Shown here one piece after another: positions 1 to 64,000 of a stretch of 64,000 nt of DNA. The notes below the pieces were generated by a model. The model searched no databases. It was not told the DNA's origin and saw nothing but the letters and a program-made list of their open reading frames with translations. Source of the stretch: Kordiimonas marina (GTDB taxonomy: Bacteria; Pseudomonadota; Alphaproteobacteria; Sphingomonadales; Kordiimonadaceae); assembly GCF_023006325.1 (NCBI RefSeq), contig NZ_JAINDF010000008.1:62001-126000 (forward strand), read 5' to 3'. A program made the translations under genes and the position numbers. Each line of letters begins with the position of its first letter. Position 1 is the stretch's first letter.

Positions 1-111
1 GAGCTGGTCAAGCGGCTTCTGAGCCTTATCCAGGGGGGCGAAGCCACCCCCCTGATGCTGGAGACGGACCTGATCGTCCGAGCTTCCACCGGCGGTGTCA
101 GCGGAAGCTGA
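1..111 (+). CDS. LacI-family transcriptional regulator, C-terminal fragment (cut by window start)
   Basis: Only the last 36 codons are visible, in frame 1 from base 1 to a TGA at 109-111. The peptide ends in a pattern (LETDLIVRASTGG) typical of the extreme C-terminus of LacI/GalR repressors, where a 'l.teLivR.Stg' strand closes the sugar-binding domain. Its stop overlaps the convergent symporter gene by 14 bases. Position beside the sucrose-type genes makes it the best candidate to read the paired GCAACCGGTTGC operators at 1790-1825; that link is inference. The family call rests on a short tail and would be settled by the sequence left of the window. Confidence 0.72.
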   Translation, partial: ELVKRLLSLIQGGEATPLMLETDLIVRASTGGVSGS

Positions 112-1687
112 ACACCAGGATGGCCGTTGCGGTCAAAAGCAATACCGACAGGATGCGGTAGTTACCGTACCAGGGCACGGATTTGAGCGCCGCGGTCTCG
201 GCATCGAAATCCTGCCGTGACCAGATATAGGGCAGGATGGCGCTTTCCTCTGGCGCCGGGGTCATCAGGCTGACCACAACCAGGATCACGGTGCACAGCA
301 CGAACAGCATCGGGCCAGTGTAGAGGAACTGATAGTGGGTGATGTCCAGAACCTCGTTCATGAGGAACAGGGCGACCCCGGCGATGGTGCCCAGCACCAG
401 TGTCCAGAAAGCCCCTGAGGCGTTGGCGCGGCGCCAGAAGGTGCCCACGAGGAACAGCACCACCACAGGCGGGATGGTGTAGGACAATACCTTCTGCAGA
501 TATTTGAACAGCGATGCGAAATGTTCGATCTGCGGCGCCCACAGAACCGACAGCACCATGAAGACGAAGGTCAGCCAGCGGCCGATTTTCATCAGGTGGT
601 CGCTGTCTATCTCCGGCTTCCATTTGCGCACGAAGTCCATGGTCAGAAGCGTGGAGGCGGAGTTGAGGGTCGAGTCGATCTGCGACATCAGCGCCGCGAT
701 AAAGCCTGCGAGCACGAGGCCGAGAAGGCCAGCCGGTAGCATCTCGAACATCAGGGTCGGGAACACCAGGTCTGCGCGCGGCAGGTTCGGATACAGGAGG
801 ATCGCAAACGTCCCCGGCAGGACCATGATGAACAGAACTGGCAGTTTCAGAGCGCCCGCAAACAGGCTGCCGAGTTGGCCGTGCGTGGTGGATTTGGCAC
901 TCAGGACCCGCTGCACCATGAACTGGTTGGTACACCAGAAATAGAAGCCCAGAAGCGGCACGCCGGTCACGAGCCCAAGCCATGGCATGCTGGGGTCGCT
1001 GAGCGGCCGGATGAGGCTCAGCTTGTTGGCGGAAACGGCGGCGGTTACCGCCTCCCAGCTGCCGATCTTGTCGAAGGCGACGACGGTGATGACCACAGCG
1101 CCGATCAGCAGCAGGATCGCCTGCACAGCATCCGTATACATCACGGCGGCGAGGCCCCCCATCATGGTGTAGAAACCGGCGACGACCGCGAGGATCGCGA
1201 TAATCTCCCACACCGGCACACCAGGGAACACCATGGTGAGCAAAAGCCCGCCCGCGAACAGGCTGCCTGCTGTATCCACCACAATATTGAGGAAGATGGT
1301 GAGCGCGGAGAAATACAGCCGCGCCCGGCCGTCAAAGCGCCGCTCCAGAAATTCCGGCATGGTGAAAACCTGCGCACGCAGGATGAAGGGCAGCATGAAA
1401 AGCGCGAAGAAGACGAGAACGACAGCGGCCATCCATTCATAGTTGAAGACCGATATGCCGCTTGAGTAGGCATCCCCCGCCAGGCCAATGATGGTCGTGC
1501 TGGAGATATTGGAGGCGAACAGCGACAGGCCGATGAAAGGCCAGGTCATGCTGCGGCCCGCGAGGAAATAATCCTTCGCGTCCTGGTGTTTGCGGCCGAG
1601 GACGACCCCCAGCACCAGTACGAAAATGAAATAGACCGCCAGAATCACCAGATCGGCAGTATGTAAGGTAACGCCAAATTTCGGCAT
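98..1687 (-). CDS. SSS-family sodium/solute (sugar) symporter
   Basis: A 529-residue inner-membrane protein of the solute:sodium symporter family (SGLT/PutP fold), with about 13-14 hydrophobic segments. Family hallmarks visible are the DYFLAGRS motif near residues 40-47, the GLSLFASNISSTTIIGLAG stretch in the first helices, and GFIAALMSQIDSTLNSAST around residue 330-350, which holds the sodium-site serines and threonines. The start chosen is the ATG at 1685-1687, preceded by GGGGAGGG; an in-frame ATG 33 bases upstream lacks such a site. It is divergent from the TonB receptor at 1920 and shares the operator region between them. By context it probably imports sucrose or a related sugar from the periplasm; the substrate cannot be read from sequence. 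Confidence 0.9.
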   Translation of the reverse strand: MPKFGVTLHTADLVILAVYFIFVLVLGVVLGRKHQDAKDYFLAGRSMTWPFIGLSLFASNISSTTIIGLAGDAYSSGISVFNYEWMAAVVLVFFALFMLPFILRAQVFTMPEFLERRFDGRARLYFSALTIFLNIVVDTAGSLFAGGLLLTMVFPGVPVWEIIAILAVVAGFYTMMGGLAAVMYTDAVQAILLLIGAVVITVVAFDKIGSWEAVTAAVSANKLSLIRPLSDPSMPWLGLVTGVPLLGFYFWCTNQFMVQRVLSAKSTTHGQLGSLFAGALKLPVLFIMVLPGTFAILLYPNLPRADLVFPTLMFEMLPAGLLGLVLAGFIAALMSQIDSTLNSASTLLTMDFVRKWKPEIDSDHLMKIGRWLTFVFMVLSVLWAPQIEHFASLFKYLQKVLSYTIPPVVVLFLVGTFWRRANASGAFWTLVLGTIAGVALFLMNEVLDITHYQFLYTGPMLFVLCTVILVVVSLMTPAPEESAILPYIWSRQDFDAETAALKSVPWYGNYRILSVLLLTATAILVFSFR

Positions 1688-1789
1688 TGATAGCCCTCCC
1701 CATGTCTTCCCGTCCCTCATCCTACCCGATTGACCTTATGGGCGCGAGGGACGCATTGACGGGCACCATATGGTGTTTTTATCGATTAC

Positions 1790-1825
1790 GCAACCGGTTG
1801 CATAATATTCCTTGCAACCGGTTGC
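1790..1825. promoter_or_regulatory. Tandem LacI-type operators GCAACCGGTTGC in a divergent promoter
   Basis: Two identical perfect 12-bp palindromes occupy 1790-1801 and 1814-1825, with centres 24 bp apart. They lie between the divergent symporter (start 1687) and TonB receptor (start 1920). The even palindrome with central CG is the classic form of LacI/GalR operators. The second site contains TTGCAA (1812-1817), followed after 17 bp by TAGGTC, a plausible promoter toward the receptor. Binding by the LacI protein at the window start is inferred. Confidence 0.75.
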
Positions 1826-1919
1826 GTAAGGGTGTAGGTCGATGAGACCGGGAAGGTGGAGCGACGGGACGCTCCCGAGATTATCCAATTCATGTATGTT
1901 GAACCTGGGGAGGTTACTA

Positions 1920-4397
1920 ATGATGAAATCCAGACTTGGCGCCCTGATGGCGTCCGTTTCCCTATCACTGATGGCTACGGCCGCCGCGCACGCTGCGGAT
2001 AAGGCCGATAAAAATGCCGAGGCGGCGAAAGCCAAAGATACGCGGCCGTTCGAGGAAATTGTCGTCACCGCCGTGCCGCGCGCGGCCTCGACCCTGATGT
2101 CGAGCGTGTCGGTGAGCAGCGTCTCGCCGGACGAAATCCAGAAATTCGCCCCGCGGTCGGCGGCCGAGATTTTCCGCAACATTCCGGGCGTGCGCTCCGA
2201 ATCGACCGGTGGTGAAGGCAACGCCAACATCGCCGTGCGCGGCCTGCCGGTGGCATCAGGCGGTGCCAAGTTCCTTCAACTGCAGGAAGACGGCCTGCCG
2301 GTGATGGAGTTCGGCGATATCGCTTTCGGTAACGCCGACATTTTCCTGCGCGCCGATTATTCGATCGCGCGGATTGAAGCTGTCCGTGGTGGCTCGGCCT
2401 CGACGCTGGCGTCCAACTCGCCGGGTGGGGTGATCAACTTCATCAGCAATACCGGCAAGGAAGAAGGTGGTGCCGTCGCGCTGACCCGTGGTGTCGATTA
2501 CAACACCACCCGTGCGGATTTTGCTTATGGCGGCCCGATCGGGGATGGTCTTCGCTTCCATGTCGCCGGTTTCTACCGGGTCGGTGAAGGCCCGCGCCAT
2601 GCTGGTTATGACGGCAACAAGGGTGGCCAGATCAAGGCCAACATCACCAAGGAATTCGACAAGGGTTTCGTGCGTCTTTATTTCAAGCATCTGGATGACC
2701 GCTCGATCGGCTATCTGCCGATGCCGGTGAAGGTGAGCGGCACCAATGCGAACCCGCAGATCAGCTCGATCACCAATTTCAATATTTCGTCGGATACGCC
2801 CCACAGCGTCTATTTCCTGTCCAATCTCGGGATCGGCGGTGACGGCAACCGGCGCGTCAGCAATGTGGCCGACGGGATGCACCCCCTCAGCACGGCTGTG
2901 GGCGGCGAATTCAACTTCGACCTCAGCGACAGCTGGAACGTGAGCGACAAAATTCGTGTCGCAAAAACCAGCGGGCGTTTTGTCTCGCCGTTCCCGGCTG
3001 AGGTCGGCTCCGCAAGCAGTCTCGCTGAAGAAATCGGTGGTACCGGTGCCACGCTGGCCTATGCCAATGGCCCGAACGGTGGTGATGCCATCACAAACCC
3101 AGGGGCGCTCAACGGCAATGGCCTTGCCATGCGGGTTCACCTGTTTGATGTCGAGCTTAACGACCTTAGCAACTTTGCCAACGACTTCAAACTGACCAAG
3201 TCGGTCAAGCTGGATTCCGGCAATACGGTCGACTTTACCGCCGGTTACTATAAATCGGCGCAGACGATCAATATGGACTGGGTCTGGAACTCCTACCTGA
3301 TGGAAGTGAAGGGCAATAACGCAGCACTTCTGAATGTGTATGACGCGAACGGCAACGCCATGTCCGATAGCGGTCTCCTTGCCTACGGCGTGCCTTATTG
3401 GGGCAACTGCTGCCAGCGGAACTATGACACCCAGTATGACATCGATGCACCTTATGCATCCGTCGGGGTCGATATGGGGAACCTGACCATCGATGCCAGC
3501 CTCCGCTATGACAGTGGCCGCGCAACCGGCTCCTACGCGGGTGGCGTACAGTCCCCGAACCTGGACGTGAACCAGGACGGCACCATTTCGGTACCGGAAC
3601 AAAGCGTCTCGGTGATCGACCGTTCGAACCCGATGCCGGTCAATTACACCTGGCATTACTGGTCCTATTCGGTCGGCGCCAACTATGCCTTCAATGATGA
3701 TCTGGCAACCTTCGCCCGCATCAGCCGTGGTGGCCGCGCCAATGCCGACCGTCTGCTGTTCGGCAAGGTCAAGGCGGATGGCAGTGTCGCCAAGGAAGAC
3801 GCCATCGATATGGTCAACCAGATCGAACTGGGCGTGAAATACCGCACCGGCAACTTCGGTATCTTCGCGACCGGCTTCTACGCCAAAACGCAGGAGCAGA
3901 ATTTCGAGGCGACAACCCAGAAATTCTTCGACCGGACCTACAAGGCCGAGGGTGTCGAGATTGAAGCCCAGTATCACTATGATGCTTTCGACTTCAACGG
4001 TGGCATCACCTATACGGACGCGGAAATCTCCTCCGACGCGCTTAACCCGTCGGTGGTTGGCAACCGTCCGCGCCGTCAGGCCAAGTTCGTCTATCAGGCG
4101 ACGGCGTCCTACACGCTTGACCGGTTCCAGATCGGTACCAACGTGATCGGGACAACGAGTTCCTACACGCAGGACACCAACCAGTTGGTCATGCCGGGCT
4201 ATGCCCAGGTCAACGCTTTCGCAAGCTATGAGATCGCGGACGGCCTGTCGCTGATGCTCAACGTCAACAACCTCTTCGATGTGGTTGGCCTGACCGAGTC
4301 CGAGGAAGCGTCGATCATTGATGGCCAGGACAATATTATCCGGGCCCGCTCGATCAACGGCCGGTCGACGACGGCAACGCTGAAGTACACCTTCTGA
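1920..4397 (+). CDS. TonB-dependent outer-membrane receptor, sucrose-locus type
   Basis: An 825-residue outer-membrane active transporter. Residues 1-25 form a signal peptide ending AAAHA; a TonB-box-like EEIVVTA lies near 45-51; the plug domain follows (SAAEIFRNIPGVR, then the VRGG and NSPGGVINF motifs near residues 160-190), and a beta-barrel runs to a terminal aromatic strand ending in YTF. The double ATG at 1920 and 1923 follows GGGGAGG at 1906-1912, so the longer frame from 1842 was rejected. It is divergent from a sodium/solute symporter and precedes amylosucrase and fructokinase, which suggests sucrose or a sucrose-containing oligosaccharide as ligand (inference). A strong terminator separates it from amylosucrase. 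Confidence 0.92.
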   Translation: MMKSRLGALMASVSLSLMATAAAHAADKADKNAEAAKAKDTRPFEEIVVTAVPRAASTLMSSVSVSSVSPDEIQKFAPRSAAEIFRNIPGVRSESTGGEGNANIAVRGLPVASGGAKFLQLQEDGLPVMEFGDIAFGNADIFLRADYSIARIEAVRGGSASTLASNSPGGVINFISNTGKEEGGAVALTRGVDYNTTRADFAYGGPIGDGLRFHVAGFYRVGEGPRHAGYDGNKGGQIKANITKEFDKGFVRLYFKHLDDRSIGYLPMPVKVSGTNANPQISSITNFNISSDTPHSVYFLSNLGIGGDGNRRVSNVADGMHPLSTAVGGEFNFDLSDSWNVSDKIRVAKTSGRFVSPFPAEVGSASSLAEEIGGTGATLAYANGPNGGDAITNPGALNGNGLAMRVHLFDVELNDLSNFANDFKLTKSVKLDSGNTVDFTAGYYKSAQTINMDWVWNSYLMEVKGNNAALLNVYDANGNAMSDSGLLAYGVPYWGNCCQRNYDTQYDIDAPYASVGVDMGNLTIDASLRYDSGRATGSYAGGVQSPNLDVNQDGTISVPEQSVSVIDRSNPMPVNYTWHYWSYSVGANYAFNDDLATFARISRGGRANADRLLFGKVKADGSVAKEDAIDMVNQIELGVKYRTGNFGIFATGFYAKTQEQNFEATTQKFFDRTYKAEGVEIEAQYHYDAFDFNGGITYTDAEISSDALNPSVVGNRPRRQAKFVYQATASYTLDRFQIGTNVIGTTSSYTQDTNQLVMPGYAQVNAFASYEIADGLSLMLNVNNLFDVVGLTESEEASIIDGQDNIIRARSINGRSTTATLKYTF

Positions 4398-4462
4398 CGC
4401 TGCGTTAGCTCCAAGTGCCCCCGTCTTTATGAATGTTTACAAGGCGCAAGACGGGGTTCCTT

Positions 4463-4505
4463 GGGTGCGGCGGGCCCTCCCTGGCCGCACCCCTTTTCTT
4501 CTCTT
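4463..4505 (+). terminator. Rho-independent terminator between TonB receptor and amylosucrase
   Basis: A perfect 9-bp stem, GGGTGCGGC (4463-4471) with GCCGCACCC (4484-4492), has a 12-base loop and is followed by the pyrimidine-rich CTTTTCTTCTCTTT. It sits 66 bases after the receptor stop and only about 40 bases before the amylosucrase start. It probably lowers expression of the enzymes relative to the receptor by partial read-through. Confidence 0.8.
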
Positions 4506-4545
4506 TCGCCGCTCAGCACACGCGGCTTGTGACAGGTAAGCGACG

Positions 4546-6456
4546 ATGATGCCAACGAAGGCTAACCCCGGTGGGCATGATGCGGACCGTTCTCTTGACG
4601 AATTGTTCGCCCACCGACTTAAGGCCCAGGAACCGATGCTCCGGAAGGCGCTCACGCTGCTTTACGGGGCCCGGGATGACTTTGAGGATTGGTGGCGACG
4701 GGTCCTGGATGTGGCCAAGGCGGCCTACCGCGCCCGTCCGGATGCCCTTCTTGCCCTTGATAAGGAGCGCGAGAAAACTGGTAGTACGTGGTTTCAAAGC
4801 GAGCAGACGCTCGGCTACATGTGTTACCCGGACCGTTTCGCCGGTGATTTTGACGGTATGGAAGCCAAAATTCCCTACCTGCGGGGGCTCGGGGTTACTT
4901 ATCTACATCTGTTGTCGGTTCTGAAGGCGCGCCCGGGGGACAGCGACGGTGGCTTTGCCATCGCCGATTATCTGGATACCAACCCTGCGCTTGGCACAAT
5001 CGACGATCTTGAGATGCTGACGGGACGGCTTCGCGCAGCTGGGGTCAGCCTGTGTCTCGACTTCGTGTTCAATCATACAGCGCGGGAGCATGAATGGGCC
5101 CAGCGCGCCATGAAGGGCGACGCCGAGTATCAGGATTATTACCTGATGTTCCCGGACCGCACGTTGCCGGACCAGTATGAAAAAGACCTCGATCAGGTTT
5201 TCCCGGCAACAGCGCCGGGCAATTTCACTTATGTCCCGGAATGCGAAAAATGGGTCTGGACGACCTTCTACCCGTTCCAGTGGGACCTGAATTACCGGAA
5301 CCCAGCCGTCTTCATCGCCATGTTGGAAACCATGTTCGCGCTTGCGAACCGGGGCGTGGAGATTTTCCGTTTCGATGCCGCCATCTATGCCTGGAAGGAG
5401 CCGGGAACCCGGTCCAAGAACCTGCCGGAGACACATGCGCTCCTGCAGGCGTTTCGCGCCCTTAGCGCCGTGGTTGCCCCCGGCATCGCCATGAAGGCGG
5501 AGGTGGTGGCCGGCGCGCGTCATATCACCAAATATTTCGGCTCGGGCGAGAACGCGGGCCGGGAATGCCAGCTTGCCTACAATACGGCCTTGATGGCGGC
5601 TTTGTGGGATAGCCTGGCAACCGGTAGTGCCGCGCCCGCGACGGCGATGCTGCAGGACTTGCCCGCCCGCCCCAGCGGCACGGCGTGGGTCAATTATGCC
5701 CGCTGCCATGACGATATCGGCTGGGCCACGCTCAGGGACCGGGCAGGTGCCCTGTGGGGCGCGGATGATGCCCACCTGGGTTTCCTGACCCGCTTTTACA
5801 GTGGTGAGGAAAAGAACAGCTTTGCTCGCGGGCAGGCGTTCCAGCCGGTCGCGGGCGAACCCTTCGCGGCCACCAATGGCACGCTCGCCTCACTGGCTGG
5901 GCTCGAAGCTGCTTTGGACGCGGGCGATGAAAAGCTGATCGCCACGGCGGTCGCGCGTATTAATCTGCTGCACGGCGTGTTGATGGGACTTGATGGCGTG
6001 CCGCTCATCTTCATGGGGGACGAGATCGGCCTCCTCAATGATTATGACCATACGGATACCCCCGGGTGTGCGGACGGCCGCTGGCTGCACCGGCCGACAA
6101 TGCGGTGGGATACGGATGGGCTTACCCCGGACCATGCTCATGCCCGCCAGCGTATCTTTGCCTCGCTCAAGGCGATGGTACGGGCGCGGAAAACGCTCCC
6201 CGTACTGAATGCCGAAGGCGGAATCCGCTATCTGGCCGGTCCTGCTTCGTCCGTATTCGCCTATGTGCGCCCGGGTGACGGACCTCTGCTGGCATTGGCG
6301 AACTTTGGCGCCGATCCTATCAGTGTTCCTGCCGATTATGTTTCGGCCCAGCTGGGGCAGGGTGCCGTCTCAGATATCTTTCCGCCGCTTTCCTGTGCGG
6401 GCGAGGATGTGTACCATCTGGCTGGCTATCAGGTCCGCTGGCTGATGCGGGCGTGA
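4546..6456 (+). CDS. Amylosucrase (GH13 subfamily 4)
   Basis: Predicted cytoplasmic enzyme (636 residues, no signal peptide) that transfers glucose from sucrose onto an alpha-1,4-glucan, releasing fructose (EC 2.4.1.4). The length equals that of the characterised Neisseria polysaccharea enzyme as I recall it. An N-terminal helical region with WFQSEQTLGYMCYPDRF near residues 85-100 is typical of this subfamily. Catalytic positions fit: FRFDA with D277 (nucleophile), E319 in MKAEVV (acid/base, 42 residues later as in the Neisseria protein), and HDDIGW with H388-D389 (transition-state aspartate). Two consecutive ATGs (4546, 4549) follow a weak ribosome site. The fructokinase 15 bases downstream would consume the released fructose. 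Sucrose hydrolase of the same subfamily is the main alternative. Confidence 0.9.
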   Translation: MMPTKANPGGHDADRSLDELFAHRLKAQEPMLRKALTLLYGARDDFEDWWRRVLDVAKAAYRARPDALLALDKEREKTGSTWFQSEQTLGYMCYPDRFAGDFDGMEAKIPYLRGLGVTYLHLLSVLKARPGDSDGGFAIADYLDTNPALGTIDDLEMLTGRLRAAGVSLCLDFVFNHTAREHEWAQRAMKGDAEYQDYYLMFPDRTLPDQYEKDLDQVFPATAPGNFTYVPECEKWVWTTFYPFQWDLNYRNPAVFIAMLETMFALANRGVEIFRFDAAIYAWKEPGTRSKNLPETHALLQAFRALSAVVAPGIAMKAEVVAGARHITKYFGSGENAGRECQLAYNTALMAALWDSLATGSAAPATAMLQDLPARPSGTAWVNYARCHDDIGWATLRDRAGALWGADDAHLGFLTRFYSGEEKNSFARGQAFQPVAGEPFAATNGTLASLAGLEAALDAGDEKLIATAVARINLLHGVLMGLDGVPLIFMGDEIGLLNDYDHTDTPGCADGRWLHRPTMRWDTDGLTPDHAHARQRIFASLKAMVRARKTLPVLNAEGGIRYLAGPASSVFAYVRPGDGPLLALANFGADPISVPADYVSAQLGQGAVSDIFPPLSCAGEDVYHLAGYQVRWLMRA

Positions 6457-6471
6457 GGAACGGAGGCAGAC

Positions 6472-7362
6472 GTGGCACTTTTGGGCGCAATCGAAGCGGG
6501 CGGCACCAAGTTTATCTGCGCAGTCGGTGAGGATGCGGGCTCCATCTTGGAACGCGTCTCATTGCCGACGATAACGCCTGCGGAAACGCTGGCGGCTTGT
6601 CTCGCCTTTTTTCAGGGTGCCGCGGCAGAGCATGGCCCCATCAGTAAGCTCGGCATCGCGGCCTTTGGGCCCTTGGACCTCACCCCCACGTCCCCCACAT
6701 ACGGCCATCTTCTGGAAACCCCAAAACCCGGTTGGTCTGGGACGGACCTTGCGGGCTATTTCGCCGGGCATCTGAATGTACCGGTCGCGCTTGATACCGA
6801 TGTGAACGGGGCGGTGCTGGCCGAACATAAAGGCGGGGCCGCAAAAGCATGCCAGACGGCGGTCTATATCACCGTCGGTACCGGTATCGGCGGCGGGGTG
6901 CTGGTGAATGGCCGTCTGCTGCATGGGCTCATCCACCCGGAGATCGGCCATATTGCGGTGCCGCGTGCGCCGGGTGATGAAGGCTTCAAGAGCCACTGTC
7001 CCTACCACGCAGACTGTCTGGAAGGTTTGGCGTCCGGTCCGGCGATGAAAGCTCGCTGGGGGCAGGCGGCAGAGACCTTGCCGGAGGGTCATGAGGGCTG
7101 GGAGATGGAAGCCTTCTACCTCGCGCAGCTATGCCGCACGCTGACGGTAACGCTGTCGCCTGAGGTTATTATCCTCGGCGGCGGTGTGCTGATGAGGGAA
7201 GGGCTACTTGAAAAAGTACGGGTACGTTTCGACGCGCTGATGGGCGGTTATCTGCCGCTTGCCGCCCGTGCGGGTGGGCTTGACCGCTATATCGTGCGCC
7301 AGTCCTTCGGGGGGCAGTCCGGTCTGGTTGGTGCGTTCGCGCTCGCCGAAGACGCGGCATAA
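6472..7362 (+). CDS. ROK-family fructokinase
   Basis: A 296-residue sugar kinase that should phosphorylate fructose to fructose 6-phosphate (EC 2.7.1.4). The N-terminal IEAGGTKF is the ATP phosphate loop. LDTDVNGAVLAEHKGG near residues 103-118 carries the catalytic aspartate, followed by the GTGIGGG motif. A cysteine/histidine cluster, SHCPYHADCLEGLASG (about 176-191), matches the zinc site of Bacillus-type ROK fructokinases. It starts at GTG 6472, with GGAACGGAGG just upstream. It lies 15 bases after amylosucrase, so the two are very probably co-transcribed. General ROK glucokinase or mannokinase is less likely given this zinc-site form and the partner gene. Confidence 0.88.
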   Translation: MALLGAIEAGGTKFICAVGEDAGSILERVSLPTITPAETLAACLAFFQGAAAEHGPISKLGIAAFGPLDLTPTSPTYGHLLETPKPGWSGTDLAGYFAGHLNVPVALDTDVNGAVLAEHKGGAAKACQTAVYITVGTGIGGGVLVNGRLLHGLIHPEIGHIAVPRAPGDEGFKSHCPYHADCLEGLASGPAMKARWGQAAETLPEGHEGWEMEAFYLAQLCRTLTVTLSPEVIILGGGVLMREGLLEKVRVRFDALMGGYLPLAARAGGLDRYIVRQSFGGQSGLVGAFALAEDAA

Positions 7363-7390
7363 AAAAGGCGCCCGGTGAGGCGCCTTTTTT
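7361..7390. terminator. Bidirectional terminator between fructokinase and NhaC antiporter
   Basis: AAAAAA, then GGCGCC, an 8-base centre, GGCGCC-type complement and TTTTTT. The stem GGCGCC(7367-7372)/GGCGCC(7379-7384) is flanked by A and T runs, so it can stop transcription of both convergent genes (fructokinase on +, antiporter on -). Confidence 0.85.
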
Positions 7391-7412
7391 ATTTCTTGGA
7401 AGGGTGGAGGCC

Positions 7413-8951
7413 TCAGGCCTGTTCCTTCACCTCATCGAGGTGCGCTTCCTCAAGCTCTTCTTCCATTTCCTGATAAACTGCCGGGTCGGCATCCTCAAGC
7501 TTGGTCAGCTTGATGTTGAAGATGCCGTATGTGATGGCGATCAGCGGGTTCAGGATATTGACGAAGGCGAACGGCGCATAAGCGAGTGTCGGCACACCGA
7601 GAGTCGCCGACATGAAGGCACCGCATGTGTTCCAGGGCACGAGCGCGGAGGTCATGGTGCCGGCGTCCTCAAGCGTCCGGGATAGGTTCTGTGGCGCCAG
7701 TCCAAGGCGGGCGAACTCCAGCCGGTACATACGGCCCGGCAGTACGATGGCGATATATTGGTCCGCCGCCATGATGTTCATGCCGATCGAGGTCAGGACC
7801 GTGGTGAAGATCAGCGAGCCTGGACCGCGTACGCCCTTGAGAAGCGTTTCGACGATCCGCTGCAACAGGCCTACCCGCTCCATGGCAGCACCGAAACACA
7901 TGGCGCTCAGGATCAGCCAGATCGTGTTGAGCATGCTGCCCATGCCGCCGCGCGACAGCAGCTGGTTCAGATGTTCGTCAGGGGTGGAGGCAACATAACC
8001 GCCAGCCATGGCCTGCCAGATGCCCTTGAAGGCCGCGCCTGCTGCGCTGAGCGCATGGTCGGGGTCGGCGAAGGTGCGGACGACGTCAGGCTGGTAGACA
8101 ATTGCGATGAAGGCACCGAACAGGGCACCTGCGGTGATGGTCGGTAGCGCCGGATATTTGCGCAGCGCCAGGAACAGCAGAAGCGCAAGCGGCAGCATGG
8201 TCGGGATGCCCAGGTTGAACGAGTTTCTCAAAGTGCCGCGGATTGCCTCAATAGCTTCCGGTGAGGCGACTTGATGTGCGCTCGTGAGGCTGAGCCAGGT
8301 GAAGATGCAGAGGGCAATCAGGACCGACGGTGCCGTGGTCCAGAACATGTGGCGCACATGGGTGAAAAGGTCGGTGCCCACCATGGCAGGCGCCAGGTTG
8401 GTGGTATCCGAAAGCGGGGACATCTTGTCGCCGAAGTAAGCGCCGGAGACAACGGCCCCGGCTGTCATCGCGGGGTCAAGCCCCAGCACATGCGCGACGC
8501 CAATGAGCGCAAGGCCGATGGTGCCGGCGGTGGTCCAGCTGGAGCCAATGGCCATCGATACCATCGCGCAGATGATAAGGGCTGCCGGGAAGAACCAGCT
8601 CGGGCTCAGGACAGCGAGGCCATAATAGATGAGCGCGGGCGCGGTGCCGGCCAGCATCCAGGCGCCAATCAGCGAACCAACGGCCAGAAGGATAAGACAG
8701 GCGCCGAGGGACAAGGAAATGCCCTTCACCAGGGACTTTTCCATCTGTTCCCAGGTCATGCCGCGGCTTTTGCCAATCATGAAGGCGAAACAGGTAGCGA
8801 GGAGGAGCGATATCTGGTTCGGACCTGAAGATGAGTCACTGCTGAAGAACCACACGCCGCAGAACAGCAATCCCATCAGGAATATGAGCGGCGTCAGGGC
8901 CAGCCATAGCGGGATCGGCTTTTCGGACTCGGTTACTTTCTTTTTGGACAC
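7413..8951 (-). CDS. NhaC-family sodium/proton antiporter
   Basis: A 512-residue polytopic inner-membrane protein with about 12 hydrophobic segments. It resembles the NhaC family, which includes sodium/proton and malate:sodium-lactate antiporters, with the conserved regions SWTTAGTIGLALIGVA, GAYFGDKMSPLSDTTNLAPA and PWNTCGAF. The GTG at 8949-8951 is preferred because GGGGGAG stands 10 bases upstream; the longer in-frame extension to 9140 runs through the promoter and the GACAGCGCTGTC operator. The operator's -35-like element points to the GH97 gene, but the spacing would also permit repression here. A sodium exporter beside two sodium-coupled sugar symporters is functionally sensible (inference). 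Confidence 0.87.
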   Translation of the reverse strand: MSKKKVTESEKPIPLWLALTPLIFLMGLLFCGVWFFSSDSSSGPNQISLLLATCFAFMIGKSRGMTWEQMEKSLVKGISLSLGACLILLAVGSLIGAWMLAGTAPALIYYGLAVLSPSWFFPAALIICAMVSMAIGSSWTTAGTIGLALIGVAHVLGLDPAMTAGAVVSGAYFGDKMSPLSDTTNLAPAMVGTDLFTHVRHMFWTTAPSVLIALCIFTWLSLTSAHQVASPEAIEAIRGTLRNSFNLGIPTMLPLALLLFLALRKYPALPTITAGALFGAFIAIVYQPDVVRTFADPDHALSAAGAAFKGIWQAMAGGYVASTPDEHLNQLLSRGGMGSMLNTIWLILSAMCFGAAMERVGLLQRIVETLLKGVRGPGSLIFTTVLTSIGMNIMAADQYIAIVLPGRMYRLEFARLGLAPQNLSRTLEDAGTMTSALVPWNTCGAFMSATLGVPTLAYAPFAFVNILNPLIAITYGIFNIKLTKLEDADPAVYQEMEEELEEAHLDEVKEQA

Positions 8952-9074
8952 GGTACGTGCTCCCCCGTTTTTATCGTTGTCATTCTCCCGACACAAAGCG
9001 GTATACCAACCTCTCCCGGTCCGCAAGGCGGGAGAGAAAAAAGTCCGCTTGGCGCACAGCTGCGCACTGTAAAA

Positions 9075-9103
9075 TTGACAGCGCTGTCTGTTTTCTGTAC
9101 TCA
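9075..9103 (+). promoter_or_regulatory. GACAGCGCTGTC operator overlapping a -35-like element (site 1 of 5)
   Basis: The perfect palindrome GACAGCGCTGTC occupies 9077-9088 and TTGACA occupies 9075-9080; 17 bases later comes TACTCA, a weak -10 candidate. It lies in the 331-base divergent interval 8952-9282, 195 bases before the GH97 start and 126 bases before the NhaC start. The orientation favours the GH97 gene. Apart from this site and the ribosome sites I see nothing else in the interval. Confidence 0.75.
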
Positions 9104-9282
9104 CTTCATTGGAAGGGAAGATGCCGGTAAAGCAGATCATGCAGCGCTGGCAAAAGGTTCACCTGGGTTCGCATCATAATCAGCAAAACGCCCCAAGCGT
9201 TCCATCCGGTGAAGTGTGACATGTGCCATGCCATATAGGCGTGGCGCCGGCTTTATGTTGCCACATTGGGAAGGGGCGCATC

Positions 9283-11349
9283 ATGCGACGCATCGTATCA
9301 TTATTTATAGTCTGTTTCAGCCTGGTGTCTTTTGGCGCCTATGCCGCCGAAACACAGCACGGCCCGGCGACCATCTCGTCCCCGGACCATGTTTTGTCCG
9401 TTTCGCTGACGGCAACGCCAAGCGGCGTGACCTATTCGGTCAGCCGGTTCGGGGAGCCCGTCGTGGATGCCTCACGTCTTGGTCTCCGCTTCAAGAATGC
9501 GCGCGCCCTGTCCACTGGGCTTGAGATCACCGGGGTCAAAACCCGGTCGGTCGATAACACATGGAAACAGCCGTGGGGTGAGCGCGAATATGTGCGTAAC
9601 CACTATAATGAGATGACGGTTGATCTCACCGAAGTGCGGGCGAGCCAGGGCGCGGATAGCGGCCGCCACTTCCAGGTGGTGTTCCGTGTGTACGACGATG
9701 GCCTCGGCTTCCGCTATGTCTTCCCGAAAGACAGCGGCCTCGGCAAGGTTGAGATCACCAAGGAGATGACCGAGTTCAATTTCCATGACGATGCCACCGC
9801 CTGGTGGATCCCGTCGCGCGGCTGGAACCGGTACGAGTATCTCTATCAGAAGACGCCGCTGGATGAAGTGACGATGGCGCACACGCCCTTCACCATCCGC
9901 ACCAAATACGGCCTGCATATCAGCGTGCATGAAGCCGCGCTGGTGAATTATTCCGGCATGTCGCTGCGCCGGGTTTCTTCGCGCCATTTCGTGGCTGACC
10001 TTGCCCCCTGGTCGGACGGCGTGAAGGTAAAGACCAAGGCGCCGTTTGTCACGCCGTGGCGGACCATGCAGATTGCCGATAGCGCCGGCGGGCTGATCAT
10101 GTCCGACCTGATCCTCAACCTCAATGAGCCCAACAAGCTCGGCGATGTCAGTTGGATTGAACCGGGTAAATATGTCGGCGTCTGGTGGGCCATGCACCTG
10201 GGTAAATGGACCTGGGGGTCGGGCCCGCACCACGGTGCCACCACCAAGAACGTCAAAGACTATATCGACTTTGCCGCCAAATACGGCTTCAAGGGCGTGC
10301 TGGTGGAAGGCTGGAACCAAGGCTGGGATGGCGACTGGTTCAACAACGGCAGCAAGTTCAGCTTCACCAAGGCCTACCCGGATTTCGACTTCAAGGAACT
10401 CAGCAAATATGCCGCCAAGCGTGGTGTGCGCATCATCGGTCACCATGAAACCGCAGGGGATGTCTGCAACTATGAAAAGCAGATGAATGCGGCTTTCGCG
10501 CTTGATGAGAAAATGGGCGTCCGTCAGGTTAAGACCGGCTATGTCGCCAATGGCGGTGAGCTGATCCGCTGTGACAAACACGGCAAAATCCATAACGAGT
10601 GGCATGACGGCCAGTTCTCGGCAGAGCATCATATCCGGGTGCTCGAGGCTGCTGCCAAGCATCATGTCTCCATTATCAGTCATGAGCCGATCAAGGATAC
10701 CGGCCTCCGCCGTACCTATCCGAACTGGCTGAGCCGGGAAGGCGCGCGCGGTCAGGAATATAACGCCTGGGGCACGCCGGGGAACCCGCCGTCCCACACA
10801 GCTATCCTGCCGTTCACGCGGATGCTGTCGGGGCCGATGGATTTCACGCCGGGCATCTTCGATCTTCTTTATCCGAAGGCGAAACCCAATAACCGTGTGA
10901 GCACGACGCTGGCGAAGCAGCTTGCACTTTATGTGGTGCTCTACAGCCCGGTCCAGATGGCGGCCGACTTGCCGGAGAATTACCTGAAGCATATGGATGC
11001 CTTCCAGTTCATCCGTGATGTGCCGACCGACTGGGCTGATACGCGCGTGCTGACGGGTGAAATCGGCGAGCAGGTGACGATCGTCCGAAAGGATCGCCAC
11101 AGCGAGGACTGGTACCTCGGCAGCCTGACGGATGAGCATGGCCGCTTCATGAAAGTCTCGCTGGGCTTCCTGACGCCGGGCGTGACCTATGAGGCGCAAA
11201 TCTATGCCGATGGACCGAACGCGCATTGGAAGACCAACCCCTATGACATGACCATCAAGAAAATTAAGGTCACGTCCGCTGACACCTTCCCGATCCGGCT
11301 TGCCGCTGGTGGTGGGATGGCCGTGCGCTTCACGCCGGTGAAAAAATAG
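9283..11349 (+). CDS. Secreted GH97 alpha-glucosidase (inverting, SusB-like)
   Basis: A 688-residue glycoside hydrolase family 97 enzyme with a signal peptide (residues 1 to about 21, ending GAYA), so periplasmic or outer-membrane associated. It should release glucose from maltooligosaccharides. An N-terminal beta-sandwich is followed by a TIM barrel. The glutamates of inverting SusB-type enzymes are present: VEGWN (E342), HHETAG (E389), SHEPIK (E468) and GARGQEYNAW (E492, general acid position, exactly 24 residues after E468 as in SusB). The ATG at 9283 follows GGGAAGGGG; the earlier in-frame ATG at 9223 would spoil the signal peptide. It is preceded by a GACAGCGCTGTC operator shared with glucokinase and the Entner-Doudoroff genes. 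Confidence 0.92.
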   Translation: MRRIVSLFIVCFSLVSFGAYAAETQHGPATISSPDHVLSVSLTATPSGVTYSVSRFGEPVVDASRLGLRFKNARALSTGLEITGVKTRSVDNTWKQPWGEREYVRNHYNEMTVDLTEVRASQGADSGRHFQVVFRVYDDGLGFRYVFPKDSGLGKVEITKEMTEFNFHDDATAWWIPSRGWNRYEYLYQKTPLDEVTMAHTPFTIRTKYGLHISVHEAALVNYSGMSLRRVSSRHFVADLAPWSDGVKVKTKAPFVTPWRTMQIADSAGGLIMSDLILNLNEPNKLGDVSWIEPGKYVGVWWAMHLGKWTWGSGPHHGATTKNVKDYIDFAAKYGFKGVLVEGWNQGWDGDWFNNGSKFSFTKAYPDFDFKELSKYAAKRGVRIIGHHETAGDVCNYEKQMNAAFALDEKMGVRQVKTGYVANGGELIRCDKHGKIHNEWHDGQFSAEHHIRVLEAAAKHHVSIISHEPIKDTGLRRTYPNWLSREGARGQEYNAWGTPGNPPSHTAILPFTRMLSGPMDFTPGIFDLLYPKAKPNNRVSTTLAKQLALYVVLYSPVQMAADLPENYLKHMDAFQFIRDVPTDWADTRVLTGEIGEQVTIVRKDRHSEDWYLGSLTDEHGRFMKVSLGFLTPGVTYEAQIYADGPNAHWKTNPYDMTIKKIKVTSADTFPIRLAAGGGMAVRFTPVKK

Positions 11350-11391
11350 GGTTTGAGCTGCCCAAGGGGGCCTTTCCAGCCCCCTGAAAGA

Positions 11392-11428
11392 GGTCCGCGA
11401 TCCATTGGGTCGTGGGCCTTTTTATTTG
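11392..11428 (+). terminator. Terminator after the GH97 gene
   Basis: GGTCCGCGATCC (11392-11403) pairs with GGGTCGTGGGCC (11407-11418) through 12 bp that include G-U pairs, with a 3-base loop and a TTTTTATTT tail. A second hairpin, AGGGGGC/GCCCCCT, precedes it at about 11365-11385. Confidence 0.75.
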
Positions 11429-11590
11429 TAAGCACCTGAAGAAAATTCGGCATCAGGGTAAGGCGTGGCTTATGCAGGGCTTACCTCAAGGTTCTTGTTT
11501 TCTGTTGTTTTCAGGGGCCTTGAGCCATTATTGTCGGACGCTGTGGCGTGCCGGTGAAAGCCAGCTGGCCCGGAATGCGTAAAAAGCTGC

Positions 11591-11606
11591 ATTTTCTGCG
11601 GAAATA
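11591..11606. promoter_or_regulatory. Candidate Lrp-type operator ATTTTC-N4-GAAAAT (site 1)
   Basis: ATTTTCTGCGGAAATA lies 16 bases before the Lrp-family start codon, next to its ribosome site AGGAAGG. It matches in 15 of 16 dyad-relevant positions the better palindrome before astA (12108-12123). A site here would suit autorepression. Confidence 0.5.
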
Positions 11607-11622
11607 GGAAGGCTGAGCCCCG

Positions 11623-12099
11623 ATGAAGCTGGACCGTATCAACCTCAATATCCTGGCTTGTTTGCAGGAAAATGCCCGCATCACCAATCAGGACCTGGCG
11701 GAAAAGGTCAACCTGTCGCCCAGTGCATGCCTCACACGCACCCGCAGGCTGGAGGCGGAGGGCTATATAACCCGCTACCGCGCTGACGTGGCGTTGGACC
11801 GTGTCGGTCCCGTTTTGTCGGCCTTTATGGAAGTGACGCTCGAAAGCCACTTCCCTAATGATTTCAAGAAGTTTGATGCCTATATCGCTCAGAAGAAGGA
11901 AATCGTTTCGGGCTTCATGCTGGGGGCATCGTTTGATTATCTCCTCCGTGTAGTCGTGCGCGACATGGCCCAGCTCCGCCGCCTGTCCGATGAAATGCTG
12001 GGGGCGGACATTGGCGTGATCAAGCTTCATACCCTCCCGGTTCTCGAAGACTGCAAGGTCTTTTCGGGCTATCCGCTTGAAGCCCTGCTTGCCGACTGA
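11623..12099 (+). CDS. Lrp/AsnC-family transcriptional regulator, adjacent to astAB
   Basis: A 158-residue Lrp/AsnC regulator. The N-terminal winged helix-turn-helix covers about residues 5-60, with ARITNQDLAEKVNLSPSAC and TRTRRLEAEGYI. A C-terminal RAM effector-binding domain follows (FMEVTLES, then FMLGASFDYLLRVVVRDM and a C-terminal strand). Such proteins usually form dimers or octamers that sense amino acids. It lies 133 bases upstream of the arginine succinyltransferase gene on the same strand, which suggests it controls arginine catabolism (inference). A shared dyad, ATTTTC-N4-GAAAAT, stands before both genes. The ATG at 11623 follows AGGAAGG. Confidence 0.93.
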   Translation: MKLDRINLNILACLQENARITNQDLAEKVNLSPSACLTRTRRLEAEGYITRYRADVALDRVGPVLSAFMEVTLESHFPNDFKKFDAYIAQKKEIVSGFMLGASFDYLLRVVVRDMAQLRRLSDEMLGADIGVIKLHTLPVLEDCKVFSGYPLEALLAD

Positions 12100-12107
12100 C
12101 CGTTAAG

Positions 12108-12123
12108 ATTTTCCGCAGAAAAT
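12108..12123. promoter_or_regulatory. Candidate Lrp-type operator ATTTTC-N4-GAAAAT (site 2)
   Basis: ATTTTCCGCAGAAAAT is a perfect 6-4-6 dyad in the AT-rich interval between the Lrp-family gene and astA, 109 bases before the astA start. The same dyad, slightly degenerate, precedes the regulator itself, which is the pattern expected for an autoregulated local activator or repressor. Confidence 0.55.
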
Positions 12124-12232
12124 TCTGTTCATCCCATGAATTAGCTTAGAGATTGCGGTTTGGGCCGCTGTCTTCGGCGATTAATACGCCCTATTTCCGC
12201 CTACACTCCTCCCCTCACGGAGGAGGTGGATT

Positions 12233-13237
12233 ATGCAGGTACGGCTGGCACGGCTTGAGGATGTGGATGCGCTCGTGGCGCTTGCCCGCACGGTTGATGG
12301 TCATATGACCACGATGCCACGCGATGCGGATGCCATGCGCGAACGCGTCCAGTGGTCGCTAGATAGTGTGGCGGCACCCGTTCAAGTCCCTGGCAATGAA
12401 ATGTATCTGTTCGTGCTGGAGGAAGAAGGCGAGATTGTCGGCCTGTCGGCGATCTTTGCCGCAGTAGGCCTTGACCGTCCCTTCTATAGCTACCGTGTAT
12501 CCCGTATTTCCAAGAAAGCGCCTGAGTATGACATTCAGGTCAGCGCCGACATCCTGCATCTGGTCAATGACTATGGCGGGACGGCTGAGCTTGGCACCTT
12601 GTTCCTGCGGCCAGATCGTCGTGGCGGCGGACGCGGGCGGCTGTTGTCCTATGCCCGCTTGATGTTCATGGCCTGTCACCGCAACCGCTTCCCGGAGAGG
12701 TTGTTCGCCGAAATCCGGGGCGAAACCGATGAAAAAGACGGCTCGCCTTTTTGGGACGCAGTCGGTCGCCGTTTCTTCAAGCTGGATTTTGGCGAGGCCG
12801 ACAAAATGAGTGGCCGGGACTACCGCTTCATCGCTGACCTGATGCCCACGCACCCCATTTATGTCGACCTGTTGCCGGAGGCCGCACAAGAGGTCATCGG
12901 CAAGGTGAATGACGGTGCGCGTGGGGCTGCGAAGCTCCTGGAGAAGCAGGGGCTGCGCTATAACGGCCTCGTTGATATTTTCGATGCCGGAGCCTGCCTT
13001 GATGCCCGCACAGAAGATGTGAAAATCGTCAAAAAGTCCCAGGTCCTGACTGTTGCTGAAAACACAGGGGCCGCGGCTGGCACACCAGCGATGGTCGCCA
13101 ACCCGTCGCTTCAGGATTTCCGGGTGGTCATAACCGAGACGGACATAGCGGCTGATGGGGAAGTGCGACTGCCTGCCCAGGCACTTCAATCGCTCGGGCT
13201 CGAAAGTGGCACGTCCGCCAGCGTGTATTTGTTTTAA
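12233..13237 (+). CDS. astA: Arginine N-succinyltransferase
   Basis: A 334-residue cytoplasmic enzyme of the first step of the arginine succinyltransferase pathway: succinyl-CoA plus L-arginine gives N2-succinylarginine (EC 2.3.1.109). Family marks are ELGTLFLRPDRRGGGRGRLL near residues 121-140, LFAEIRGETDEKDGSPFWDA near 158-177 and THPIYVDLLPEAAQEVIGKV near 205-224; the length is close to the usual 340. The ATG is preceded by GGAGGAGG. The next step, astB, begins 13 bases after its stop. The remaining pathway genes (astC, astD, astE) are not visible in this window; the AstE-like gene at 19370 belongs to a different subfamily. Confidence 0.94.
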   Translation: MQVRLARLEDVDALVALARTVDGHMTTMPRDADAMRERVQWSLDSVAAPVQVPGNEMYLFVLEEEGEIVGLSAIFAAVGLDRPFYSYRVSRISKKAPEYDIQVSADILHLVNDYGGTAELGTLFLRPDRRGGGRGRLLSYARLMFMACHRNRFPERLFAEIRGETDEKDGSPFWDAVGRRFFKLDFGEADKMSGRDYRFIADLMPTHPIYVDLLPEAAQEVIGKVNDGARGAAKLLEKQGLRYNGLVDIFDAGACLDARTEDVKIVKKSQVLTVAENTGAAAGTPAMVANPSLQDFRVVITETDIAADGEVRLPAQALQSLGLESGTSASVYLF

Positions 13238-13250
13238 GGAAAATACGTCC

Positions 13251-14588
13251 ATGACCCATGCACAGGAAGTGAATTTCGATGGCCTTGTCGGTCCGACCCA
13301 TAACTATGGCGGGCTCTCGTATGGCAATGTCGCCTCCATGACCAACTCGGGCCGGGCCTCGAGCCCGAAGAAGGCGGCCTTGCAGGGCATCCGCAAGATG
13401 CGGGCATTGATGGCGATGGGTATCCCCCAGGCAGTCCTGCCGCCCCATGAACGTCCCCATGGTCCAACTCTGCGGGCGCTCGGCTTCACCGGTACTATCG
13501 GGCAGATGACGGAGGCTGCCGCCAAGTCATCGTATCCGCTGATTGCCAACATGATGTCGGCCTCGGCGATGTGGACAGCAAATGCGGCGACCGTTTCACC
13601 ATCGGCGGACACCGCGGATGGCCGGGCCCATTTCACGCCGGCGAACCTTGGCGCTAACTTTCACCGTTCGATTGAGGCGGAACAGTCTGAACGGACGCTT
13701 CGCACGATTTTCGCCGATGAACACCATTTCATGGTTCATGACCCTCTCCCCTACGGGGGGCGCATGGGCGATGAAGGGGCAGCCAACCATGGCCGGCTTT
13801 GTCCCCGTCACGGTGATGCGGGGGTTGAACTTTTTGTCTATGGCGCCTCGGCTTTTGACAGCAAGGCGAAAGAGCTCAAGTTCCCTGCAAGGCAGGCGCT
13901 TGAGGTGAGCGAAGCTGTAGCGCGCCGCCACGGGCTTGATGCGGTCCGGACAGTTTATGCACGTCAAAACCCGGCGGCGATCGAAGCGGGGGCATTTCAC
14001 AATGACGTTGTGTCAGTCGCCAACGGGCCCGCGCTCTTCTTCCATGAACAGGCGTTTGCCGAGGCGGACCGGATGTTTGATGATATTCGTCGCGGCGCCG
14101 ATTTTGACCCCGTTTTCGTCAAGGTGCCTGCGGATGAGGTGCCGCTTGAGGATGCCATCAAATCCTATCTGTTCAACAGTCAGCTTGTGACGCTTTCAAG
14201 CGGTACAATGGCGCTGATCCTGCCGGAAGACGCGCGGGAGAATGCTGCCACCTATGCCTATGTGCAAGCGCTGATTAATGAAGGCGGCCCGATCCGGGAA
14301 ACGCATTATTTCGACCTCAGGGAAAGCATGAGCAACGGTGGTGGGCCGGCCTGTCTGCGTCTTCGGGTCACCCTGACCGAGGCCGAGCGCAAAGCCGTCC
14401 GGGGCCGTGTCTTCCTTGATGAGGCGCTGGCGGATGCGCTGGAAAGCTGGGCCTCGGATCACTACCGCGATGAGCTTTACCCGGCGGATCTGGCCGACCC
14501 GTTATTGGCGGAGGAAAGCCTGACCGCGCTCGACCGTTTAACCACCATCCTGGACCTTGGGTCGATTTACGATTTTCAAAGGGCTTAA
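13251..14588 (+). CDS. astB: N-succinylarginine dihydrolase
   Basis: A 445-residue enzyme of the guanidino-group-modifying (amidinotransferase) fold. It converts N2-succinylarginine to N2-succinylornithine, two ammonia and CO2 (EC 3.5.3.23). The start MTHAQEVNFDGLVGPTHNYG is characteristic. The catalytic cysteine lies in SNGGGPACLRLRV (C368), and a catalytic histidine in FHNDVVSVAN. The ATG at 13251 was chosen over the in-frame ATG at 13155, which lies inside astA. Spacing of 13 bases from astA implies one transcript. In Escherichia coli the product is processed by AstC, AstD and AstE, which must be encoded elsewhere here. Confidence 0.95.
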   Translation: MTHAQEVNFDGLVGPTHNYGGLSYGNVASMTNSGRASSPKKAALQGIRKMRALMAMGIPQAVLPPHERPHGPTLRALGFTGTIGQMTEAAAKSSYPLIANMMSASAMWTANAATVSPSADTADGRAHFTPANLGANFHRSIEAEQSERTLRTIFADEHHFMVHDPLPYGGRMGDEGAANHGRLCPRHGDAGVELFVYGASAFDSKAKELKFPARQALEVSEAVARRHGLDAVRTVYARQNPAAIEAGAFHNDVVSVANGPALFFHEQAFAEADRMFDDIRRGADFDPVFVKVPADEVPLEDAIKSYLFNSQLVTLSSGTMALILPEDARENAATYAYVQALINEGGPIRETHYFDLRESMSNGGGPACLRLRVTLTEAERKAVRGRVFLDEALADALESWASDHYRDELYPADLADPLLAEESLTALDRLTTILDLGSIYDFQRA

Positions 14589-14600
14589 GGCCTTTTGGAA

Positions 14601-14655
14601 GGGCGGCAGGAACGGGCATAAGCTCCCGCAAGTCACGTGCCTGCCGCCCGTATTT
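14601..14655 (+). terminator. Hairpin downstream of astB, probable terminator
   Basis: GGGCGGCAGG (14601-14610) pairs perfectly with CCTGCCGCCC (14640-14649); an inner CGGG/CCCG stem shortens the loop, and TATTTTC follows. The thymidine tract is weak, so termination strength is uncertain. Confidence 0.55.
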
Positions 14656-14712
14656 TCAGGATTCCTCCGGATGCACAGATCTGATCCCTTCATATGCCTT
14701 GGCAACATGAAA

Positions 14713-14741
14713 TTGACAGCGCTGTCTTTTGCCATTAAAGA
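14713..14741 (+). promoter_or_regulatory. GACAGCGCTGTC operator overlapping a -35-like element (site 2 of 5), glucokinase promoter
   Basis: The perfect palindrome GACAGCGCTGTC lies at 14715-14726. TTGACA at 14713-14718 is followed after 17 bases by TAAAGA. It is 126 bases upstream of the glucokinase start and on the correct strand. Confidence 0.78.
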
Positions 14742-14851
14742 CAAGGGCGGAAGGTAAAGGGAAGGGATAGTCGTGAACGAAGCGGTTTCGTGCCGCATCG
14801 CTTATCCCATTCGCCTCATTGTGTTCGGTCAGATAGGGCAAAGGGTGAGAG

Positions 14852-15811
14852 ATGAGCGGTGATCAAACCTGCATCGTAGCAGATATTGGGGGGACTAACG
14901 GCCGGTTCGGCGTTGCACGCTTTACGGGTGCCGGTAAGCCTGAAATCGACAATATCCGGATATTCTCCTGCGCTGAGCACGATGGTGTGGGCTCCATGCT
15001 CGACCATTTCATCCGCGGGCTTGAGGAGGGCGTGCCGACGGTAGCCAAACTGGCAATTGCCGGGCCGACGTCTGAGCGCGAAGGCATGTTGACCAACCTT
15101 GGCTGGACCGTCGCTGCTACCGAACTTGAAAAAGAGTTCGGCCTCCAACAAGTGAAGCTTCTCAATGATTTCGGCGCGCTTGCCAGGGCGTGCCTCTACC
15201 TCACGGCAGGCGCTGATTATATCAGCCTGAAGGACGGCCAGCCGGACCCGAAAGGTCCGATCTCCGTCATGGGGCCGGGCACGGGCTTCGGCGCAACGGC
15301 GCTTGTACAGTGCGGCGAAGGCTGGGTGACAGTGCCGACCGAAGCGGGCCATATGGCGTTCGCCCCAGCAACCCGGCTTGAGCATGACCTGACCGAGCAT
15401 CTCCGTGCCGAGCTCGGCTATGTCTCGGTGGAAACTTTGCTGTGCGGTGAAGGGCTTGCGCGTATTCACCGCTTTCTGGTCGACTATGGCGGGGGCGGCA
15501 ACCGGGCACTTTCCCCGGCGGAGATTACCAGGCTTGCCGCTGTCGGCGGGGCGCCGGCGTGCACGCGCGCGGTGCAGTTGTTCCTGGCAGTGCTGGGCGG
15601 GGTCGCGGGTGACCTTGTGCTGGCGCATGGCGCCACGGGCGGAGTGTTCCTCGGTGGCGGAATCCTGCCGAAAATCGGCGATATGGTGGCGCCGAGCGAC
15701 CTTCTCCGGCGCTTTGTCGCCAAGGGGCCGATGTCGCACTATCTGGAACGGGTGCCGGTCCGGCTGATCACGGCTAACAATACCGCGCTTATCGGCGCCG
15801 CTGTCGCTTAA
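14852..15811 (+). CDS. glk: Glucokinase (Glk family, non-ROK)
   Basis: A 319-residue cytoplasmic kinase forming glucose 6-phosphate from glucose and ATP (EC 2.7.1.2). The family marks are VADIGGTNGRFGVAR (phosphate 1 loop, about residues 9-23), LLNDFGALARA (catalytic aspartate, near residue 104), GPGTGFGATAL, and the GGGILPKI adenosine-site motif near the C-terminus. A good ribosome site, GGGTGAGAG, precedes the ATG. Although distant from zwf-pgl-edd-eda, it carries the same GACAGCGCTGTC palindrome upstream, which ties it to that regulon. Its TAA overlaps the convergent AidB-like stop codon within the four bases TTAA. Confidence 0.95.
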   Translation: MSGDQTCIVADIGGTNGRFGVARFTGAGKPEIDNIRIFSCAEHDGVGSMLDHFIRGLEEGVPTVAKLAIAGPTSEREGMLTNLGWTVAATELEKEFGLQQVKLLNDFGALARACLYLTAGADYISLKDGQPDPKGPISVMGPGTGFGATALVQCGEGWVTVPTEAGHMAFAPATRLEHDLTEHLRAELGYVSVETLLCGEGLARIHRFLVDYGGGGNRALSPAEITRLAAVGGAPACTRAVQLFLAVLGGVAGDLVLAHGATGGVFLGGGILPKIGDMVAPSDLLRRFVAKGPMSHYLERVPVRLITANNTALIGAAVA

Positions 15812-17490
15812 GCGGCGATCACGGCGCGGCCCATCAACAGGTCATGCGGCAAGCGCTCTGTCGAGCCGCCAAAGGCAAGCGCCGGGGCGGCGATCCGGGT
15901 GCGGATGAAGGCGTCGGCGAGCGCGCTCTCAGGGCCTGCCATCAGCGCCGTGGCCTGCAAAACCAGCGCCAGCTTCTCGGAAAACGCCCGCAAGCCAGCT
16001 TCGCCCTGATCCAGAAACCCTTTTGGATTCAACAGTCTGCCAATCATCTGGTCGAGCCTGCCGTCCGCGCCCTTGTGCGCCGAAAGCCGGGTCTGAAGCG
16101 CGGCGAGCACCGGCGGCGCCATCAGCGCACGCTGGATATCAAGCGCGATCACATTGCCTGAGCCTTCCCAGATTGAGTTGAGCGGCGACTGGCGGAACAG
16201 CCGCGGCATCCCGGTTTCCTCAACGTATCCGACGCCGCCGTGGCACTCCATCGCTTCGGCGGAGAGGGCGGGGGCGCGTTTGCAGATCCAATATTTAGCA
16301 ACCGGAGCGAGTATGCGTGAGAGCATGGCGGCGTCTTCGTCGCCCGCCGCGGCCTTGTCGAAGGCGGCGGCTTCTTCGAAGAGGAGCGCGTAGGCGGCTT
16401 CAACCTCAAGCGTCATGTCGGAAAGGGTGGCCTGCATAAGCGGTTGATCGACAAGCTTTTTCTGGAACACGCTGCGGCCCGTGGCATGGTGTGCGGCAAG
16501 CGCCAGGCCGATACGCATGTTCGCGGCGGAGCCGGCCGCGCAGTCCAAGCGTGTGTGGTGTACCATATTGATGATGGTCTTGACGCCGCGGCCGGGCTCA
16601 CCCACACGGCGCGCCCAGGCGTTCCGGTACTCGATTTCGGAAGATGCATTCGAGCGGTCGCCCAGCTTGTCCTTAAGGCGTTGAATTTCCATGGCATTCC
16701 GGCTGCCGTCCGGCCGCCAGCGCGGCACCAGGAAGCAGGAAAGCCCGGCGTCCTCATAGGCGAGGGTCAGGAAGCCGTCACACATGGGCGCGGAACAAAA
16801 CCATTTGTGGCCAAGGAGTTGCACCTCATCGTCGGTGCCGGGAATCGCGGTCGCGCGGGTCGAATTCGCGCGCACATCGGAGCCGCCCTGCTTCTCGGTC
16901 ATCGCCATGCCCATGGTGGCGCCGCGCTTCTCTGAAAGCGGTTTCACGGCGGGGTCATAGATGCCGGACGTCACGGCCGGAAACCAATTTTCCCGTGTCC
17001 AATCAGTATCTTGCAGAACGGCGGAGACCGCGTAGGTCATCGACATCGGGCAGGTGACCCCGGCGTCGGCCCAGGTCATCAGCGTCATCAGCGCGGTGTG
17101 GGCGACATGGCCGCCTGCCTTGTGCGTCCAGGCGCGCGACGAAACCCCGCCGGACAGGCCCATATCCATAAGCGCATGATAAGACGGGTGAAATTCCACC
17201 TCGTCGATCCGGTGACCATAGCGGTCGAACGGCGTCAGCTTGGGCAAACTCTCGTTGGCGAGGCGGCCATGTTCGCGCGCTTCCTCACACCCCACGGTTG
17301 ATCCGAACTGTTGCAGGTGCGACAGATGCGCCGATTTTGCTGCCGCATCCGCGACAGTTCCGAGCGCATGGGTCACATAATCCCGCGCGATGGCGTCGCC
17401 CGAGAACACATTGCGGTCCCCGAACGGGGTCGGCTGGTTCGTCACCTCATGGGTGGCAAGCTGGCTGCGTGGATTTTCGGACACGGGCAT
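15808..17490 (-). CDS. aidB: AidB-type acyl-CoA dehydrogenase family protein
   Basis: A 560-residue flavoprotein of the AidB branch of acyl-CoA dehydrogenases. The FAD-site region GMAMTEKQGGSDVRANST lies near residues 195-212, ECHGGVGYVEETGMPR near 416-431, and the AidB-typical SIWEGSGNVIALDIQR near 441-456. An N-terminal segment with NQPTPFGDRN also matches AidB. In E. coli the homologue binds DNA and is part of the adaptive response to alkylation; its enzymatic role is unresolved. The visible sequence does not show an adaptive-response regulator nearby. The photolyase at 49649 is too distant to imply linkage. The C-terminus converges on glucokinase with a four-base overlap. Confidence 0.85.
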   Translation of the reverse strand: MPVSENPRSQLATHEVTNQPTPFGDRNVFSGDAIARDYVTHALGTVADAAAKSAHLSHLQQFGSTVGCEEAREHGRLANESLPKLTPFDRYGHRIDEVEFHPSYHALMDMGLSGGVSSRAWTHKAGGHVAHTALMTLMTWADAGVTCPMSMTYAVSAVLQDTDWTRENWFPAVTSGIYDPAVKPLSEKRGATMGMAMTEKQGGSDVRANSTRATAIPGTDDEVQLLGHKWFCSAPMCDGFLTLAYEDAGLSCFLVPRWRPDGSRNAMEIQRLKDKLGDRSNASSEIEYRNAWARRVGEPGRGVKTIINMVHHTRLDCAAGSAANMRIGLALAAHHATGRSVFQKKLVDQPLMQATLSDMTLEVEAAYALLFEEAAAFDKAAAGDEDAAMLSRILAPVAKYWICKRAPALSAEAMECHGGVGYVEETGMPRLFRQSPLNSIWEGSGNVIALDIQRALMAPPVLAALQTRLSAHKGADGRLDQMIGRLLNPKGFLDQGEAGLRAFSEKLALVLQATALMAGPESALADAFIRTRIAAPALAFGGSTERLPHDLLMGRAVIAA

Positions 17491-17868
17491 CGGGTGCTCC
17501 TATGGGAAAGTGGGGTGGGCATTTTACACCTTCTTTAAGCTCGGGCACAGGGCGCTAAAGTCAAGCCCGGTCCGGGGGCGGGCATCAGACGCACCCGGCG
17601 CGGACGGAGTCGCGCCCGCGTCCGGTGGGCCCCCCACGGAAAACCCATCCCGCCTGGGCACTGGCATGGCCCGCGAAATTTGTTACACTGCGGCCAGACA
17701 AGGCGCTGAAGCCAAGGCATTTCCTTGGTGCGCGATCCCCGGTTCGCCCGCCGGACCGCGTGCGCGAACATTTCGCTTTTCATCCGGCGGTTTTTACCGG
17801 TAAAGGCGTTTGGGCCTTTGGGGTTAGACCCTGGGCACCACAGATCGGGGGAGGCCGACATCCGGCGT
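17491..17868. other. Intergenic region between aidB and the RimK cluster
   Basis: These 378 bases separate two divergent genes. Short open frames here have no recognisable product, and none has a good ribosome site. A GGGGGAGG at 17847-17854 may serve the gene at 17869. I see a CCGG-TTTTTA-CCGG dyad near 17781-17795 but no convincing promoter or RNA. Confidence 0.5.
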
Positions 17869-18351
17869 ATGAAAACGAAACTGATTATAGGATGGCGTGA
17901 ATGGGTGGGCTTGCCCGCGTTCGGGATCGAGGCGATCAAGGCCAAGATCGACACCGGCGCCAAAACCTCCGCGCTCCATGCCTATGACGTGACGACGCAC
18001 AAGAGCCACGGCCAGGAATGGGCCGAGTTCTTCATTCACCCGGTACAGAAACGCAAGCGCCCGGAAATCCGCTGCAAGGCCCCGGTGGTTGATGAAAAGC
18101 TGATCAAAAGCTCGAACGGCCTGTCCGAGCTTCGGCTTGTGGTGTCGACCGAACTTCAGCTCGGCCCCTTCACCCGCACGGTTCAGCTGACACTGACCAA
18201 CCGGGACGAAATGGGCTTCCGCATGCTGATCGGGCGCGAGGCGCTGAAGGGCCAATATATAGTCGATAGCGGCGTGTCGTACGGCCTGGGGGACCGGGCC
18301 GATGACGGCATGATCGCAATTTTGGAAGAACTTGAGGAAGGTGGGGCCTGA
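17869..18351 (+). CDS. RimB-like retropepsin-fold protease (Zn_protease / PF05618 family)
   Basis: A 160-residue protein of the family often labelled 'ATP-dependent zinc protease', which contains a retropepsin-like aspartic motif. [14 protein letters not shown] (about residues 24-37) supplies the D-T-G signature, and later [17 protein letters not shown] matches the conserved second half. The start at 17869 was chosen because homology begins at [12 protein letters not shown]; the in-frame extension to 17725 is GC-rich and unlike the family. Its stop overlaps the rimK start (TGATG), so the two are translationally coupled. In Pseudomonas, rimB modulates RimK-dependent glutamylation of ribosomal protein S6; a similar role is likely but inferred. 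Confidence 0.85.
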
Positions 18352-19370
18352 TGGCAACGACCGATATAAACGGATCGAACGACGGTGAAGCGTATGACGA
18401 GCGCGAGGAAGGGATGGAAACCTCAGCGCCCGCGCCGAAAGACGATGCGCCCGACCCCGGCAAGATGAAGATCGCGCTTCTGACCCGCAACCCGAACCTT
18501 TATTCGCACCAGCGGCTGATGGAGGTGGCGCGGGCCCGCGGGCACGTGATCGACCCGATCGACACCCTGAAGGTCTATATCAACATCGCCTCCCACCGGC
18601 CGGAAATGCGCTACAAGGGCGAGGTGCTTGAAGGCTATGACGCGGTGATCCCGCGGATCGGCGCCTCGGTCACCTTCTTCGGTACCGCCGTCTTGCGCCA
18701 GTTTGAGATGATGGGGGTTTACCCGCTCAATGAATCGGTGGCGATCAGCCGCTCGCGCGACAAGCTCAGAAGCTTCCAGCTTCTGTCCCGCAAGGGCGTG
18801 GGCCTGCCGGTGACGGCCTTCTCCCACGGCACCTCGGAAGCCGATGACCTGCTCGATATGGTCGGCGGCCCGCCGGTGATCATCAAGCTGCTCGAAGGCA
18901 CGCAGGGCGTCGGCGTCGTGCTGGCTGACACGCGCGATGCCGCCCGCTCGATGATCCAGGCGTTCGGCAAGCTGAAGGCCAACGTGCTGGTGCAGGAATT
19001 CATCAAGGAAGCCGGCGGCAAGGATATCCGCTGCCTGGTGGTGGGCGACAAGGTCGTCGCCTCAATGATGCGCAAGGGCGCGGACGGCGACTTCCGGTCC
19101 AACCTGCACCGGGGCGGCACCGCCCGGCAGATCAAGATCACGCCGGAGGAACGCTCCACCGCCGTGCGCGCCGCGCGCGCCATGGGCCTCAATGTCGCGG
19201 GCGTCGATATGCTGCGCTCCAACCACGGCCCGGTGGTGATGGAAGTCAACAGCTCACCGGGGCTTGAAGGTGTGGAGAAAGCCACGGGCATCGATGTCGC
19301 CGGCAAGATCATCGACTTCATCGAAAAGAACGCCCGCCACGGCCGCACCAAAACCAAGGGCAGGGGCTGA
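18351..19370 (+). CDS. rimK: RimK-family alpha-L-glutamate ligase
   Basis: A 339-residue ATP-grasp ligase that, in E. coli and Pseudomonas, adds glutamates to the C-terminus of ribosomal protein S6. After an acidic, probably disordered N-terminal 38 residues, the RimK core starts at [18 protein letters not shown]. The region [19 protein letters not shown], the ATP-site [18 protein letters not shown] and the C-terminal metal-binding [13 protein letters not shown] are all present. Its start overlaps the preceding stop and its stop overlaps the next start (TGATG at both ends), so three genes form one coupled unit. The N-terminal extension exceeds the usual ~300-residue length; an internal start at the MKIALL methionine is possible. 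Confidence 0.93.
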
Positions 19371-20407
19371 TGGCCAAGCGGGACCCATATGAGATCGCAG
19401 GTCATGTGATCCCGGCGGGGAAGCGCGAGTCCTTCACGCTCGACCTGCCCGGCCAGTCCCGCTATACGCCGCTCGCCATGCCGGTGCATGTGATCCACGG
19501 CCGCTCGGAAGGGCCGGTGATGTTCATCTCCGCCGCCATCCACGGCGATGAGATCAACGGCATCGAGATCATCCGCCAGCTTTTGAAGCACAAGACCTTG
19601 AACCGGCTCAAAGGCACGCTGATCTGCGTGCCGGTCGTTAATATGCACGGCTTCCTCAACCACACCCGCTACCTGCCGGACGGGCGCGACCTCAACCGCG
19701 CCTTTCCGGGGTCCGAGCATGGTTCGCTCGCGTCCCGTGTCGCCAACGTGTTCCGGCGTGAGATTATCGACCGCTCGGATTACGGCATCGACCTGCACAC
19801 GGGTGCGAACCACCGCACCAATTTCCCGCATATCCGCGCCAACATGGCGGACGCGGAAACCGCCCGGCTCGCCCGCGCCTTCAACACCGCGGTGATCGTC
19901 AATTCCGACCTGCGGGACGGGTCTTTGCGCGGCTACGGGGTTGAGAAGGACATCCCGATCCTGCTGTATGAAGCCTCGGAAGCCATGCGGTTTGAACGCC
20001 TGCCGGTGCAGGCCGGGGTGCGCGGCATCATGAATGTCCTCGCGGCGGTGGGGATGATCAAGCGCACCCAGAAACGCCGCCCGCACGTGACGGTGGAGGC
20101 CGAAGCCTCCCACTGGATCAGAAGCCAGAACAGCGGCATCCTCAGCCACCCCATCGCGCTGGGCAGGCGTGTGCACGCGGGCGACACGCTCGCCTATGTC
20201 TCGGACCTTCTGGGCGGCGATGAAGTGCCGATCCGCGCCCGTGAAAACGGCGTGGTCATCGGCCGCTCGAACCTGCCCATCGTCAATGAAGGCGACGCCC
20301 TGTTCCACATCGCCGAATTCGCCGACGCCGCCCACGCCCATAAGACCGTCAAGCGGTTCGAGCAGTCCTTGGAAGGCCTGGGCGAAGGGGATTACCCGGC
20401 GGAGTGA
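19370..20407 (+). CDS. AstE/AspA-family zinc hydrolase of the RimK cluster
   Basis: A 345-residue member of the succinylglutamate desuccinylase/aspartoacylase family (M14-like). Zinc ligands are visible in AAIHGDEINGIEI (H-x-x-E, near residues 62-74) and in GIDLHTGANHRTNFPHIRAN. The C-terminal ~75 residues form a small beta-rich, lipoyl-like domain (SGILSHPIALGRRVHAGD onward) typical of the AspA-like subgroup. Coupled start with rimK (TGATG) and a GTGA overlap with the following gene. The conserved neighbourhood suggests that it removes or trims acyl/glutamyl groups related to RimK action; this is an inference, and the real substrate is unknown. Catalytic AstE of arginine catabolism is less likely given the distance from astAB. 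Confidence 0.82.
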   Translation: MAKRDPYEIAGHVIPAGKRESFTLDLPGQSRYTPLAMPVHVIHGRSEGPVMFISAAIHGDEINGIEIIRQLLKHKTLNRLKGTLICVPVVNMHGFLNHTRYLPDGRDLNRAFPGSEHGSLASRVANVFRREIIDRSDYGIDLHTGANHRTNFPHIRANMADAETARLARAFNTAVIVNSDLRDGSLRGYGVEKDIPILLYEASEAMRFERLPVQAGVRGIMNVLAAVGMIKRTQKRRPHVTVEAEASHWIRSQNSGILSHPIALGRRVHAGDTLAYVSDLLGGDEVPIRARENGVVIGRSNLPIVNEGDALFHIAEFADAAHAHKTVKRFEQSLEGLGEGDYPAE

Positions 20408-20874
20408 GGGGTGAGACAGGCATACTCAGGCATTCTTTAGGCCCTTTGATAATCTTTGGAAGTGTTCCGGCGTTTGCGCTTGTCATGCTTTTGGTCGCGT
20501 CTTGGCGTTATGGGACCCCGATTGACATTAGTGGGGTAGCGCTGGTGATCGGAGTATTTGTCTTCTTGGTCGCATGGAACAGGGGCACCTATGTGGTGCT
20601 GACAAGCGATGCGCTGGTTTATCGCCGCTTCTTCCTGCTGAATGCTGTGATTCAGCGAGAAGACATTGCGAAGGCTACTGCCATTGCTCAGTTTGAAATC
20701 CGAGCAGGAAAACTGCCATTCCGTGTTGAACTATACCGGGAGGCTGAGAAACAACCGGTCTTCTTGATCAACCTGAAACCGTTTCCGCTTGAGGCGATTG
20801 AGCAGCTATTTGAATGGTTACCCAACCTAGACCGTTCGAAATTTAAAACTCGGCTGGTATCGGACGATATATAA
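20404..20874 (+). CDS. Small membrane protein with a PH-like cytoplasmic tail, unknown function
   Basis: A 156-residue protein that I do not recognise as a named family. Two hydrophobic segments (about residues 12-35 and 42-60) are followed by an Arg/Tyr-rich turn (YRRFFLLNAVIQREDI) and a mixed alpha/beta region resembling bacterial PH-like domains. The assigned GTG overlaps the preceding stop in GTGA, favouring translational coupling to the AstE-like gene, though a downstream TTG at 20446 cannot be excluded. Base composition is visibly lower in G+C than in the flanking genes, so it may be a later addition to the operon. A palindromic repeat starts five bases after the stop. Confidence 0.6.
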   Translation: MRGETGILRHSLGPLIIFGSVPAFALVMLLVASWRYGTPIDISGVALVIGVFVFLVAWNRGTYVVLTSDALVYRRFFLLNAVIQREDIAKATAIAQFEIRAGKLPFRVELYREAEKQPVFLINLKPFPLEAIEQLFEWLPNLDRSKFKTRLVSDDI

Positions 20875-20878
20875 TTCT

Positions 20879-20975
20879 TCGTCATTCGCCGACTTGATCG
20901 GCGAATCTAGGGCCGCGGAATTATCCGGTTAGCATTGGTGTTCCTGGGCCCGCCTATCAAGTCGGCGGGTGACGA
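20879..20975. repeat. Dispersed inverted-pair palindromic repeat, copy A
   Basis: About 97 bases made of two units in inverted orientation. The left unit (20879-20911) begins TCGTCATTCGCCGACTTGAT and continues CGGCGAATCTAGG. The right unit (about 20940-20975) is its approximate reverse complement ending GGGTGACGA. Each unit is itself a hairpin with stem CGCCGA/TCGGCG around CTTGA. It lies between the RimK-cluster tail gene and the LysR gene (convergent ends), and is homologous to copies at 26619, 48753 and, more distantly, 51105. Confidence 0.85.
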
Positions 20976-20994
20976 GTGGGGAGGGTGGCCCTCC

Positions 20995-21891
20995 TTACCC
21001 TTCCACCGCGTCCCCGGCGTTCATCGGCACCTGCTCTTCAGCGATCGTCCTCAGGCCTTCGAGCGCGGTGGCCATCACCGCCGCGTCGGCTTCTTCGGAA
21101 TAGGCGGCGTAGGTGCGGTAGGAAAAGGTCGGGGCGTCCCCAACCGTATGCAGCCGTCCGGCGGCGATGTGGGGGGCGGCGATCCTGAGCGGGAAATAGC
21201 CGCTCGCCGGATTCTCGAGCAGATAGTCTATCCCCAGCGTGCCGACATCCAGGTGCAGGCCGGGCAGGATCAGGTCCGGGAAATTGAGGCTGTGGTCGGC
21301 GCGGAATTCGGGGCCCCAATCGACATAGACATAATCGTCCGGTGGCAGGCCCGCGCCTTCCGCCCGCACGCCTTCAGGTCCGTTCGAGACCATCACCAGA
21401 TGTTCCTCAAACAGCTGGGCGATGCGGATGCCGGGCCGGGGGACCGGCCGGTACAGGATGGCGAGGTCGAGGACGCCATTGTTCAGCCGCTCCATCAGAA
21501 GCTCCGACGCCGCCGCCATTTGGGTGCGGAGCGCCACATGGGGCGCGGCTGCGCGCATCCAGGGCAGGAAATTCAGCACATAGCCGTGCCACAGGCTCGG
21601 CTGCGCGCCGATGGTGATGGCGACGTCATGGCCTTCCGGCAGCGCGACCTCCAGCTTGGCCTGCTGCCATATCTTGATAAACGCCCGCGCGTGTTTCTGG
21701 AACTGGCGGCCCGCGGGGGTGAGGCTCGCGCCCGCCTTTGAACGCTCAAACAGCGTCTGCCCCAGCTGCTGTTCCAGCACCTTGATGCGCATGCTGACGG
21801 TGGACTGGGTGACGTAAATCTTCTCCGCCGCGGCGACGAAGCTGCCGGTGTCGACAACGGCGAGAAAGGTGCGGGCGTGATCGATATCCAT
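20995..21891 (-). CDS. LysR-family transcriptional regulator
   Basis: A 298-residue LysR-type regulator. The N-terminal winged helix-turn-helix covers residues 1-60 (ARTFLAVVDTGSFVAAAEKI, then VTQSTVSMRIKVLEQQLG), followed by a periplasmic-binding-protein-like effector domain to the C-terminus. There is no divergent neighbour; the next gene upstream on the same strand is the MFS permease, 236 bases away, so the usual divergent-target rule gives no clue. The interval before its start contains an AT-rich AGATATATCGATAAA stretch that could be a promoter. Effector and targets are unknown. Confidence 0.92.
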   Translation of the reverse strand: MDIDHARTFLAVVDTGSFVAAAEKIYVTQSTVSMRIKVLEQQLGQTLFERSKAGASLTPAGRQFQKHARAFIKIWQQAKLEVALPEGHDVAITIGAQPSLWHGYVLNFLPWMRAAAPHVALRTQMAAASELLMERLNNGVLDLAILYRPVPRPGIRIAQLFEEHLVMVSNGPEGVRAEGAGLPPDDYVYVDWGPEFRADHSLNFPDLILPGLHLDVGTLGIDYLLENPASGYFPLRIAAPHIAAGRLHTVGDAPTFSYRTYAAYSEEADAAVMATALEGLRTIAEEQVPMNAGDAVEG

Positions 21892-22043
21892 GGGTATTGT
21901 CCCCGTATCAGGCTGGCGTATGCCTATCAGATATATCGATAAATGCGGGGGATGACATCAGGAAATGTGATGAAAGCCGGACTGCCGAGCCCTGGAAAGC
22001 AGTGAGGGGAAGAGGGCGGGGCAGCCCGGCTTCATCGTATTCC

Positions 22044-22097
22044 CTGACGGTCCGAGACAGGGGAGGGAAGATAGGGAAGTCGTCCCGGGACCGTCAG
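22044..22097. other. Inverted repeat downstream of the MFS gene
   Basis: CTGACGGTCC (22044-22053) and GGACCGTCAG (22088-22097) form a perfect 10-bp inverted repeat separated by 34 purine-rich bases. It lies 31-84 bases beyond the MFS permease stop. No thymidine tract follows on either strand, so it may stabilise the 3' end rather than terminate. Confidence 0.45.
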
Positions 22098-22127
22098 AGA
22101 GGGAGGTTGCCTGTCCTGTCAGGGTGG

Positions 22128-23375
22128 TCAGGCAGCCTGTGCTTCAGCCGCGCGGAGGGTAGCCCGGCGGAAGAAGTATAGGGTGATCAGGATGCCGCCG
22201 ATCGGGATCAGCAGCAGGTAGAAGGCGGTCTGGCCGCCGAACGCGCCGAACACCCGGCCGGTGATCAGCGATCCCGTGGTGCCGCCAAGCGCGGAAAAGA
22301 TAACGATAAGCCCGGTCATCGCCGCGTGGCTGCGGGTCGGCAGGGCGGACAGGACCGCCGAATTGATCGCCGGATAGATGGGCGCCATGAACAGGCCGAT
22401 CAGCGGCAGCACGAAGGCGGCGACGGGGGCCGTGGCCCAGCTCATGTGCGCCTGCGGCTGGATGTTCGCGGCCAGCGGCAGCACCAGCAGCATCAGGCCC
22501 GCCATCAGGACGATGCACACGTTGAGGACCGCGTACCAGCTGAAGCGCGACATGACCGCCCCCGCGCTCAGGCGCCCGACGGCGATGGCGAGCGGGTAGA
22601 TGACGGCGCCGGTTTTGATGCTCATGTCCGCGGGCATGCCCAGCACTTCCTTGTTGAAGGTCGGCAGCCACGAGCCGATGCCCTGTTCGATCAGCACATA
22701 GATGAAGACCGATAGGATGAAGACGTACGCCACCGGTTCGGCCACCAGCTTGATCATGCCGAGGAAATCATCGGCGAGGCGGGTCGGGGTTTCGGCCCTG
22801 GCCTTGCTTTCATCGATGCGCGTGGTGGCGAGGATGAGGATGGTGAGCGTGCACAGCCCCGCCAGCACCCAGTAGACATTCAGCCAGGCGCTGTCCTTGG
22901 GCCCGAGGCCTTCGACGAAGCGGCCGAACAGCACCCCGCCCGTCAGTACGCCGAGCATGAAGGTGCCTTCAAGCAGGTTCATGGTGCTGGCGTGTTCGCG
23001 CCGGTCGGACGTGATGAGGCCAAGCGTCGCGAAGACGGAGACCTTCACGAAGGCGAAGGCGACGCCGGTTGCCATGAACATCAGCTTGGATGCCAGGAAC
23101 GACGGAAAGATCGGTTGCGCGACGGCTGCGAGGGTGACGAGCGCGAGCCCCGCGATCATCGATTTCTTGAACCCCAGCCGCGGCAGGAAGGAGGCGACAA
23201 CGAAGGAAACCCCGGCGATCGACAGGTCCTTGAAGGCCTCCAGGATCGCGGCTTGGGTGTGCGTCAGGTCATAATTGCGGATGACCTGCAGGATCACCGT
23301 TCCGACGCTGTTCAAGAGAATCGCGAACATGAAATAGGTCAGGAACAATGAAAGTTTGATCCGCCAGTTATGCAT
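22128..23375 (-). CDS. MFS permease of the maltose-type locus
   Basis: A 415-residue, 12-helix major facilitator superfamily transporter of the inner membrane. The first half shows LEAFKDLSIAGVSFVVASFL and a family-typical loop after helix 2, and a cytoplasmic loop (ESKARAETPTRLADDF) divides the halves. No substrate-specific motif was recognised. It is divergent from the GH65 phosphorylase and shares the TTGCAATCGATTGCAA operator, with its own -35/-10 pair on the minus strand, so it probably brings maltose or another alpha-glucobiose into the cytoplasm for phosphorolysis (inference from context). Confidence 0.85.
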   Translation of the reverse strand: MHNWRIKLSLFLTYFMFAILLNSVGTVILQVIRNYDLTHTQAAILEAFKDLSIAGVSFVVASFLPRLGFKKSMIAGLALVTLAAVAQPIFPSFLASKLMFMATGVAFAFVKVSVFATLGLITSDRREHASTMNLLEGTFMLGVLTGGVLFGRFVEGLGPKDSAWLNVYWVLAGLCTLTILILATTRIDESKARAETPTRLADDFLGMIKLVAEPVAYVFILSVFIYVLIEQGIGSWLPTFNKEVLGMPADMSIKTGAVIYPLAIAVGRLSAGAVMSRFSWYAVLNVCIVLMAGLMLLVLPLAANIQPQAHMSWATAPVAAFVLPLIGLFMAPIYPAINSAVLSALPTRSHAAMTGLIVIFSALGGTTGSLITGRVFGAFGGQTAFYLLLIPIGGILITLYFFRRATLRAAEAQAA

Positions 23376-23488
23376 GGGTTTTCCTTCCCGCGGGTGCGCG
23401 CGTCCTTCCTGTCCGAAAGCGGCGAGCGCACTTGTAGCCTAATCCACCCGGTGCCGCATGGGCTAGGGGGACCGTCTTCCCGGCCGCC

Positions 23489-23528
23489 AATATATCGCTA
23501 TTGCAATCGATTGCAAGAACGATATTAT
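23489..23528. promoter_or_regulatory. TTGCAATCGATTGCAA operator within back-to-back promoters
   Basis: A perfect 16-bp palindrome occupies 23501-23516. Each arm also works as a -35 hexamer: on the plus strand TTGCAA (23501-23506), 16 bases, TATTAT (23523-23528) toward the phosphorylase; on the minus strand TTGCAA (23516-23511), 16 bases, TATATT (23494-23489) toward the MFS gene. One repressor dimer would block both promoters. The same palindrome precedes the TonB receptor at 27961. Confidence 0.82.
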
Positions 23529-23563
23529 ACAAATCGAATCTGTTCTGGGTCAGGAGGAAGGTC

Positions 23564-25909
23564 ATGGCGGATAACGGGGCGAAAACCGGCGGTAAGGCAC
23601 CGGTGTTGGGCACGGACCCGTGGCGTGTGGCGGAGACGGCGTTCTCCGGCGACACACTCGGCGTCGTCGAATCGCTGTTTGCGCTCGCGAACGGCTATAT
23701 CGGCACGCGCGGCACGTTCGAGGAGCCTGTTACCGGTGACGTCGCCTCCACCGAAGGCACCTACCTGAATGGCGTCTACCTGCGTGAGCCGATCCATTAT
23801 GACGAAAGCGCCTACGGCTTCGCGACCCACAATAACAAGATGATCCTGGTGCCGAACGGCAAGGCCGTGGGCCTGACCGCGGGCGACGAAGCCTTCGTGC
23901 ATGGCGACAGCAGCGTGGAGGCTTACGCCCGCGCGCTCGACATGAAAGCCGGGATGCTCAGCCGCACCACGCGCTGGCGCACGAAGGCCGGTGGCGCGCT
24001 CGATATCGCAAGCCGCCGGATCGTCAGCCTCGCGCACAATCACCTGATGGCGTTTGAGTATAAAGTCACCTCGGTCGATTACGCCGGTCCGGTCAGCCTC
24101 ACCCCCGGGCTCGACGCCGGCTATGGCGGCACCGCCCGCGCAGGCGACCCGCGCGCCGGGGAGCTTTCGATCCGCGACTGCCTGATAGAGGAGATGGCCG
24201 AGACGCGCACGGATGGCGCGCTCTATACCCACCGCATCAAGGACAGCGATGTCCGTGTCGTCAGCGCGATCCGCTTCCTGACGGACGGTGCCACGGTCAC
24301 GGCGGTGCCGGTGGAAGGTGACCGCACATGCGGCACCCGGCTCACTGCCGACCTCGCACCGGGCGAGAGCCTCACGCTCACCGTCTATGTCTGGTACGGC
24401 CACGGCACGGATGCGTTCGCGCTCACCAAAACGGCTGATGCCGAACTGTTTGCGGCTGTCTCCGGAGGCTTCGCCGCGCTGGTGGCGGCGCAGGCCAAGG
24501 CCTATGACGCCTTCTGGGCCACGGCGGACATGGAAGTCGGCGGCGCGCCCGGTGTGGAGCAGGGCATGCGCTTCGGCATGTTCCATCTGTGCCAGTCCGC
24601 GGGCCGCAACGGCGACAGCAGCATCGGCTCCAAGGGGCTGACCGGCCCCGGCTATGACGGCCATTATTTCTGGGACACGGAAATCTACATCGTGCCCTTC
24701 CTGACCTACACATGCCCGGAGGTTGCGCGCTCGCTCTTGCAGTACCGCATCGGTAAGCTGGATGAGGCCCGCGCCCGCGCCCGTGAAATGGCGCACACAA
24801 AAGGCGGCTTGTTTCCGTGGCGGACCATCGGCGGGGAGGAATGCTCCAGCTATTTCCCGGCGGGCACCGCGCAGTATCATATCAATGCCGCCATTGCCTA
24901 CGCCGCGCTTCAGTATCTCACCGTCACCGAGGACTGGAGCTTCGTGCTCGAGGGCGGTGCCGAGCTATTGTTCGAGACCGCCCAGCTGTGGCTCGATCTC
25001 GGCCATTTCTCCGAGCGCCGGGGCGGCCAGTTCTGCATCCATGAAGTGACGGGGCCGGACGAATATTCGGCCATGTCCGACAATAATTTCTACACCAACG
25101 CCATGGCGCGCCATCACCTGAAGGGCGCGGCCAGGCTGGCGGCCGAGATGGCCAAGCGCGCACCTGACGCTTATGCCGCCCTTACCGCCCGCATCGGCCT
25201 CGCCGAAAGCGACGTGACGGACTGGGCGCGCGCGGCGGAGAAAATGTACCTGCCCTATGATGAGGAGTTGCAGGTCCACGCGCAGGATGACCTGTTCCTC
25301 GCCCGCCCCAAGTGGGATTTCGCCTCGACGCCCGCCGAGAATTACCCGCTGCTCCTGCATTATCACCCGCTGGTCATCTACCGGCATCAGGTGCTGAAGC
25401 AGGCGGATGTGGTGCTGGCGGACGTGCTGCTATCGGGCGCGTTTACCGAAGACGAAAAGCGCCGCGACCTCGCCTATTATGAGCCGCTGACCACGCACGA
25501 CAGCACGCTGTCCGCCTGCATTTACGCGGTGGCGAACGCCGAGGTCGGCAGCCGGGAGCGCGCCTATCATTTCTTCGAGGAAACCTACCGCATGGACCTT
25601 GAGAACCGCCACGGCAACACCCATTACGGCGTGCACACCGCCTGCATGGCGGGCAGTTGGATGGGCGTGGTGATGGGCTTTGCGGGCATGCGGCTGCAGG
25701 GTGAGGTGCTCACCTTCAAGCCCTACCTGCCGGAAGGCTGGACACATTATAGCTTCCATCTTCTGTTCAAAGGGCGGCGGCTCGATGTGCGGGTGGACGC
25801 CGAGGGAGCGCGCTACCGCGTCGCGACCGGCGCACCGCTGGTGATCCGCCATGCGGGCACAGACGTCACGGTTGGCGCGGACGCCGATACCGTGTGTGCC
25901 GCGGCCTGA
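23564..25909 (+). CDS. GH65 disaccharide phosphorylase (probably maltose phosphorylase)
   Basis: A 781-residue cytoplasmic inverting phosphorylase of glycoside hydrolase family 65. An N-terminal beta-sandwich is followed by an (alpha/alpha)6 barrel and a C-terminal beta domain. The general acid lies in EVTGPDEYSAMSDNN (E500), and the phosphate-site motif THDSTLSACIYA follows near residue 645. Products would be glucose and beta-glucose 1-phosphate, and the next gene encodes the beta-phosphoglucomutase needed to use the latter. The ATG at 23564 follows AGGAGGAAGG; an upstream in-frame ATG falls in the operator. Kojibiose, nigerose or trehalose specificity cannot be excluded from sequence alone. 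Confidence 0.9.
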   Translation: MADNGAKTGGKAPVLGTDPWRVAETAFSGDTLGVVESLFALANGYIGTRGTFEEPVTGDVASTEGTYLNGVYLREPIHYDESAYGFATHNNKMILVPNGKAVGLTAGDEAFVHGDSSVEAYARALDMKAGMLSRTTRWRTKAGGALDIASRRIVSLAHNHLMAFEYKVTSVDYAGPVSLTPGLDAGYGGTARAGDPRAGELSIRDCLIEEMAETRTDGALYTHRIKDSDVRVVSAIRFLTDGATVTAVPVEGDRTCGTRLTADLAPGESLTLTVYVWYGHGTDAFALTKTADAELFAAVSGGFAALVAAQAKAYDAFWATADMEVGGAPGVEQGMRFGMFHLCQSAGRNGDSSIGSKGLTGPGYDGHYFWDTEIYIVPFLTYTCPEVARSLLQYRIGKLDEARARAREMAHTKGGLFPWRTIGGEECSSYFPAGTAQYHINAAIAYAALQYLTVTEDWSFVLEGGAELLFETAQLWLDLGHFSERRGGQFCIHEVTGPDEYSAMSDNNFYTNAMARHHLKGAARLAAEMAKRAPDAYAALTARIGLAESDVTDWARAAEKMYLPYDEELQVHAQDDLFLARPKWDFASTPAENYPLLLHYHPLVIYRHQVLKQADVVLADVLLSGAFTEDEKRRDLAYYEPLTTHDSTLSACIYAVANAEVGSRERAYHFFEETYRMDLENRHGNTHYGVHTACMAGSWMGVVMGFAGMRLQGEVLTFKPYLPEGWTHYSFHLLFKGRRLDVRVDAEGARYRVATGAPLVIRHAGTDVTVGADADTVCAAA

Positions 25910-25939
25910 CTTTACCGACTTTCACGAAGGACCTGACTG

Positions 25940-26593
25940 ATGGCTTATGGGGCCTGCATCTTCGATCTCGACGGTGTCATCACCGACACGGCGCATTATC
26001 ATTTCCTCGCCTGGAAGCGGCTGGCGGAAAGCGTCGGCGTGCCGTTTGATGAGGAGGATAACCACCAGCTCAAGGGCGTGGGGCGTATGGAATCGCTCGC
26101 CTATATTCTGGCGAAATCGGACCGCACGTTCGATGAGGCCGCACGCGCGCGCCTCGCCGAGCAGAAGAATGACGACTATAAAAACCTGATCCGGGAGATC
26201 AGCCCCGCGGACCTGCTGCCGGGCATCCTGGACGCCTTCGATTGGCTCACCGAACGGGGCATGAAAATCGGCCTGGCGTCCGCCAGCAAGAACGCCCGCC
26301 CGGTGATCGAAAGCCTCGGGGTCGCGGACCGGTTCCATTACGTCGCCGACGCCGCCCAAATCCCGCGCGGCAAACCGGCGCCGGATATCTTCCTCGATGT
26401 CGCGACCGCCTTCGGCCTGTCACCTGAGGACTGCATCGGCGTCGAGGACGCGGCCGCCGGTGTCACCGCCATCAAGTCGGCAGGCATGATCGCGATCGGT
26501 ATCGGTGACCCGGTCATCCTGGCCCACGCCGACCTCATCCTGCCGGACACGGCAGACCTTGTGGGCAAGGGCTTTGCACCTCTGATCGGCTGA
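25940..26593 (+). CDS. pgmB: Beta-phosphoglucomutase
   Basis: A 217-residue HAD-superfamily enzyme converting beta-glucose 1-phosphate to glucose 6-phosphate (EC 5.4.2.6). The core motif FDLDGVITDTA holds the nucleophile D9 and acid/base D11. The cap domain (residues about 15-90) includes KGVGRMESL, and the other HAD motifs are ASASKNA, RGKPAPDIFL and GVEDAAAGVTAIKSAG. It begins 30 bases after the GH65 phosphorylase, and together they make a phosphorolytic route from an alpha-glucobiose to glucose 6-phosphate that saves one ATP. The glucose half would go through glucokinase at 14852. Confidence 0.94.
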   Translation: MAYGACIFDLDGVITDTAHYHFLAWKRLAESVGVPFDEEDNHQLKGVGRMESLAYILAKSDRTFDEAARARLAEQKNDDYKNLIREISPADLLPGILDAFDWLTERGMKIGLASASKNARPVIESLGVADRFHYVADAAQIPRGKPAPDIFLDVATAFGLSPEDCIGVEDAAAGVTAIKSAGMIAIGIGDPVILAHADLILPDTADLVGKGFAPLIG

Positions 26594-26618
26594 GCGGTAG
26601 TCTCTTCATTTAAATGGA

Positions 26619-26714
26619 TCGTCACTCGCCGACTTGATCGGCGAGTCTAGACGCTTGTCTCATCATATCCATTGGGGTGTTCCTGGATTCGCCGGTCAAG
26701 CCGTCGAATGACGA
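26619..26714. repeat. Dispersed inverted-pair palindromic repeat, copy B
   Basis: The left unit starts TCGTCACTCGCCGACTTGAT at 26619, and the right unit ends GTCGAATGACGA at 26714. The layout and length match copies A and C, including the spacer-side GTGTTCCTGG. It fills the gap between the convergent pgmB and LacI genes and ends 11 bases from the LacI stop, so it may act as a bidirectional 3' hairpin. Confidence 0.85.
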
Positions 26715-26724
26715 GGGTCGTTGG

Positions 26725-27747
26725 TTACCCCCGGCCGCAGGATTGGCGGACGATCAGCTCGGTCGGCATGGTGACATGGCCGATTGCCTCGCCGTTCAGC
26801 ACCTTGACCAGATTCTGCACCAGCAGCTTGCCGCCTTCGCGGATGTCCTGCTTGATGGTGGTCAGGCCCGGGGTTGAGAAAACCGCGAGCGGGTTGTCGT
26901 CGAAGCCGACAATGGCGATGTCTTCCGGCACGCGGATGCCCGCTTCCGACAGGCGCTTCATCACCCCAAGCGCGATATTGTCGCTGACGCAGAAGACGGC
27001 GTCGCATTCGCGGTGTTCGCCCAGCAGCACCTTGTCGGCTTTTTCATAGCCGTCCGAGCGCGAAAAGTCGGTCGGGATGACGAGGCTTTCGTCATAGGGG
27101 ATACCGGCTTCTTCAAGGGCGCGCCTGTAGCCTTCCCAGCGGTGTTCCATTTCCGGGTGGCGGATATCGCCGAGGAAGGCGATATGCTTGCGGCCGTTCT
27201 CGATCAGCAGTTTGGTGGCGTCATAGCCGCCCTGGCGGTTGTCACTGCCGACGGTGAAATAATCATGGTCCTCAACCTCGGCGCCCCAGACGATGAAGGG
27301 CGCCTTGGAGGCCGCCAACCGGTCGAGCCGCGGGTCGTTGCGGCCCTGGCCGATGATGATCAGCCCGTCGGCGCGCTTGGATTCGAGATAATAGGCGCCA
27401 AGGTCTGCCACATCGTGCGGGTTGGTGGAAAGCAGCAGGTCATAGCCCTGGTTTGCGGCCTCGTCGGCGATCGAACCGAGGAGCACCATCAGAAAGGCGT
27501 CTGAAACTTCGTGCCCCCATTCACGGTCCACCAAGAGGACGACGGCGAGCGTGTGGGTTTTCTTGAGACGGAAGTTGCGGGCGGCGGCATTGATCTTGTA
27601 ATTATGCTCGCGCGCGATGTCCTGCACCCGCTTGCGGGTCTTTTCGTTGATGAGCGGACTATCCTTGAGCGAACGGGAAACCGTTGCTTCAGACACGCCT
27701 GCAAGGCGTGCGATATCCGACATTGTTAGATTTTTGTCCCTCTTCAT
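26725..27747 (-). CDS. LacI-family repressor of the maltose-type locus
   Basis: A 340-residue LacI/GalR regulator. The helix-turn-helix (MSDIARLAGVSEATVSRSLK) lies at residues 9-28, a hinge near 50-65 follows, and a periplasmic-binding-like sugar domain extends to the C-terminal TELIVRQSCGRG. The start is taken as the ATG at 27745-27747; the ATG at 27723, nearer to an AGAGGG sequence, is an alternative that still keeps the DNA-binding domain. It is divergent from the TonB receptor, with two CAATCGATTG palindromes between, and a third copy lies at the MFS/phosphorylase promoters. It is the obvious candidate to bind all three, probably released by maltose or glucose (inference). Confidence 0.93.
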   Translation of the reverse strand: MKRDKNLTMSDIARLAGVSEATVSRSLKDSPLINEKTRKRVQDIAREHNYKINAAARNFRLKKTHTLAVVLLVDREWGHEVSDAFLMVLLGSIADEAANQGYDLLLSTNPHDVADLGAYYLESKRADGLIIIGQGRNDPRLDRLAASKAPFIVWGAEVEDHDYFTVGSDNRQGGYDATKLLIENGRKHIAFLGDIRHPEMEHRWEGYRRALEEAGIPYDESLVIPTDFSRSDGYEKADKVLLGEHRECDAVFCVSDNIALGVMKRLSEAGIRVPEDIAIVGFDDNPLAVFSTPGLTTIKQDIREGGKLLVQNLVKVLNGEAIGHVTMPTELIVRQSCGRG

Positions 27748-27799
27748 GGAGATAAATATAGGCGCAGGAAGGGCAAAGTCGAGAGATATTACAGTTTTT

Positions 27800-27850
27800 T
27801 TGCAATCGATTGAAATTTGGGTTGCAATCGATTGCATTCGAGCGTAGCCA
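27800..27850. promoter_or_regulatory. Paired CAATCGATTG operators before the TonB receptor
   Basis: TTGCAATCGATTGAAA (27800-27815) and TTGCAATCGATTGCAT (27822-27837) have centres 22 bp apart, about two helical turns. They lie between the divergent LacI gene and TonB receptor. TTGCAA at 27822-27827 with TAGCCA 17 bases later is a promoter candidate toward the receptor. The core matches the operator at 23501-23516. Confidence 0.8.
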
Positions 27851-27960
27851 TTATGCACTAGCGGTAACCCTTGTGATTCGGAACCTTGGTCGGAAGTCCG
27901 GATCGTCCCCTGGGGATCAAAAGCTGCTAACGGGAAACAAACCGCAGGCGTGGGAGGGCC

Positions 27961-30249
27961 ATGAACATGCGTATTATGAATAAAACTATGATTTCCACTG
28001 TGGCGATGGCGACGGCGCTGTCGTTCGCATCGACGGGCGCCTATGCGCAGGACCAGCAAAAAGCGGCTGGCGCCAAGGCGAAAAAAGACGACAAGGCGGT
28101 TGAAGAAATCGTCGTGCTCGGTACCCCGGGCGGTGCCGGTGTCAAGAAAATGGACGCCAGCTTCGCTATCACCACCATGAACCAGGACCAGGTTGACCAG
28201 GCCGGGCCGAAGAGCACCGCTGAAGTGCTGACGCTGGTGCCGGGTGTCTGGACCGAAAGCTCGGGCGGTGTCGCAGGCGCCAACATCGATGTCCGCGGCC
28301 TGCCGGGTGGCGGCGATGCGCCGTTCGTGACCATGGCGATCAACGGTGCCCCGATTTACGGCACTGAGATGCTGTCCTTCATGGAGCAAAGCTCGCTCTT
28401 CCGCGTGGATGAAACCATCCGCACGACCGAAGCGCTGCGCGGCGGCCCGAACGCTGTCTTCTCGAACGGCGAGCCGGGCGTCACCATGAACTTCAACCTC
28501 AAGAAGGGTGGCGACAATACCGAAGGCCGGGTGAAATATACCGCGTCGGATTATGGCTCGAACCGGGTTGATGCCGTGCTGTCGGGCCCGCTCGGCAATG
28601 GCCTCTATTACATGGTTGGCGGCTATGTCCGCTCCTCGCCCGGTATCCGCGACGCCCAGTTCAATTCCGAAAAGGGCCACCAGATCACCGCTGAGCTGAC
28701 CAAGGAATTCGACAATGGCGAAGTGAACGTGTTCAGCCGCGTCACCGATGACCATGGCCAGTGGTACCTGCCGCAGGCTCTGAACTCCGGCAACGACCTC
28801 GGCACCTTCTCGCAGCTTGGCAACGCCACGCGCTTCGCGACGCTTCAGGTGAACGCCAACGGCGATATGAAGACCTATGATTTCGCCAACGGCCGCGGCT
28901 GGAAAGGCAGCGTTTCGGGCCTCAATGCCAACTTTGACCTCGGCGACGGCTGGAGCGTGAAGGACAATATGTCCTACACCAAGGGTGATGCCGACACATA
29001 CGGTTTCGTGCCCGATGGCGGCGCCATTCAGGTCAAGGACCTGGCGGCTGGTACGGCAACGACCACCGGCGGCGACGTTCTTGGCGGCAATGAGTGGATC
29101 CAGAACTATGGCCACTGGGTTGTGCAGAAGCAGATCGAAAGCTTCACCAACGACCTCAGCATCGCGAAGACCGTGGGCGACCACGACTTCACTTTCGGTT
29201 TCTATAAGGCCAGCTGGTCGTCGGACGATTTCTGGAGCCTCGGCAACTTTGCCCCGGTTCATAACGTCCAGAATGGTGACTCGCTTGACGGTACCAGCTG
29301 TCAGGACCTGCAGGCTGCGGGCTCCGGCTCGGGCTGCTGGGCATACGGCATCCAGTCCGCCGGTGAAGCCAAGGCCAACGCCATCTACGGTGCAGACAGC
29401 TGGCAGATCAATGACCGGTTGCGTTTCGATATCGGCCTGCGCCAGCAGTGGCTCGCGCTTGATTATGTGCTCGACAGCGGTCCCGGTTACCCGGACGGCA
29501 CGCGTGACCTGGACACGCACCTGACGACCAACGCCTTCTCCTACACCGGCGCCCTGAACTATGACGTCAGTGAAGACCTGGGCGTGTTCGTGCGTTATTC
29601 CAAAGGCTCGCGCTTCCCGAACTTCGACGATATCCGCAACGGTGGTGGCACCGCAGCGATCTTCGGTATCAAGCAGCTCGAAGGCGGCATCAAATATTCG
29701 TCGGACAATGTCGGCCTGTTCGCCACTGTCTTCTACAACAAGAACGACAGCTTCTCCGGCGTGGTCGGCAGCACCATCCCGAACGAAGCCTTCAAGACCC
29801 GCGCTCTCGGCGTCGAGCTTGACGGTCACGTGACCTACGGTGCCTTCAACCTGGCCTTTATCGGCACGCTGCAGGACGCCAAGATCACCGCTTCCTCGAC
29901 CGCGGCCAACATCGACAACCAGGTACTGCGTCAGCCGAAATGGCAGTTCCGCCTTGCGCCGAGCTATGACATTCCGGTCGGCAGTGCTACGGCGACCATC
30001 TACGGTGCCGCCCAGTTCGTTGGCGACCGTTGGGGCGATAACGCCAACACCAACAAGCTCTCGGGCTACACCAAGATCGACATGGGCGTGAAAGTGACCA
30101 TGGAATCCGGCCTGTTCTTCCATGTCCATGCGGACAACCTGAACAACAGCCACGGCCTGACCGAAGCCGATCCGCGTTCCGCGGCATCGCCGAACGGCCG
30201 CGCGATCCTGGGTCGCTCGATCAACTTCAGTGTCGGGTACGATTTCTAA
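27961..30249 (+). CDS. TonB-dependent receptor of the maltose-type locus
   Basis: A 762-residue outer-membrane transporter with a signal peptide ending GAYA (residue 29), an EEIVVLG TonB-box-like segment near 48-54, a plug domain (STAEVLTLVPGVW; the usual VRGL and ALRGGPNAVFSNGEPGVTMN) and a beta-barrel ending in SVGYDF. The leader GGGAGGG lies 3-4 bases before the first ATG and about 10 before the second (27967), so translation may start at MRIMNK. Neighbouring genes encode a LacI repressor, an MFS permease and a GH65 phosphorylase, so the ligand is probably maltose or maltodextrins, as for the MalA receptor of Caulobacter (inference). A terminator follows at 30326. Confidence 0.92.
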   Translation: MNMRIMNKTMISTVAMATALSFASTGAYAQDQQKAAGAKAKKDDKAVEEIVVLGTPGGAGVKKMDASFAITTMNQDQVDQAGPKSTAEVLTLVPGVWTESSGGVAGANIDVRGLPGGGDAPFVTMAINGAPIYGTEMLSFMEQSSLFRVDETIRTTEALRGGPNAVFSNGEPGVTMNFNLKKGGDNTEGRVKYTASDYGSNRVDAVLSGPLGNGLYYMVGGYVRSSPGIRDAQFNSEKGHQITAELTKEFDNGEVNVFSRVTDDHGQWYLPQALNSGNDLGTFSQLGNATRFATLQVNANGDMKTYDFANGRGWKGSVSGLNANFDLGDGWSVKDNMSYTKGDADTYGFVPDGGAIQVKDLAAGTATTTGGDVLGGNEWIQNYGHWVVQKQIESFTNDLSIAKTVGDHDFTFGFYKASWSSDDFWSLGNFAPVHNVQNGDSLDGTSCQDLQAAGSGSGCWAYGIQSAGEAKANAIYGADSWQINDRLRFDIGLRQQWLALDYVLDSGPGYPDGTRDLDTHLTTNAFSYTGALNYDVSEDLGVFVRYSKGSRFPNFDDIRNGGGTAAIFGIKQLEGGIKYSSDNVGLFATVFYNKNDSFSGVVGSTIPNEAFKTRALGVELDGHVTYGAFNLAFIGTLQDAKITASSTAANIDNQVLRQPKWQFRLAPSYDIPVGSATATIYGAAQFVGDRWGDNANTNKLSGYTKIDMGVKVTMESGLFFHVHADNLNNSHGLTEADPRSAASPNGRAILGRSINFSVGYDF

Positions 30250-30325
30250 GCACATCGTACCAGCGCTCGCGGCATCCTCATGGGGGTGCCGCCGCATTCT
30301 GTATTTCCCGAATTATGGGGCCTGG

Positions 30326-30368
30326 GCGCTGTTCTTCCTTCTTGAAAGGGGTGCAGCGCTCTTTTTTA
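30326..30368 (+). terminator. Terminator after the TonB receptor
   Basis: GCGCTG (30326-30331) pairs with CAGCGC (30354-30359), followed by TCTTTTTTATT. An additional GCGGCA/TGCCGC hairpin lies upstream near 30269-30292. The secreted glycosidase-like gene begins 52 bases further on, so it either needs read-through or has its own promoter. Confidence 0.65.
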
Positions 30369-30420
30369 TTCTCAGGCACCCGGTCACGCGGGTGGGGCAC
30401 GAAACGGATGAGGTGAGACT

Positions 30421-32454
30421 ATGCGGCGCGCTTTAGCTGGACTGGCTTTCTCCCTGGTCGCCGCAGCGGCGCTGACGGTGCCGGTTGAGGCGCAGGTACA
30501 GGCACCGCTCCGTTTCGATATCCACGAAGGCAACGGCGATAACGCCTTCTTCTCATCGGGGCCGGTGGCGGCGCACCTGATGCTGACCTCGGGGGATCAT
30601 CCCCGGCTCATCGTCGCCTTCCCGGCGGGCAACAGCGGCGCCGGGGTGTTTTTTGAAGGCACAGCTAAAGAGGTCGTCTGGCGCAGGACAGCGCCGATCA
30701 AAGCGGCGGGGCGGACCTTGGCCAATGGGGTTGCGCTTCATGGCATTCGGGCTCAACTCAGCGCCGATACATCCCGCCTGGTCATAAACCGCGCCGATGT
30801 CGGCAGCCTGCGCTTCATCCGCGAGGCGGTGGATATGACGACCGTGGCGGTCCGGCCGGACGTTAAACCGACCGTCAAGGGGGGTGCGGTTTCCTGGGTG
30901 CGGGAACGTGCCGATCAACGCAGCCGCTATGTGCTGACACTTAAAGTTCTGAACGGCACCGCGCAGGTTGGGGCGGATGGCCGTGTGACGCTGGTAGCCA
31001 ACGGTGGCGCGCCGCTCAAAATCACGCTCACCGCGCTCACGGGCGACACACCGCTCGATGCGATAAGGCGCGACAGGCTGCTGAAAGCCGGGGCGGCGGA
31101 TATGCCGCGGCTTGAGAATGTGCTTGGCTTCCTCGCTTACCGGCAGAAGCTGCTCGCTGGGTCCTGGCGCTTCCTGACCTATTTCGGGCGGGACACGCTC
31201 CTCACCGTCAAGCTTCTGATGCCGGTTCTCGGCCGGGAGGCGGTGGAGGCGGGGCTTGGCTCGGTGATTGAGCGGGTGAACGCGCAGGGCGAGGTCGCGC
31301 ATGAAGAAGCCATCGGTGAACTGGCGGTTCTCCATAACCTGAAGACCACGGGCAAGCCCGATGTCACGCCTTATTACGACTATGCCATGGTCGACGATAA
31401 CCTGATGCTGCTGCCGGTGCTGGCGGCTTATCTCGATACCCTCACGCCTGCGGACGCGCGCACTTTCCTGCAGCAGGAAACCTCGTCCGGGCAGCGCTAC
31501 GCCAGCATTGTCGCGCGCAATGCCGCCTTTGTGCTGGCGTCCGCGAAACCGTTCGCCGAGGTGCCGGTGACGGCGAACCTCATTGCCCTCAAGCCCGGGC
31601 AGGTGCACGGGGACTGGCGCGACAGCGAAGAAGGCCTGGGCCATGGCCGCTACCCCTATGATGTCAATACCGTCTTGATGCCCGCGGCCCTGAAGGCGAT
31701 TGCCGATATGCGCACGCGCGGCTTCCTGGGCGGTCCTGCGGGGGAGGCGATGACGCTTGCTTCCGTCTGGCAGCGGGAAGCGGTCAAGCCCTTCGGTGTG
31801 ACTGTGCCGTCCGACAAGGCGGCGGCGGACGTGAAGGCCTATGCCTCGGCGGAGGGTGTTCCGGCCCAGACGGCACTTGAAAGCATCAAGGACGCGGATG
31901 TGCATTTCCAGGCGCTGTCGCTGGATGCCGACGGCAAGCCGATTCCGGTTGAACAATCCGATGACGGCTTCGGCCTGTTGTTCGGCGATCCCGCCCCGGC
32001 GGTGCTTAACCGCGCGCTGGAGACCATCGAGCGGCCGTTCCCGGCAGGGCTGATGACCCCGGTGGGGCTGTTCGTCGCCAACCCGGTTTATGCCGATAAG
32101 GCGACCCAGAAGCTGTTCACGCCCGGCAATTACCACGGCACGGTCGTCTGGTCCTGGCAGCAGGCCATGTGGGTGGCGGGGATCAGGCGCCAGCTGAAGC
32201 GCAAGGATTTGGACGCGCCGATGAAAGCGCGGCTCGCCCACGCCGAATGCCGCCTGTGGCGCGCGATCGACGCCACCAAGGATTACCGGAACAGCGAGCT
32301 ATGGTCCTGGGGCTATAAGGACGGCCATTACAAGGTGGAACCCTTCGGCCAGCGCGCGGGCGATATTACCGAATCGAACGCCGCCCAGCTGTGGAGCACG
32401 GTGTTTCTGGGCCTGCGGCCACCTGAGATGATGTCAGACACATGTGCTGAGTGA
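30421..32454 (+). CDS. Secreted six-hairpin glycosidase-like protein, function unassigned
   Basis: A 677-residue protein with a signal peptide (residues 1 to about 24, ending VEA). After a beta-rich N-terminal region (to about residue 215), a helical domain contains SWRFLTYFGRDTLLTVKLLM (FGRDT at 255-259). That motif recurs in (alpha/alpha)6 barrels of glycogen-debranching and GH63-like enzymes. GDWRDSEEGLGHGRYPYDVN, with acidic D401, E403 and E404, and WSWQQAMWVAGIRRQLKR continue the barrel. The candidates for catalysis are these acidic residues, but I cannot assign a family or substrate. It sits between the maltose-type TonB receptor and a GntR gene, so an alpha-glucan trimming role in the periplasm is plausible. 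The ribosome site GAGGTGAG precedes the ATG. Confidence 0.75.
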   Translation: MRRALAGLAFSLVAAAALTVPVEAQVQAPLRFDIHEGNGDNAFFSSGPVAAHLMLTSGDHPRLIVAFPAGNSGAGVFFEGTAKEVVWRRTAPIKAAGRTLANGVALHGIRAQLSADTSRLVINRADVGSLRFIREAVDMTTVAVRPDVKPTVKGGAVSWVRERADQRSRYVLTLKVLNGTAQVGADGRVTLVANGGAPLKITLTALTGDTPLDAIRRDRLLKAGAADMPRLENVLGFLAYRQKLLAGSWRFLTYFGRDTLLTVKLLMPVLGREAVEAGLGSVIERVNAQGEVAHEEAIGELAVLHNLKTTGKPDVTPYYDYAMVDDNLMLLPVLAAYLDTLTPADARTFLQQETSSGQRYASIVARNAAFVLASAKPFAEVPVTANLIALKPGQVHGDWRDSEEGLGHGRYPYDVNTVLMPAALKAIADMRTRGFLGGPAGEAMTLASVWQREAVKPFGVTVPSDKAAADVKAYASAEGVPAQTALESIKDADVHFQALSLDADGKPIPVEQSDDGFGLLFGDPAPAVLNRALETIERPFPAGLMTPVGLFVANPVYADKATQKLFTPGNYHGTVVWSWQQAMWVAGIRRQLKRKDLDAPMKARLAHAECRLWRAIDATKDYRNSELWSWGYKDGHYKVEPFGQRAGDITESNAAQLWSTVFLGLRPPEMMSDTCAE

Positions 32455-32508
32455 GACGTTTTGGGTTTCCCCGGCGTCACGCTGGGGCAGTTACGAGTAC
32501 CCAAAGCA

Positions 32509-32542
32509 GGGCGCCGCATCCGACCAGCGGCGCCCTTTCTTT
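32509..32542 (+). terminator. Terminator after the six-hairpin gene
   Basis: A perfect 9-bp stem, GGGCGCCGC (32509-32517) with GCGGCGCCC (32527-32535), has a 9-base loop and a TTTCTTT tail. It lies between convergent genes, 54 bases after the glycosidase-like stop. Confidence 0.85.
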
Positions 32543-32570
32543 ATGCGCGCCGGCCCCGGGAAAGACGCGC

Positions 32571-33227
32571 TCAGTCGTTTTCCTTGAGGTGGTCCAGAAG
32601 GTCATCCTTGGCGTCGGCGATATGGTCCCGGAGGAGCTTCAGGGCCGCGTCCCGGCTTTTCTGTTCGCACAGGTCGATGAGCGCGCTGTGCTCCTCATTG
32701 GCGCGCAGGCGGTTTTCTTCCGAAAGCGACAGCTGGATGCGGACATAGCGGTCGACATTGCCGTGGATCTTCTTGACGAGGTCGAGCGTGTTCGGCCGGT
32801 TCGCCGGGCTATATAGCTCGGCATGGAACTGCCAGTTATGGTCGCTCCATTTCGCCGGGCTCGCGGCATCCATGCGTTCGACCGCACGGCGGGCACGGGT
32901 GAAGGTGTCTTCGGTCATATTGTCGAGCGCGCGGCCGAGCAACTCGCATTCCAGCGTGGCGCGGATATCGAAAAATTCGTCGATCTCGGCCAGCGTCAGG
33001 CGCGAGACCACGGTGCCCTTATAGGGCACGTTGACGACAAGGCCTTCGGCTTCGAGCTGCTGGAAGGCTTCGCGCACCGGAATCCGGCTGACGCCAAGCT
33101 TTTTCGCGACCTCTTCCTGGCGCAGCTGTTCGCCCAGGTCGTAACTGCCGCTCAGGATCATATCCCTCAGCGCATCCGCAACCTGGACCGCCAGCGATTT
33201 ACGCTCAACAAGTGGGGCTTTCGCCAT
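32571..33227 (-). CDS. GntR-family regulator (FadR/VanR-type)
   Basis: A 218-residue regulator. The winged helix-turn-helix (residues about 8-75) includes LGEQLRQEEVAKKLGVSRIP and VREAFQQLEAEGLV, and the C-terminal all-helical FCD domain carries metal-binding-type motifs (FFDIRATLECELL, then DHNWQFHAELY and NEEHSALIDLCEQKS). The ATG at 33225-33227 has GAGG upstream; the in-frame extension to 33275 lacks one. No divergent metabolic gene adjoins it; upstream is a 425-base AT-rich interval before a pentapeptide-repeat gene. FCD-type regulators usually sense organic acids. The target is unknown. Confidence 0.92.
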   Translation of the reverse strand: MAKAPLVERKSLAVQVADALRDMILSGSYDLGEQLRQEEVAKKLGVSRIPVREAFQQLEAEGLVVNVPYKGTVVSRLTLAEIDEFFDIRATLECELLGRALDNMTEDTFTRARRAVERMDAASPAKWSDHNWQFHAELYSPANRPNTLDLVKKIHGNVDRYVRIQLSLSEENRLRANEEHSALIDLCEQKSRDAALKLLRDHIADAKDDLLDHLKEND

Positions 33228-33652
33228 CAGAAAACCTCGTTTATAAGGGGGCGCCGGCCTCCCGTTTGTGGCCATCCAGGCCGGCCACCGAAAAGTCCAA
33301 AATAAATTTACGTCATGCTTGCGTGCCAGTGTGGCCTATTTTTATACAATATCCAATATCATCGTTGAGGCATATAGGGGCTTTTGCGCATATATGTCCG
33401 AAATATTGTGGAAAAACAACTTATTGGAAAGGGTGTTTCGGGGGTGGCCCGCATCAGGAATGCCAGCGTATCCCTGGTGTATCCTGGGCTGAAGGCATAC
33501 AGGGCGGCCAAAATGATCCGCTAAAGTTGTTAAAATTTTAGGCAATCCTTTACCGATTGCTCACGGCCCGCCGTTAAGCTGGTTTTTGCGGATACGCACA
33601 AGGGCCTTTCGGGCCGGAATTCAACCTATCGCTTATCGGACCGGGGACGACA
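33228..33652. other. AT-rich intergenic region between GntR and pentapeptide genes
   Basis: This 425-base interval is noticeably richer in A+T than the flanks (33300-33550). It contains TATACAAT at about 33350, possibly a -10 element, and a short direct repeat of GTATCCYKGG near 33470-33491 with a later GGCATACAGG. Overlapping short open frames have no credible product. Nothing can be assigned with confidence; it may hold the divergent promoters and GntR sites. Confidence 0.4.
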
Positions 33653-34282
33653 ATGGACCTGAAAACGCTGACCAATATGTTTCCCCTTCATACCCTGATC
33701 ATGGGGGAGCAGTTCGCGCAGGAAAGCATTACAGCCCTCAAGGTCAGAAGCGTTATCCGTTGGTCCGAAACCCTGTTCGTCAATTGCGACTTCTCTGAAG
33801 CGCAGCTGCATATGCTGTTGATGAACGACGTCATCTTTTTCGATTGCGATTTCTCCGGCGCCAACTTCACTGCCTGCGATATCGACGGTTGCGAATTCAT
33901 CAGCTGCAACCTCACATGCAGCAATTTCGAAGGCGCCAGCGTGCGGGACACCAGCTTTACCGATTGTGTGATCGGCGGCATCGCCGGGCCGATGGATATG
34001 TCCAGCTGCATCTTCACCAATGTGCGCTATTCGCGCCATATCCCGATCACGTCGCGCGCACCTTATTATGTGGTCAGCACCGAAAGCAGTCCGCTTTATA
34101 TTTTCCGGACAGGCGATGAGTGGCGCATCCACAGCCAGGGCACGCGGTTGATCGTTCCCGGCATCAGCCTCAAGGAAACCTCCGAGCCCTACCGCAGTAT
34201 CATCCTCGGCCTGTTGCAGCAGGAACTGAGTGCGCGCCGCCCCGACCTCTCCCGCGAAGACCTCGTGGCCGCCGAAAGCTGA
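33653..34282 (+). CDS. Pentapeptide-repeat protein, unknown function
   Basis: A 209-residue soluble protein with no signal peptide. Residues about 40-125 form quasi-repeats of five (CDFSG-ANFTA-CDIDG-CEFIS-CNLTC-SNFEG-ASVRD), with a central Phe/Leu/Ile as in the right-handed quadrilateral beta-helix of pentapeptide proteins. It is rich in cysteine at the first repeat position. A non-repeat C-terminal part (about 130-209) has aromatic strands (YYVVSTESSPLYIFRTGDEW) and a helix. Some family members mimic DNA and protect gyrase, but most have no known role and nothing adjacent identifies this one. It sits alone between a GntR regulator and a sugar symporter. Confidence 0.8.
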   Translation: MDLKTLTNMFPLHTLIMGEQFAQESITALKVRSVIRWSETLFVNCDFSEAQLHMLLMNDVIFFDCDFSGANFTACDIDGCEFISCNLTCSNFEGASVRDTSFTDCVIGGIAGPMDMSSCIFTNVRYSRHIPITSRAPYYVVSTESSPLYIFRTGDEWRIHSQGTRLIVPGISLKETSEPYRSIILGLLQQELSARRPDLSREDLVAAES

Positions 34283-34375
34283 CCTGCCTGACGCGGTTTC
34301 TGTGGCCTGCCCCAAGGCTGTTTTCTCCACCCCCGTATATTTTTGGCTGAAACCCGCGGAATTCTGCCGTGAATG

Positions 34376-34405
34376 TTGACAGCGCTGTCACGCTGCGGCT
34401 ATCGT
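34376..34405 (+). promoter_or_regulatory. GACAGCGCTGTC operator (site 3 of 5), symporter-LacI promoter
   Basis: TGACAGCGCTGTCA is a perfect 14-bp palindrome at 34377-34390, the best of the five copies. It includes the -35-like TTGACA (34376-34381), and TATCGT follows at 34400-34405 after 18 bases. It lies 169 bases upstream of the symporter, whose downstream partner is a LacI gene; feedback on that gene would be autoregulation. Confidence 0.82.
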
Positions 34406-34558
34406 GGCGGCTCAATCTGGCGGGTGGTCCAACAGGGAAGGGCGGACCTCCACAATAGCCATTTCCTGCAACAGAGGTCGAAAAGACCCGGGAGGGAGAT
34501 GGTGCCCGGTACCAGAGGGTGGAACTTTTGCGCGTGAAGGCGCGGGGGAAGGGGAACT

Positions 34559-36118
34559 ATGTTCAGCACTATCGATTATGTCGTGGTGGGCGTTTATGCC
34601 GTCACGCTGTTTTTACTGGCGCAGTGGGTTAGCCGCGAACGCGCAGGCCACCACAAAGACGCTTCTGATTATTTTCTTGCGGGCAAAGCGCTGCCCTGGT
34701 GGGCCATCGGCGCGTCGCTGATTGCCTCCAATATTTCGGCCGAGCAAATCATCGGCATGTCCGGCTCCGGCTATGTGATCGGGCTTGGCATCGCCTCCTA
34801 TGAATGGATGGCGGCGCTGACGCTGATCCTTGTTGGTAAATATCTGCTGCCGATCTTCCTCAAGCGCAACATCTACACCATGCCCCAGTTCCTGGAGCAA
34901 CGGTACGACCACCGCGTACGTATGGTGATGGCCTTCTTCTGGCTCGGCGTTTATGTGTTCGTGAACCTGACCTCGATCCTGTGGCTCGGGGCGCTTGCCA
35001 TTCAGGCAGTGACCGGGTTCGACCTTGTTTACGGCCTTCTCGCGCTGGCCATCTTTGCGGCCGGCTATTCGCTTTATGGCGGGCTGAAGGCTGTGGCCTT
35101 CACCGATATCGTTCAGGTGGTTCTGCTCTGCTTCGGCGGGTTCGCCATCGCCTATGTGATTTTGCAGGATGTCTCCGGCCACACGGGTGTGTGGAAAGGC
35201 TTCTCCATGCTGATGGAGAAGGCGCCGGAGAAATTCGACATGATCCTGTCGCCTGATAATCCCAACTATAAGGACCTGCCGGGCATTTCGGTGCTGGTGG
35301 GCGGCATGTGGATTATGAACCTGTCCTACTGGGGCTTTAACCAATATATCATCCAGCGCGCGCTCGGCGCCCGCGATATCGGCGAAGCCCAGAAGGGCAT
35401 CGTGTTCGCGGCCTTCCTGAAGCTGGTGATGCCGATCATCGTCGTGCTGCCGGGGATCGCCATGTTCGTGATGAACTCGCACCTCTCCTCGCCGGATGAG
35501 GCCTACCCGACCGCGATGAAAATGCTGCCCGCGGGCCTGATGGGATTGGTGTTCGCAGCGCTCATTGCCGCGATCGTGTCCTCGCTCGGGTCGATGACCA
35601 ACAGTATCTCCACCATCTTCACCATGGATATCTATCCCTCCTTCGTGAAGGCGGACAAACGCAGGGACCCGGTTGTCGTCGGCCGTATCGTCGCCGTGCT
35701 TGCCATGGTCATCGCGCTTGTGACCGCGAAGCCGCTTCTGGGCAACTTCGACCAGGCGTTCCAGTATATTCAGGAATTCACCGGCTTCTTCACACCGGGC
35801 ATCTGCGTCATCTTCTTCATGGGGATGTTCTGGAAGAAAACCACGGCCTCCGGGGCGCTGGCGGCGGCGATCGGGTCGGCCGTCCTGTCCTTCGTCTTCA
35901 AGATGGCGTGGCCGGGGCTTGCCTTCATTGACAGGGTCGGTCTCGTGTTCCTGCTCTGTGTGGCCCTCGCGGTTGTTATCTCACTTGTTGAGGGTGGCAA
36001 GGAACAGCGTGGCGCGGTTGACCTTGAGGACATCAGTTTCAAGACCAGCGGCGGTTTCAACCTTGCCGCAACGGTGGTTGTGCTGATTTTGGCTGCCCTT
36101 TACGCCACTTGGTGGTAA
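34559..36118 (+). CDS. SSS-family sodium/sugar symporter (SGLT-like, probable glucose)
   Basis: A 519-residue inner-membrane symporter with about 14 helices, close in pattern to the vibrio SGLT proteins. It shows DYFLAGKALPWWAIGASLIA (residues about 39-58), SNISAEQIIGMSGSGYVIGL, a YWGFNQYIIQRALGA segment near 260 and AALIAAIVSSLGSMTNSIST near 338-357, which holds sodium-site serines and threonines. It carries the perfect TGACAGCGCTGTCA palindrome upstream. Because the same site precedes glucokinase and the Entner-Doudoroff genes, glucose is the most likely substrate. Glucose made by the GH97 enzyme would enter here. The LacI gene follows after 75 bases containing a stable hairpin. Confidence 0.9.
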   Translation: MFSTIDYVVVGVYAVTLFLLAQWVSRERAGHHKDASDYFLAGKALPWWAIGASLIASNISAEQIIGMSGSGYVIGLGIASYEWMAALTLILVGKYLLPIFLKRNIYTMPQFLEQRYDHRVRMVMAFFWLGVYVFVNLTSILWLGALAIQAVTGFDLVYGLLALAIFAAGYSLYGGLKAVAFTDIVQVVLLCFGGFAIAYVILQDVSGHTGVWKGFSMLMEKAPEKFDMILSPDNPNYKDLPGISVLVGGMWIMNLSYWGFNQYIIQRALGARDIGEAQKGIVFAAFLKLVMPIIVVLPGIAMFVMNSHLSSPDEAYPTAMKMLPAGLMGLVFAALIAAIVSSLGSMTNSISTIFTMDIYPSFVKADKRRDPVVVGRIVAVLAMVIALVTAKPLLGNFDQAFQYIQEFTGFFTPGICVIFFMGMFWKKTTASGALAAAIGSAVLSFVFKMAWPGLAFIDRVGLVFLLCVALAVVISLVEGGKEQRGAVDLEDISFKTSGGFNLAATVVVLILAALYATWW

Positions 36119-36136
36119 CGAAGGGATGAAACACGG

Positions 36137-36171
36137 CGCGCGGGGACTATGTGTACCGTAGACCCCGCGCG
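36137..36171 (+). terminator. Intercistronic hairpin between symporter and LacI genes
   Basis: CGCGCGGGG (36137-36145) pairs perfectly with CCCCGCGCG (36163-36171) around a 17-base loop. No thymidine run follows; the next bases lead directly into the LacI ribosome site. It may lower LacI expression relative to the symporter or stabilise the upstream message. Confidence 0.5.
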
Positions 36172-36193
36172 TTAAAGGAACGGAAGACCGAGT

Positions 36194-37216
36194 ATGAAGC
36201 CAGTCACCATTGACGATGTCGCCAAAAAGGCCGGAGTGTCGATCAAGACAGTCTCACGCGTGGTGAACCGCGAGCCCAATGTGCGCGCCGCGACCAAGGA
36301 AAAGGTCGAGGAAGCGATCAAGGAACTGGGTTACCGCCCGAACCCGTCGGCGCGCGGCCTTGCGGGGCGGCGTTCCTATATCGTCGGGCTGCTGTATGAC
36401 AACCCCAGCCCCCAGTATCTGGCCCACCTGCACGCCGGGGTAATGGAAGCCTGTCTGCCGCGCCATTATGGCCTGGCGCTCAGTCATTTCATCAGCACGG
36501 CCCCGGATCTGGCCGACAATGTCCGCGGCTGGCTCCGGCAGGCGCAGATCGACGGTGTCGTGCTCACGCCGCCGCTTTCCGACCATGCCGGGCTTCTGGA
36601 GACGATCAAGGCCATGGGCGTGCCCTCGGTTGTCGTCTCCTCCAAGGGGCCGGGGGATATCCCTTCGGTCGTGATCGATGAGGAAGCCGCAGCTTATCAG
36701 ATGACCAAGCATCTCATTGATGTCGGCCATAAGGACATCGCCTTCATCATCGGCCACCCGGACCACTATGCCAGCGCCCTTCGCCTTGCCGGTTTCCGCC
36801 GGGCGATGAAGGATGCCGGGCTCAGTGTGCCGGACGGTTGGGTGCGCCAGGGCTATTTCGATTTTGCCTCCGGCCGTGAAGCTGCACAGGTGCTGTTGAG
36901 CGGCAGCAAGCGCCCGAGCGCCATTTTCGCCAGTAACGACGATATGGCCGCGGGCGTCCTTTATGAAGCGCATGCGCGCAAGCTGCTGGTCCCGGACGAC
37001 ATTGCCATCGCGGGCTTCGATGATACGCCGCTGTCGCGCCAGGTTTGGCCGGGGCTCACCACCGTGCGCCAGCCGATCCGTTCGATCGGCGAGACGGCGG
37101 GCCAGATCGTGCTGGACGCCATCGCGGCGGGCGGCCTCGCCGCGGCCGACGCGCCGGTCACCATGGCCTTCGAACTGAAGTTCCGCGGCTCTACCGGTGA
37201 AGGCGCCGACCTTTAA
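36194..37216 (+). CDS. LacI-family regulator, probable master of the GACAGCGCTRTC regulon
   Basis: A 340-residue LacI/GalR regulator. The helix-turn-helix is TIDDVAKKAGVSIKTVSRVV (residues 4-23), with the hinge RPNPSARGLAGRR near 50-62, then the periplasmic-binding-like effector domain with RPSAIFASNDDMAAGVL and IAIAGFDDTPLSRQVWPG. It is encoded behind a symporter carrying the best copy of the TGACAGCGCTGTCA palindrome, which makes it the natural reader of all five sites in the window. It differs in recognition-helix residues (SIKTVSR) from the maltose-locus LacI (SEATVSR), consistent with different operators. The inducer is presumably glucose or an early Entner-Doudoroff intermediate (inference). 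Confidence 0.93.
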   Translation: MKPVTIDDVAKKAGVSIKTVSRVVNREPNVRAATKEKVEEAIKELGYRPNPSARGLAGRRSYIVGLLYDNPSPQYLAHLHAGVMEACLPRHYGLALSHFISTAPDLADNVRGWLRQAQIDGVVLTPPLSDHAGLLETIKAMGVPSVVVSSKGPGDIPSVVIDEEAAAYQMTKHLIDVGHKDIAFIIGHPDHYASALRLAGFRRAMKDAGLSVPDGWVRQGYFDFASGREAAQVLLSGSKRPSAIFASNDDMAAGVLYEAHARKLLVPDDIAIAGFDDTPLSRQVWPGLTTVRQPIRSIGETAGQIVLDAIAAGGLAAADAPVTMAFELKFRGSTGEGADL

Positions 37217-37238
37217 GTCTTCCTCATAAGCCATTTGC

Positions 37239-37262
37239 CGCCAAGGGCTTCTGTCCTTGGCG
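37239..37262 (+). terminator. Hairpin between LacI and RND genes, weak terminator candidate
   Basis: CGCCAAGG (37239-37246) and CCTTGGCG (37255-37262) form an 8-bp stem with an 8-base loop. It lacks a thymidine tract but separates functionally unrelated genes. Confidence 0.45.
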
Positions 37263-37351
37263 CGCTTCCATGCCCGGTGTATGCTCCCCTCAGGGGACGC
37301 TCCGGCGGATATGTTTCGCCGGGGTTCTGATGAACAACCAGGGCTTTCCTT

Positions 37352-38521
37352 ATGCTTTTCTCTCGGATCACTCGGACCGTTAGGGCTGGCTTTGTGCCCG
37401 CTCTTTGCCTCGCTTTGGGCCTTGCTTTGGCTGCCTGCGGCAACAAGGATGACCACAAGACTGACGCCCCGCCACCCGTGCGCGGGCTCAAGGTTTTTGA
37501 GGTCACCAGCACTGCCGCCAGCATGACCCGGCGCTACCCCAGCGTGATCCAGCCGGCGGATGAAAGCCGCCTCAGCTTCGAAATCGCCGGGCAACTCAGT
37601 GAAGTAACGCTCGATGTCGGCAAGCGGGTGAAGGCGGGGGATGTGCTCCTGCGGCTTGACCCGACGACGCTGAAGTTTGAGGTCCAGCAGGCCAAGTCGG
37701 CCTATGAGCAGGCCGAAGCCGCGCTCAAGAACGCCACCACAGATTTCAGCCGCAAGAAACAGCTTCTGGCGTCCGGTAACGCAACCCAGGCCGCCTATGA
37801 TGCGGCGGAGACCAGTCTTTCGAGCGCGGCGGCGCAGGCCGACCAGGCGCACCAGCAATATTCCATCGCCATCGAACGGCTGAACAAGTCGGTCCTCAAG
37901 GCGCCGTTTGACGGCGTGATCGCCGGTGTGGAGGCCAAATCATACGCCACAGTTGCGCCCGGCCAGGCGGTGCTGACGCTCTATAGCCAGAATGCGTTTG
38001 AGGTGGATTTCTCGGTGCCTGCCACCATCATCAATGCCATCCATATTGGCGATGAGGCCCAGGTCGTCGTGACCGACCTGCCGAATGTCAGCCTCAAGGG
38101 CAAGATCACCGAGCTGGGCTCGCGCGCGGGGCAGGTCTCCGCCTTCCCGGCGGTGGTCGTGCTCGAGGAAGGCCATCCGGGGCTGAAGGCCGGGATGGCG
38201 GCGGAGGTCGCGCTCAAGATCGGGCTCCTCAAGGGCGCAAAGGGCTTTCTGGTGCCGATCCGCTGTTTCGCGCTCGAACAGTCGCAAACCCTGCAGGAAG
38301 GCAAGTCGCTTCGGGAAACCCACGGCGGCAAGGCTGGGGTTTATGTGTTCGACCCCGTCACCTCCACCGTGCATGCACGGACGGTGATGACCGCGGGCGT
38401 GCGCGGCAACATGATGATCGTGACCGACGGCCTCCAGGAAGGTGATATGATCGCCTCGGCGGGCGTTTCCTACCTGCATGACGGCCAGAAGGTCCGGCGC
38501 CTGCCGGACAGCCGGCCCTAA
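37352..38521 (+). CDS. RND efflux periplasmic adaptor (membrane fusion lipoprotein)
   Basis: A 389-residue membrane-fusion protein of an RND pump. The lipobox LALAAC ends at C29, so it is anchored by lipid to the periplasmic face of the inner membrane. A split biotinyl-lipoyl domain (SFEIAGQLSEVTLDVGKRVK and later VLKAPFDGVIAGVEAKSYAT) flanks an alpha-helical hairpin (about residues 105-170), followed by beta-barrel and membrane-proximal domains. The pump gene starts 13 bases after its stop. No TolC-like gene is visible nearby, so the outer-membrane channel must be encoded elsewhere. The leader before its ATG has only a weak AGGG ribosome site. Confidence 0.92.
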   Translation: MLFSRITRTVRAGFVPALCLALGLALAACGNKDDHKTDAPPPVRGLKVFEVTSTAASMTRRYPSVIQPADESRLSFEIAGQLSEVTLDVGKRVKAGDVLLRLDPTTLKFEVQQAKSAYEQAEAALKNATTDFSRKKQLLASGNATQAAYDAAETSLSSAAAQADQAHQQYSIAIERLNKSVLKAPFDGVIAGVEAKSYATVAPGQAVLTLYSQNAFEVDFSVPATIINAIHIGDEAQVVVTDLPNVSLKGKITELGSRAGQVSAFPAVVVLEEGHPGLKAGMAAEVALKIGLLKGAKGFLVPIRCFALEQSQTLQEGKSLRETHGGKAGVYVFDPVTSTVHARTVMTAGVRGNMMIVTDGLQEGDMIASAGVSYLHDGQKVRRLPDSRP

Positions 38522-38534
38522 GCGGGGACGGACG

Positions 38535-41500
38535 ATGAGCTTCCTCACCCGGCTTGGCCTGACCCGCAGCCACTTTACCTTCTTCCTGATGCTGGCGCTG
38601 ATCCTGTCGGGCGGGCTGCTCTATAAGGATTTCGCCAAGCGCGAATCGCCTGAGGTGACGATCCGCAAGGCGATCGTGACAACCTACGCGCCCGGCATGT
38701 CGCCCGAACGCGTGCAGGCGCTGATCGCCGAAAAGGTCGAACGCAAGATCCGCGAAATCCCGGAGGTCGATGAGATCAAGACGCTGCTGACCACCGGGCG
38801 GATGCGCACCACGGTGGAGCTGAAGGACAGCGTCACGAACCTGGACCCGGTGTGGCAGGACCTGCGTGACAAGATGAAGGATATCGCGCGCGAGCTGCCG
38901 GAAGGGGCGAAAGGCCCGTACGTCAATACCGACTTCGGTGAGGTCTCCATCGCCTCGATCGCCATGACCGCCGAGGGCTTCGATTACCGCGAGATGGAAA
39001 AGGCCGCCAAGGACCTGCAGCGCACGCTCTATACCGTGCCGGGGGTTGCGAAGGCCGAGCTGTTCGGCGTGCAGGATGAGCGCATCTGGCTCGAGCTGGA
39101 TGCCCGGCGTTTCGCGGCGGTTGGTGGCCAGCTTAACAAGCTGATCCAGGATTTGCAGAACCAGAATGTGGTGCTGCCCGCGGGTGAGATTGACGCCGAA
39201 GGCTCCTCGATCCTCCTGGAAGCCAGCGGTGATTTCAAAACCATCGATGACATCAGGAACATGCTGACCAAGCCTGACGGCAGCAATGATTTCGTGCGCC
39301 TGAAGGACATGCTGAAGGTGCGCCGGGGCTTCGTCTCGCCACCCGAAAGCCCGGTTTATTATAACGGCCGCCCGGCGCTGGTCGTCAGCGTACAGATGCT
39401 GCCGGGCTATGACATCGGCCAGGTGGGTGAACATCTGAAGACTGCCGTGAAGGCGTTCGAGAACCAGTTGCCGATTGGCTATGAGCTCAATTTCGCCACC
39501 TTCCAGCCGGATGAGGTGGCGCGCACCATCTCAGGCGCTTTTTCGAACGTCGGGCAGACGTTCGTGGTCGTGCTTCTGGTGGTACTTTTGTTCCTCGGCT
39601 TCCGCTCGGGGCTCGTCATCGCCTCGATCGTGCCGTTCGCCATCATGTTCGCGCTTATCGGCATGAAGATACTGGATATCGCGCTTGAGCAGGTGTCGAT
39701 CGCCGCGGTCATCATCTCGCTCGGGCTTCTGGTCGATAATGGCGTCGTGATCATCGAAGACATCCTCCGGCGCATCGATGAGGGGGAGACGAGGCGGGAG
39801 GCCGCGCTCGCCGCGGGCACCCAGTTCGCGGTGCCGCTTCTGGTCTCATCGCTCACCACCATTTTCGCCTTCACGCCCTTCTTCCTGCTCGATGGGCCTG
39901 AGGGGGAGTATGCCTTCTCACTCGGGGCCGTGGTTACGCTCACGCTCGTCGGCTCCTGGATCACGGCGATGTATTTCCTGCCGCTGATCGCCGCCAAGTC
40001 GCTCAAGCGCCGGGTCGCGCCCGCGGAGGGCGTGCACAAGACGGCGGAAGCCATCCCCGGCTATGCCCGTGCCTATGAACGCGTGCTCCGCCCCGCGCTC
40101 CGGATGTCCGGGCTTGTGGTTGTCGGCACCTATGCGCTGGTGGTGCTGACCGGCCAGCTGTTCCAGGACGTGCCCAAGCAGATGTTCCCGGCCTCCGCCC
40201 GCAACGAAGTGCTGATCTATATGGATATGCCGAGAAGCGCGCATATCACCGCCACGCGGGATACCGCGCTCGCGGTCGGGCGCTGGATCGGCGACAAGTC
40301 CGTGAACCCTGAGGTGGTGAACCGCATCGCCTACGTGGGCTCCGGCGGACCGCGCTTCTATCTGAGCCTGTCGCCTGAGGCGCCGACGCCCTCAAGCGCC
40401 TTCATTCTGGTAAATGCCAAAAGCCCGGCGGATGCCGTCCGCTTCGCCGCGCGCGCCAAGCGCTATTTCTATGAAAATGTGCCGGAGGCGCGCTTCAAGG
40501 TGAAACGGCTTTCGATGGGTGCGCATGAAAGCGGTCAGGTGAAGATCGAAATTTCCGGCTCGGACATGGAGAAGCTGCTCCTGCTCGGCCGCAAGGTGGA
40601 AGCCATCTTCGCCGATGCGCCGGGGATCGAGGAAGATGAAAGCGATTGGGGTGAGAAGGTCGTCAAATTCGTCATCGACGTCGACCAGGACAAGGCGCGC
40701 CGCCTGGGCGTGACCTCGCAAAGCCTGTCCCAAACGCTGAATGCCTATTTTGACGGCTATAAGGTCTCCGACTTCCGCGACAGCGACCAGACCGTACCGA
40801 TCGTCCTCCGCGCCGCCAAGCGCGACCGCGACAGTATCGAGGACCTCCTCAATATCATCCTGCCCGCGGGCGGCAATATCATGGCGCTTGAACAGACGGC
40901 GAGCCTCAGGCCGACGCTCGAATTCTCACGGGCCTGGCGCCTCAACCAGGTGCTGACCGTCACCGTCACCGCGAAAAGCGACAGCATGACCGCGCGCAAG
41001 CTGTATGCCTTCGCGAAGCCGAAGCTGGATGCGCTCAAGCTCGGGGACGGTTACACCATGGCGGTGGCCGGGGAGTTGAAGGATTCGAAGAAGATATACG
41101 GCAAGCTTGCCGCCGGGCTGCCGTTCGCCTTCCTCCTGATGGTGATGGCGGTCATGTACCAGTTCAACAGCTTCCGCCGCATGATCATTGTGTTCATGAG
41201 CGTGCCGCTGATCATCATCGGGGTACCGTTCGGGCTGATGATGACGGGGGAGCCCATGTCCTTCTTCGCCACGCTTGGGCTTATCAGCCTCGCCGGTATC
41301 ATTATCAACAACGCCATCGTGCTTGTTGATCAGATCGACATCGACGCCGAGACCATGGCGCTTGAGGACGCGATCGTCGCCGCCTGTGGCAAGCGCCTCA
41401 GGCCCATCCTCCTCACGTCCATTACCACGGTGATCGGCCTGTGGCCGCTTTACCTGTTCGGCGGGCCTTTGTGGGAACCGCTGGCGGTGGTGATGATGTT

Positions 41501-41594
41501 CGGGCTTTCGGTCGCGTCCGTGCTGACGCTTTTCTTCGTGCCCGCGGCCTACCGGCTGTTCTTCCGGCAGAAAGCACAGCCCCAAAAGGCCTGA
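38535..41594 (+). CDS. RND-family efflux transporter (AcrB/MexB-like)
   Basis: A 1019-residue inner-membrane proton-driven pump of the hydrophobe/amphiphile efflux RND class. It has 12 membrane helices and two large periplasmic loops. The first helix is followed by RESPEVTIRKAIVTTYAPGM. The helix-4 motif SLGLLVDNGVVIIEDILRRI (near residue 395-420) matches the proton-relay region, though a single D is visible where AcrB has the DD pair. The C-terminal half has GEPMSFFATLGLISLAGIII and NNAIVLVDQID. The ATG at 38535 fits the conserved start; the in-frame ATG at 38478 overlaps the adaptor gene. The ligand is unknown, and this subgroup, with a short adaptor, is often unstudied. Confidence 0.93.
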   Translation: MSFLTRLGLTRSHFTFFLMLALILSGGLLYKDFAKRESPEVTIRKAIVTTYAPGMSPERVQALIAEKVERKIREIPEVDEIKTLLTTGRMRTTVELKDSVTNLDPVWQDLRDKMKDIARELPEGAKGPYVNTDFGEVSIASIAMTAEGFDYREMEKAAKDLQRTLYTVPGVAKAELFGVQDERIWLELDARRFAAVGGQLNKLIQDLQNQNVVLPAGEIDAEGSSILLEASGDFKTIDDIRNMLTKPDGSNDFVRLKDMLKVRRGFVSPPESPVYYNGRPALVVSVQMLPGYDIGQVGEHLKTAVKAFENQLPIGYELNFATFQPDEVARTISGAFSNVGQTFVVVLLVVLLFLGFRSGLVIASIVPFAIMFALIGMKILDIALEQVSIAAVIISLGLLVDNGVVIIEDILRRIDEGETRREAALAAGTQFAVPLLVSSLTTIFAFTPFFLLDGPEGEYAFSLGAVVTLTLVGSWITAMYFLPLIAAKSLKRRVAPAEGVHKTAEAIPGYARAYERVLRPALRMSGLVVVGTYALVVLTGQLFQDVPKQMFPASARNEVLIYMDMPRSAHITATRDTALAVGRWIGDKSVNPEVVNRIAYVGSGGPRFYLSLSPEAPTPSSAFILVNAKSPADAVRFAARAKRYFYENVPEARFKVKRLSMGAHESGQVKIEISGSDMEKLLLLGRKVEAIFADAPGIEEDESDWGEKVVKFVIDVDQDKARRLGVTSQSLSQTLNAYFDGYKVSDFRDSDQTVPIVLRAAKRDRDSIEDLLNIILPAGGNIMALEQTASLRPTLEFSRAWRLNQVLTVTVTAKSDSMTARKLYAFAKPKLDALKLGDGYTMAVAGELKDSKKIYGKLAAGLPFAFLLMVMAVMYQFNSFRRMIIVFMSVPLIIIGVPFGLMMTGEPMSFFATLGLISLAGIIINNAIVLVDQIDIDAETMALEDAIVAACGKRLRPILLTSITTVIGLWPLYLFGGPLWEPLAVVMMFGLSVASVLTLFFVPAAYRLFFRQKAQPQKA

Positions 41595-41721
41595 CCGCCG
41601 CAACAGCAGGCCGGCCCCATTTGCCCTAAGCGGTTGGCGGGTAATAAAGTTCGCTAAAATGTCTGAAATTTGACATTTTATTATGTGACTTTCAGGCTGC
41701 TTCTGTTACAAAGCACGCGAA

Positions 41722-41749
41722 ATGACAGCGCTATCAATCTAAGTATTCG
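41722..41749 (+). promoter_or_regulatory. GACAGCGCTATC operator (site 4 of 5), PEPC-like gene leader
   Basis: TGACAGCGCTATCA (41723-41736) differs from the perfect palindrome by one base and lies 26 bases before the start codon. ATGACA replaces TTGACA here, and a -10 at 41744 would leave no room for the ribosome site, so a repressor would more probably block an upstream promoter. A TTGACA lies at 41670-41675 but without a clear -10. Confidence 0.7.
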
Positions 41750-41761
41750 GAGAGAAATGCC

Positions 41762-44578
41762 ATGTTCGACAATGCCGACCAGGGGAAAAGTGAAGCCCGC
41801 CGCCAGCATCTTTCGGCGGCCTATGATATTGCAAGCGGTCTGATGGACGGCAGCAAGACCCTGGCTGGTATTGAGAAGGACGTCAAAGCGCTCGGCAAGC
41901 CGTGTCTTGAGGGGCGGCTGAAACGTCTGTCCGACCAGTGGCAGAGCCTGAGCGTGGCTGAGAATGAAGGCCGGCTGGCCGCGCTTGTCGTGCGCCTGTC
42001 CGAAGGTGCGGACAGGGAGAAGCTGGCTTTTGAAGCTTTTGCCGCCAAGCTGGAAGAGGAGGTCGCGGGCCTCGTCTTCACCGCGCACCCGACCTTTTCC
42101 TTCTCCGACGATGCCTGGACCTATGCCCGCGCTTACCTTGGCGCGCTCGCGGACGGTGAAGCAGCGGCCGAAGCCGCCACGGCCCACGTGCAGGTGGATG
42201 CCGTGCAGCCGACCCGCTCCCCGACCCTGCATGAGGAGCTGGAATATGCCGGGGTCGCGGTCGGCAACACCCGCCGCGCGATCCGCCGCCTTTACGGCAT
42301 CATCTTCGATACCGCCGCCGGGCTGTACCCGGATGAGTACCGTGCCCTCCGTCCGCGGCTTGCCACGGTGGCAAGCTGGGTCGGGTTCGACCTTGATGGC
42401 CGCACCGATATCGATTGGTCGCTCGGGCTTTTGTTCCGCTACCGCTCGGCCCTTGACGGGCTTGACGAATGTCTGGGCCTTGCGCGCAGTCTGAAGTTCG
42501 AAGGCGCGGGTGCGACACGGGAATGGGCGATTGTCCGCGCCGGCTTCGAGGACCTGCGTGACTGTTTCGCCCTTGGGGCCCGCACGCTCGAAGATCACAA
42601 GAATTCGCCCACCGGCCTTGGCAAGCTCAACCAGGTTGCGGTTGAAAATGAAACCCGCAAGGAAGAAGCCGCCAAGCGCATCAATGCCGCGTTCGAAACG
42701 CTGCTGGGTCAGCCGCTCGGGCACGCGGAATGGCGCGGTGCAGCCATGCTCTATAGCGAATGGCGCGCCATCGGCCTTGGCTTCAGCCATATCCACTTCC
42801 GCCTGAATGCCGCCCAGCTGCATAACGCCATCGGCCCAGAAATCCACCTGACCAAGGCCCCGGACCAAAGCGCCATGCGCCGCCACTTCCTGGCTGCGAT
42901 CAGCGAAAAGCTGGATAGTGTGACGGCCAAGACCATCCATTACGGCACGCTGTCGCGTGAGCAGACGACAGCCAAGCGCGTCTTCATGATGGCCGCGCAA
43001 TTCAAGAAACATTTCGATTCCGAAACGAAAATCCGGATGCTGGTGGCGGAATCGGATACGCCCTTCACGCTCCTGACCGCGCTTTATTATGCCCGGCTGT
43101 TCGGCGTGGAGGATTATGTCGAAATCTCACCGCTGTTTGAAACCGCTGTCGGCCTTGAACGCGGCGACCGGGTGATCGCCGAGCTGCTCGATAACCCGCA
43201 CTTTCTTGATTATATCAAGAAACAGGGCCGTTTCTGCCTGCAGCTCGGTTTCTCGGACAGTGGCCGCTATATCGGCCAGCCCGCCGCCACGCTCGCCATC
43301 GAACGCTTCAAGATCAGGCTGGTCCGGCTTTGGAAAGCCCGTGGGCTTGGTGACGTGCAGCTGCTGTTTTTCGACACCCATGGGGAATCGATCGGCCGCG
43401 GCGCTTATCCGTTCGGGCTGAAGAAGCGCTTCCTTTATACCCATTCACCGCGGGTGCGGGAGGCGCTGGCCACACTCGCCCGGCCGGAAAAGCATGAGGT
43501 CAGCTTCCAGGGCGGGGAGGGCTTCCTATGGTTCCTGGCTGAAAGCACGGCGTTTGCAACGCTCACCGATTTTCTTGAGGTCCGGTTCGACAGCTATTCG
43601 ACCGAGGATGACCGTCTCTATGAAGAAAAGGGCTGGTCGCTCGATTTCTTCCTCACGCTCGTCGAATATCAGAACCACCTGACCGACCATAAAGGTTATA
43701 TCCGGCTGATCGACAGCATTGGCCGCAGCCTTCTGTTCCCCACGGGCTCGCGCTCCATGCGGCGGCAGGGGGCAGGGGCGGTGCATCAGCGGCTGGAACG
43801 CATCTCGCAGATACGGGCGATTCCGAACAATGCGGTGCTGCAGCAGCTTGGCTATCTCGCCAACAGTTGCGCCGGGTTCGGCACCGCCATTTCCCGTTCG
43901 CCCGACCAGTTCAACGCTATCCATGCGAGTTCCGACCGGTTGCAGATGGTAACGAGCCTTGCGGTCGCGGCGCTCAACCGCTCCGACGTCGGGGTGATTG
44001 AGGCTTATTCCAAGCTCCTCACGCCCGGTTACTGGCTGGACCGCGCCGACGCCAGCAGTGGCATGGAACACCGTGCCCAGCTCCGCCGTCTGTCGCGCCT
44101 TTTGGAAGGTCTGTTTGAGGCGGATTCGGTCGAGGCCTGTATCCGCAAGCTGCGCCGGGACGCCGGGATGCTGACGGATGCGCTCAGCGAAAACAGCCCG
44201 GCTGCGTTCGACAGTGTCGGGGATGACGACCTGGATGCCCTGCACCAGCTCCGCATCGGGTTGATCCAGTATATTTATCTGATGGCGATGGAAATTCCGC
44301 GTTTCTCCACCCGTTTCGATTTCTCGCTGGAGGAACTGCTGGTCGAACTGCTGCACCTCGAAGTGCCGGATACGGTCGCCCAGCTCCGCAAAATCTTCCC
44401 CGAAGCCCCGCTTGAGAAGGATGATGAGGTCTACGGTGAGGAAACCACCTATGAAGGCGGCTCCACCGCGGGCTATGAGGAAGTGCACCGCAATATCCTC
44501 GACAAGCTCGATCAGGCCTACAGGCTTGTCCTTAACATCAGCGGGCTCATCGCCTTGAAGGCGGGGGCCTTTGGCTAG
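41762..44578 (+). CDS. PEP carboxylase-family protein with altered active-site residues
   Basis: A 938-residue protein of the phosphoenolpyruvate carboxylase family, which forms oxaloacetate from PEP and bicarbonate. TAHPT with H109 matches the catalytic histidine (E. coli H138), and PLFET and the aspartate in FSDSGRYIG (D499) match metal ligands. However, R502 replaces K546, D538 replaces H579 and H540 replaces R581 (E. coli numbering, by motif alignment of FFDTHGESIGRG), and the C-terminus is AFG rather than the usual NTG. The arginine R546 (E. coli R587) is kept. It carries a regulon operator and precedes zwf, so an anaplerotic role fits context, but catalysis is not assured. GGAGAG gives the ribosome site. 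Confidence 0.75.
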   Translation: MFDNADQGKSEARRQHLSAAYDIASGLMDGSKTLAGIEKDVKALGKPCLEGRLKRLSDQWQSLSVAENEGRLAALVVRLSEGADREKLAFEAFAAKLEEEVAGLVFTAHPTFSFSDDAWTYARAYLGALADGEAAAEAATAHVQVDAVQPTRSPTLHEELEYAGVAVGNTRRAIRRLYGIIFDTAAGLYPDEYRALRPRLATVASWVGFDLDGRTDIDWSLGLLFRYRSALDGLDECLGLARSLKFEGAGATREWAIVRAGFEDLRDCFALGARTLEDHKNSPTGLGKLNQVAVENETRKEEAAKRINAAFETLLGQPLGHAEWRGAAMLYSEWRAIGLGFSHIHFRLNAAQLHNAIGPEIHLTKAPDQSAMRRHFLAAISEKLDSVTAKTIHYGTLSREQTTAKRVFMMAAQFKKHFDSETKIRMLVAESDTPFTLLTALYYARLFGVEDYVEISPLFETAVGLERGDRVIAELLDNPHFLDYIKKQGRFCLQLGFSDSGRYIGQPAATLAIERFKIRLVRLWKARGLGDVQLLFFDTHGESIGRGAYPFGLKKRFLYTHSPRVREALATLARPEKHEVSFQGGEGFLWFLAESTAFATLTDFLEVRFDSYSTEDDRLYEEKGWSLDFFLTLVEYQNHLTDHKGYIRLIDSIGRSLLFPTGSRSMRRQGAGAVHQRLERISQIRAIPNNAVLQQLGYLANSCAGFGTAISRSPDQFNAIHASSDRLQMVTSLAVAALNRSDVGVIEAYSKLLTPGYWLDRADASSGMEHRAQLRRLSRLLEGLFEADSVEACIRKLRRDAGMLTDALSENSPAAFDSVGDDDLDALHQLRIGLIQYIYLMAMEIPRFSTRFDFSLEELLVELLHLEVPDTVAQLRKIFPEAPLEKDDEVYGEETTYEGGSTAGYEEVHRNILDKLDQAYRLVLNISGLIALKAGAFG

Positions 44579-44678
44579 GCCTCTAAGCCGGGCTTATGCG
44601 GGCCGACCGGCAAAAGCGCCGGTCCCCGGCCCGTTCTGCGGTTTTGCCGCATGTCGTAAATATGGCAGTTTTCGGAAA

Positions 44679-44707
44679 TTGACAGCGCTATCATTTGTGC
44701 GTAGGGT
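44679..44707 (+). promoter_or_regulatory. GACAGCGCTATC operator (site 5 of 5), zwf promoter
   Basis: GACAGCGCTATC lies at 44681-44692. TTGACA (44679-44684) is followed after 17 bases by TAGGGT (44702-44707), the clearest promoter of the five. The resulting leader would be short, with GGGAG at 44716-44720 as ribosome site before the ATG at 44731. Confidence 0.8.
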
Positions 44708-44730
44708 CCACCGCCTGGGAGTAACTTGGG

Positions 44731-46221
44731 ATGTCTGACATGGTTGAAGCGTTTGACCTGGTAATTTTTGGCGGCACGGGGGACCTGTCCCGCCGCAAGC
44801 TGTTGCCGGCGCTCTTTTCCGGCTTTGCCGCCGGTGTGGTGCCGGAAGGCAGCCGTATTCTGCTGACCTCGCGCTCCGGCCTTGAAGGTCCGGTGGATGC
44901 CTGGCTCAAGCAGATTTTCGCTGAAACCGAGCCCGCGTGCGGTCAGGACGAGAAAGCGCTGAGCGACTTTGCCGCCATGGTGCAGGTCATCGAACTTGGC
45001 CTCGTCGAAGGGGGTAAGGATTGGGACAATCTCACTGCCATCCTGAATGCCGAGCCCGAGCATCCGATCGTCCATTTCCTGGCGATCCCACCGGCGCTGT
45101 TCACCAGCACCTGTGATCTGCTGGGACAATATGGCCTGAATGGCGAGCGCGCCCGCGTCGTGCTTGAAAAGCCGCTCGGCCACAGCCTGAAGTCGGCCCG
45201 CGCGATCAATGAGGATGTCGGCCGGACGTTTGGGGAAGAGCAGACGTTCCGCATCGACCATTATCTCGGCAAGGAAGCCGTCCAGAACCTGCTCGCGCTC
45301 CGCTTCTCCAACATATTGTTCGAGGAACTGTGGAGCGGCCGCACCATCGACCATATCCAGATCACCATTGCCGAAAACCAGGGTGTGAAAGGCCGCGCCG
45401 GTTTCTATGAAGGCACCGGCGCCCTGCGTGACATGGTGCAGAACCACCTGTTGCAGCTTCTCTGCCTCGTGGCGATGGAACCGCCGGCCCGGCTTGAGGC
45501 TGACAGCATCCGCGAGGAAAAGCTCAAGGTGCTCAAATCCCTCAAGCCGCTTGACGGCCAGGAGATCGAGCGCAATGTGGTGCGCGCGCAATATGTTGCA
45601 GGCGCCATGCAGGGCGAGGCCGTTGGCGGCTATGCCGAGGACCTCAACCTTGAGGAGCCCTCGAACACCGAAACCTTCGTGGCGATCAAGGCGCATATCG
45701 AAAACTGGCGCTGGGCTGGCGTGCCTTTCTACCTGCGCACAGGCAAGCGCCTGCCGGACCGGTTCGCTGAAATCGTCATCCAGTTCAAGAATGTGCCGCA
45801 CTCGCCGCATCCGGCCTGGGGCACGAACCTGAGCCCGAACCGCTTCATCATCCGCCTGCAGCCGGAAGACCATCTGGCGCTTCGGATGATGGTGAAGAAC
45901 CATTCGGCCAAGGGCGAGGCGCTCAGGGAAGTCGAGATGAACCTCGATGTGGTTGACGCAGGCGCTGATGCCGTGCGCATCGGCCCGTACCTGCGCCTGA
46001 TCCTCGATACGGTCGCAGGCGATCAGAGCCTGTTTGTCCACCGGGACGAGGTCGAGCACGCCTGGCGCTGGGTCGACCGCATCATCGACCATTGGCAGGA
46101 CAGTGGCGAGCCGCCGCTGCCGTATCCGGCCGGGACGTGGGGGCCTTATGAGGCACATGACCTGATGACCCATGACAAACGTCAGTGGTTCCATGAAATG
46201 GGCAAACGGGTACAAAAATGA
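44731..46221 (+). CDS. zwf: Glucose-6-phosphate dehydrogenase
   Basis: A 496-residue cytoplasmic NAD(P)-dependent enzyme that oxidises glucose 6-phosphate to 6-phosphogluconolactone (EC 1.1.1.49 or 1.1.1.363). The nucleotide-binding loop is FGGTGDLSRRKLLPALF near residues 12-28, and the substrate-binding RIDHYLGKEAVQNLL lies near 172-186. The rest has the usual C-terminal beta-sheet domain including PFYLRTGKRLP. It opens the operon zwf-pgl-edd-eda, and its stop overlaps the pgl start by four bases (ATGA). A GACAGCGCTATC operator covers the promoter. Confidence 0.96.
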   Translation: MSDMVEAFDLVIFGGTGDLSRRKLLPALFSGFAAGVVPEGSRILLTSRSGLEGPVDAWLKQIFAETEPACGQDEKALSDFAAMVQVIELGLVEGGKDWDNLTAILNAEPEHPIVHFLAIPPALFTSTCDLLGQYGLNGERARVVLEKPLGHSLKSARAINEDVGRTFGEEQTFRIDHYLGKEAVQNLLALRFSNILFEELWSGRTIDHIQITIAENQGVKGRAGFYEGTGALRDMVQNHLLQLLCLVAMEPPARLEADSIREEKLKVLKSLKPLDGQEIERNVVRAQYVAGAMQGEAVGGYAEDLNLEEPSNTETFVAIKAHIENWRWAGVPFYLRTGKRLPDRFAEIVIQFKNVPHSPHPAWGTNLSPNRFIIRLQPEDHLALRMMVKNHSAKGEALREVEMNLDVVDAGADAVRIGPYLRLILDTVAGDQSLFVHRDEVEHAWRWVDRIIDHWQDSGEPPLPYPAGTWGPYEAHDLMTHDKRQWFHEMGKRVQK

Positions 46222-46919
46222 CAACGGCCTGGCACTGTTATGACCGCCGCGACATGATGGTCGCGGCCCTGCGCGATGCCACGGTGGCAAAGCTCCGGGA
46301 AAGCCTGACCAAATACGGCCGGGCGGCCTGGGCTGTCTCCGGCGGGTCGACGCCTGCGCCGCTGTTCGAGGCCATGTCGGCCGTGCCGCTCGATTGGGCG
46401 CATGTGGACGTGGCGCTGGTTGACGAACGCTGGGTCGGGACCGACCATCCGCGGTCCAACGAAGCGTTTGTCCGGGGCTGCCTGAAGAAGAACAAGGCCA
46501 AGGATGCGCGCATCATCGGCATGAAAACGCCGCATGAACACGCCGCCGAAGCCGCGGCGACCGTGAATGCCCGCTATGCGCTGATCCCGCGCGCGTTCGA
46601 CAGCGTGCTTTTGGGGCTGGGGCCGGATGGTCACACCGCCTCGCTGTTCCCGGGTGCCGAAGGGCTTGAAAAAGCCTTCGATATGAAAGGCAAGCGCACC
46701 TGCGCGGCCTTGAAGGCGATCAAGAGCGACGTCACCGGCGATGAGGTCGAACGCATGAGCCTGACCGCCCCCGCGATCGCCTGCGCGCACCATGTCGCGC
46801 TGATGATTACGGGTGAAGACAAGAAAAAGGTGCTGCAGGAAGCACTGTCCACGAAGCGCGATTTGCCGGTGGCGCGGCTCGCCGAGGTCGTGGATATTGA
46901 TATTTATTGGGCGCCCTGA
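46218..46919 (+). CDS. pgl: 6-Phosphogluconolactonase
   Basis: A 233-residue enzyme of the NagB/DevB-type lactonase family, hydrolysing 6-phosphogluconolactone to 6-phosphogluconate (EC 3.1.1.31). AVSGGSTPAPLFEAMS near residues 35-50, ALVDERWVG, and LLGLGPDGHTASLFPG near 131-146 are the family motifs. The ATG lies within the last four bases of zwf (ATGA), so translation is coupled. The edd gene follows after 27 bases. Confidence 0.95.
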   Translation: MTTAWHCYDRRDMMVAALRDATVAKLRESLTKYGRAAWAVSGGSTPAPLFEAMSAVPLDWAHVDVALVDERWVGTDHPRSNEAFVRGCLKKNKAKDARIIGMKTPHEHAAEAAATVNARYALIPRAFDSVLLGLGPDGHTASLFPGAEGLEKAFDMKGKRTCAALKAIKSDVTGDEVERMSLTAPAIACAHHVALMITGEDKKKVLQEALSTKRDLPVARLAEVVDIDIYWAP

Positions 46920-46946
46920 CCTTTATGGGGCGCGAGGGAGTATAAG

Positions 46947-48746
46947 ATGACCCATCCGGCGCTTTTGGAAATCACAGCCCGCATCCGGGACCGCTCGAAA
47001 GACAGCCGCGCGGCCTATATGGCGCGGGTTCAGGCGATGCGGGACCAGGGCCGGGCGCGGCCCAGGCTTTCCTGCGGCAATCTCGCCCACGCCATGGCGG
47101 CGTGTTCCGAGGGTGAGAAGGCCAAATATATGAAGGACGGCATGATCAATGTCGCCATCGTCAGCGCCTATAATGACATGCTCTCCGCCCACCAGCCCTA
47201 TCACCGGATGCTGGATGAAGTGAAGGAAGCGGTCCTGAATGCGGGCGCGGTTGCGCAGATGGCGGGCGGTGTGCCAGCCATGTGTGACGGCGTAACCCAA
47301 GGCCAGACCGGTATGGAACTGTCGCTCTTCAGCCGTGACGTGATCGCCATGGCGACCGCAATCGCCATGAGCCATAACGTGTTTGACGCAGGTCTCCTGT
47401 TCGGCATCTGCGACAAGATCGTGCCGGGGCTTCTGATCGGCGCGCTTTCCTTCGGTCACCTGCCGTTCGTGTTCGTGCCTGCGGGGCCGATGCCGACCGG
47501 CATTTCCAACTCGGAAAAAGCCAAGGTGCGCCAGCTCTATGCTGAAGGCAAAGTCGGCAAGAATGAGCTGCTCGAAAGCGAATCCCGCGCCTACCACAGC
47601 CCGGGCACCTGCACCTTCTATGGCACCGCCAACTCCAACCAGATGATGCTGGAGATGATGGGCCTCCAGCTGCCGGGCTCAAGCTTCGTGAACCCGTCCG
47701 ACCCGCTCCGCCGTCCGCTCGATGATGCGGCGGCAGAACGCGTGGTCAAGCTGGCGGACAGTGAAAACCCGCTTGGCATCGGCGACATGGTCGATGTCGA
47801 AACCATCGTCAACGGCATGGTTGGCTTGCTGGCGACTGGCGGCTCCACCAACCACACGCTCCATATCGTTGCGATCGCGGCGGCTGCGGGCATCAAGGTG
47901 ACGTGGCAGGATTTTTCCGACCTTTCGAACATCATCCCGCTCTTGACCCGGGTTTACCCGAACGGCACCGCGGATGTGAACGCCTTCCAGCGCGCGGGCG
48001 GCACGCCGTTCGTGATCCGCGAACTGCTCAGCGAAGGCCTTCTGCATGAAGATGTCGACACCATCGTCGGTCATGGCCTCGCGCCTTTCGGCACCATGCC
48101 GGGGCTGAAGGACGGCAAGCTGGCGTGGCACGCCTCGGCCGATGTGCCGGGTGACGATATGATCATCCGCACCATCGACCGGCCGTTCCAGGGCCATGGC
48201 GGCCTCGCCGTGCTGCAGGGCGAGCTGGGCGAAGCGGTGATCAAGACCTCCGCGGTCAAGCCCGAGCATCAGGTGGTCGAAGCGCCCGCCATCGTGTTCG
48301 AGGATCAGGATGACCTGCTGACCGCCTACAAGGCCGGTGAGCTTGAGAAGGATTTCATCGCCGTCGTCCGCTTCCAGGGGCCGAAAGCCAACGGCATGCC
48401 GGAGCTGCATAAGCTGACGCCGTCCCTTGGTGTGCTGCAGGACAAGGGCTTCCACGTCGCCCTGGTGACCGACGGCCGCATGTCCGGCGCGTCCGGCAAG
48501 GTGCCCGCGGCGATCCATGTCACGCCGGAAGCGGCGAACGGTGGCCCGATCGCACGGGTGAAAACCGGGGACATGATCCGGCTGGATGCCGAGGCGGGCA
48601 CGCTGACGCTCATGGTGGACGCGGACGAATTCGCGGCCCGCACACCCGCGACCGCGCCGGTGGTGGCAGACACCTTCGGCCGCAACCTGTTCGCGCCCAT
48701 GCGCGCGCTGGTCGGTCCCGCGGGCGAAGGCGGCACTGTATTTTAA
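46947..48746 (+). CDS. edd: 6-Phosphogluconate dehydratase
   Basis: A 599-residue iron-sulfur dehydratase of the IlvD/Edd family; it makes 2-keto-3-deoxy-6-phosphogluconate from 6-phosphogluconate (EC 4.2.1.12). Motifs include [20 protein letters not shown] (residues about 111-130), [14 protein letters not shown] near 151-164, [20 protein letters not shown] near 216-235 and SDGRMSG-type [20 protein letters not shown] near the C-terminus. Cysteines in these segments ligate the 4Fe-4S cluster, which makes the enzyme oxygen-sensitive. A palindromic repeat (48753-48849) separates it from eda. Confidence 0.96.
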
Positions 48747-48752
48747 TATTGG

Positions 48753-48849
48753 TCGTCACCCGCCGACTTGATCGGCGGGTCCAGGAACACGCAAGCCCAT
48801 ATGTCATGAAGGTGTTCCTAGATTCGCCGGTTAAACCGGCGAATGACGA
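48753..48849. repeat. Dispersed inverted-pair palindromic repeat, copy C, inside the Entner-Doudoroff operon
   Basis: The left unit begins TCGTCACCCGCCGACTTGAT at 48753 and the right unit ends CGGCGAATGACGA at 48849. Its stem is more GC-rich than in copies A and B, with compensating changes (ACCCGCC/GGCGGGT). It lies between edd and eda, 6 bases after the edd stop and 44 bases before the eda start. Confidence 0.87.
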
Positions 48850-48893
48850 GGATAGAGATTTGTTCCGTTAGCGGGATTTTGAGAGAAGAGAAC

Positions 48894-49529
48894 ATGGTCA
48901 CAGTTGAACAGGTAATGAAGATGGGCCCGGTCATTCCGGTGCTGGCGTTCAAAAGTGCGGAAGAAGCCGTCGGCGTATGCCGCGCGCTTTATGAAGCCGG
49001 TATCCGGGTGTTTGAAATCACCCTCCGGCACGAAAGTGCGCTCGATGCCATCAAGGCGGTGAAGGCGGACCTGCCGGACGATGCCATCATCGGCGCGGGC
49101 ACCGTGCTGAGCCCCGAGCTTGCCAAAGCCGCCGTCGATGCGGGCTGTGCCTTCGGGGTGAGCCCCGGCCTGACCCCGGCGCTGGCCGAGGCCGTCAAGG
49201 CGCTCAACTTCCCGTTCCTGCCCGGTGTGGCGACCCTCAGCGAAGCCATGCAGGCGCGCGAATGGGGCTTCACCGCGCTCAAATTCTTCCCGGCCTCGGT
49301 CTCCGGCGGTCCGGCGTTCCTCAAGGCGGTTCACAGCGTGCTGCCGGACTTGATCTTCTGCCCGACCGGCGGCATCAAGGCAGGCACGGCGGCCGACTAC
49401 CGCGCGGTCCCGAGTGTGGTGACGGTCGGCGGTTCGTGGCTTACCCCGCGCGGCAGCGATGGCAGCATCGACCTGGCGACCGTGAAGGAACTGGCCGAAG
49501 AAGCGCTTTCGGCCTCTGACGACCGCTGA
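48894..49529 (+). CDS. eda: KDPG aldolase (2-dehydro-3-deoxyphosphogluconate aldolase)
   Basis: A 211-residue class I aldolase that cleaves 2-keto-3-deoxy-6-phosphogluconate to pyruvate and glyceraldehyde 3-phosphate (EC 4.1.2.14), ending the Entner-Doudoroff route. The Schiff-base lysine is K130 in TALKFFPAS, the catalytic glutamate is E41 in FEITLR, and IGAGTVLS and PTGGIKAG form the phosphate-binding loops. The ATG at 48894 follows GAGAGAAGAG, while the in-frame extension to 48843 would run through the repeat. Transcription probably continues from zwf-pgl-edd through the repeat. Confidence 0.96.
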   Translation: MVTVEQVMKMGPVIPVLAFKSAEEAVGVCRALYEAGIRVFEITLRHESALDAIKAVKADLPDDAIIGAGTVLSPELAKAAVDAGCAFGVSPGLTPALAEAVKALNFPFLPGVATLSEAMQAREWGFTALKFFPASVSGGPAFLKAVHSVLPDLIFCPTGGIKAGTAADYRAVPSVVTVGGSWLTPRGSDGSIDLATVKELAEEALSASDDR

Positions 49530-49648
49530 CATCCTCTGCTTCCTGTTCACCGGTTTGATCTTTCTCTAAAAGCAAAAAGATCCGCCACCGGACCTGGGCC
49601 GTATACTGGACCTGTAAGGACAGGACCAGAACGGAGCCACCCGGCACT

Positions 49649-51121
49649 ATGAACCCGATTATCGTGTTGATGAACGGCGGGCTCAGGCTCGACGATCAGC
49701 CCGCGCTTGCGGCTGCAGCGGCCAAGGGCGCGCCCATTCTGCCGCTTTTCGTGATGGACGATGCCGCCCACGGGCAGTGGGCCATGGGGGCAGCGTCACG
49801 CTGGTGGCTCAGGCAGTCGCTGACATCGCTTTCCCAGTCGTTCGAGGACATCGGCAGCAGGCTCATCCTGCGCACAGGCGACACGGCGGACGTGGCGGAT
49901 GCCCTCGTTGCGGAAACCGGTGCAAGCGGGCTTTATATGCTCAGGGGCTACAGCCCGACCGCGCGCAAGCTGGAAGCTGTGCTGCATGACCTGTGCGCCA
50001 TGCGCGCTATCGAGTGCCGCCGGTTTTCTGGCAGCTTGCTGATTGAGCCTGAACATATCGCGACAGGTGGGGGCACGCCCTACACCGTTTTCACACCCTT
50101 CTGGCGCCGCGCGCGGGAGCTTGTTCAAACCTTCACCCCCACACCTGCACCCAAACGGCTGTCGGCCCCGGACACATGGCCGGAAAGCACACCGCTTGCT
50201 GCCTTGAAGCTGGACCCGGTGCCCGCCGCATGGGCGGAGCCCATCGCCGCCAACTGGCTGCCGGGCGAGGCGGGCGCGCGGGTGATGCTGGAAAAATTCG
50301 TGGCCGAGGTGATGGTGGGCTACAAGGCGGGCCGGGATATTCCGGGCACCGAAGGCACCTCACGCCTGTCACCCTATCTGGCGCACGGCGAAATAAGCAT
50401 CCGACGGATCTGGCACGCGTGCCAGAAGGCCGCCGCGCTTGATGAAGGGGCTGCGGGTGGCTCTGAGGCGTACCTGAGGGAGATCGGCTGGCGCGAATTC
50501 GCCCACCATCTGCTTTATCATTTCCCCGACCTGCCGCAGAAGAACCTCAAGGCCCAGTTCGATGCCTTCCCCTGGCGGGAAGGGGATGGCGCGGCCCTCA
50601 AGGAATGGCGGCAGGGCCTGACCGGATTCCCGATTGTCGACGCCGGTATGCGGGAGCTATGGCAAACCGGCTGGATGCATAACCGCGTGCGCATGATTGT
50701 CGCCTCCTTCCTGGTGAAGGACCTTTTGTGGCACTGGCATGATGGCGCCAAATGGTTCTGGGACACGCTGGTGGATGCGGACCTCGCCAATAACACCATG
50801 GGCTGGCAGTGGGTCGCTGGCTGCGGGCCGGATGCCGCGCCGTATTTCCGGATTTTCAACCCCATCACGCAGGGGGAGAAGTTCGACCCGGACGGCGCCT
50901 ATGTCCGTCGTTTCGTACCGGAACTGGCCGCTCTGCCGGACGCCTATATCCACAAGCCGTTTGAGGCGCCCGCGGAGGTGTTGAGGGCAGCAGGTGTCAC
51001 GCTCGGTGTTACCTATCCGAAGCCGATGGTCGACCGCAAGCTCGCCCGGGAGCGTGCGCTCGCGGCGCTCGCCAGCACTCGGGCGGATCAAGTCCAATCC
51101 CTTTGTCATACCGGGGCTTGA
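49649..51121 (+). CDS. phr: Deoxyribodipyrimidine photolyase (class I type)
   Basis: A 490-residue flavoprotein that repairs cyclobutane pyrimidine dimers with blue light. An N-terminal alpha/beta antenna domain (about 1-130) is followed by the FAD-binding helical domain with GTSRLSPYLAHGEISIRRIW, the REIGWREFAHHLLYHFPDL segment and LTGFPIVDAGMRELWQTGWM. NNTMGWQWVAGCGPDAAPYF and RIFNPITQGEKFDPDGAYVR close the FAD site. The first strand reads IIVLMNGGLRLDDQPAL, whereas most relatives have a W-F-R-x-D-L-R-L pattern, so the antenna-domain entry is unusual. The last residues, including SLCHTGA, are encoded by a palindromic repeat that provides the stop. Confidence 0.93.
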   Translation: MNPIIVLMNGGLRLDDQPALAAAAAKGAPILPLFVMDDAAHGQWAMGAASRWWLRQSLTSLSQSFEDIGSRLILRTGDTADVADALVAETGASGLYMLRGYSPTARKLEAVLHDLCAMRAIECRRFSGSLLIEPEHIATGGGTPYTVFTPFWRRARELVQTFTPTPAPKRLSAPDTWPESTPLAALKLDPVPAAWAEPIAANWLPGEAGARVMLEKFVAEVMVGYKAGRDIPGTEGTSRLSPYLAHGEISIRRIWHACQKAAALDEGAAGGSEAYLREIGWREFAHHLLYHFPDLPQKNLKAQFDAFPWREGDGAALKEWRQGLTGFPIVDAGMRELWQTGWMHNRVRMIVASFLVKDLLWHWHDGAKWFWDTLVDADLANNTMGWQWVAGCGPDAAPYFRIFNPITQGEKFDPDGAYVRRFVPELAALPDAYIHKPFEAPAEVLRAAGVTLGVTYPKPMVDRKLARERALAALASTRADQVQSLCHTGA

Positions 51122-51202
51122 CCCCGGTATCCATGCGAAGCTGGATGAAGGCCTTGGTGTAGCAGATAGGGTATGGACCCCGGGATCAAGTCCCGGGGTG
51201 AC
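51105..51202. repeat. Palindromic repeat, diverged copy D, at the photolyase 3' end
   Basis: GTCATACCGGGGCTTGACCC starts the left unit at 51105, and CAAGTCCCGGGGTGAC ends the right unit at 51202. Both share with copies A-C the order GTCA, GC-rich arm, CTTGA or ATCAAG centre, arm, TCCA. The arms are CCGGGG instead of CGCCGA. The photolyase stop (51119-51121) lies inside the left unit. Confidence 0.75.
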
Positions 51203-51213
51203 ATAGGTGTGTT

Positions 51214-52344
51214 TCAGGCGACCGCGCCTGCGTCCCGGAGCAACTTGATCGCTTCGGCATCGAACCCAGCTTCAGCGAGAAGCGCATCTGTGTCAGCGCC
51301 GCCTGCCACAGGGCCGTGGCTGATTTCAGGCTCCGTGCGGGAGAATTTCGGCATCGGCCCCGGTTGGGTCAGGCCGTCGACCTCGACAAAGCTGCCGCGC
51401 GCGACGTTATGCGGGTGTTTGTGGGCTTCCCAGAAGGGCAGGACGGGCGCGAAGCAGGCGTCTGAGCCGTCGAATATCGCGGTCCATTCGTCGCGGGTCT
51501 TGGTTTTGAAAAGCGTCGCCAGTTCTGCTTTCAACTCGCCCCAGTGCGCGGGGTTCATATGCTTGCCCATCCAGGAGGCATCCAGCCCGGCGCGGGTGAT
51601 GAACTCCTGCATGAATTGCGGTTCGATGGCACCGAGGGAGACAAAGCCGCCGTCCTTGGTTTCATAGGTGCCGTAGAAATGCGCGCCGCCATCGAGGAAG
51701 TTGATGCCGCGGCCCGGCGCCCACTGGTGCGAGGCCATCAGCGAGTGGAAAATGCTCATCAAGAGGCTCGCGCCCTCGACCATGCTGACGTCGATCACCT
51801 GGCCCTTGCCGGAGGTGCGGGCTTCGAGGATGCCGCAGACAAGCCCGAAGGCCAGCATTACGCCGCCGCCGCCATAGTCGCCCACGAGGTTGAGGGGCGG
51901 GGTCGGCACGCCGTTCGCGGGGCCCATGGCATGGAGGGCACCGGCGAGCGAGATATAGTTGATGTCGTGCCCTGCGGTGTGGGCGAGCGGGCCGGTCTGG
52001 CCCCAGCCGGTCATGCGGCCGATCACCAGCTTGGGGTTGGCGGCCATCAGCACATCGGGGCCGAGGCCGAGCTTCTCGATCACACCGGGGCGGAAGCCTT
52101 CAAAGAGGGCGTCGGCGCCTTCGACCAGCTTCAACAGCGCTTGGCGGCCTTCCTCGGACTTGAGGTTCAGGCGGATCGAGCGTTTGCCGCGCCGGTTGAT
52201 ATCCACCTTGAGGTCGGCGCCGCCACCGCCCATGCGGTCGATGGCGATCACCTCGGCGCCCATGTCCGCCAGCATCATGCCGCAGAAGGGACCGGGCCCC
52301 ATGCCGACGAGTTCGATGATGCGTGTGCCTTTAAGCGGTCCCAT
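51214..52344 (-). CDS. CoA-transferase family III protein, alpha-methylacyl-CoA racemase type
   Basis: A 376-residue enzyme of the CaiB/BaiF superfamily in the alpha-methylacyl-CoA racemase group. It interconverts (2R)- and (2S)-methylacyl-CoA during branched-chain fatty-acid or sterol side-chain breakdown. The catalytic pair is in exactly the register of the mycobacterial racemase: H126 in TAGHDINYI and D156 in LVGDYGGGG. The ATG at 52342-52344 follows GGGGGAGG; the upstream in-frame ATG at 52473 overlaps the neighbouring gene. It lies 31 bases after the short-chain dehydrogenase, probably in one transcript with it. Confidence 0.92.
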   Translation of the reverse strand: MGPLKGTRIIELVGMGPGPFCGMMLADMGAEVIAIDRMGGGGADLKVDINRRGKRSIRLNLKSEEGRQALLKLVEGADALFEGFRPGVIEKLGLGPDVLMAANPKLVIGRMTGWGQTGPLAHTAGHDINYISLAGALHAMGPANGVPTPPLNLVGDYGGGGVMLAFGLVCGILEARTSGKGQVIDVSMVEGASLLMSIFHSLMASHQWAPGRGINFLDGGAHFYGTYETKDGGFVSLGAIEPQFMQEFITRAGLDASWMGKHMNPAHWGELKAELATLFKTKTRDEWTAIFDGSDACFAPVLPFWEAHKHPHNVARGSFVEVDGLTQPGPMPKFSRTEPEISHGPVAGGADTDALLAEAGFDAEAIKLLRDAGAVA

Positions 52345-52375
52345 GGTGCGCCTCCCCCTTTTTGTTGGTCTCCGC

Positions 52376-53146
52376 TTACTTGGGCGCCATCCGGGCGGCG
52401 GCGTCCATGCGGATCGTCTCCCCATTGAGGTAGGCGTTTTCGACGATGTGACCAGCAAGTTTCGCATATTCACCCGGCAGGCCGAGGCGTTTCGGGAACA
52501 CGACCTGTTGGGTCAGGCTGTCAACCGCGGCGGGCGGCAGGCCATCAAACAGCGGGGTATGGATGAAGCCCGGGGCGATGGTCATGACGCGCACGCCTTC
52601 GCGGGCCAGTTCACGCGCGGCCGGCAGCGTGATCGCGGTGATGCCGCCTTTGGAGGCCGAGTAAGCCGTCTGGCCGATCTGGCCCTCAAAAGCCGCGACC
52701 GAAGCGGTGTTGATGATGACACCACGTTCCCCGTCAGCGTTCGGCTCGTTCTTGCCCATGGCTTCGGCGGCTTGCGCCAGTACGTTGAAGGTGCCCACGA
52801 GGTTGATGCCGATCACCTTCTTGAAATGGCCGATGCCGTTGTTGTTGCCTTCGCGGTCCAGCACCTTCATCGGCGTGGCGATCCCGGCGCAGTTGACGGC
52901 GATATGGAGGCCCCCGAAGGCTTCCTTGGCAGTGCGGATCGCGGCGGCGACATCGTCTTCGTCGGTCACGTCAGCATGGACGTAGCGAACCTTCTCCCCC
53001 AATTCGGAGACGGCCTTGTTGCCGGCTTCGTCATTGAGGTCGAGGATGACGGCGTTCGCGCCTTTCGACAGGAAATATTCGACCGTCGCCCGGCCCATGC
53101 CCGATGCGCCGCCGGTCACGATTGCGGTTTTGCCTTGAAGTTCCAC
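52376..53146 (-). CDS. Short-chain dehydrogenase, 3-hydroxyacyl-CoA dehydrogenase type II-like
   Basis: A 256-residue SDR. TGGASGMGRATVEYF (residues about 11-25) binds the nucleotide, DLND near 36 points to NAD rather than NADP, NCAGIATP is the NAG-type motif, and the Ser-Tyr-Lys triad lies in NTASVAAFEGQIGQTAYSAS followed by KGG. The insertion after the NAG motif (EGNNNGIGHFKKVIGINLVG) resembles human HSD10-type enzymes that oxidise 2-methyl-3-hydroxyacyl-CoA. Its partner racemase downstream supports a role in branched acyl-CoA oxidation (inference). Upstream in the same direction is a GNAT gene 60 bases away. Confidence 0.92.
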   Translation of the reverse strand: MELQGKTAIVTGGASGMGRATVEYFLSKGANAVILDLNDEAGNKAVSELGEKVRYVHADVTDEDDVAAAIRTAKEAFGGLHIAVNCAGIATPMKVLDREGNNNGIGHFKKVIGINLVGTFNVLAQAAEAMGKNEPNADGERGVIINTASVAAFEGQIGQTAYSASKGGITAITLPAARELAREGVRVMTIAPGFIHTPLFDGLPPAAVDSLTQQVVFPKRLGLPGEYAKLAGHIVENAYLNGETIRMDAAARMAPK

Positions 53147-53206
53147 GGATACTCTCCCTTGAGGCTAAATTGTTGCGGCGCAGCATAAGGGAGAGGCGGG
53201 GAGGGA

Positions 53207-53716
53207 TCAAGCGCTGGTTGCGAACAGCCTGATGGGGTCTGCGTCCTCGGTCATCCGTACCATGCCTTCGTCCCTGAGGCCGAGTTTTTCGAGGAGCGAG
53301 ACGGAGGCCGCGTTGGCGGGTGAGACAATAGCAAGGATGCGGCTGAGGCCCCGGTCTTCCTGCGCCCAGGCGAGCACCGCGGCGGCGCTTTCATAGCCGT
53401 AGCCCTTGCGCATATGTTCGGGCAGGAAGGCGAAGCCGATGTCCGGCGCGTCGAGCGTCGGGCGGCTCACCAGCCCACAGACGCCGACCGGGGTGCCGTC
53501 CGTCTTGTCCTCGACCACATAAAGCCCGAAGCCGTTGTCGCGGTAGCTGCCGATCATGTTTTTTTCGATGTGGGCGACAGCATCCTCAAGGCTGTGGATG
53601 CCACGGTCACCGATATGCTCGAGAAAGCCGGGGCTGTTATAGAGCGCGAACATGAAGGGGGCATCGTCGGGCACGCTTTCGCGCAGGCGCAGGCGCTCGG
53701 TTTCCAGGATGGTCAT
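53207..53716 (-). CDS. GNAT-family N-acetyltransferase (RimJ/RimL-like)
   Basis: A 169-residue acetyltransferase of the RimJ/RimL subgroup. The start MTILETERLRLRESVPDDAP is typical; GVCGLVSRPTLDAPDIGFAF and the acetyl-CoA-binding stretch PEHMRKGYGYESAAAVLAWA (near residues 97-117) follow, with ILAIVSPANAASVSLLEKLG near 128-147. The substrate is unknown; ribosomal protein termini or small amines are possible. It is the first gene of the minus-strand group ending in the racemase. Confidence 0.9.
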   Translation of the reverse strand: MTILETERLRLRESVPDDAPFMFALYNSPGFLEHIGDRGIHSLEDAVAHIEKNMIGSYRDNGFGLYVVEDKTDGTPVGVCGLVSRPTLDAPDIGFAFLPEHMRKGYGYESAAAVLAWAQEDRGLSRILAIVSPANAASVSLLEKLGLRDEGMVRMTEDADPIRLFATSA

Positions 53717-53936
53717 ACAGGGTCCTCATGAGACGGATATTAGGTGGCTGAGCCTAGCAGGCGCGCGCGGGCACGGGAAGGGCTGGACGCGCGTCCAAAT
53801 CCCTTTATTGTTCCGATCATGGAATTGTGAAGGGGCGATGCGGCGTGCCGGGCTTGGCAGGCGGCGGGAAAGCCCCAATATCCTCTATCAAGGGGAGCGA
53901 CAGGTGGGCCCATGAAGGCCCCCACGAGAGGCTTGT

Positions 53937-55286
53937 ATGAATTTCGATTATGATCTGTTTGTCATTGGCGCGGGCTCCGGCGGGGTGCGCGCGAGCCGCA
54001 TTGCCTCGGGCTTCGGCGCCAAGGTTGCGGTGGCCGAGGAATATAAGGTCGGCGGCACCTGTGTGATCCGCGGCTGTGTGCCCAAGAAGCTGCTTGTCTA
54101 TGCATCGCACTTTGCGGAAGACTTCGAAGCCGCCAAGGGTTTCGGCTGGTCCGTGGGTGAGACCAACTTTGACTGGGAAACGCTGATCGACGCCAAGAAC
54201 AAAGAGATCGAGCGCCTGAACGGTCTTTATATCCAGACGCTGTCGAATGCGGGGGTTGAGATTATCAACGGCCGCGCGGTCGTCACCGGCCCTAACAGCG
54301 TGCGCGTGGGCGAGCGCGAGATCACGGCCAAATATATCCTCGTCGCCACCGGCGGCTGGCCGGACATGCCGCATATCCCCGGCATCGAACACGCGATGAC
54401 GTCGAATGAAGCGCTTGAGATGCGAAGCTTGCCCGACCATGTCGTGGTCGTGGGCGGCGGGTATATCGCGGTCGAATTCGCGGGCATCTTCAGGGGGCTC
54501 GGTGCCAAGGTCACCCAGCTTTACCGGGGCGAGCAGATCCTGCGCGGCTTCGATGATGACCTGCGCCATAGGCTCGCCGATGAGATGCGCAAAAAAGGCA
54601 TCAACCTCATGACCGAAGTCAATGTTGAGAAGATTGAGAAGACCGATACCGGTGTTCGCCTCACGCTGACGGACGATAGCGTTCTGGAAGCCGGGGCCGT
54701 GTTCTACGCGACCGGCCGCAAGCCGAAAACCGCAGGGCTCGGCCTTGAGGAGGCAGGTGTTGCGCTTGATGAGAAGGGTGCCGTGATGGTGGATGCCTAC
54801 GGGAAAACGTCGGTCGACAGCATTTATGCTGTGGGTGACGTGACCGACCGTATCCAGCTCACGCCCGTCGCCATCAAGGAAGGTCATGCATTCGCGCTGA
54901 CGCTGTTCGGTAATGCGCCGACCTCGCCCGAACATGACGCGGTGCCGTCCGCCGTCTTCTCCCAGCCGCCGATCGGCACCGTGGGGATGACGGAATCGGA
55001 AGCCCGCGCCCGTGTGGGGGATGTCTCGGTCTTCGTGTCGGATTTCCGGCCGATGAAGCATACGCTGGGCGGCTCGTCCGAGCGGGCTTTCACCAAGCTC
55101 ATTGTCGACAAAAAGACCGACAAGGTGCTGGGCGCCCATATGATCGGCGCCGATGCGGCGGAGATCATCCAGGGCGTCGGGATCGCGGTCAAAGCGGGGC
55201 TCACGAAGGCGCAGTTTGACGCGACCGTGGCGGTGCATCCGTCAAGCGCGGAGGAATTTGTCCTGATGCGGACACCCAGGAGTTAG
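53937..55286 (+). CDS. gor: Glutathione-disulfide reductase
   Basis: A 449-residue flavoprotein disulfide reductase, reducing oxidised glutathione with NADPH (EC 1.8.1.7). It has the FAD loop VIGAGSGGVRASRIA (residues about 9-23), the redox-active disulfide in GGTCVIRGCVPKKL (cysteines about 42 and 47), the NAD(P) loop VVGGGYIAVEFAG near 180-192 and the C-terminal catalytic HPSSAEEF (His plus Glu). The LYRGEQILRGFDDDLR segment after the second loop is the alphaproteobacterial/plant form, with basic residues suited to NADPH. A ribosome site, GAGAGGC, lies five bases before the ATG. Confidence 0.95.
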   Translation: MNFDYDLFVIGAGSGGVRASRIASGFGAKVAVAEEYKVGGTCVIRGCVPKKLLVYASHFAEDFEAAKGFGWSVGETNFDWETLIDAKNKEIERLNGLYIQTLSNAGVEIINGRAVVTGPNSVRVGEREITAKYILVATGGWPDMPHIPGIEHAMTSNEALEMRSLPDHVVVVGGGYIAVEFAGIFRGLGAKVTQLYRGEQILRGFDDDLRHRLADEMRKKGINLMTEVNVEKIEKTDTGVRLTLTDDSVLEAGAVFYATGRKPKTAGLGLEEAGVALDEKGAVMVDAYGKTSVDSIYAVGDVTDRIQLTPVAIKEGHAFALTLFGNAPTSPEHDAVPSAVFSQPPIGTVGMTESEARARVGDVSVFVSDFRPMKHTLGGSSERAFTKLIVDKKTDKVLGAHMIGADAAEIIQGVGIAVKAGLTKAQFDATVAVHPSSAEEFVLMRTPRS

Positions 55287-55397
55287 GCAGAGGCTGAGCA
55301 AAGGCTGAGAAAAGCTTGTTCTTGAATGGTGGAGCATAGAGGGGCACAGTTATAGCCAAGGCAGGGGGACTGCCAGGAAGGCGAGGGAAGGAAGGCC

Positions 55398-57248
55398 ATG
55401 GTTTCTGAAGTTCAGGTGTTGGAATCCGCCGTTGTCCGCTTTGCGGGCGACAGTGGCGATGGGATGCAGCTGACAGGCAGCCAGTTCACCAACTCGACCG
55501 CGCTGTCGGGGAACGACCTGGCGACATTCCCGGATTTTCCCGCCGAGATCAGGGCGCCTGCGGGCACCACCTTCGGCGTTTCCGCCTTCCAGATCAATTT
55601 CGGCGCCCGCGCGATCAAGACCGTGGGGGACCGGCCCGATGTCCTTGTCGCCATGAACCCGGCGGCCCTCAAGGTCAACCTTGCCAACCTGCGCCCCGGC
55701 GGGCTTCTGGTGGTGGATACCGGCGCCTTCACACCCCGGAACCTCCAGAAGGCGGGTTACGAGGAAAACCCCATCGGCACCGATGCGCTGCATGACTTTC
55801 AGCTCATCGAACTCGATATGTCGAAAATGACGCTGGAGGCGGTGAAGGAATTCGGCCTCGGCACCAAGGATGCGCTCCGCTGCAAGAATATGTGGACGCT
55901 GGGGCTGATGCTGTGGATGTTCAGCCGCAAGCGCGAGCCGGTGATCGATTGGCTCAAGGACAAGTTCAAGAAAGCGCCGGAGCTGGCGGACGCCAACATC
56001 GCGGCCCTTAACGCGGGCCATGCCTTCGGGGAAACCGCTGAGCTTTCCGCCACCTTCAAACGCTACCAGATCGGCGCCACCCACACCGACCCCGGCACCT
56101 ACCGCACGGTGACCGGCAGCCAGGCACTTTCGTGGGGCATCGCGGCAGGCGGTGAGCTGGCGGGGCTTGAGATCGTGCTCGGCTCCTACCCGATCACCCC
56201 GGCCTCCCCGATCCTGCACGCGCTTTCGGGCATGAAGGACCTCGGCGTCGTCACCTTCCAGGCGGAAGATGAAATCGCCGCCGTCTGCGCCGCCATCGGC
56301 GCGTCCTACGGTGGCGCGCTGGGGGTGACCAGCTCATCCGGCCCCGGCATTGCCTTGAAGACCGAAGCTATCGGCCTCGCCATTTCGACCGAACTGCCGG
56401 TGGTGGTGATCAACAGCCAGCGCGGCGGCCCGTCGACCGGCCTGCCGACCAAGACCGAACAGTCGGACCTTTATCAGGCCATCTACGGCCGCAACGGTGA
56501 CGCCCCGATGCCGGTAATCGCGACGCGTAGCCCGGGCGACTGTTTCGAGGTCGCGATCGAGGCCTGCCGTTTGGCTGTTAAATATATGACGCCGGTGATG
56601 CTGATGACCGACGGTTTCATCGCCAACGCCGCCGAGCCGTGGAAGCTGCCGGACCTGGATGCGCTAGACCCCTTCCCGGTCACCTTCGCGACCGCGCCAG
56701 CGGATGGCAGTGACTTCAATCCCTCGAAGCGCGACCCGAAAACCCTCGCACGGAACTGGGCCAAACCGGGCCAGCCGGGCTGCGAACACCGGATCGGCGG
56801 CATCGAGAAAAGCTATGACACCGGCGACATCAGCTATGACCCGGCCAACCACCAGAAGATGACCGACACGCGCATGAACAAGGTGGCGGGCATCGCGGAT
56901 GATATTCCGCTCCAGACTGTCGACCAGGGTGATGACAAAGGCACGCTGGCCATCGTCGGCTGGGGCTCCACCTATGGCCCGATCTCCGAGGCGGTTAAAT
57001 GCGCGCGGGCTGAGGGCATCAGCGTGTCGCACGTTCACCTGCGCTACCTGAACCCGTTCCCGCGGAACCTGGGGGACCTGCTTTCGGGCTTCTCCAAGGT
57101 CTTGGTGCCGGAAATGAACGCCGGTCAGCTCAAAACCGTGATCCGCGACAAGTTTCTCATCGACGCCAAGCCGCTTAACAAAGTCTCCGGCCAGCCGTTC
57201 AAGATCCAGGAAATCCTGGACGCGATCCGCGCCGAAGCGGCCAACTGA
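55398..57248 (+). CDS. korA: 2-Oxoglutarate:ferredoxin oxidoreductase, alpha subunit (gamma-alpha fusion)
   Basis: A 616-residue subunit with the gamma-type domain first (FAGDSGDGMQLTGSQFTNST, residues about 15-34) and the pyruvate-oxidoreductase N-terminal-type alpha domain second (GSYPITPASPILHALS, EDEIAAVCAAIGASYGGALG, SSGPGIALKTEAIGLA). With KorB it would convert 2-oxoglutarate and CoA to succinyl-CoA, CO2 and reduced ferredoxin (EC 1.2.7.3), a ferredoxin-linked step of or beside the tricarboxylic acid cycle. The korB gene starts 12 bases after the stop. No ferredoxin-like delta subunit is encoded nearby, so an external ferredoxin is expected. A related 2-oxoacid specificity cannot be excluded. 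Confidence 0.92.
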   Translation: MVSEVQVLESAVVRFAGDSGDGMQLTGSQFTNSTALSGNDLATFPDFPAEIRAPAGTTFGVSAFQINFGARAIKTVGDRPDVLVAMNPAALKVNLANLRPGGLLVVDTGAFTPRNLQKAGYEENPIGTDALHDFQLIELDMSKMTLEAVKEFGLGTKDALRCKNMWTLGLMLWMFSRKREPVIDWLKDKFKKAPELADANIAALNAGHAFGETAELSATFKRYQIGATHTDPGTYRTVTGSQALSWGIAAGGELAGLEIVLGSYPITPASPILHALSGMKDLGVVTFQAEDEIAAVCAAIGASYGGALGVTSSSGPGIALKTEAIGLAISTELPVVVINSQRGGPSTGLPTKTEQSDLYQAIYGRNGDAPMPVIATRSPGDCFEVAIEACRLAVKYMTPVMLMTDGFIANAAEPWKLPDLDALDPFPVTFATAPADGSDFNPSKRDPKTLARNWAKPGQPGCEHRIGGIEKSYDTGDISYDPANHQKMTDTRMNKVAGIADDIPLQTVDQGDDKGTLAIVGWGSTYGPISEAVKCARAEGISVSHVHLRYLNPFPRNLGDLLSGFSKVLVPEMNAGQLKTVIRDKFLIDAKPLNKVSGQPFKIQEILDAIRAEAAN

Positions 57249-57259
57249 GGGAGGGTGCC

Positions 57260-58285
57260 ATGAACGACCAAAGCGCACCGATGCAAGCTCTGACGCTCAA
57301 GGATTTCACCAGCGACCAGGAAGTCCGATGGTGCCCGGGCTGTGGTGACTATGCCATTTTGAAATGCATGCAGCGCACGCTGCCCGAACTGGGTGTGAGC
57401 CGGGAAAATACCGTGTTCATCTCCGGCATCGGCTGCTCCAGCCGCTTCCCCTACTATATGAACACCTACGGCTTCCATACCATCCACGGACGCGCGCCCG
57501 CGATTGCAACCGGCCTCAAGCTCGCGAACCCGGAGCTGGATGTTTGGGTCATCACCGGCGATGGCGACGGCTTGTCGATTGGCGGCAACCATCTGATGCA
57601 TGTGCTGAGGCGCGATGTGGACCTCAACATCCTCTTGTTCAACAACAAGATTTACGGCCTGACCAAGGGCCAGTATTCGCCGACCTCCGATGTAGGCACG
57701 CGCTCGCCATCGACGCCGCAGGGGTCGGTCGATCCGGCCCTCAATCCGCTGTCGTTCGCGCTCGGCTCAGGGGCGCGCTTTATCGCGCGTACAGTGGATA
57801 CCGCACAGAAGCACATGCCGATTGTGTTCGAACGCGCCCACGCCTTCAAGGGCGCGGCGCTCATCGAAATCCTGCAGAACTGCATCGTCTATAACGACGC
57901 TGTGTGGGAAAATATCACCGACAAGAAGACCGCGGCGGACCATCAGCTGCTGCTCGAACACGGCAAGAAGATGCTGTTCGGCCCGGACGGCAACAAGGGC
58001 ATCCGCTTCAACCCCGATACCATCGCGCTTGAGGTGGTGACGGTGGGTGAGGGCGGCATCACCGAAGACGATGTGCTGACCCATGATGAGACCAACCACC
58101 AGCTGGCGCGCATGTTGGTGGAACTGGGCGCCCACCCGGGCGAACCCATGGCGATGGGCGTCATCTATGCCGATCAGGCCGACCATAGCTATACCGATGC
58201 CGTGCTCGCGCAGGTGAATGCCCAGAAAGGCCGCCGCAGCCTCAAGGACATGATGTACGCCGGCCAGACCTGGGAAGTGAAGTAG
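57260..58285 (+). CDS. korB: 2-Oxoglutarate:ferredoxin oxidoreductase, beta subunit
   Basis: A 341-residue thiamine-diphosphate-binding beta subunit. WCPGCGDYAIL (residues about 24-34) and SGIGCSSRFPYY supply conserved cysteines for a 4Fe-4S cluster, and VWVITGDGDGLSIGGNHLMH (about 94-113) with NILLFNNKIYGLTKGQYSPT is the thiamine diphosphate/magnesium motif. The C-terminal part ends with KDMMYAGQTWEVK. It is the partner of KorA in an operon with a 12-base gap. The oxygen sensitivity of this enzyme type suggests that the organism keeps low-redox chemistry available, even though glutathione reductase is next door. Confidence 0.94.
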   Translation: MNDQSAPMQALTLKDFTSDQEVRWCPGCGDYAILKCMQRTLPELGVSRENTVFISGIGCSSRFPYYMNTYGFHTIHGRAPAIATGLKLANPELDVWVITGDGDGLSIGGNHLMHVLRRDVDLNILLFNNKIYGLTKGQYSPTSDVGTRSPSTPQGSVDPALNPLSFALGSGARFIARTVDTAQKHMPIVFERAHAFKGAALIEILQNCIVYNDAVWENITDKKTAADHQLLLEHGKKMLFGPDGNKGIRFNPDTIALEVVTVGEGGITEDDVLTHDETNHQLARMLVELGAHPGEPMAMGVIYADQADHSYTDAVLAQVNAQKGRRSLKDMMYAGQTWEVK

Positions 58286-58294
58286 GCGGATTCT

Positions 58295-58540
58295 GTGAAG
58301 AGATATGGTCTGTTTCGGATTGGGGTGGGCTTGCTCGCACTATCGCTTTTGCTCAGCTTTACTCCGATACACTGGATGCTGCAAAAGGCGATAGTCGGAA
58401 GCGTGCCTGACGAATATTACCCAGAGTATCTTTGGATGTTCTTCGGTATACCAGCCTCGCTTATAATAACCTTCCTTGGGGCGCTGTGGGCTTGGTTCTA
58501 TGGGCGAAGGCAGACGGCGTCGACGGGCGCTGAGGAATAA
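58295..58540 (+). CDS. Small two-helix membrane protein, unknown function
   Basis: An 81-residue protein starting at GTG 58295, 10 bases after the korB stop. Two hydrophobic segments (about residues 5-26 and 46-69) flank a short periplasmic-type loop, with a basic GRRQTASTGAEE tail. I recognise no family. Base composition is poorer in G+C than korAB. Close spacing suggests co-transcription with korAB, ahead of the terminator at 58546, but the coding assignment is moderate because the gene is short. Confidence 0.55.
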   Translation: MKRYGLFRIGVGLLALSLLLSFTPIHWMLQKAIVGSVPDEYYPEYLWMFFGIPASLIITFLGALWAWFYGRRQTASTGAEE

Positions 58541-58545
58541 GAAAA

Positions 58546-58567
58546 GGGGCCGCGAAGGCCCCTTTTT
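58546..58567. terminator. Bidirectional terminator between korAB and the TonB receptor
   Basis: GGGGCC (58546-58551), loop GCGAA, GGCCCC (58557-58562), then TTTTT, with AAAA upstream on the other side. It lies between genes converging from both sides. Confidence 0.88.
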
Positions 58568-58593
58568 CGTGTCTGATCTGTGCCGCTTCCGGC

Positions 58594-60600
58594 TTAGAAG
58601 GTGGTCCGGATATTGAAGCGGATATCGCGGCCTGGCAGCGTGACCTCATCCTTGTTGAGCGCGATGGCGTTATGCTGCTCGGTGTTGGTGAGGTTATGGG
58701 CGATGAGTGACAGCTCGGTGTTCGGCATACTGTCGAACGGACGCAGGCTCACGGTCATGTCCACCGACCAGTAGCCCCGGGTCGTGGTGTCGCCCACCGG
58801 TACGTTATTCTGCGCGCCGGTATATTTGACGCGCACACCCGCATCCATGATGTCGCTTTCATAGTCCATGCCGCCGGTGATGTGAAACGGCGGAATGCGC
58901 GGGACGTTGCCGCCACCGTTCTTGAGCGTCGCGCGGACATAGTCCCCCAAGAGAACCGCGCTCAGGCCGCCTTCCTCGGTGGTCATCAGCTGCTTGGTGA
59001 CCTTGCCTTCAAGGCCACGGAAGGTAGCGCCGCGGGCTTCGTAGAACATTTCTTTCAAGGTGCCGCTGCCGCCCGTCGAGCAGACACCGGCATCGTCACA
59101 CTTCTGGCCGGTCAGGCGGCCGTAGATGAAGTCGTTGAAGGACACCAGCCAGGCCGAGCCCTCAAAATGAAAGCTGTCAGCCTTGTAGCGCAGCGTCGCC
59201 TCAAGCGAGTTGCCGCGTTCCATGCCCAGGGTCGGGTCCCCGGTTTCATAGGTCAGCGGACCGTCGTGCGGGCCGCGGGCGAACAGCTCGGTCTGGGCCG
59301 GTGCCCGGGCAGTCGAGGAGGCGGTCAGGCCGATCTTGACACTGTCGGTCAGGTCATAGAGACCGCCGATGGACGCGCTGACCGGCGTGAAGTTGCGCGA
59401 GGTCGGGATGCCGGAAAGCGGCGTGCCGTCGATGGAGACATGCTCAACCCGCGCACCAGCCTGCAGGTTCAGCCGGTCGCCCACAGGCATTTCGGTGAAC
59501 AGGAAGACGGCGGCGCTTTTGGTCAGCGTCGGCAGGAGATAGTTGGCGCCTTCGCCCAGAGCCTCGAAATTGCGGTGCTGGAACTGGACGCCAGCTGCGG
59601 CCGAGGACAGCGGGCCGATGGCGTCGAACAGGAACTCGGCGCGGCTGTCCCATTCCTTGTCATTGAAGGTGGAGTTGACGGTGCCGTCGCCATTGTTGAT
59701 TTCGCTGTGGGTATAGTCGGCGTGTCCGGCATTGATATTGATGGTCTTGAGCAGGCCCTTGTTGATGGCGAGCGATGAGCCGAACAGCTCCTTCGTTTGC
59801 TTCATCTCGATATGGACGTCTTCGCCGGGGATACCGTAGTTGGTGTCATAATGGATGACGGCGCCGCCGACGCGGCTGTCGCCGAAGAAATAGGACGCCC
59901 CGCCCGAGAAACCACCGCCATGGAAGTAGGAGTTGGGCATGGTGCCGCCGGGGATTTTATAATCGCCGGTGTGACGGTAGAAGCCGTCGGCATGGAAGGC
60001 GACCTGGCCGAGCGTGGCATCCATCAAAAGCGAGCCCTGGCCGGTTTTGGAACCGGTACCGTAAGCGCCGCTGAATTCACCGGTGAACGGTTCATCGCCC
60101 AGATGCAGTGGTACGCGGTTGTTGATGGTGTTGACGACACCGCCGATGGCCTGGCTGCCATAGCGCAGCGTCGCGGCGCCGCGCACCACTTCGATCTTCT
60201 GGATCGCGAGCGGGTCGATCGGCACGCCGTGGTCAGGACCGACTTCGGACACATCGAAGCTGCCGACACCGTCCTCGAGCACGCGCACGCGGTTGGAATC
60301 GAAACCGCGGATGACCGGGCGGCTGGCACCCGCGGCGAAGCCGGTACCGGTCACGCCGGGCGTATTGCCAAGCGCGTCAGCGATGTTGGAGCCGCCGTTC
60401 TTGAGGATCTGGTCGCGGTTCACTTGGCCGACGATGGTGGCGAAGCGGTCGGAACTGCCGGCGATCGGCGAGGCGGTCACGACGATGTCTTCAACCGGCT
60501 GCTTGGGCTTGTCGGTTGTGTCATCGGCCCGGACGGGGGAGAAGGCCGGGGTGAGCGCCGTGGCCATCAGGAGGCCGGTAAGCGTGGTGACTTTTTTCAT
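58594..60600 (-). CDS. TonB-dependent receptor, ZnuD/metal-type
   Basis: A 668-residue outer-membrane receptor. The signal peptide (residues about 1-25) ends near VRA, EDIVVTASP (37-45) resembles a TonB box, then a plug with NIADALGNTPGVTGTGFAAG, RPVIRGFDSNRVRVLEDGV and LRYGSQAIGGVVNTINNRVP, and a 22-strand-type barrel to a terminal TTF. The VLEDGVGSFDVSEVGPDHGV pattern is seen in ZnuD-like zinc receptors and some copper or haem receptors. The ATG at 60598-60600 precedes a proper signal peptide, unlike the longer frame to 60675. A DUF2946 protein is encoded upstream, a pairing common among metal-uptake loci (established as a neighbourhood pattern, not as proof of metal). Confidence 0.88.
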   Translation of the reverse strand: MKKVTTLTGLLMATALTPAFSPVRADDTTDKPKQPVEDIVVTASPIAGSSDRFATIVGQVNRDQILKNGGSNIADALGNTPGVTGTGFAAGASRPVIRGFDSNRVRVLEDGVGSFDVSEVGPDHGVPIDPLAIQKIEVVRGAATLRYGSQAIGGVVNTINNRVPLHLGDEPFTGEFSGAYGTGSKTGQGSLLMDATLGQVAFHADGFYRHTGDYKIPGGTMPNSYFHGGGFSGGASYFFGDSRVGGAVIHYDTNYGIPGEDVHIEMKQTKELFGSSLAINKGLLKTININAGHADYTHSEINNGDGTVNSTFNDKEWDSRAEFLFDAIGPLSSAAAGVQFQHRNFEALGEGANYLLPTLTKSAAVFLFTEMPVGDRLNLQAGARVEHVSIDGTPLSGIPTSRNFTPVSASIGGLYDLTDSVKIGLTASSTARAPAQTELFARGPHDGPLTYETGDPTLGMERGNSLEATLRYKADSFHFEGSAWLVSFNDFIYGRLTGQKCDDAGVCSTGGSGTLKEMFYEARGATFRGLEGKVTKQLMTTEEGGLSAVLLGDYVRATLKNGGGNVPRIPPFHITGGMDYESDIMDAGVRVKYTGAQNNVPVGDTTTRGYWSVDMTVSLRPFDSMPNTELSLIAHNLTNTEQHNAIALNKDEVTLPGRDIRFNIRTTF

Positions 60601-60726
60601 CAATGTCTTCCCTGAGATACTGAATACAGGTTTGCGGAAACATAGCCAGCTGGGGCTGACATAACGCTGACACACGCCATACGGGCGCGGGTCATCCGCG
60701 GAGAATGGAATTTACGAAGGAAGCGT

Positions 60727-61164
60727 TCAGGCGAGAGGTGGCGCGCGGCCCAGCCAGATATGGCTCGGGCTTGCTGTCCGGGCGATAAGCGCGAGCGGTG
60801 GCAGGTCTATCCGTGTGGCGGCTTCAGCCGGCAGCGGCAGGCTTGCGGTTGCCGGGGTAAGGTAGGCGCCGGCGGCGGCAATGGTCTGGCACAGCGGACA
60901 GTTGGCACTGTTGTGCGGGCTCGGGGCTTTATTGTGCGATCCCTGTTGAGCGGTCGCTTGCTCCCCCTGGTCCCCGGTTTCGAACTGGGCGACCACTTCG
61001 TGGGTTTGGGTCACATAGACCTGATCCGCGAAGGAGACGACGGTGAGAACAAGGAAGGCCGCCCAAAGCCCCGGCATCAGCTTATCAAGAAGCGAACGCA
61101 CCGGTGCCGTCTTCCGCATAGCAAGCTGCGGGCCGTGCATCGGTGCGGGCCTTCTGGACGACAT
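60727..61164 (-). CDS. DUF2946-family small protein
   Basis: A 145-residue protein with one hydrophobic segment (near residues 30-50) after a basic N-terminus. A short Cys pair, NSANCPLCQTIAAAGAYL, lies near 87-104, and the chain ends in GRAPP-rich residues typical of DUF2946. Such proteins are usually next to TonB receptors of the copper or zinc type and are thought to be metal-related; biochemical function is unknown. The ATG at 61162-61164 follows CAGGAGAG; a longer TTG start was not preferred. It precedes the receptor gene by 126 bases and is on the same strand. Confidence 0.75.
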   Translation of the reverse strand: MSSRRPAPMHGPQLAMRKTAPVRSLLDKLMPGLWAAFLVLTVVSFADQVYVTQTHEVVAQFETGDQGEQATAQQGSHNKAPSPHNSANCPLCQTIAAAGAYLTPATASLPLPAEAATRIDLPPLALIARTASPSHIWLGRAPPLA

Positions 61165-61278
61165 GGGTGTTGGCTCTCCTGTCTCAACAGACAAGATACA
61201 TAATAACGTTGTCGGGGAAATGAAAGGCAGATTGTTGCGGCGAAGCGTGGCGAGGCTGCGACGAAATGTGTGCGGGCG

Positions 61279-61977
61279 TCAGTCCCTGACGCCGTCCTTC
61301 ACCATGATGCGGGCAAGGAAGGTGCTGAGGGCTGTCTCCGGCGTGTCCTCGAACAGGTCCCCCGTGGGGGCTGCGTCCTTCATGCGGTCAAGGCGGAAGC
61401 TTCTGAAATCATTGCGTAATTCACACCAGGCCGGCATGACCCAGGCGGGCGCGAACAGCGTAAGGGCGAGCGGCCTCACCGTGCGTTCGCTATAAGTGCC
61501 GTTTTCATCCGCATAGCGCAGGAACAATTTTTCCTTCTGCCTGATCGCGGTCCTGATCAAGGAAAATTGAACAGTCTCCTGCGGGCGGGCGCGGGACGGC
61601 GGGGCAAAAAGCGCGGTGCCGGCGAACAGGTCGCGGTCATGATCCGAAAGCACATTCTTGATTTTGGTGATCAGCGTGCGGGCCGCTTTCGCCATGTCGT
61701 CATCGGTCCAGCTGGAGACCATCGAGGCGCCGAGCATCAGGGCTTCCAGTTCGCTGACGTCGAAATTCATCGGCGGCAGATAATAGCTTTTATCGAGCAT
61801 ATAGCCGACACCCGCCTCACCCGCGATCGGCACGCCGGAGATGATCAGGTCCTGGATGTCGCGGTAGATGGTGCGGACGCTGACCTCATATTCGTCGGCA
61901 AGCGTCTGCGCGGTGACCACCATGCGGCGGCTCCTCAGGAAGGTCACGATATGATGCAGGCGGTCAGCGCGTCTCAT
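61279..61977 (-). CDS. YafY-type HTH/WYL-domain transcriptional regulator
   Basis: A 232-residue regulator. The N-terminal HTH_11 winged helix (residues about 1-60) has VTAQTLADEYEVSVRTIYRD, and a middle helical part plus a C-terminal WYL domain follow (EKLFLRYADENGTYSERTVR, then RPLALTLFAPAWVMPAWCEL and RNDFRSFRLDRM). WYL proteins bind nucleic-acid or metabolite ligands and often repress divergent stress genes. A perfect TGACAATAATTGTCA dyad stands 24 bases upstream of the start, so autoregulation is likely. The gene is close to the DUF2946 gene but a link is unproven. Confidence 0.9.
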   Translation of the reverse strand: MRRADRLHHIVTFLRSRRMVVTAQTLADEYEVSVRTIYRDIQDLIISGVPIAGEAGVGYMLDKSYYLPPMNFDVSELEALMLGASMVSSWTDDDMAKAARTLITKIKNVLSDHDRDLFAGTALFAPPSRARPQETVQFSLIRTAIRQKEKLFLRYADENGTYSERTVRPLALTLFAPAWVMPAWCELRNDFRSFRLDRMKDAAPTGDLFEDTPETALSTFLARIMVKDGVRD

Positions 61978-62000
61978 GGTGGTATTTTATCCAACACTCC

Positions 62001-62015
62001 TGACAATAATTGTCA
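62001..62015. promoter_or_regulatory. TGACAATAATTGTCA operator before the WYL regulator
   Basis: A perfect 15-bp odd palindrome (TGACAAT-A-ATTGTCA) at 62001-62015, overlapping the expected promoter area of the minus-strand regulator. YafY-type regulators commonly bind TGACAA-type dyads. The second half, GCATGC with CTGTCACTAT, follows but is not symmetrical. Confidence 0.65.
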
Positions 62016-62170
62016 GCATGCTGTCACTATAAAGGCTTCAGGCCGGACAACAACTCCCCTTGGAGCCCGGTCTATTTTCTTTACCCGAGAAAACGACTGC
62101 GAGGGGGGCCTTATGTGCCCCCTCTTTTTTCATGGCCGGCCTTATGCGCTCCGCTGATCAACCGGGAGCT

Positions 62171-64000
62171 TCAGGCCGGTACCTGCCCTTTGCGGGCGGG
62201 CCGGTACCAGCGGGCCAGCGTTTCATAAAGGTCATGCGGCCTGAAGGGCTTGGCGACATGGTCGTTCATGCCGGCCTTCAGGCAGGCTTCGCGGTCTTCG
62301 GGGCTGGCGTTCGCCGTCATCGCGATAATGGGAACGGTTTTCCCCGTGTTCATGCTGCGGATGATGCGGCTGGCTTCCAGCCCGTCCATGCGCGGCATTT
62401 GCAAATCCATCAGGATCAGGTCGTAGCCCCCGGTCGCGGCTCTCTCCACGGCTTCCTCGCCATTGACCGCCATGTCGGACGTGATCCCGGCTTCTTCTAG
62501 GACACGGGCGGCCAGCATACGGTTGACCTGGTTATCCTCGACCACCAGCACATGCGCGCCTTTGAGCCCTGCTTCCGGGCGGGGCTTTTCCTGCTTCTGC
62601 TTGAGCGTCCGGGCTTCAGCGAGCGTCGGCCATTCGAAGGGAAGCGTGAAATAGAAGCTGCTGCCTTTGTCGGGCTGGCTGTCCACCCAAATCCGGCCGC
62701 CCATCAGCTCGACCAACTGCTTGCAGATGGCAAGCCCAAGGCCGGTGCCGCCATATTTGCGGGTGACCGTTTCATCGGCCTGAGAGAAGGACTGGAACAG
62801 ATGGTCCATCTGTTCGGCGCTGATGCCGATGCCGGTGTCAATAACGCTGAAGGTCAGAACCAGGCCGCCTTCTTCCGTTTCTTCAGCGATGGCCGCGATG
62901 GTCACGTCCCCGCTTTCGGTGAATTTGACAGCATTGTTGGCCAGGTTGATCAGCACCTGCCTCAGGCGTGTCGGGTCACCGACGATTGCTGGCGGCAGCG
63001 TGTCCAGGCCGTGCAGTTTGAACTCGAGATGCTTCTCATGGGCGCGCGGGGCAACCACGGCCTCCAGGCTCTCGAATATCTCACGCGGGGCGAAGGCGGT
63101 CTTTTCGATCGTCACCTTCCCGGCTTCGATTTTGGAGAAGTCCAGAATGTCATTGATGACGCTGAGGAGCACATCGCCCGCCATACGGATATTCTTGATA
63201 TAGTCGCGCTGTTTCTCATCAAGCTCCGTATTTGCCGTCAGGTCGCTGAGCCCGATAATGGCATTCATCGGCGTGCGGATTTCGTGGCTCATGCGGGCCA
63301 GGAAGTCGGATTTGGCTTGGCTGGCGGCCCTGGCCTGTTCGCTGAGAATGCGGGCTGTGTCCCGGTCCTTGCGGATCTGGCTGATCCGGTCTGCGATCCC
63401 GATCGACAGGATGATGGTCTCCAGCGCCATCCCCATGGACATGCCATATTCGACCAGGGTCGAGTGCGGGATGAGTTCGAGCCCGCGCAGGATACGGAGG
63501 CCGACGCCGAACACCGGCAATATCCAGCCCACGGCATAGAACATTGCAGCCCGGCTTTTTTTCCGGAGCGCGAGGGTAAGGGTGCCCAGCACGGTCAGGA
63601 GCCCGATACCGGACAGGATGTTGAACAGAAGGTCGATTTCGACAGCGTGCCAGCGGCGGGTGTTCACATAGAGGACGGCTGATGCCATGAACACGGCCCC
63701 GAGGATGCGCACAAAGGTGAGCCAGCCTTTGGATAGCGTGCCCTTCTCCAGAAAGGAACATAGAAAAAGGAGCCCCGACAGGCCATTGAGGCCGAGGGTC
63801 AGGACAGTAATATCCATCTGGGTCTTTATGCTGAAGACGCCGGGCAGGATATGGGCGACGAAGCCGTACGCCGTGACGTTGTAGAGAAAGGTCGAAAAGA
63901 TAAACAGGCAATAATGCAGGTGAAAATCGAACCGGAGCACGGCGGCGAGGGCGATATTGTAGCACAGCATGGCCAGGAGGATGCCGACGATGATCGCGGT
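62171..64000 (-). CDS. Hybrid sensor histidine kinase, N-terminus beyond window
   Basis: The visible part is 609 residues, open to the right edge; the ATG at 63970 lies within a membrane helix, so it is not the true start. About six to seven membrane helices (7TMR-DISM type) occupy the first ~200 visible residues. A dimerisation domain with [20 protein letters not shown] (phospho-accepting His) follows, then the ATPase domain ([50 protein letters not shown]) and a C-terminal receiver domain with [20 protein letters not shown] (phosphorylated Asp) and the usual MTAN and AKPF residues. The stimulus is unknown and no separate response regulator is visible. Confidence 0.92.

Follow-up and report, generated by a model that had tools for sequence, protein, structure and literature searches.

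Five copies of a palindrome in the window (the whole stretch of 64,000 nucleotides from Kordiimonas marina that was analysed) are probably operators of LacI-A, a LacI-family protein that would regulate glucose uptake and the Entner-Doudoroff pathway. We put the probability of this reading at about 0.86. It is built on direct observations: the sites, the families of the adjoining genes, their conservation, their promoter spacing and their joint loss in relatives. The features are:

9076..9089, + strand: candidate operator TGACAGCGCTGTCT, 133 bp before the first start codon of the GH97 gene
9223..11349, + strand: GH97 alpha-glucosidase (Pfam GH97; closest solved structure 5hq4)
14714..14727, + strand: candidate operator TGACAGCGCTGTCT upstream of glk; TTGACA-N17-TAAAGA
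14852..15811, + strand: glucokinase, glk (PF02685)
34377..34390, + strand: candidate operator TGACAGCGCTGTCA, perfect, upstream of the SSF-lacI pair
34559..36118, + strand: Na+/glucose symporter, vSGLT-like SSF (sequence matches to SSF and vSGLT)
36194..37216, + strand: LacI-A, LacI-family regulator and proposed binder (PF00356/PF13377)
41723..41736, + strand: candidate operator TGACAGCGCTATCA upstream of the PEPC-like gene
41762..44578, + strand: PEPC-like protein, PEPC fold with altered catalytic motifs
44680..44693, + strand: candidate operator TGACAGCGCTATCA upstream of zwf; TTGACA-N17-TAGGGT
44731..46221, + strand: glucose-6-phosphate dehydrogenase, zwf (TIGR00871, over cut-off)
46218..46919, + strand: 6-phosphogluconolactonase, pgl (TIGR01198, over cut-off)
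46947..48746, + strand: phosphogluconate dehydratase, edd (TIGR01196, over cut-off)
48843..49529, + strand: KDPG aldolase, eda (TIGR01182, over cut-off)

The word GACAGCGCTRTC is present at 9077-9088, 14715-14726, 34378-34389, 41724-41735 and 44681-44692, where 0.01 copies are expected (shuffled sequences gave a mean of 0.01 matches and a maximum of 1). Three of the five copies are the perfect 12-bp palindrome and two read GACAGCGCTATC. These places, each upstream of its named gene, are those of a preliminary description of this DNA, whose gene names (GH97 glucosidase, glucokinase, symporter, LacI, zwf-pgl-edd-eda) are borne out by profile and structure matches. For the GH97 enzyme the best NCBIfam match, below its cut-off, is an alpha-galactosidase. 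This assignment can be ruled out because the protein matches the solved alpha-glucosidase 5hq4 far more closely (870 bits, against about 200 for GH97 alpha-galactosidases).

The preliminary description proposed a scan of the whole genome (3.68 Mb), which finds GACAGCGCTRTC at eight places. Seven lie upstream of genes: the five in the window, one at pckA/chvI and one at a GH13 alpha-amylase gene, the last two outside the window. The eighth lies within a 472-aa ORF; the reversed pattern matches once in the same genome. The shuffles and the genome count rule out a chance origin. Extended to its full length the operator, TGACAGCGCTGTCA, is an even palindrome of 14 bp with a central CG, which together with seven of eight places upstream of genes fits a LacI-family regulon. 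In the earlier visual read no copy was seen inside genes, and all five window sites are upstream of the genes named; mechanical ORFs on the opposite strand cover three of them. One such ORF is antisense to zwf and another to the PEPC-like gene. The remaining one, the longest ORF of a Na+/H+ antiporter (7413-9140), covers the first site only if it begins at the first ATG; the start is more likely to be an in-frame GTG at 8951, preceded by GGGGGAG.

Outside the eight exact places the genome holds five near-sites with one mismatch. One of them, a weak candidate, stands upstream of a class I fructose-bisphosphate aldolase gene, as it does in the congener G001; it is absent from that position in G008, G012 and G016. 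Of the other four, one lies within an ORF, one between GntR/aminotransferase-type and COX2-type genes, and one each upstream of a PhoD-type and a MerR-type gene. At two mismatches, three loci were examined. Among the neighbours of the exact sites in this genome we saw none of pykA, ppdK and sucABCD. In G008 an exact site 376 bases before ppdK falls within the 3' end of a gene of 701 aa that looks by eye like one for glycyl-tRNA synthetase.

Seen across the congeners, the predicted regulon is conserved. The site stands upstream of glk in 13 of the 15 congeneric genomes with a glk match, upstream of pckA in 10 of 17 (it is missing in the other seven) and upstream of zwf in 8 of 16; seven of the eight remaining zwf genes stand behind lacI and the PEPC-like gene (controls: 300 first-order Markov resamples per row). 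GH97 is preceded by the site also in G005, G007 and G011. In congeners the site adjoins lacI itself, often between divergent glk and lacI. Across 59 genomes, our own included, the exact site occurs in 36 of 39 with a LacI-A homologue and in 6 of 20 without one (Fisher p 1.3e-6, not corrected for relatedness), the exceptions being these six and the three LacI-A-bearing genomes that lack it. G017, which is 100% complete, lacks an exact site, and lacI, zwf, glk and PEPC give no match there. The site table covers 60 fetched regions (in G001, G003-G008, G010-G016, G018-G020, G022-G024 and G027), and 23 of its 83 site rows fall within a longest ORF. Some of these reflect over-long starts (three are glk); others appear real, for example GH97-type frames in G012 and G016. 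Places in relatives come from a listing completed for eleven genomes; G032, G038, G039, G044, G045, G049, G050, G053, G054, G057 and G058 stand outside it, and G021, G025, G028, G037, G040, G043, G046, G048 and G051 are listed but stand outside the regions fetched by place.

The position of the sites relative to promoters is informative about the likely sign of regulation. As described earlier, TTGACA is embedded in four of the five window sites with a -10-like hexamer 17 bases (TACTCA, TAAAGA, TAGGGT) or 18 bases (TATCGT) away. In the congeners a TA follows TTGACA after exactly 17 bases in 13 of 13 rows at glk and 7 of 8 at zwf (only rows with a site enter this count, so that the glk row of G009, which has none, figures in the conservation alone). 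Hence the sites at glk and zwf have the geometry expected of repressor sites, the -35 hexamer being contained in the operator. The occlusion of the -35 proposed earlier thus gains support at glk and zwf but does not extend to the PEPC-like gene, whose operator lacks TTGACA because the preceding base is A (ATGACA), without overlap with a -35. At pckA the geometry is different. There the site starts 37 bases before TTGATT of a conserved core promoter in 9 of 10 measured genomes, and in G001, which has two tandem copies, the second meets this spacing. A site upstream of a conserved core promoter suggests activation, so that repression, first assumed to be the whole story, probably is not. Repressor geometry at glk and zwf and activator-like geometry at pckA taken together, LacI-A is probably a dual regulator like CceR and PckR rather than a pure repressor.

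LacI-A itself has the layout of its family, an N-terminal LacI helix-turn-helix followed by a periplasmic-binding-protein-like sugar domain (PF00356, 72.7 bits; PF13377, 121.7 bits; both over cut-off). Its homologues adjoin the same site in congeners, which favours the early suggestion that the gene at 36194-37216 encodes the regulator. PF00356 has five matches in the genome; since one lies in a frame that looks TetR-like by eye, there are three other LacI proteins. A different palindrome, TGCAAYCGRTTGCA, stands beside TonB-receptor, GH65 and MFS genes near 1.8, 23.5 and 27.8 kb, close to other lacI genes. The idea that one repressor coordinates every step from glucan to pyruvate is therefore too broad. 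What remains of it, a LacI-type regulon that would join uptake, phosphorylation, the Entner-Doudoroff operon, the PEPC-like gene and the alpha-glucosidase, agrees with the conservation of the site in relatives.

A different LacI, whether its gene is near the window or on another contig, is very unlikely to be the protein that binds the palindrome. The number of LacI proteins speaks for it, but LacI-B has palindromes of another type in its vicinity, as has the TonB-receptor gene next to LacI-C, and in at least ten regions of relatives GACAGCGCTRTC adjoins a LacI-A homologue along with glk or zwf. Directly upstream of LacI-C no palindrome was found, LacI-D has only a weak, unrelated one nearby, and none of the three is a likely binder. 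LacI paralogs in G001, G005 and G011 stand by the same word, which within the genus is thus shared by more than one protein; at E 1e-40 our genome shows no paralog of this kind. Less probable still, to the point of being negligible, is an origin as a chance repeat or as a promoter element common to these genes, with no regulator involved. The word does include TTGACA, a -35 consensus, but its symmetry extends over 14 bp to bases outside the -35, the PEPC-like copy and most pckA copies read ATGACA, the places are few and mostly upstream of genes, and the position is maintained at glk, zwf and pckA of relatives.

A more serious alternative, less likely in our view, keeps the same regulon and the same LacI as a repressor only, and differs from our reading solely at pckA, where the site would be non-activating or serve the divergent chvI. 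Repressor-like geometry is seen at four of the five window sites, the pckA site does lie between divergent pckA and chvI, and seven of 17 congeners do without it. Against this view speak the 37-base spacing, the near-site at the aldolase gene here and in G001 and the example of the functional analogue CceR, whose deletion lowers PckA and Fba (cited part of PMC11323563). We consider it somewhat more likely than not, with less confidence than we have in the regulon and its regulator, that LacI-A activates at pckA.

Under the dual-regulator reading, LacI-A would in the absence of sugar sit on TGACAGCGCTGTCA, over the -35 of glk, zwf-pgl-edd-eda, the symporter-lacI pair and GH97, and block transcription. 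An inducer, which we infer to be glucose or an early Entner-Doudoroff intermediate, would free LacI-A from its operators. Na+/glucose uptake, phosphorylation and the Entner-Doudoroff pathway would then set in jointly with glucan trimming and the PEPC-like enzyme. Bound upstream of the pckA core promoter, LacI-A would probably activate gluconeogenesis. Binding, effector and sign are predicted here from sequence.

The PEPC-like protein was described as PEP carboxylase-like, which is right for the fold, present in full, and not for canonical motifs. It carries GFSDSGRYIGQ and FDTHGESIGRGA in place of GYSDSxKD and FHGRGGxxGRGG, and scores 46.8 bits with PF00311 against 955 and 913 for canonical PEPC (whole-genome search). 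Among 29 genomes, 21 of the 22 with zwf have exactly one of the PEPC-like protein (18), canonical PEPC (1) and pyruvate carboxylase (2); of the seven without zwf none has a PEPC homologue and one has pyruvate carboxylase. We tentatively propose, at slightly less than even odds, that the protein forms a separate branch of the PEP carboxylase superfamily with a conserved active site of its own (mostly TAHPTF, GFSD-S/A-GR-Y/F and F-D/N-THGES-GRG), serves as the anaplerotic enzyme during growth on sugar in Kordiimonas and relatives, where it would stand in for canonical PEPC or pyruvate carboxylase, and is induced via the glucose operators.

Regulons of this type are already known, the closest being that of GluR (CC2053) of Caulobacter, for which glucose is the proposed effector (cited part of Ravcheev et al. 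2014, PMC4052901). As described there, GluR is a LacI-family protein that controls zwf-pgl-edd-glk; in our genome and its congeners sites likewise stand at zwf and glk. Its gene lies beside its targets, and the half-site TGACA is shared. In Caulobacter loci such as L096 a lacI stands behind zwf-pgl-edd-glk, and its product is 47-52% identical to LacI-A (identified by context among the best 80 of 582 loci). The sites there, read by eye, are TGACAACGTTGTCA at zwf and TGACAAGGTTGTCA or near at lacI; in the zwf site, ATGACAACGTTGTCAT, the inner pair differs, but TGACAGCGCTGTC also occurs in Caulobacter, just downstream of lacI in L096, L100 and L101. SSF, GH97, the PEPC-like gene and pckA are predicted targets here that set the regulon apart from that of GluR, as does the lack of pykA, ppdK and sucABCD among the neighbours seen at the exact sites of this genome. 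Strict orthology, an exclusive clade of Kordiimonas and Caulobacter GluR, is rejected (AU test p 0.0005, 28 rows versus 78; p 0.0008 with the Hellea group added) on a quick tree of 106 rows (105 different; two distant rows and the cut locus L154 left out), in which 27 of 102 forks are open and some branches are long.

In the cited part of PMC4052901, CceR/GapR of Rhodobacterales and PckR of Rhizobiales are non-orthologous to each other and to GluR and have different motifs; PckR is a predicted repressor of Entner-Doudoroff genes and activator of pckA, and the CceR deletion proteome shows the same signs (cited part of PMC11323563). These are LacI-family regulators of central carbon metabolism to which we liken LacI-A by described function and site geometry, which would fit dual control of this kind. 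BglR1-3 of Caulobacterales are paralogs of GluR (same part of PMC4052901); they recall the G001 paralog, 42% identical, whose gene has both the Kordiimonas word and a GH3 beta-glucosidase gene next to it, but serve beta-glucoside rather than Entner-Doudoroff genes. GntR of Pseudomonas plecoglossicida, also LacI-family, has GACAGCGCTRTC in two of three footprints, but its genes are those for gluconate (gntR, gnuK, gntP) and its organism group is another (cited part of PMC12195362). Our literature searches, some of them incomplete, found no report of such a regulon in Kordiimonas.

LacI-family master regulators of central carbon flow have been described in three alphaproteobacterial groups (cited part of PMC4052901), to which Kordiimonas and its family would add a lineage, one in which regulator, operator and targets are seen to disappear together. 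The fixed spacing at pckA offers a simple handle on dual control. Finally, an uncharacterised PEPC-like enzyme is placed under predicted glucose control, which gives it a testable physiological role.

The palindrome GACAGCGCTRTC marks a LacI-type regulon that is real, conserved and probably dual-acting. The preliminary description had placed it at 9077, 14715, 34378, 41724 and 44681, upstream of genes for a GH97 glucosidase, glucokinase (glk), a sodium/sugar symporter plus LacI, a PEPC-like protein and zwf-pgl-edd-eda. All five positions, all five upstream placements and the gene families hold. In 100 dinucleotide-preserving shuffles of the window the word occurs 0.01 times on average and at most once. 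The five sites extend to 14 bases, as TGACAGCGCTGTC(A/T) or TGACAGCGCTATCA. Site 1 lies within the longest ORF of an antiporter on the opposite strand (7413-9140). The likelier antiporter start is an in-frame GTG at 8951, preceded by GGGGGAG, which would make site 1 intergenic. A scan of the whole genome, proposed earlier as a check, finds the site in eight places, seven upstream of genes and one inside an ORF.

Palindromes in the window and in the source genome
G000:C24:62001-126000, in a genome of 3,684,098 bases: the window
outside the window: site between pckA (minus strand) and a response regulator/sensor kinase pair
outside the window: site upstream of a GH13 amylase gene
outside the window: site within a 472-aa ORF
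window 1789-1826, 23502-23515, 27801-27836: second palindrome TGCAAYCGRTTGCA, two exact and three one-mismatch copies

Here pckA encodes an ATP-type PEP carboxykinase. Its neighbours, a response regulator and sensor kinase by their domains, are presumably of the ChvI/ChvG type. All seven gene-upstream sites fit sugar or PEP metabolism, provided that the site beside pckA serves that gene. The reversed pattern has one match in the source genome, and 28 matches vs 221 for the site across 59 genomes (both strands counted, hence palindromes twice).

Copies of TGCAAYCGRTTGCA precede TonB-receptor, GH65/MFS and LacI-B genes, and perhaps mark a separate alpha-glucoside regulon. The PEPC-like protein (window 41762-44578) has the PEPC fold, with altered, largely conserved catalytic motifs, and is the only PEPC homologue in the source genome. 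Across 29 genomes its distribution follows that of zwf, and it does not occur together with canonical PEPC or pyruvate carboxylase. A pentapeptide-repeat protein is encoded directly upstream of the symporter operon (33653-34282).

Conservation was scored as the best match to TGACAGCGCTGTCA in upstream regions of up to 400 bases per target. With at most one mismatch, the glk site is present for 13 of 15 congeneric matches; the two exceptions are G004, with only 155 bases to the contig end, and G009, a genome without a close homologue of LacI-A, the proposed site binder (window 36194-37216). The zwf site is present in 8 of 16 congeneric matches. Seven of the eight site-less zwf genes (G003, G006, G008, G010, G013, G014, G015) are preceded, in the same orientation, by lacI and the PEPC-like gene. 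There the site precedes lacI, except in G008, where it separates lacI from the PEPC-like gene. The eighth zwf gene is that of G009. In Kordiimonas sp. 176-3Z one cluster reads glk, site, lacI, PEPC-like, zwf, pgl, edd, eda. The pckA site, with at most two mismatches, is found in 10 of the 17 genomes with full upstream DNA (G005, with incomplete upstream DNA, is outside the 17) and is missing upstream of pckA in the other seven. None of 300 Markov-resampled upstream regions matched the observed score for any congeneric site-bearing row. There is also counter-evidence, however: in 60 regions of relatives 23 of 83 site rows fall within a longest ORF, or 12 of 56 among those with the outer T..A pair. 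Some reflect over-long starts, three of them of glk; others lack the outer pair or lie in apparently real genes. In G015 a site is flanked by glgC and a glycogen phosphorylase gene, which are divergent (L191, ~3993), so in this one congener the regulon may extend to glycogen.

Several observations point to LacI-A as the matching regulator. The site borders the LacI-A gene itself in congeners, and is often located in a divergent glk/lacI gap. The exact site occurs in 36 of 39 genomes in which LacI-A has a homologue (E of 1e-40 or lower, paralogs counted) vs 6 of 20 without (59 genomes, source included; Fisher p 1.3e-6, ignoring kinship of genomes). The complete genome G017 retains pckA but lacks any match for LacI-A, zwf, glk or PEPC, and the exact site is absent as well; G002, 76% complete, shows the same. 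The source genome encodes three further LacI proteins, whose recognition helices are of a different, SEATVSRSL-like type. The palindrome close to LacI-B, and close to the TonB-receptor gene that neighbours LacI-C, is TGCAAYCGRTTGCA. Caution is warranted by LacI paralogs, 41-42% identical to LacI-A, that also adjoin GACAGCGCTRTC (L211, L216, L239; G001, G005, G011), in G001 next to a GH3-type beta-glucosidase gene. Through this common word, cross-talk between such paralogs and the glucose regulon of their genomes is possible.

The idea that binding occludes the -35 is backed at glk and zwf. TTGACA is part of all 13 glk sites and 7 of 8 zwf sites, and a TA starts exactly 17 bases after it in 13 of 13 and 7 of 8 cases, respectively (other spacings at most 2 of 13, for 10-25 bases, and 2 of 8). 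This fixed spacing supports a predicted regulator that occludes the -35 at both genes.

The geometry at pckA is another one. The base preceding TGACA is A in eight of the ten sites and T in two. From site start to a TTGATT there are 37 bases in 9 of 10 genomes; in G001, where the site is doubled, the first copy lies 58 bases away and the second, a step of 21 bases further on, lies at 37. These tandem operators (L207, 3884-3916) are about two helical turns apart. The surrounding region varies, but TTGATT is kept, including in most site-less genomes, and we infer that it is the -35. Centred about 30 bases upstream, the site could not occlude this putative -35, and its placement suits contact with polymerase. 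Class I activators bind such an upstream site and contact polymerase from it. The same logic of opposite control is described for Paracoccus: with CceR deleted, PckA and Fba fall, and Glk, Zwf, Pgl, Edd and Eda rise (PMC11323563). In the source genome a class I fructose-bisphosphate aldolase gene has a one-mismatch site upstream (L021, 1501-1514), at the same position in G001; this site is missing in G008, G012 and G016, and the gene is a weak candidate target.

Could LacI-A simply be GluR? Three non-orthologous LacI-family regulons of central carbon metabolism, PckR, GapR (CceR) and GluR, are described in Alphaproteobacteria, and GluR orthologs are reported not to have been found in other Alphaproteobacteria (Ravcheev et al. 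2014, PMC4052901). Among the best 80 of 582 loci, the closest named relatives of LacI-A are from the MAG Alphaproteobacteria bacterium M2405 (73%) and Kordiimonas gwangyangensis (66%, identical to the LacI of congener G011, hence the name Kordiimonas for the group), and its best Caulobacter homologues sit in zwf-pgl-edd-glk-lacI loci. These loci are as described for GluR, and by context we regard the proteins as GluR. By eye, the Caulobacter sites are TGACAACGTTGTCA at zwf and TGACAAGGTTGTCA at lacI, or close variants, and TGACAGCGCTGTC also lies directly downstream of lacI in three loci. Hellea, Robiginitomaculum and Algimonas likewise have LacI next to zwf-pgl-edd-glk, with TGACAGCGCTGTCA between. 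The Kordiimonas LacI proteins and the Caulobacter GluR proteins lie apart in the tree (106 rows), and a single clade of the two is rejected (p-AU 0.0005; 0.0008 with the Hellea group added). The branch with 18 Kordiimonas rows on one side has a support of just 39. Given the separate placement and the rejected clade, we do not assign LacI-A as a GluR ortholog, only to the same wider subfamily.

The LacI-A regulon works like those of GluR, CceR and PckR. It is ordinary in kind and, as far as the literature searched shows, new for this lineage.
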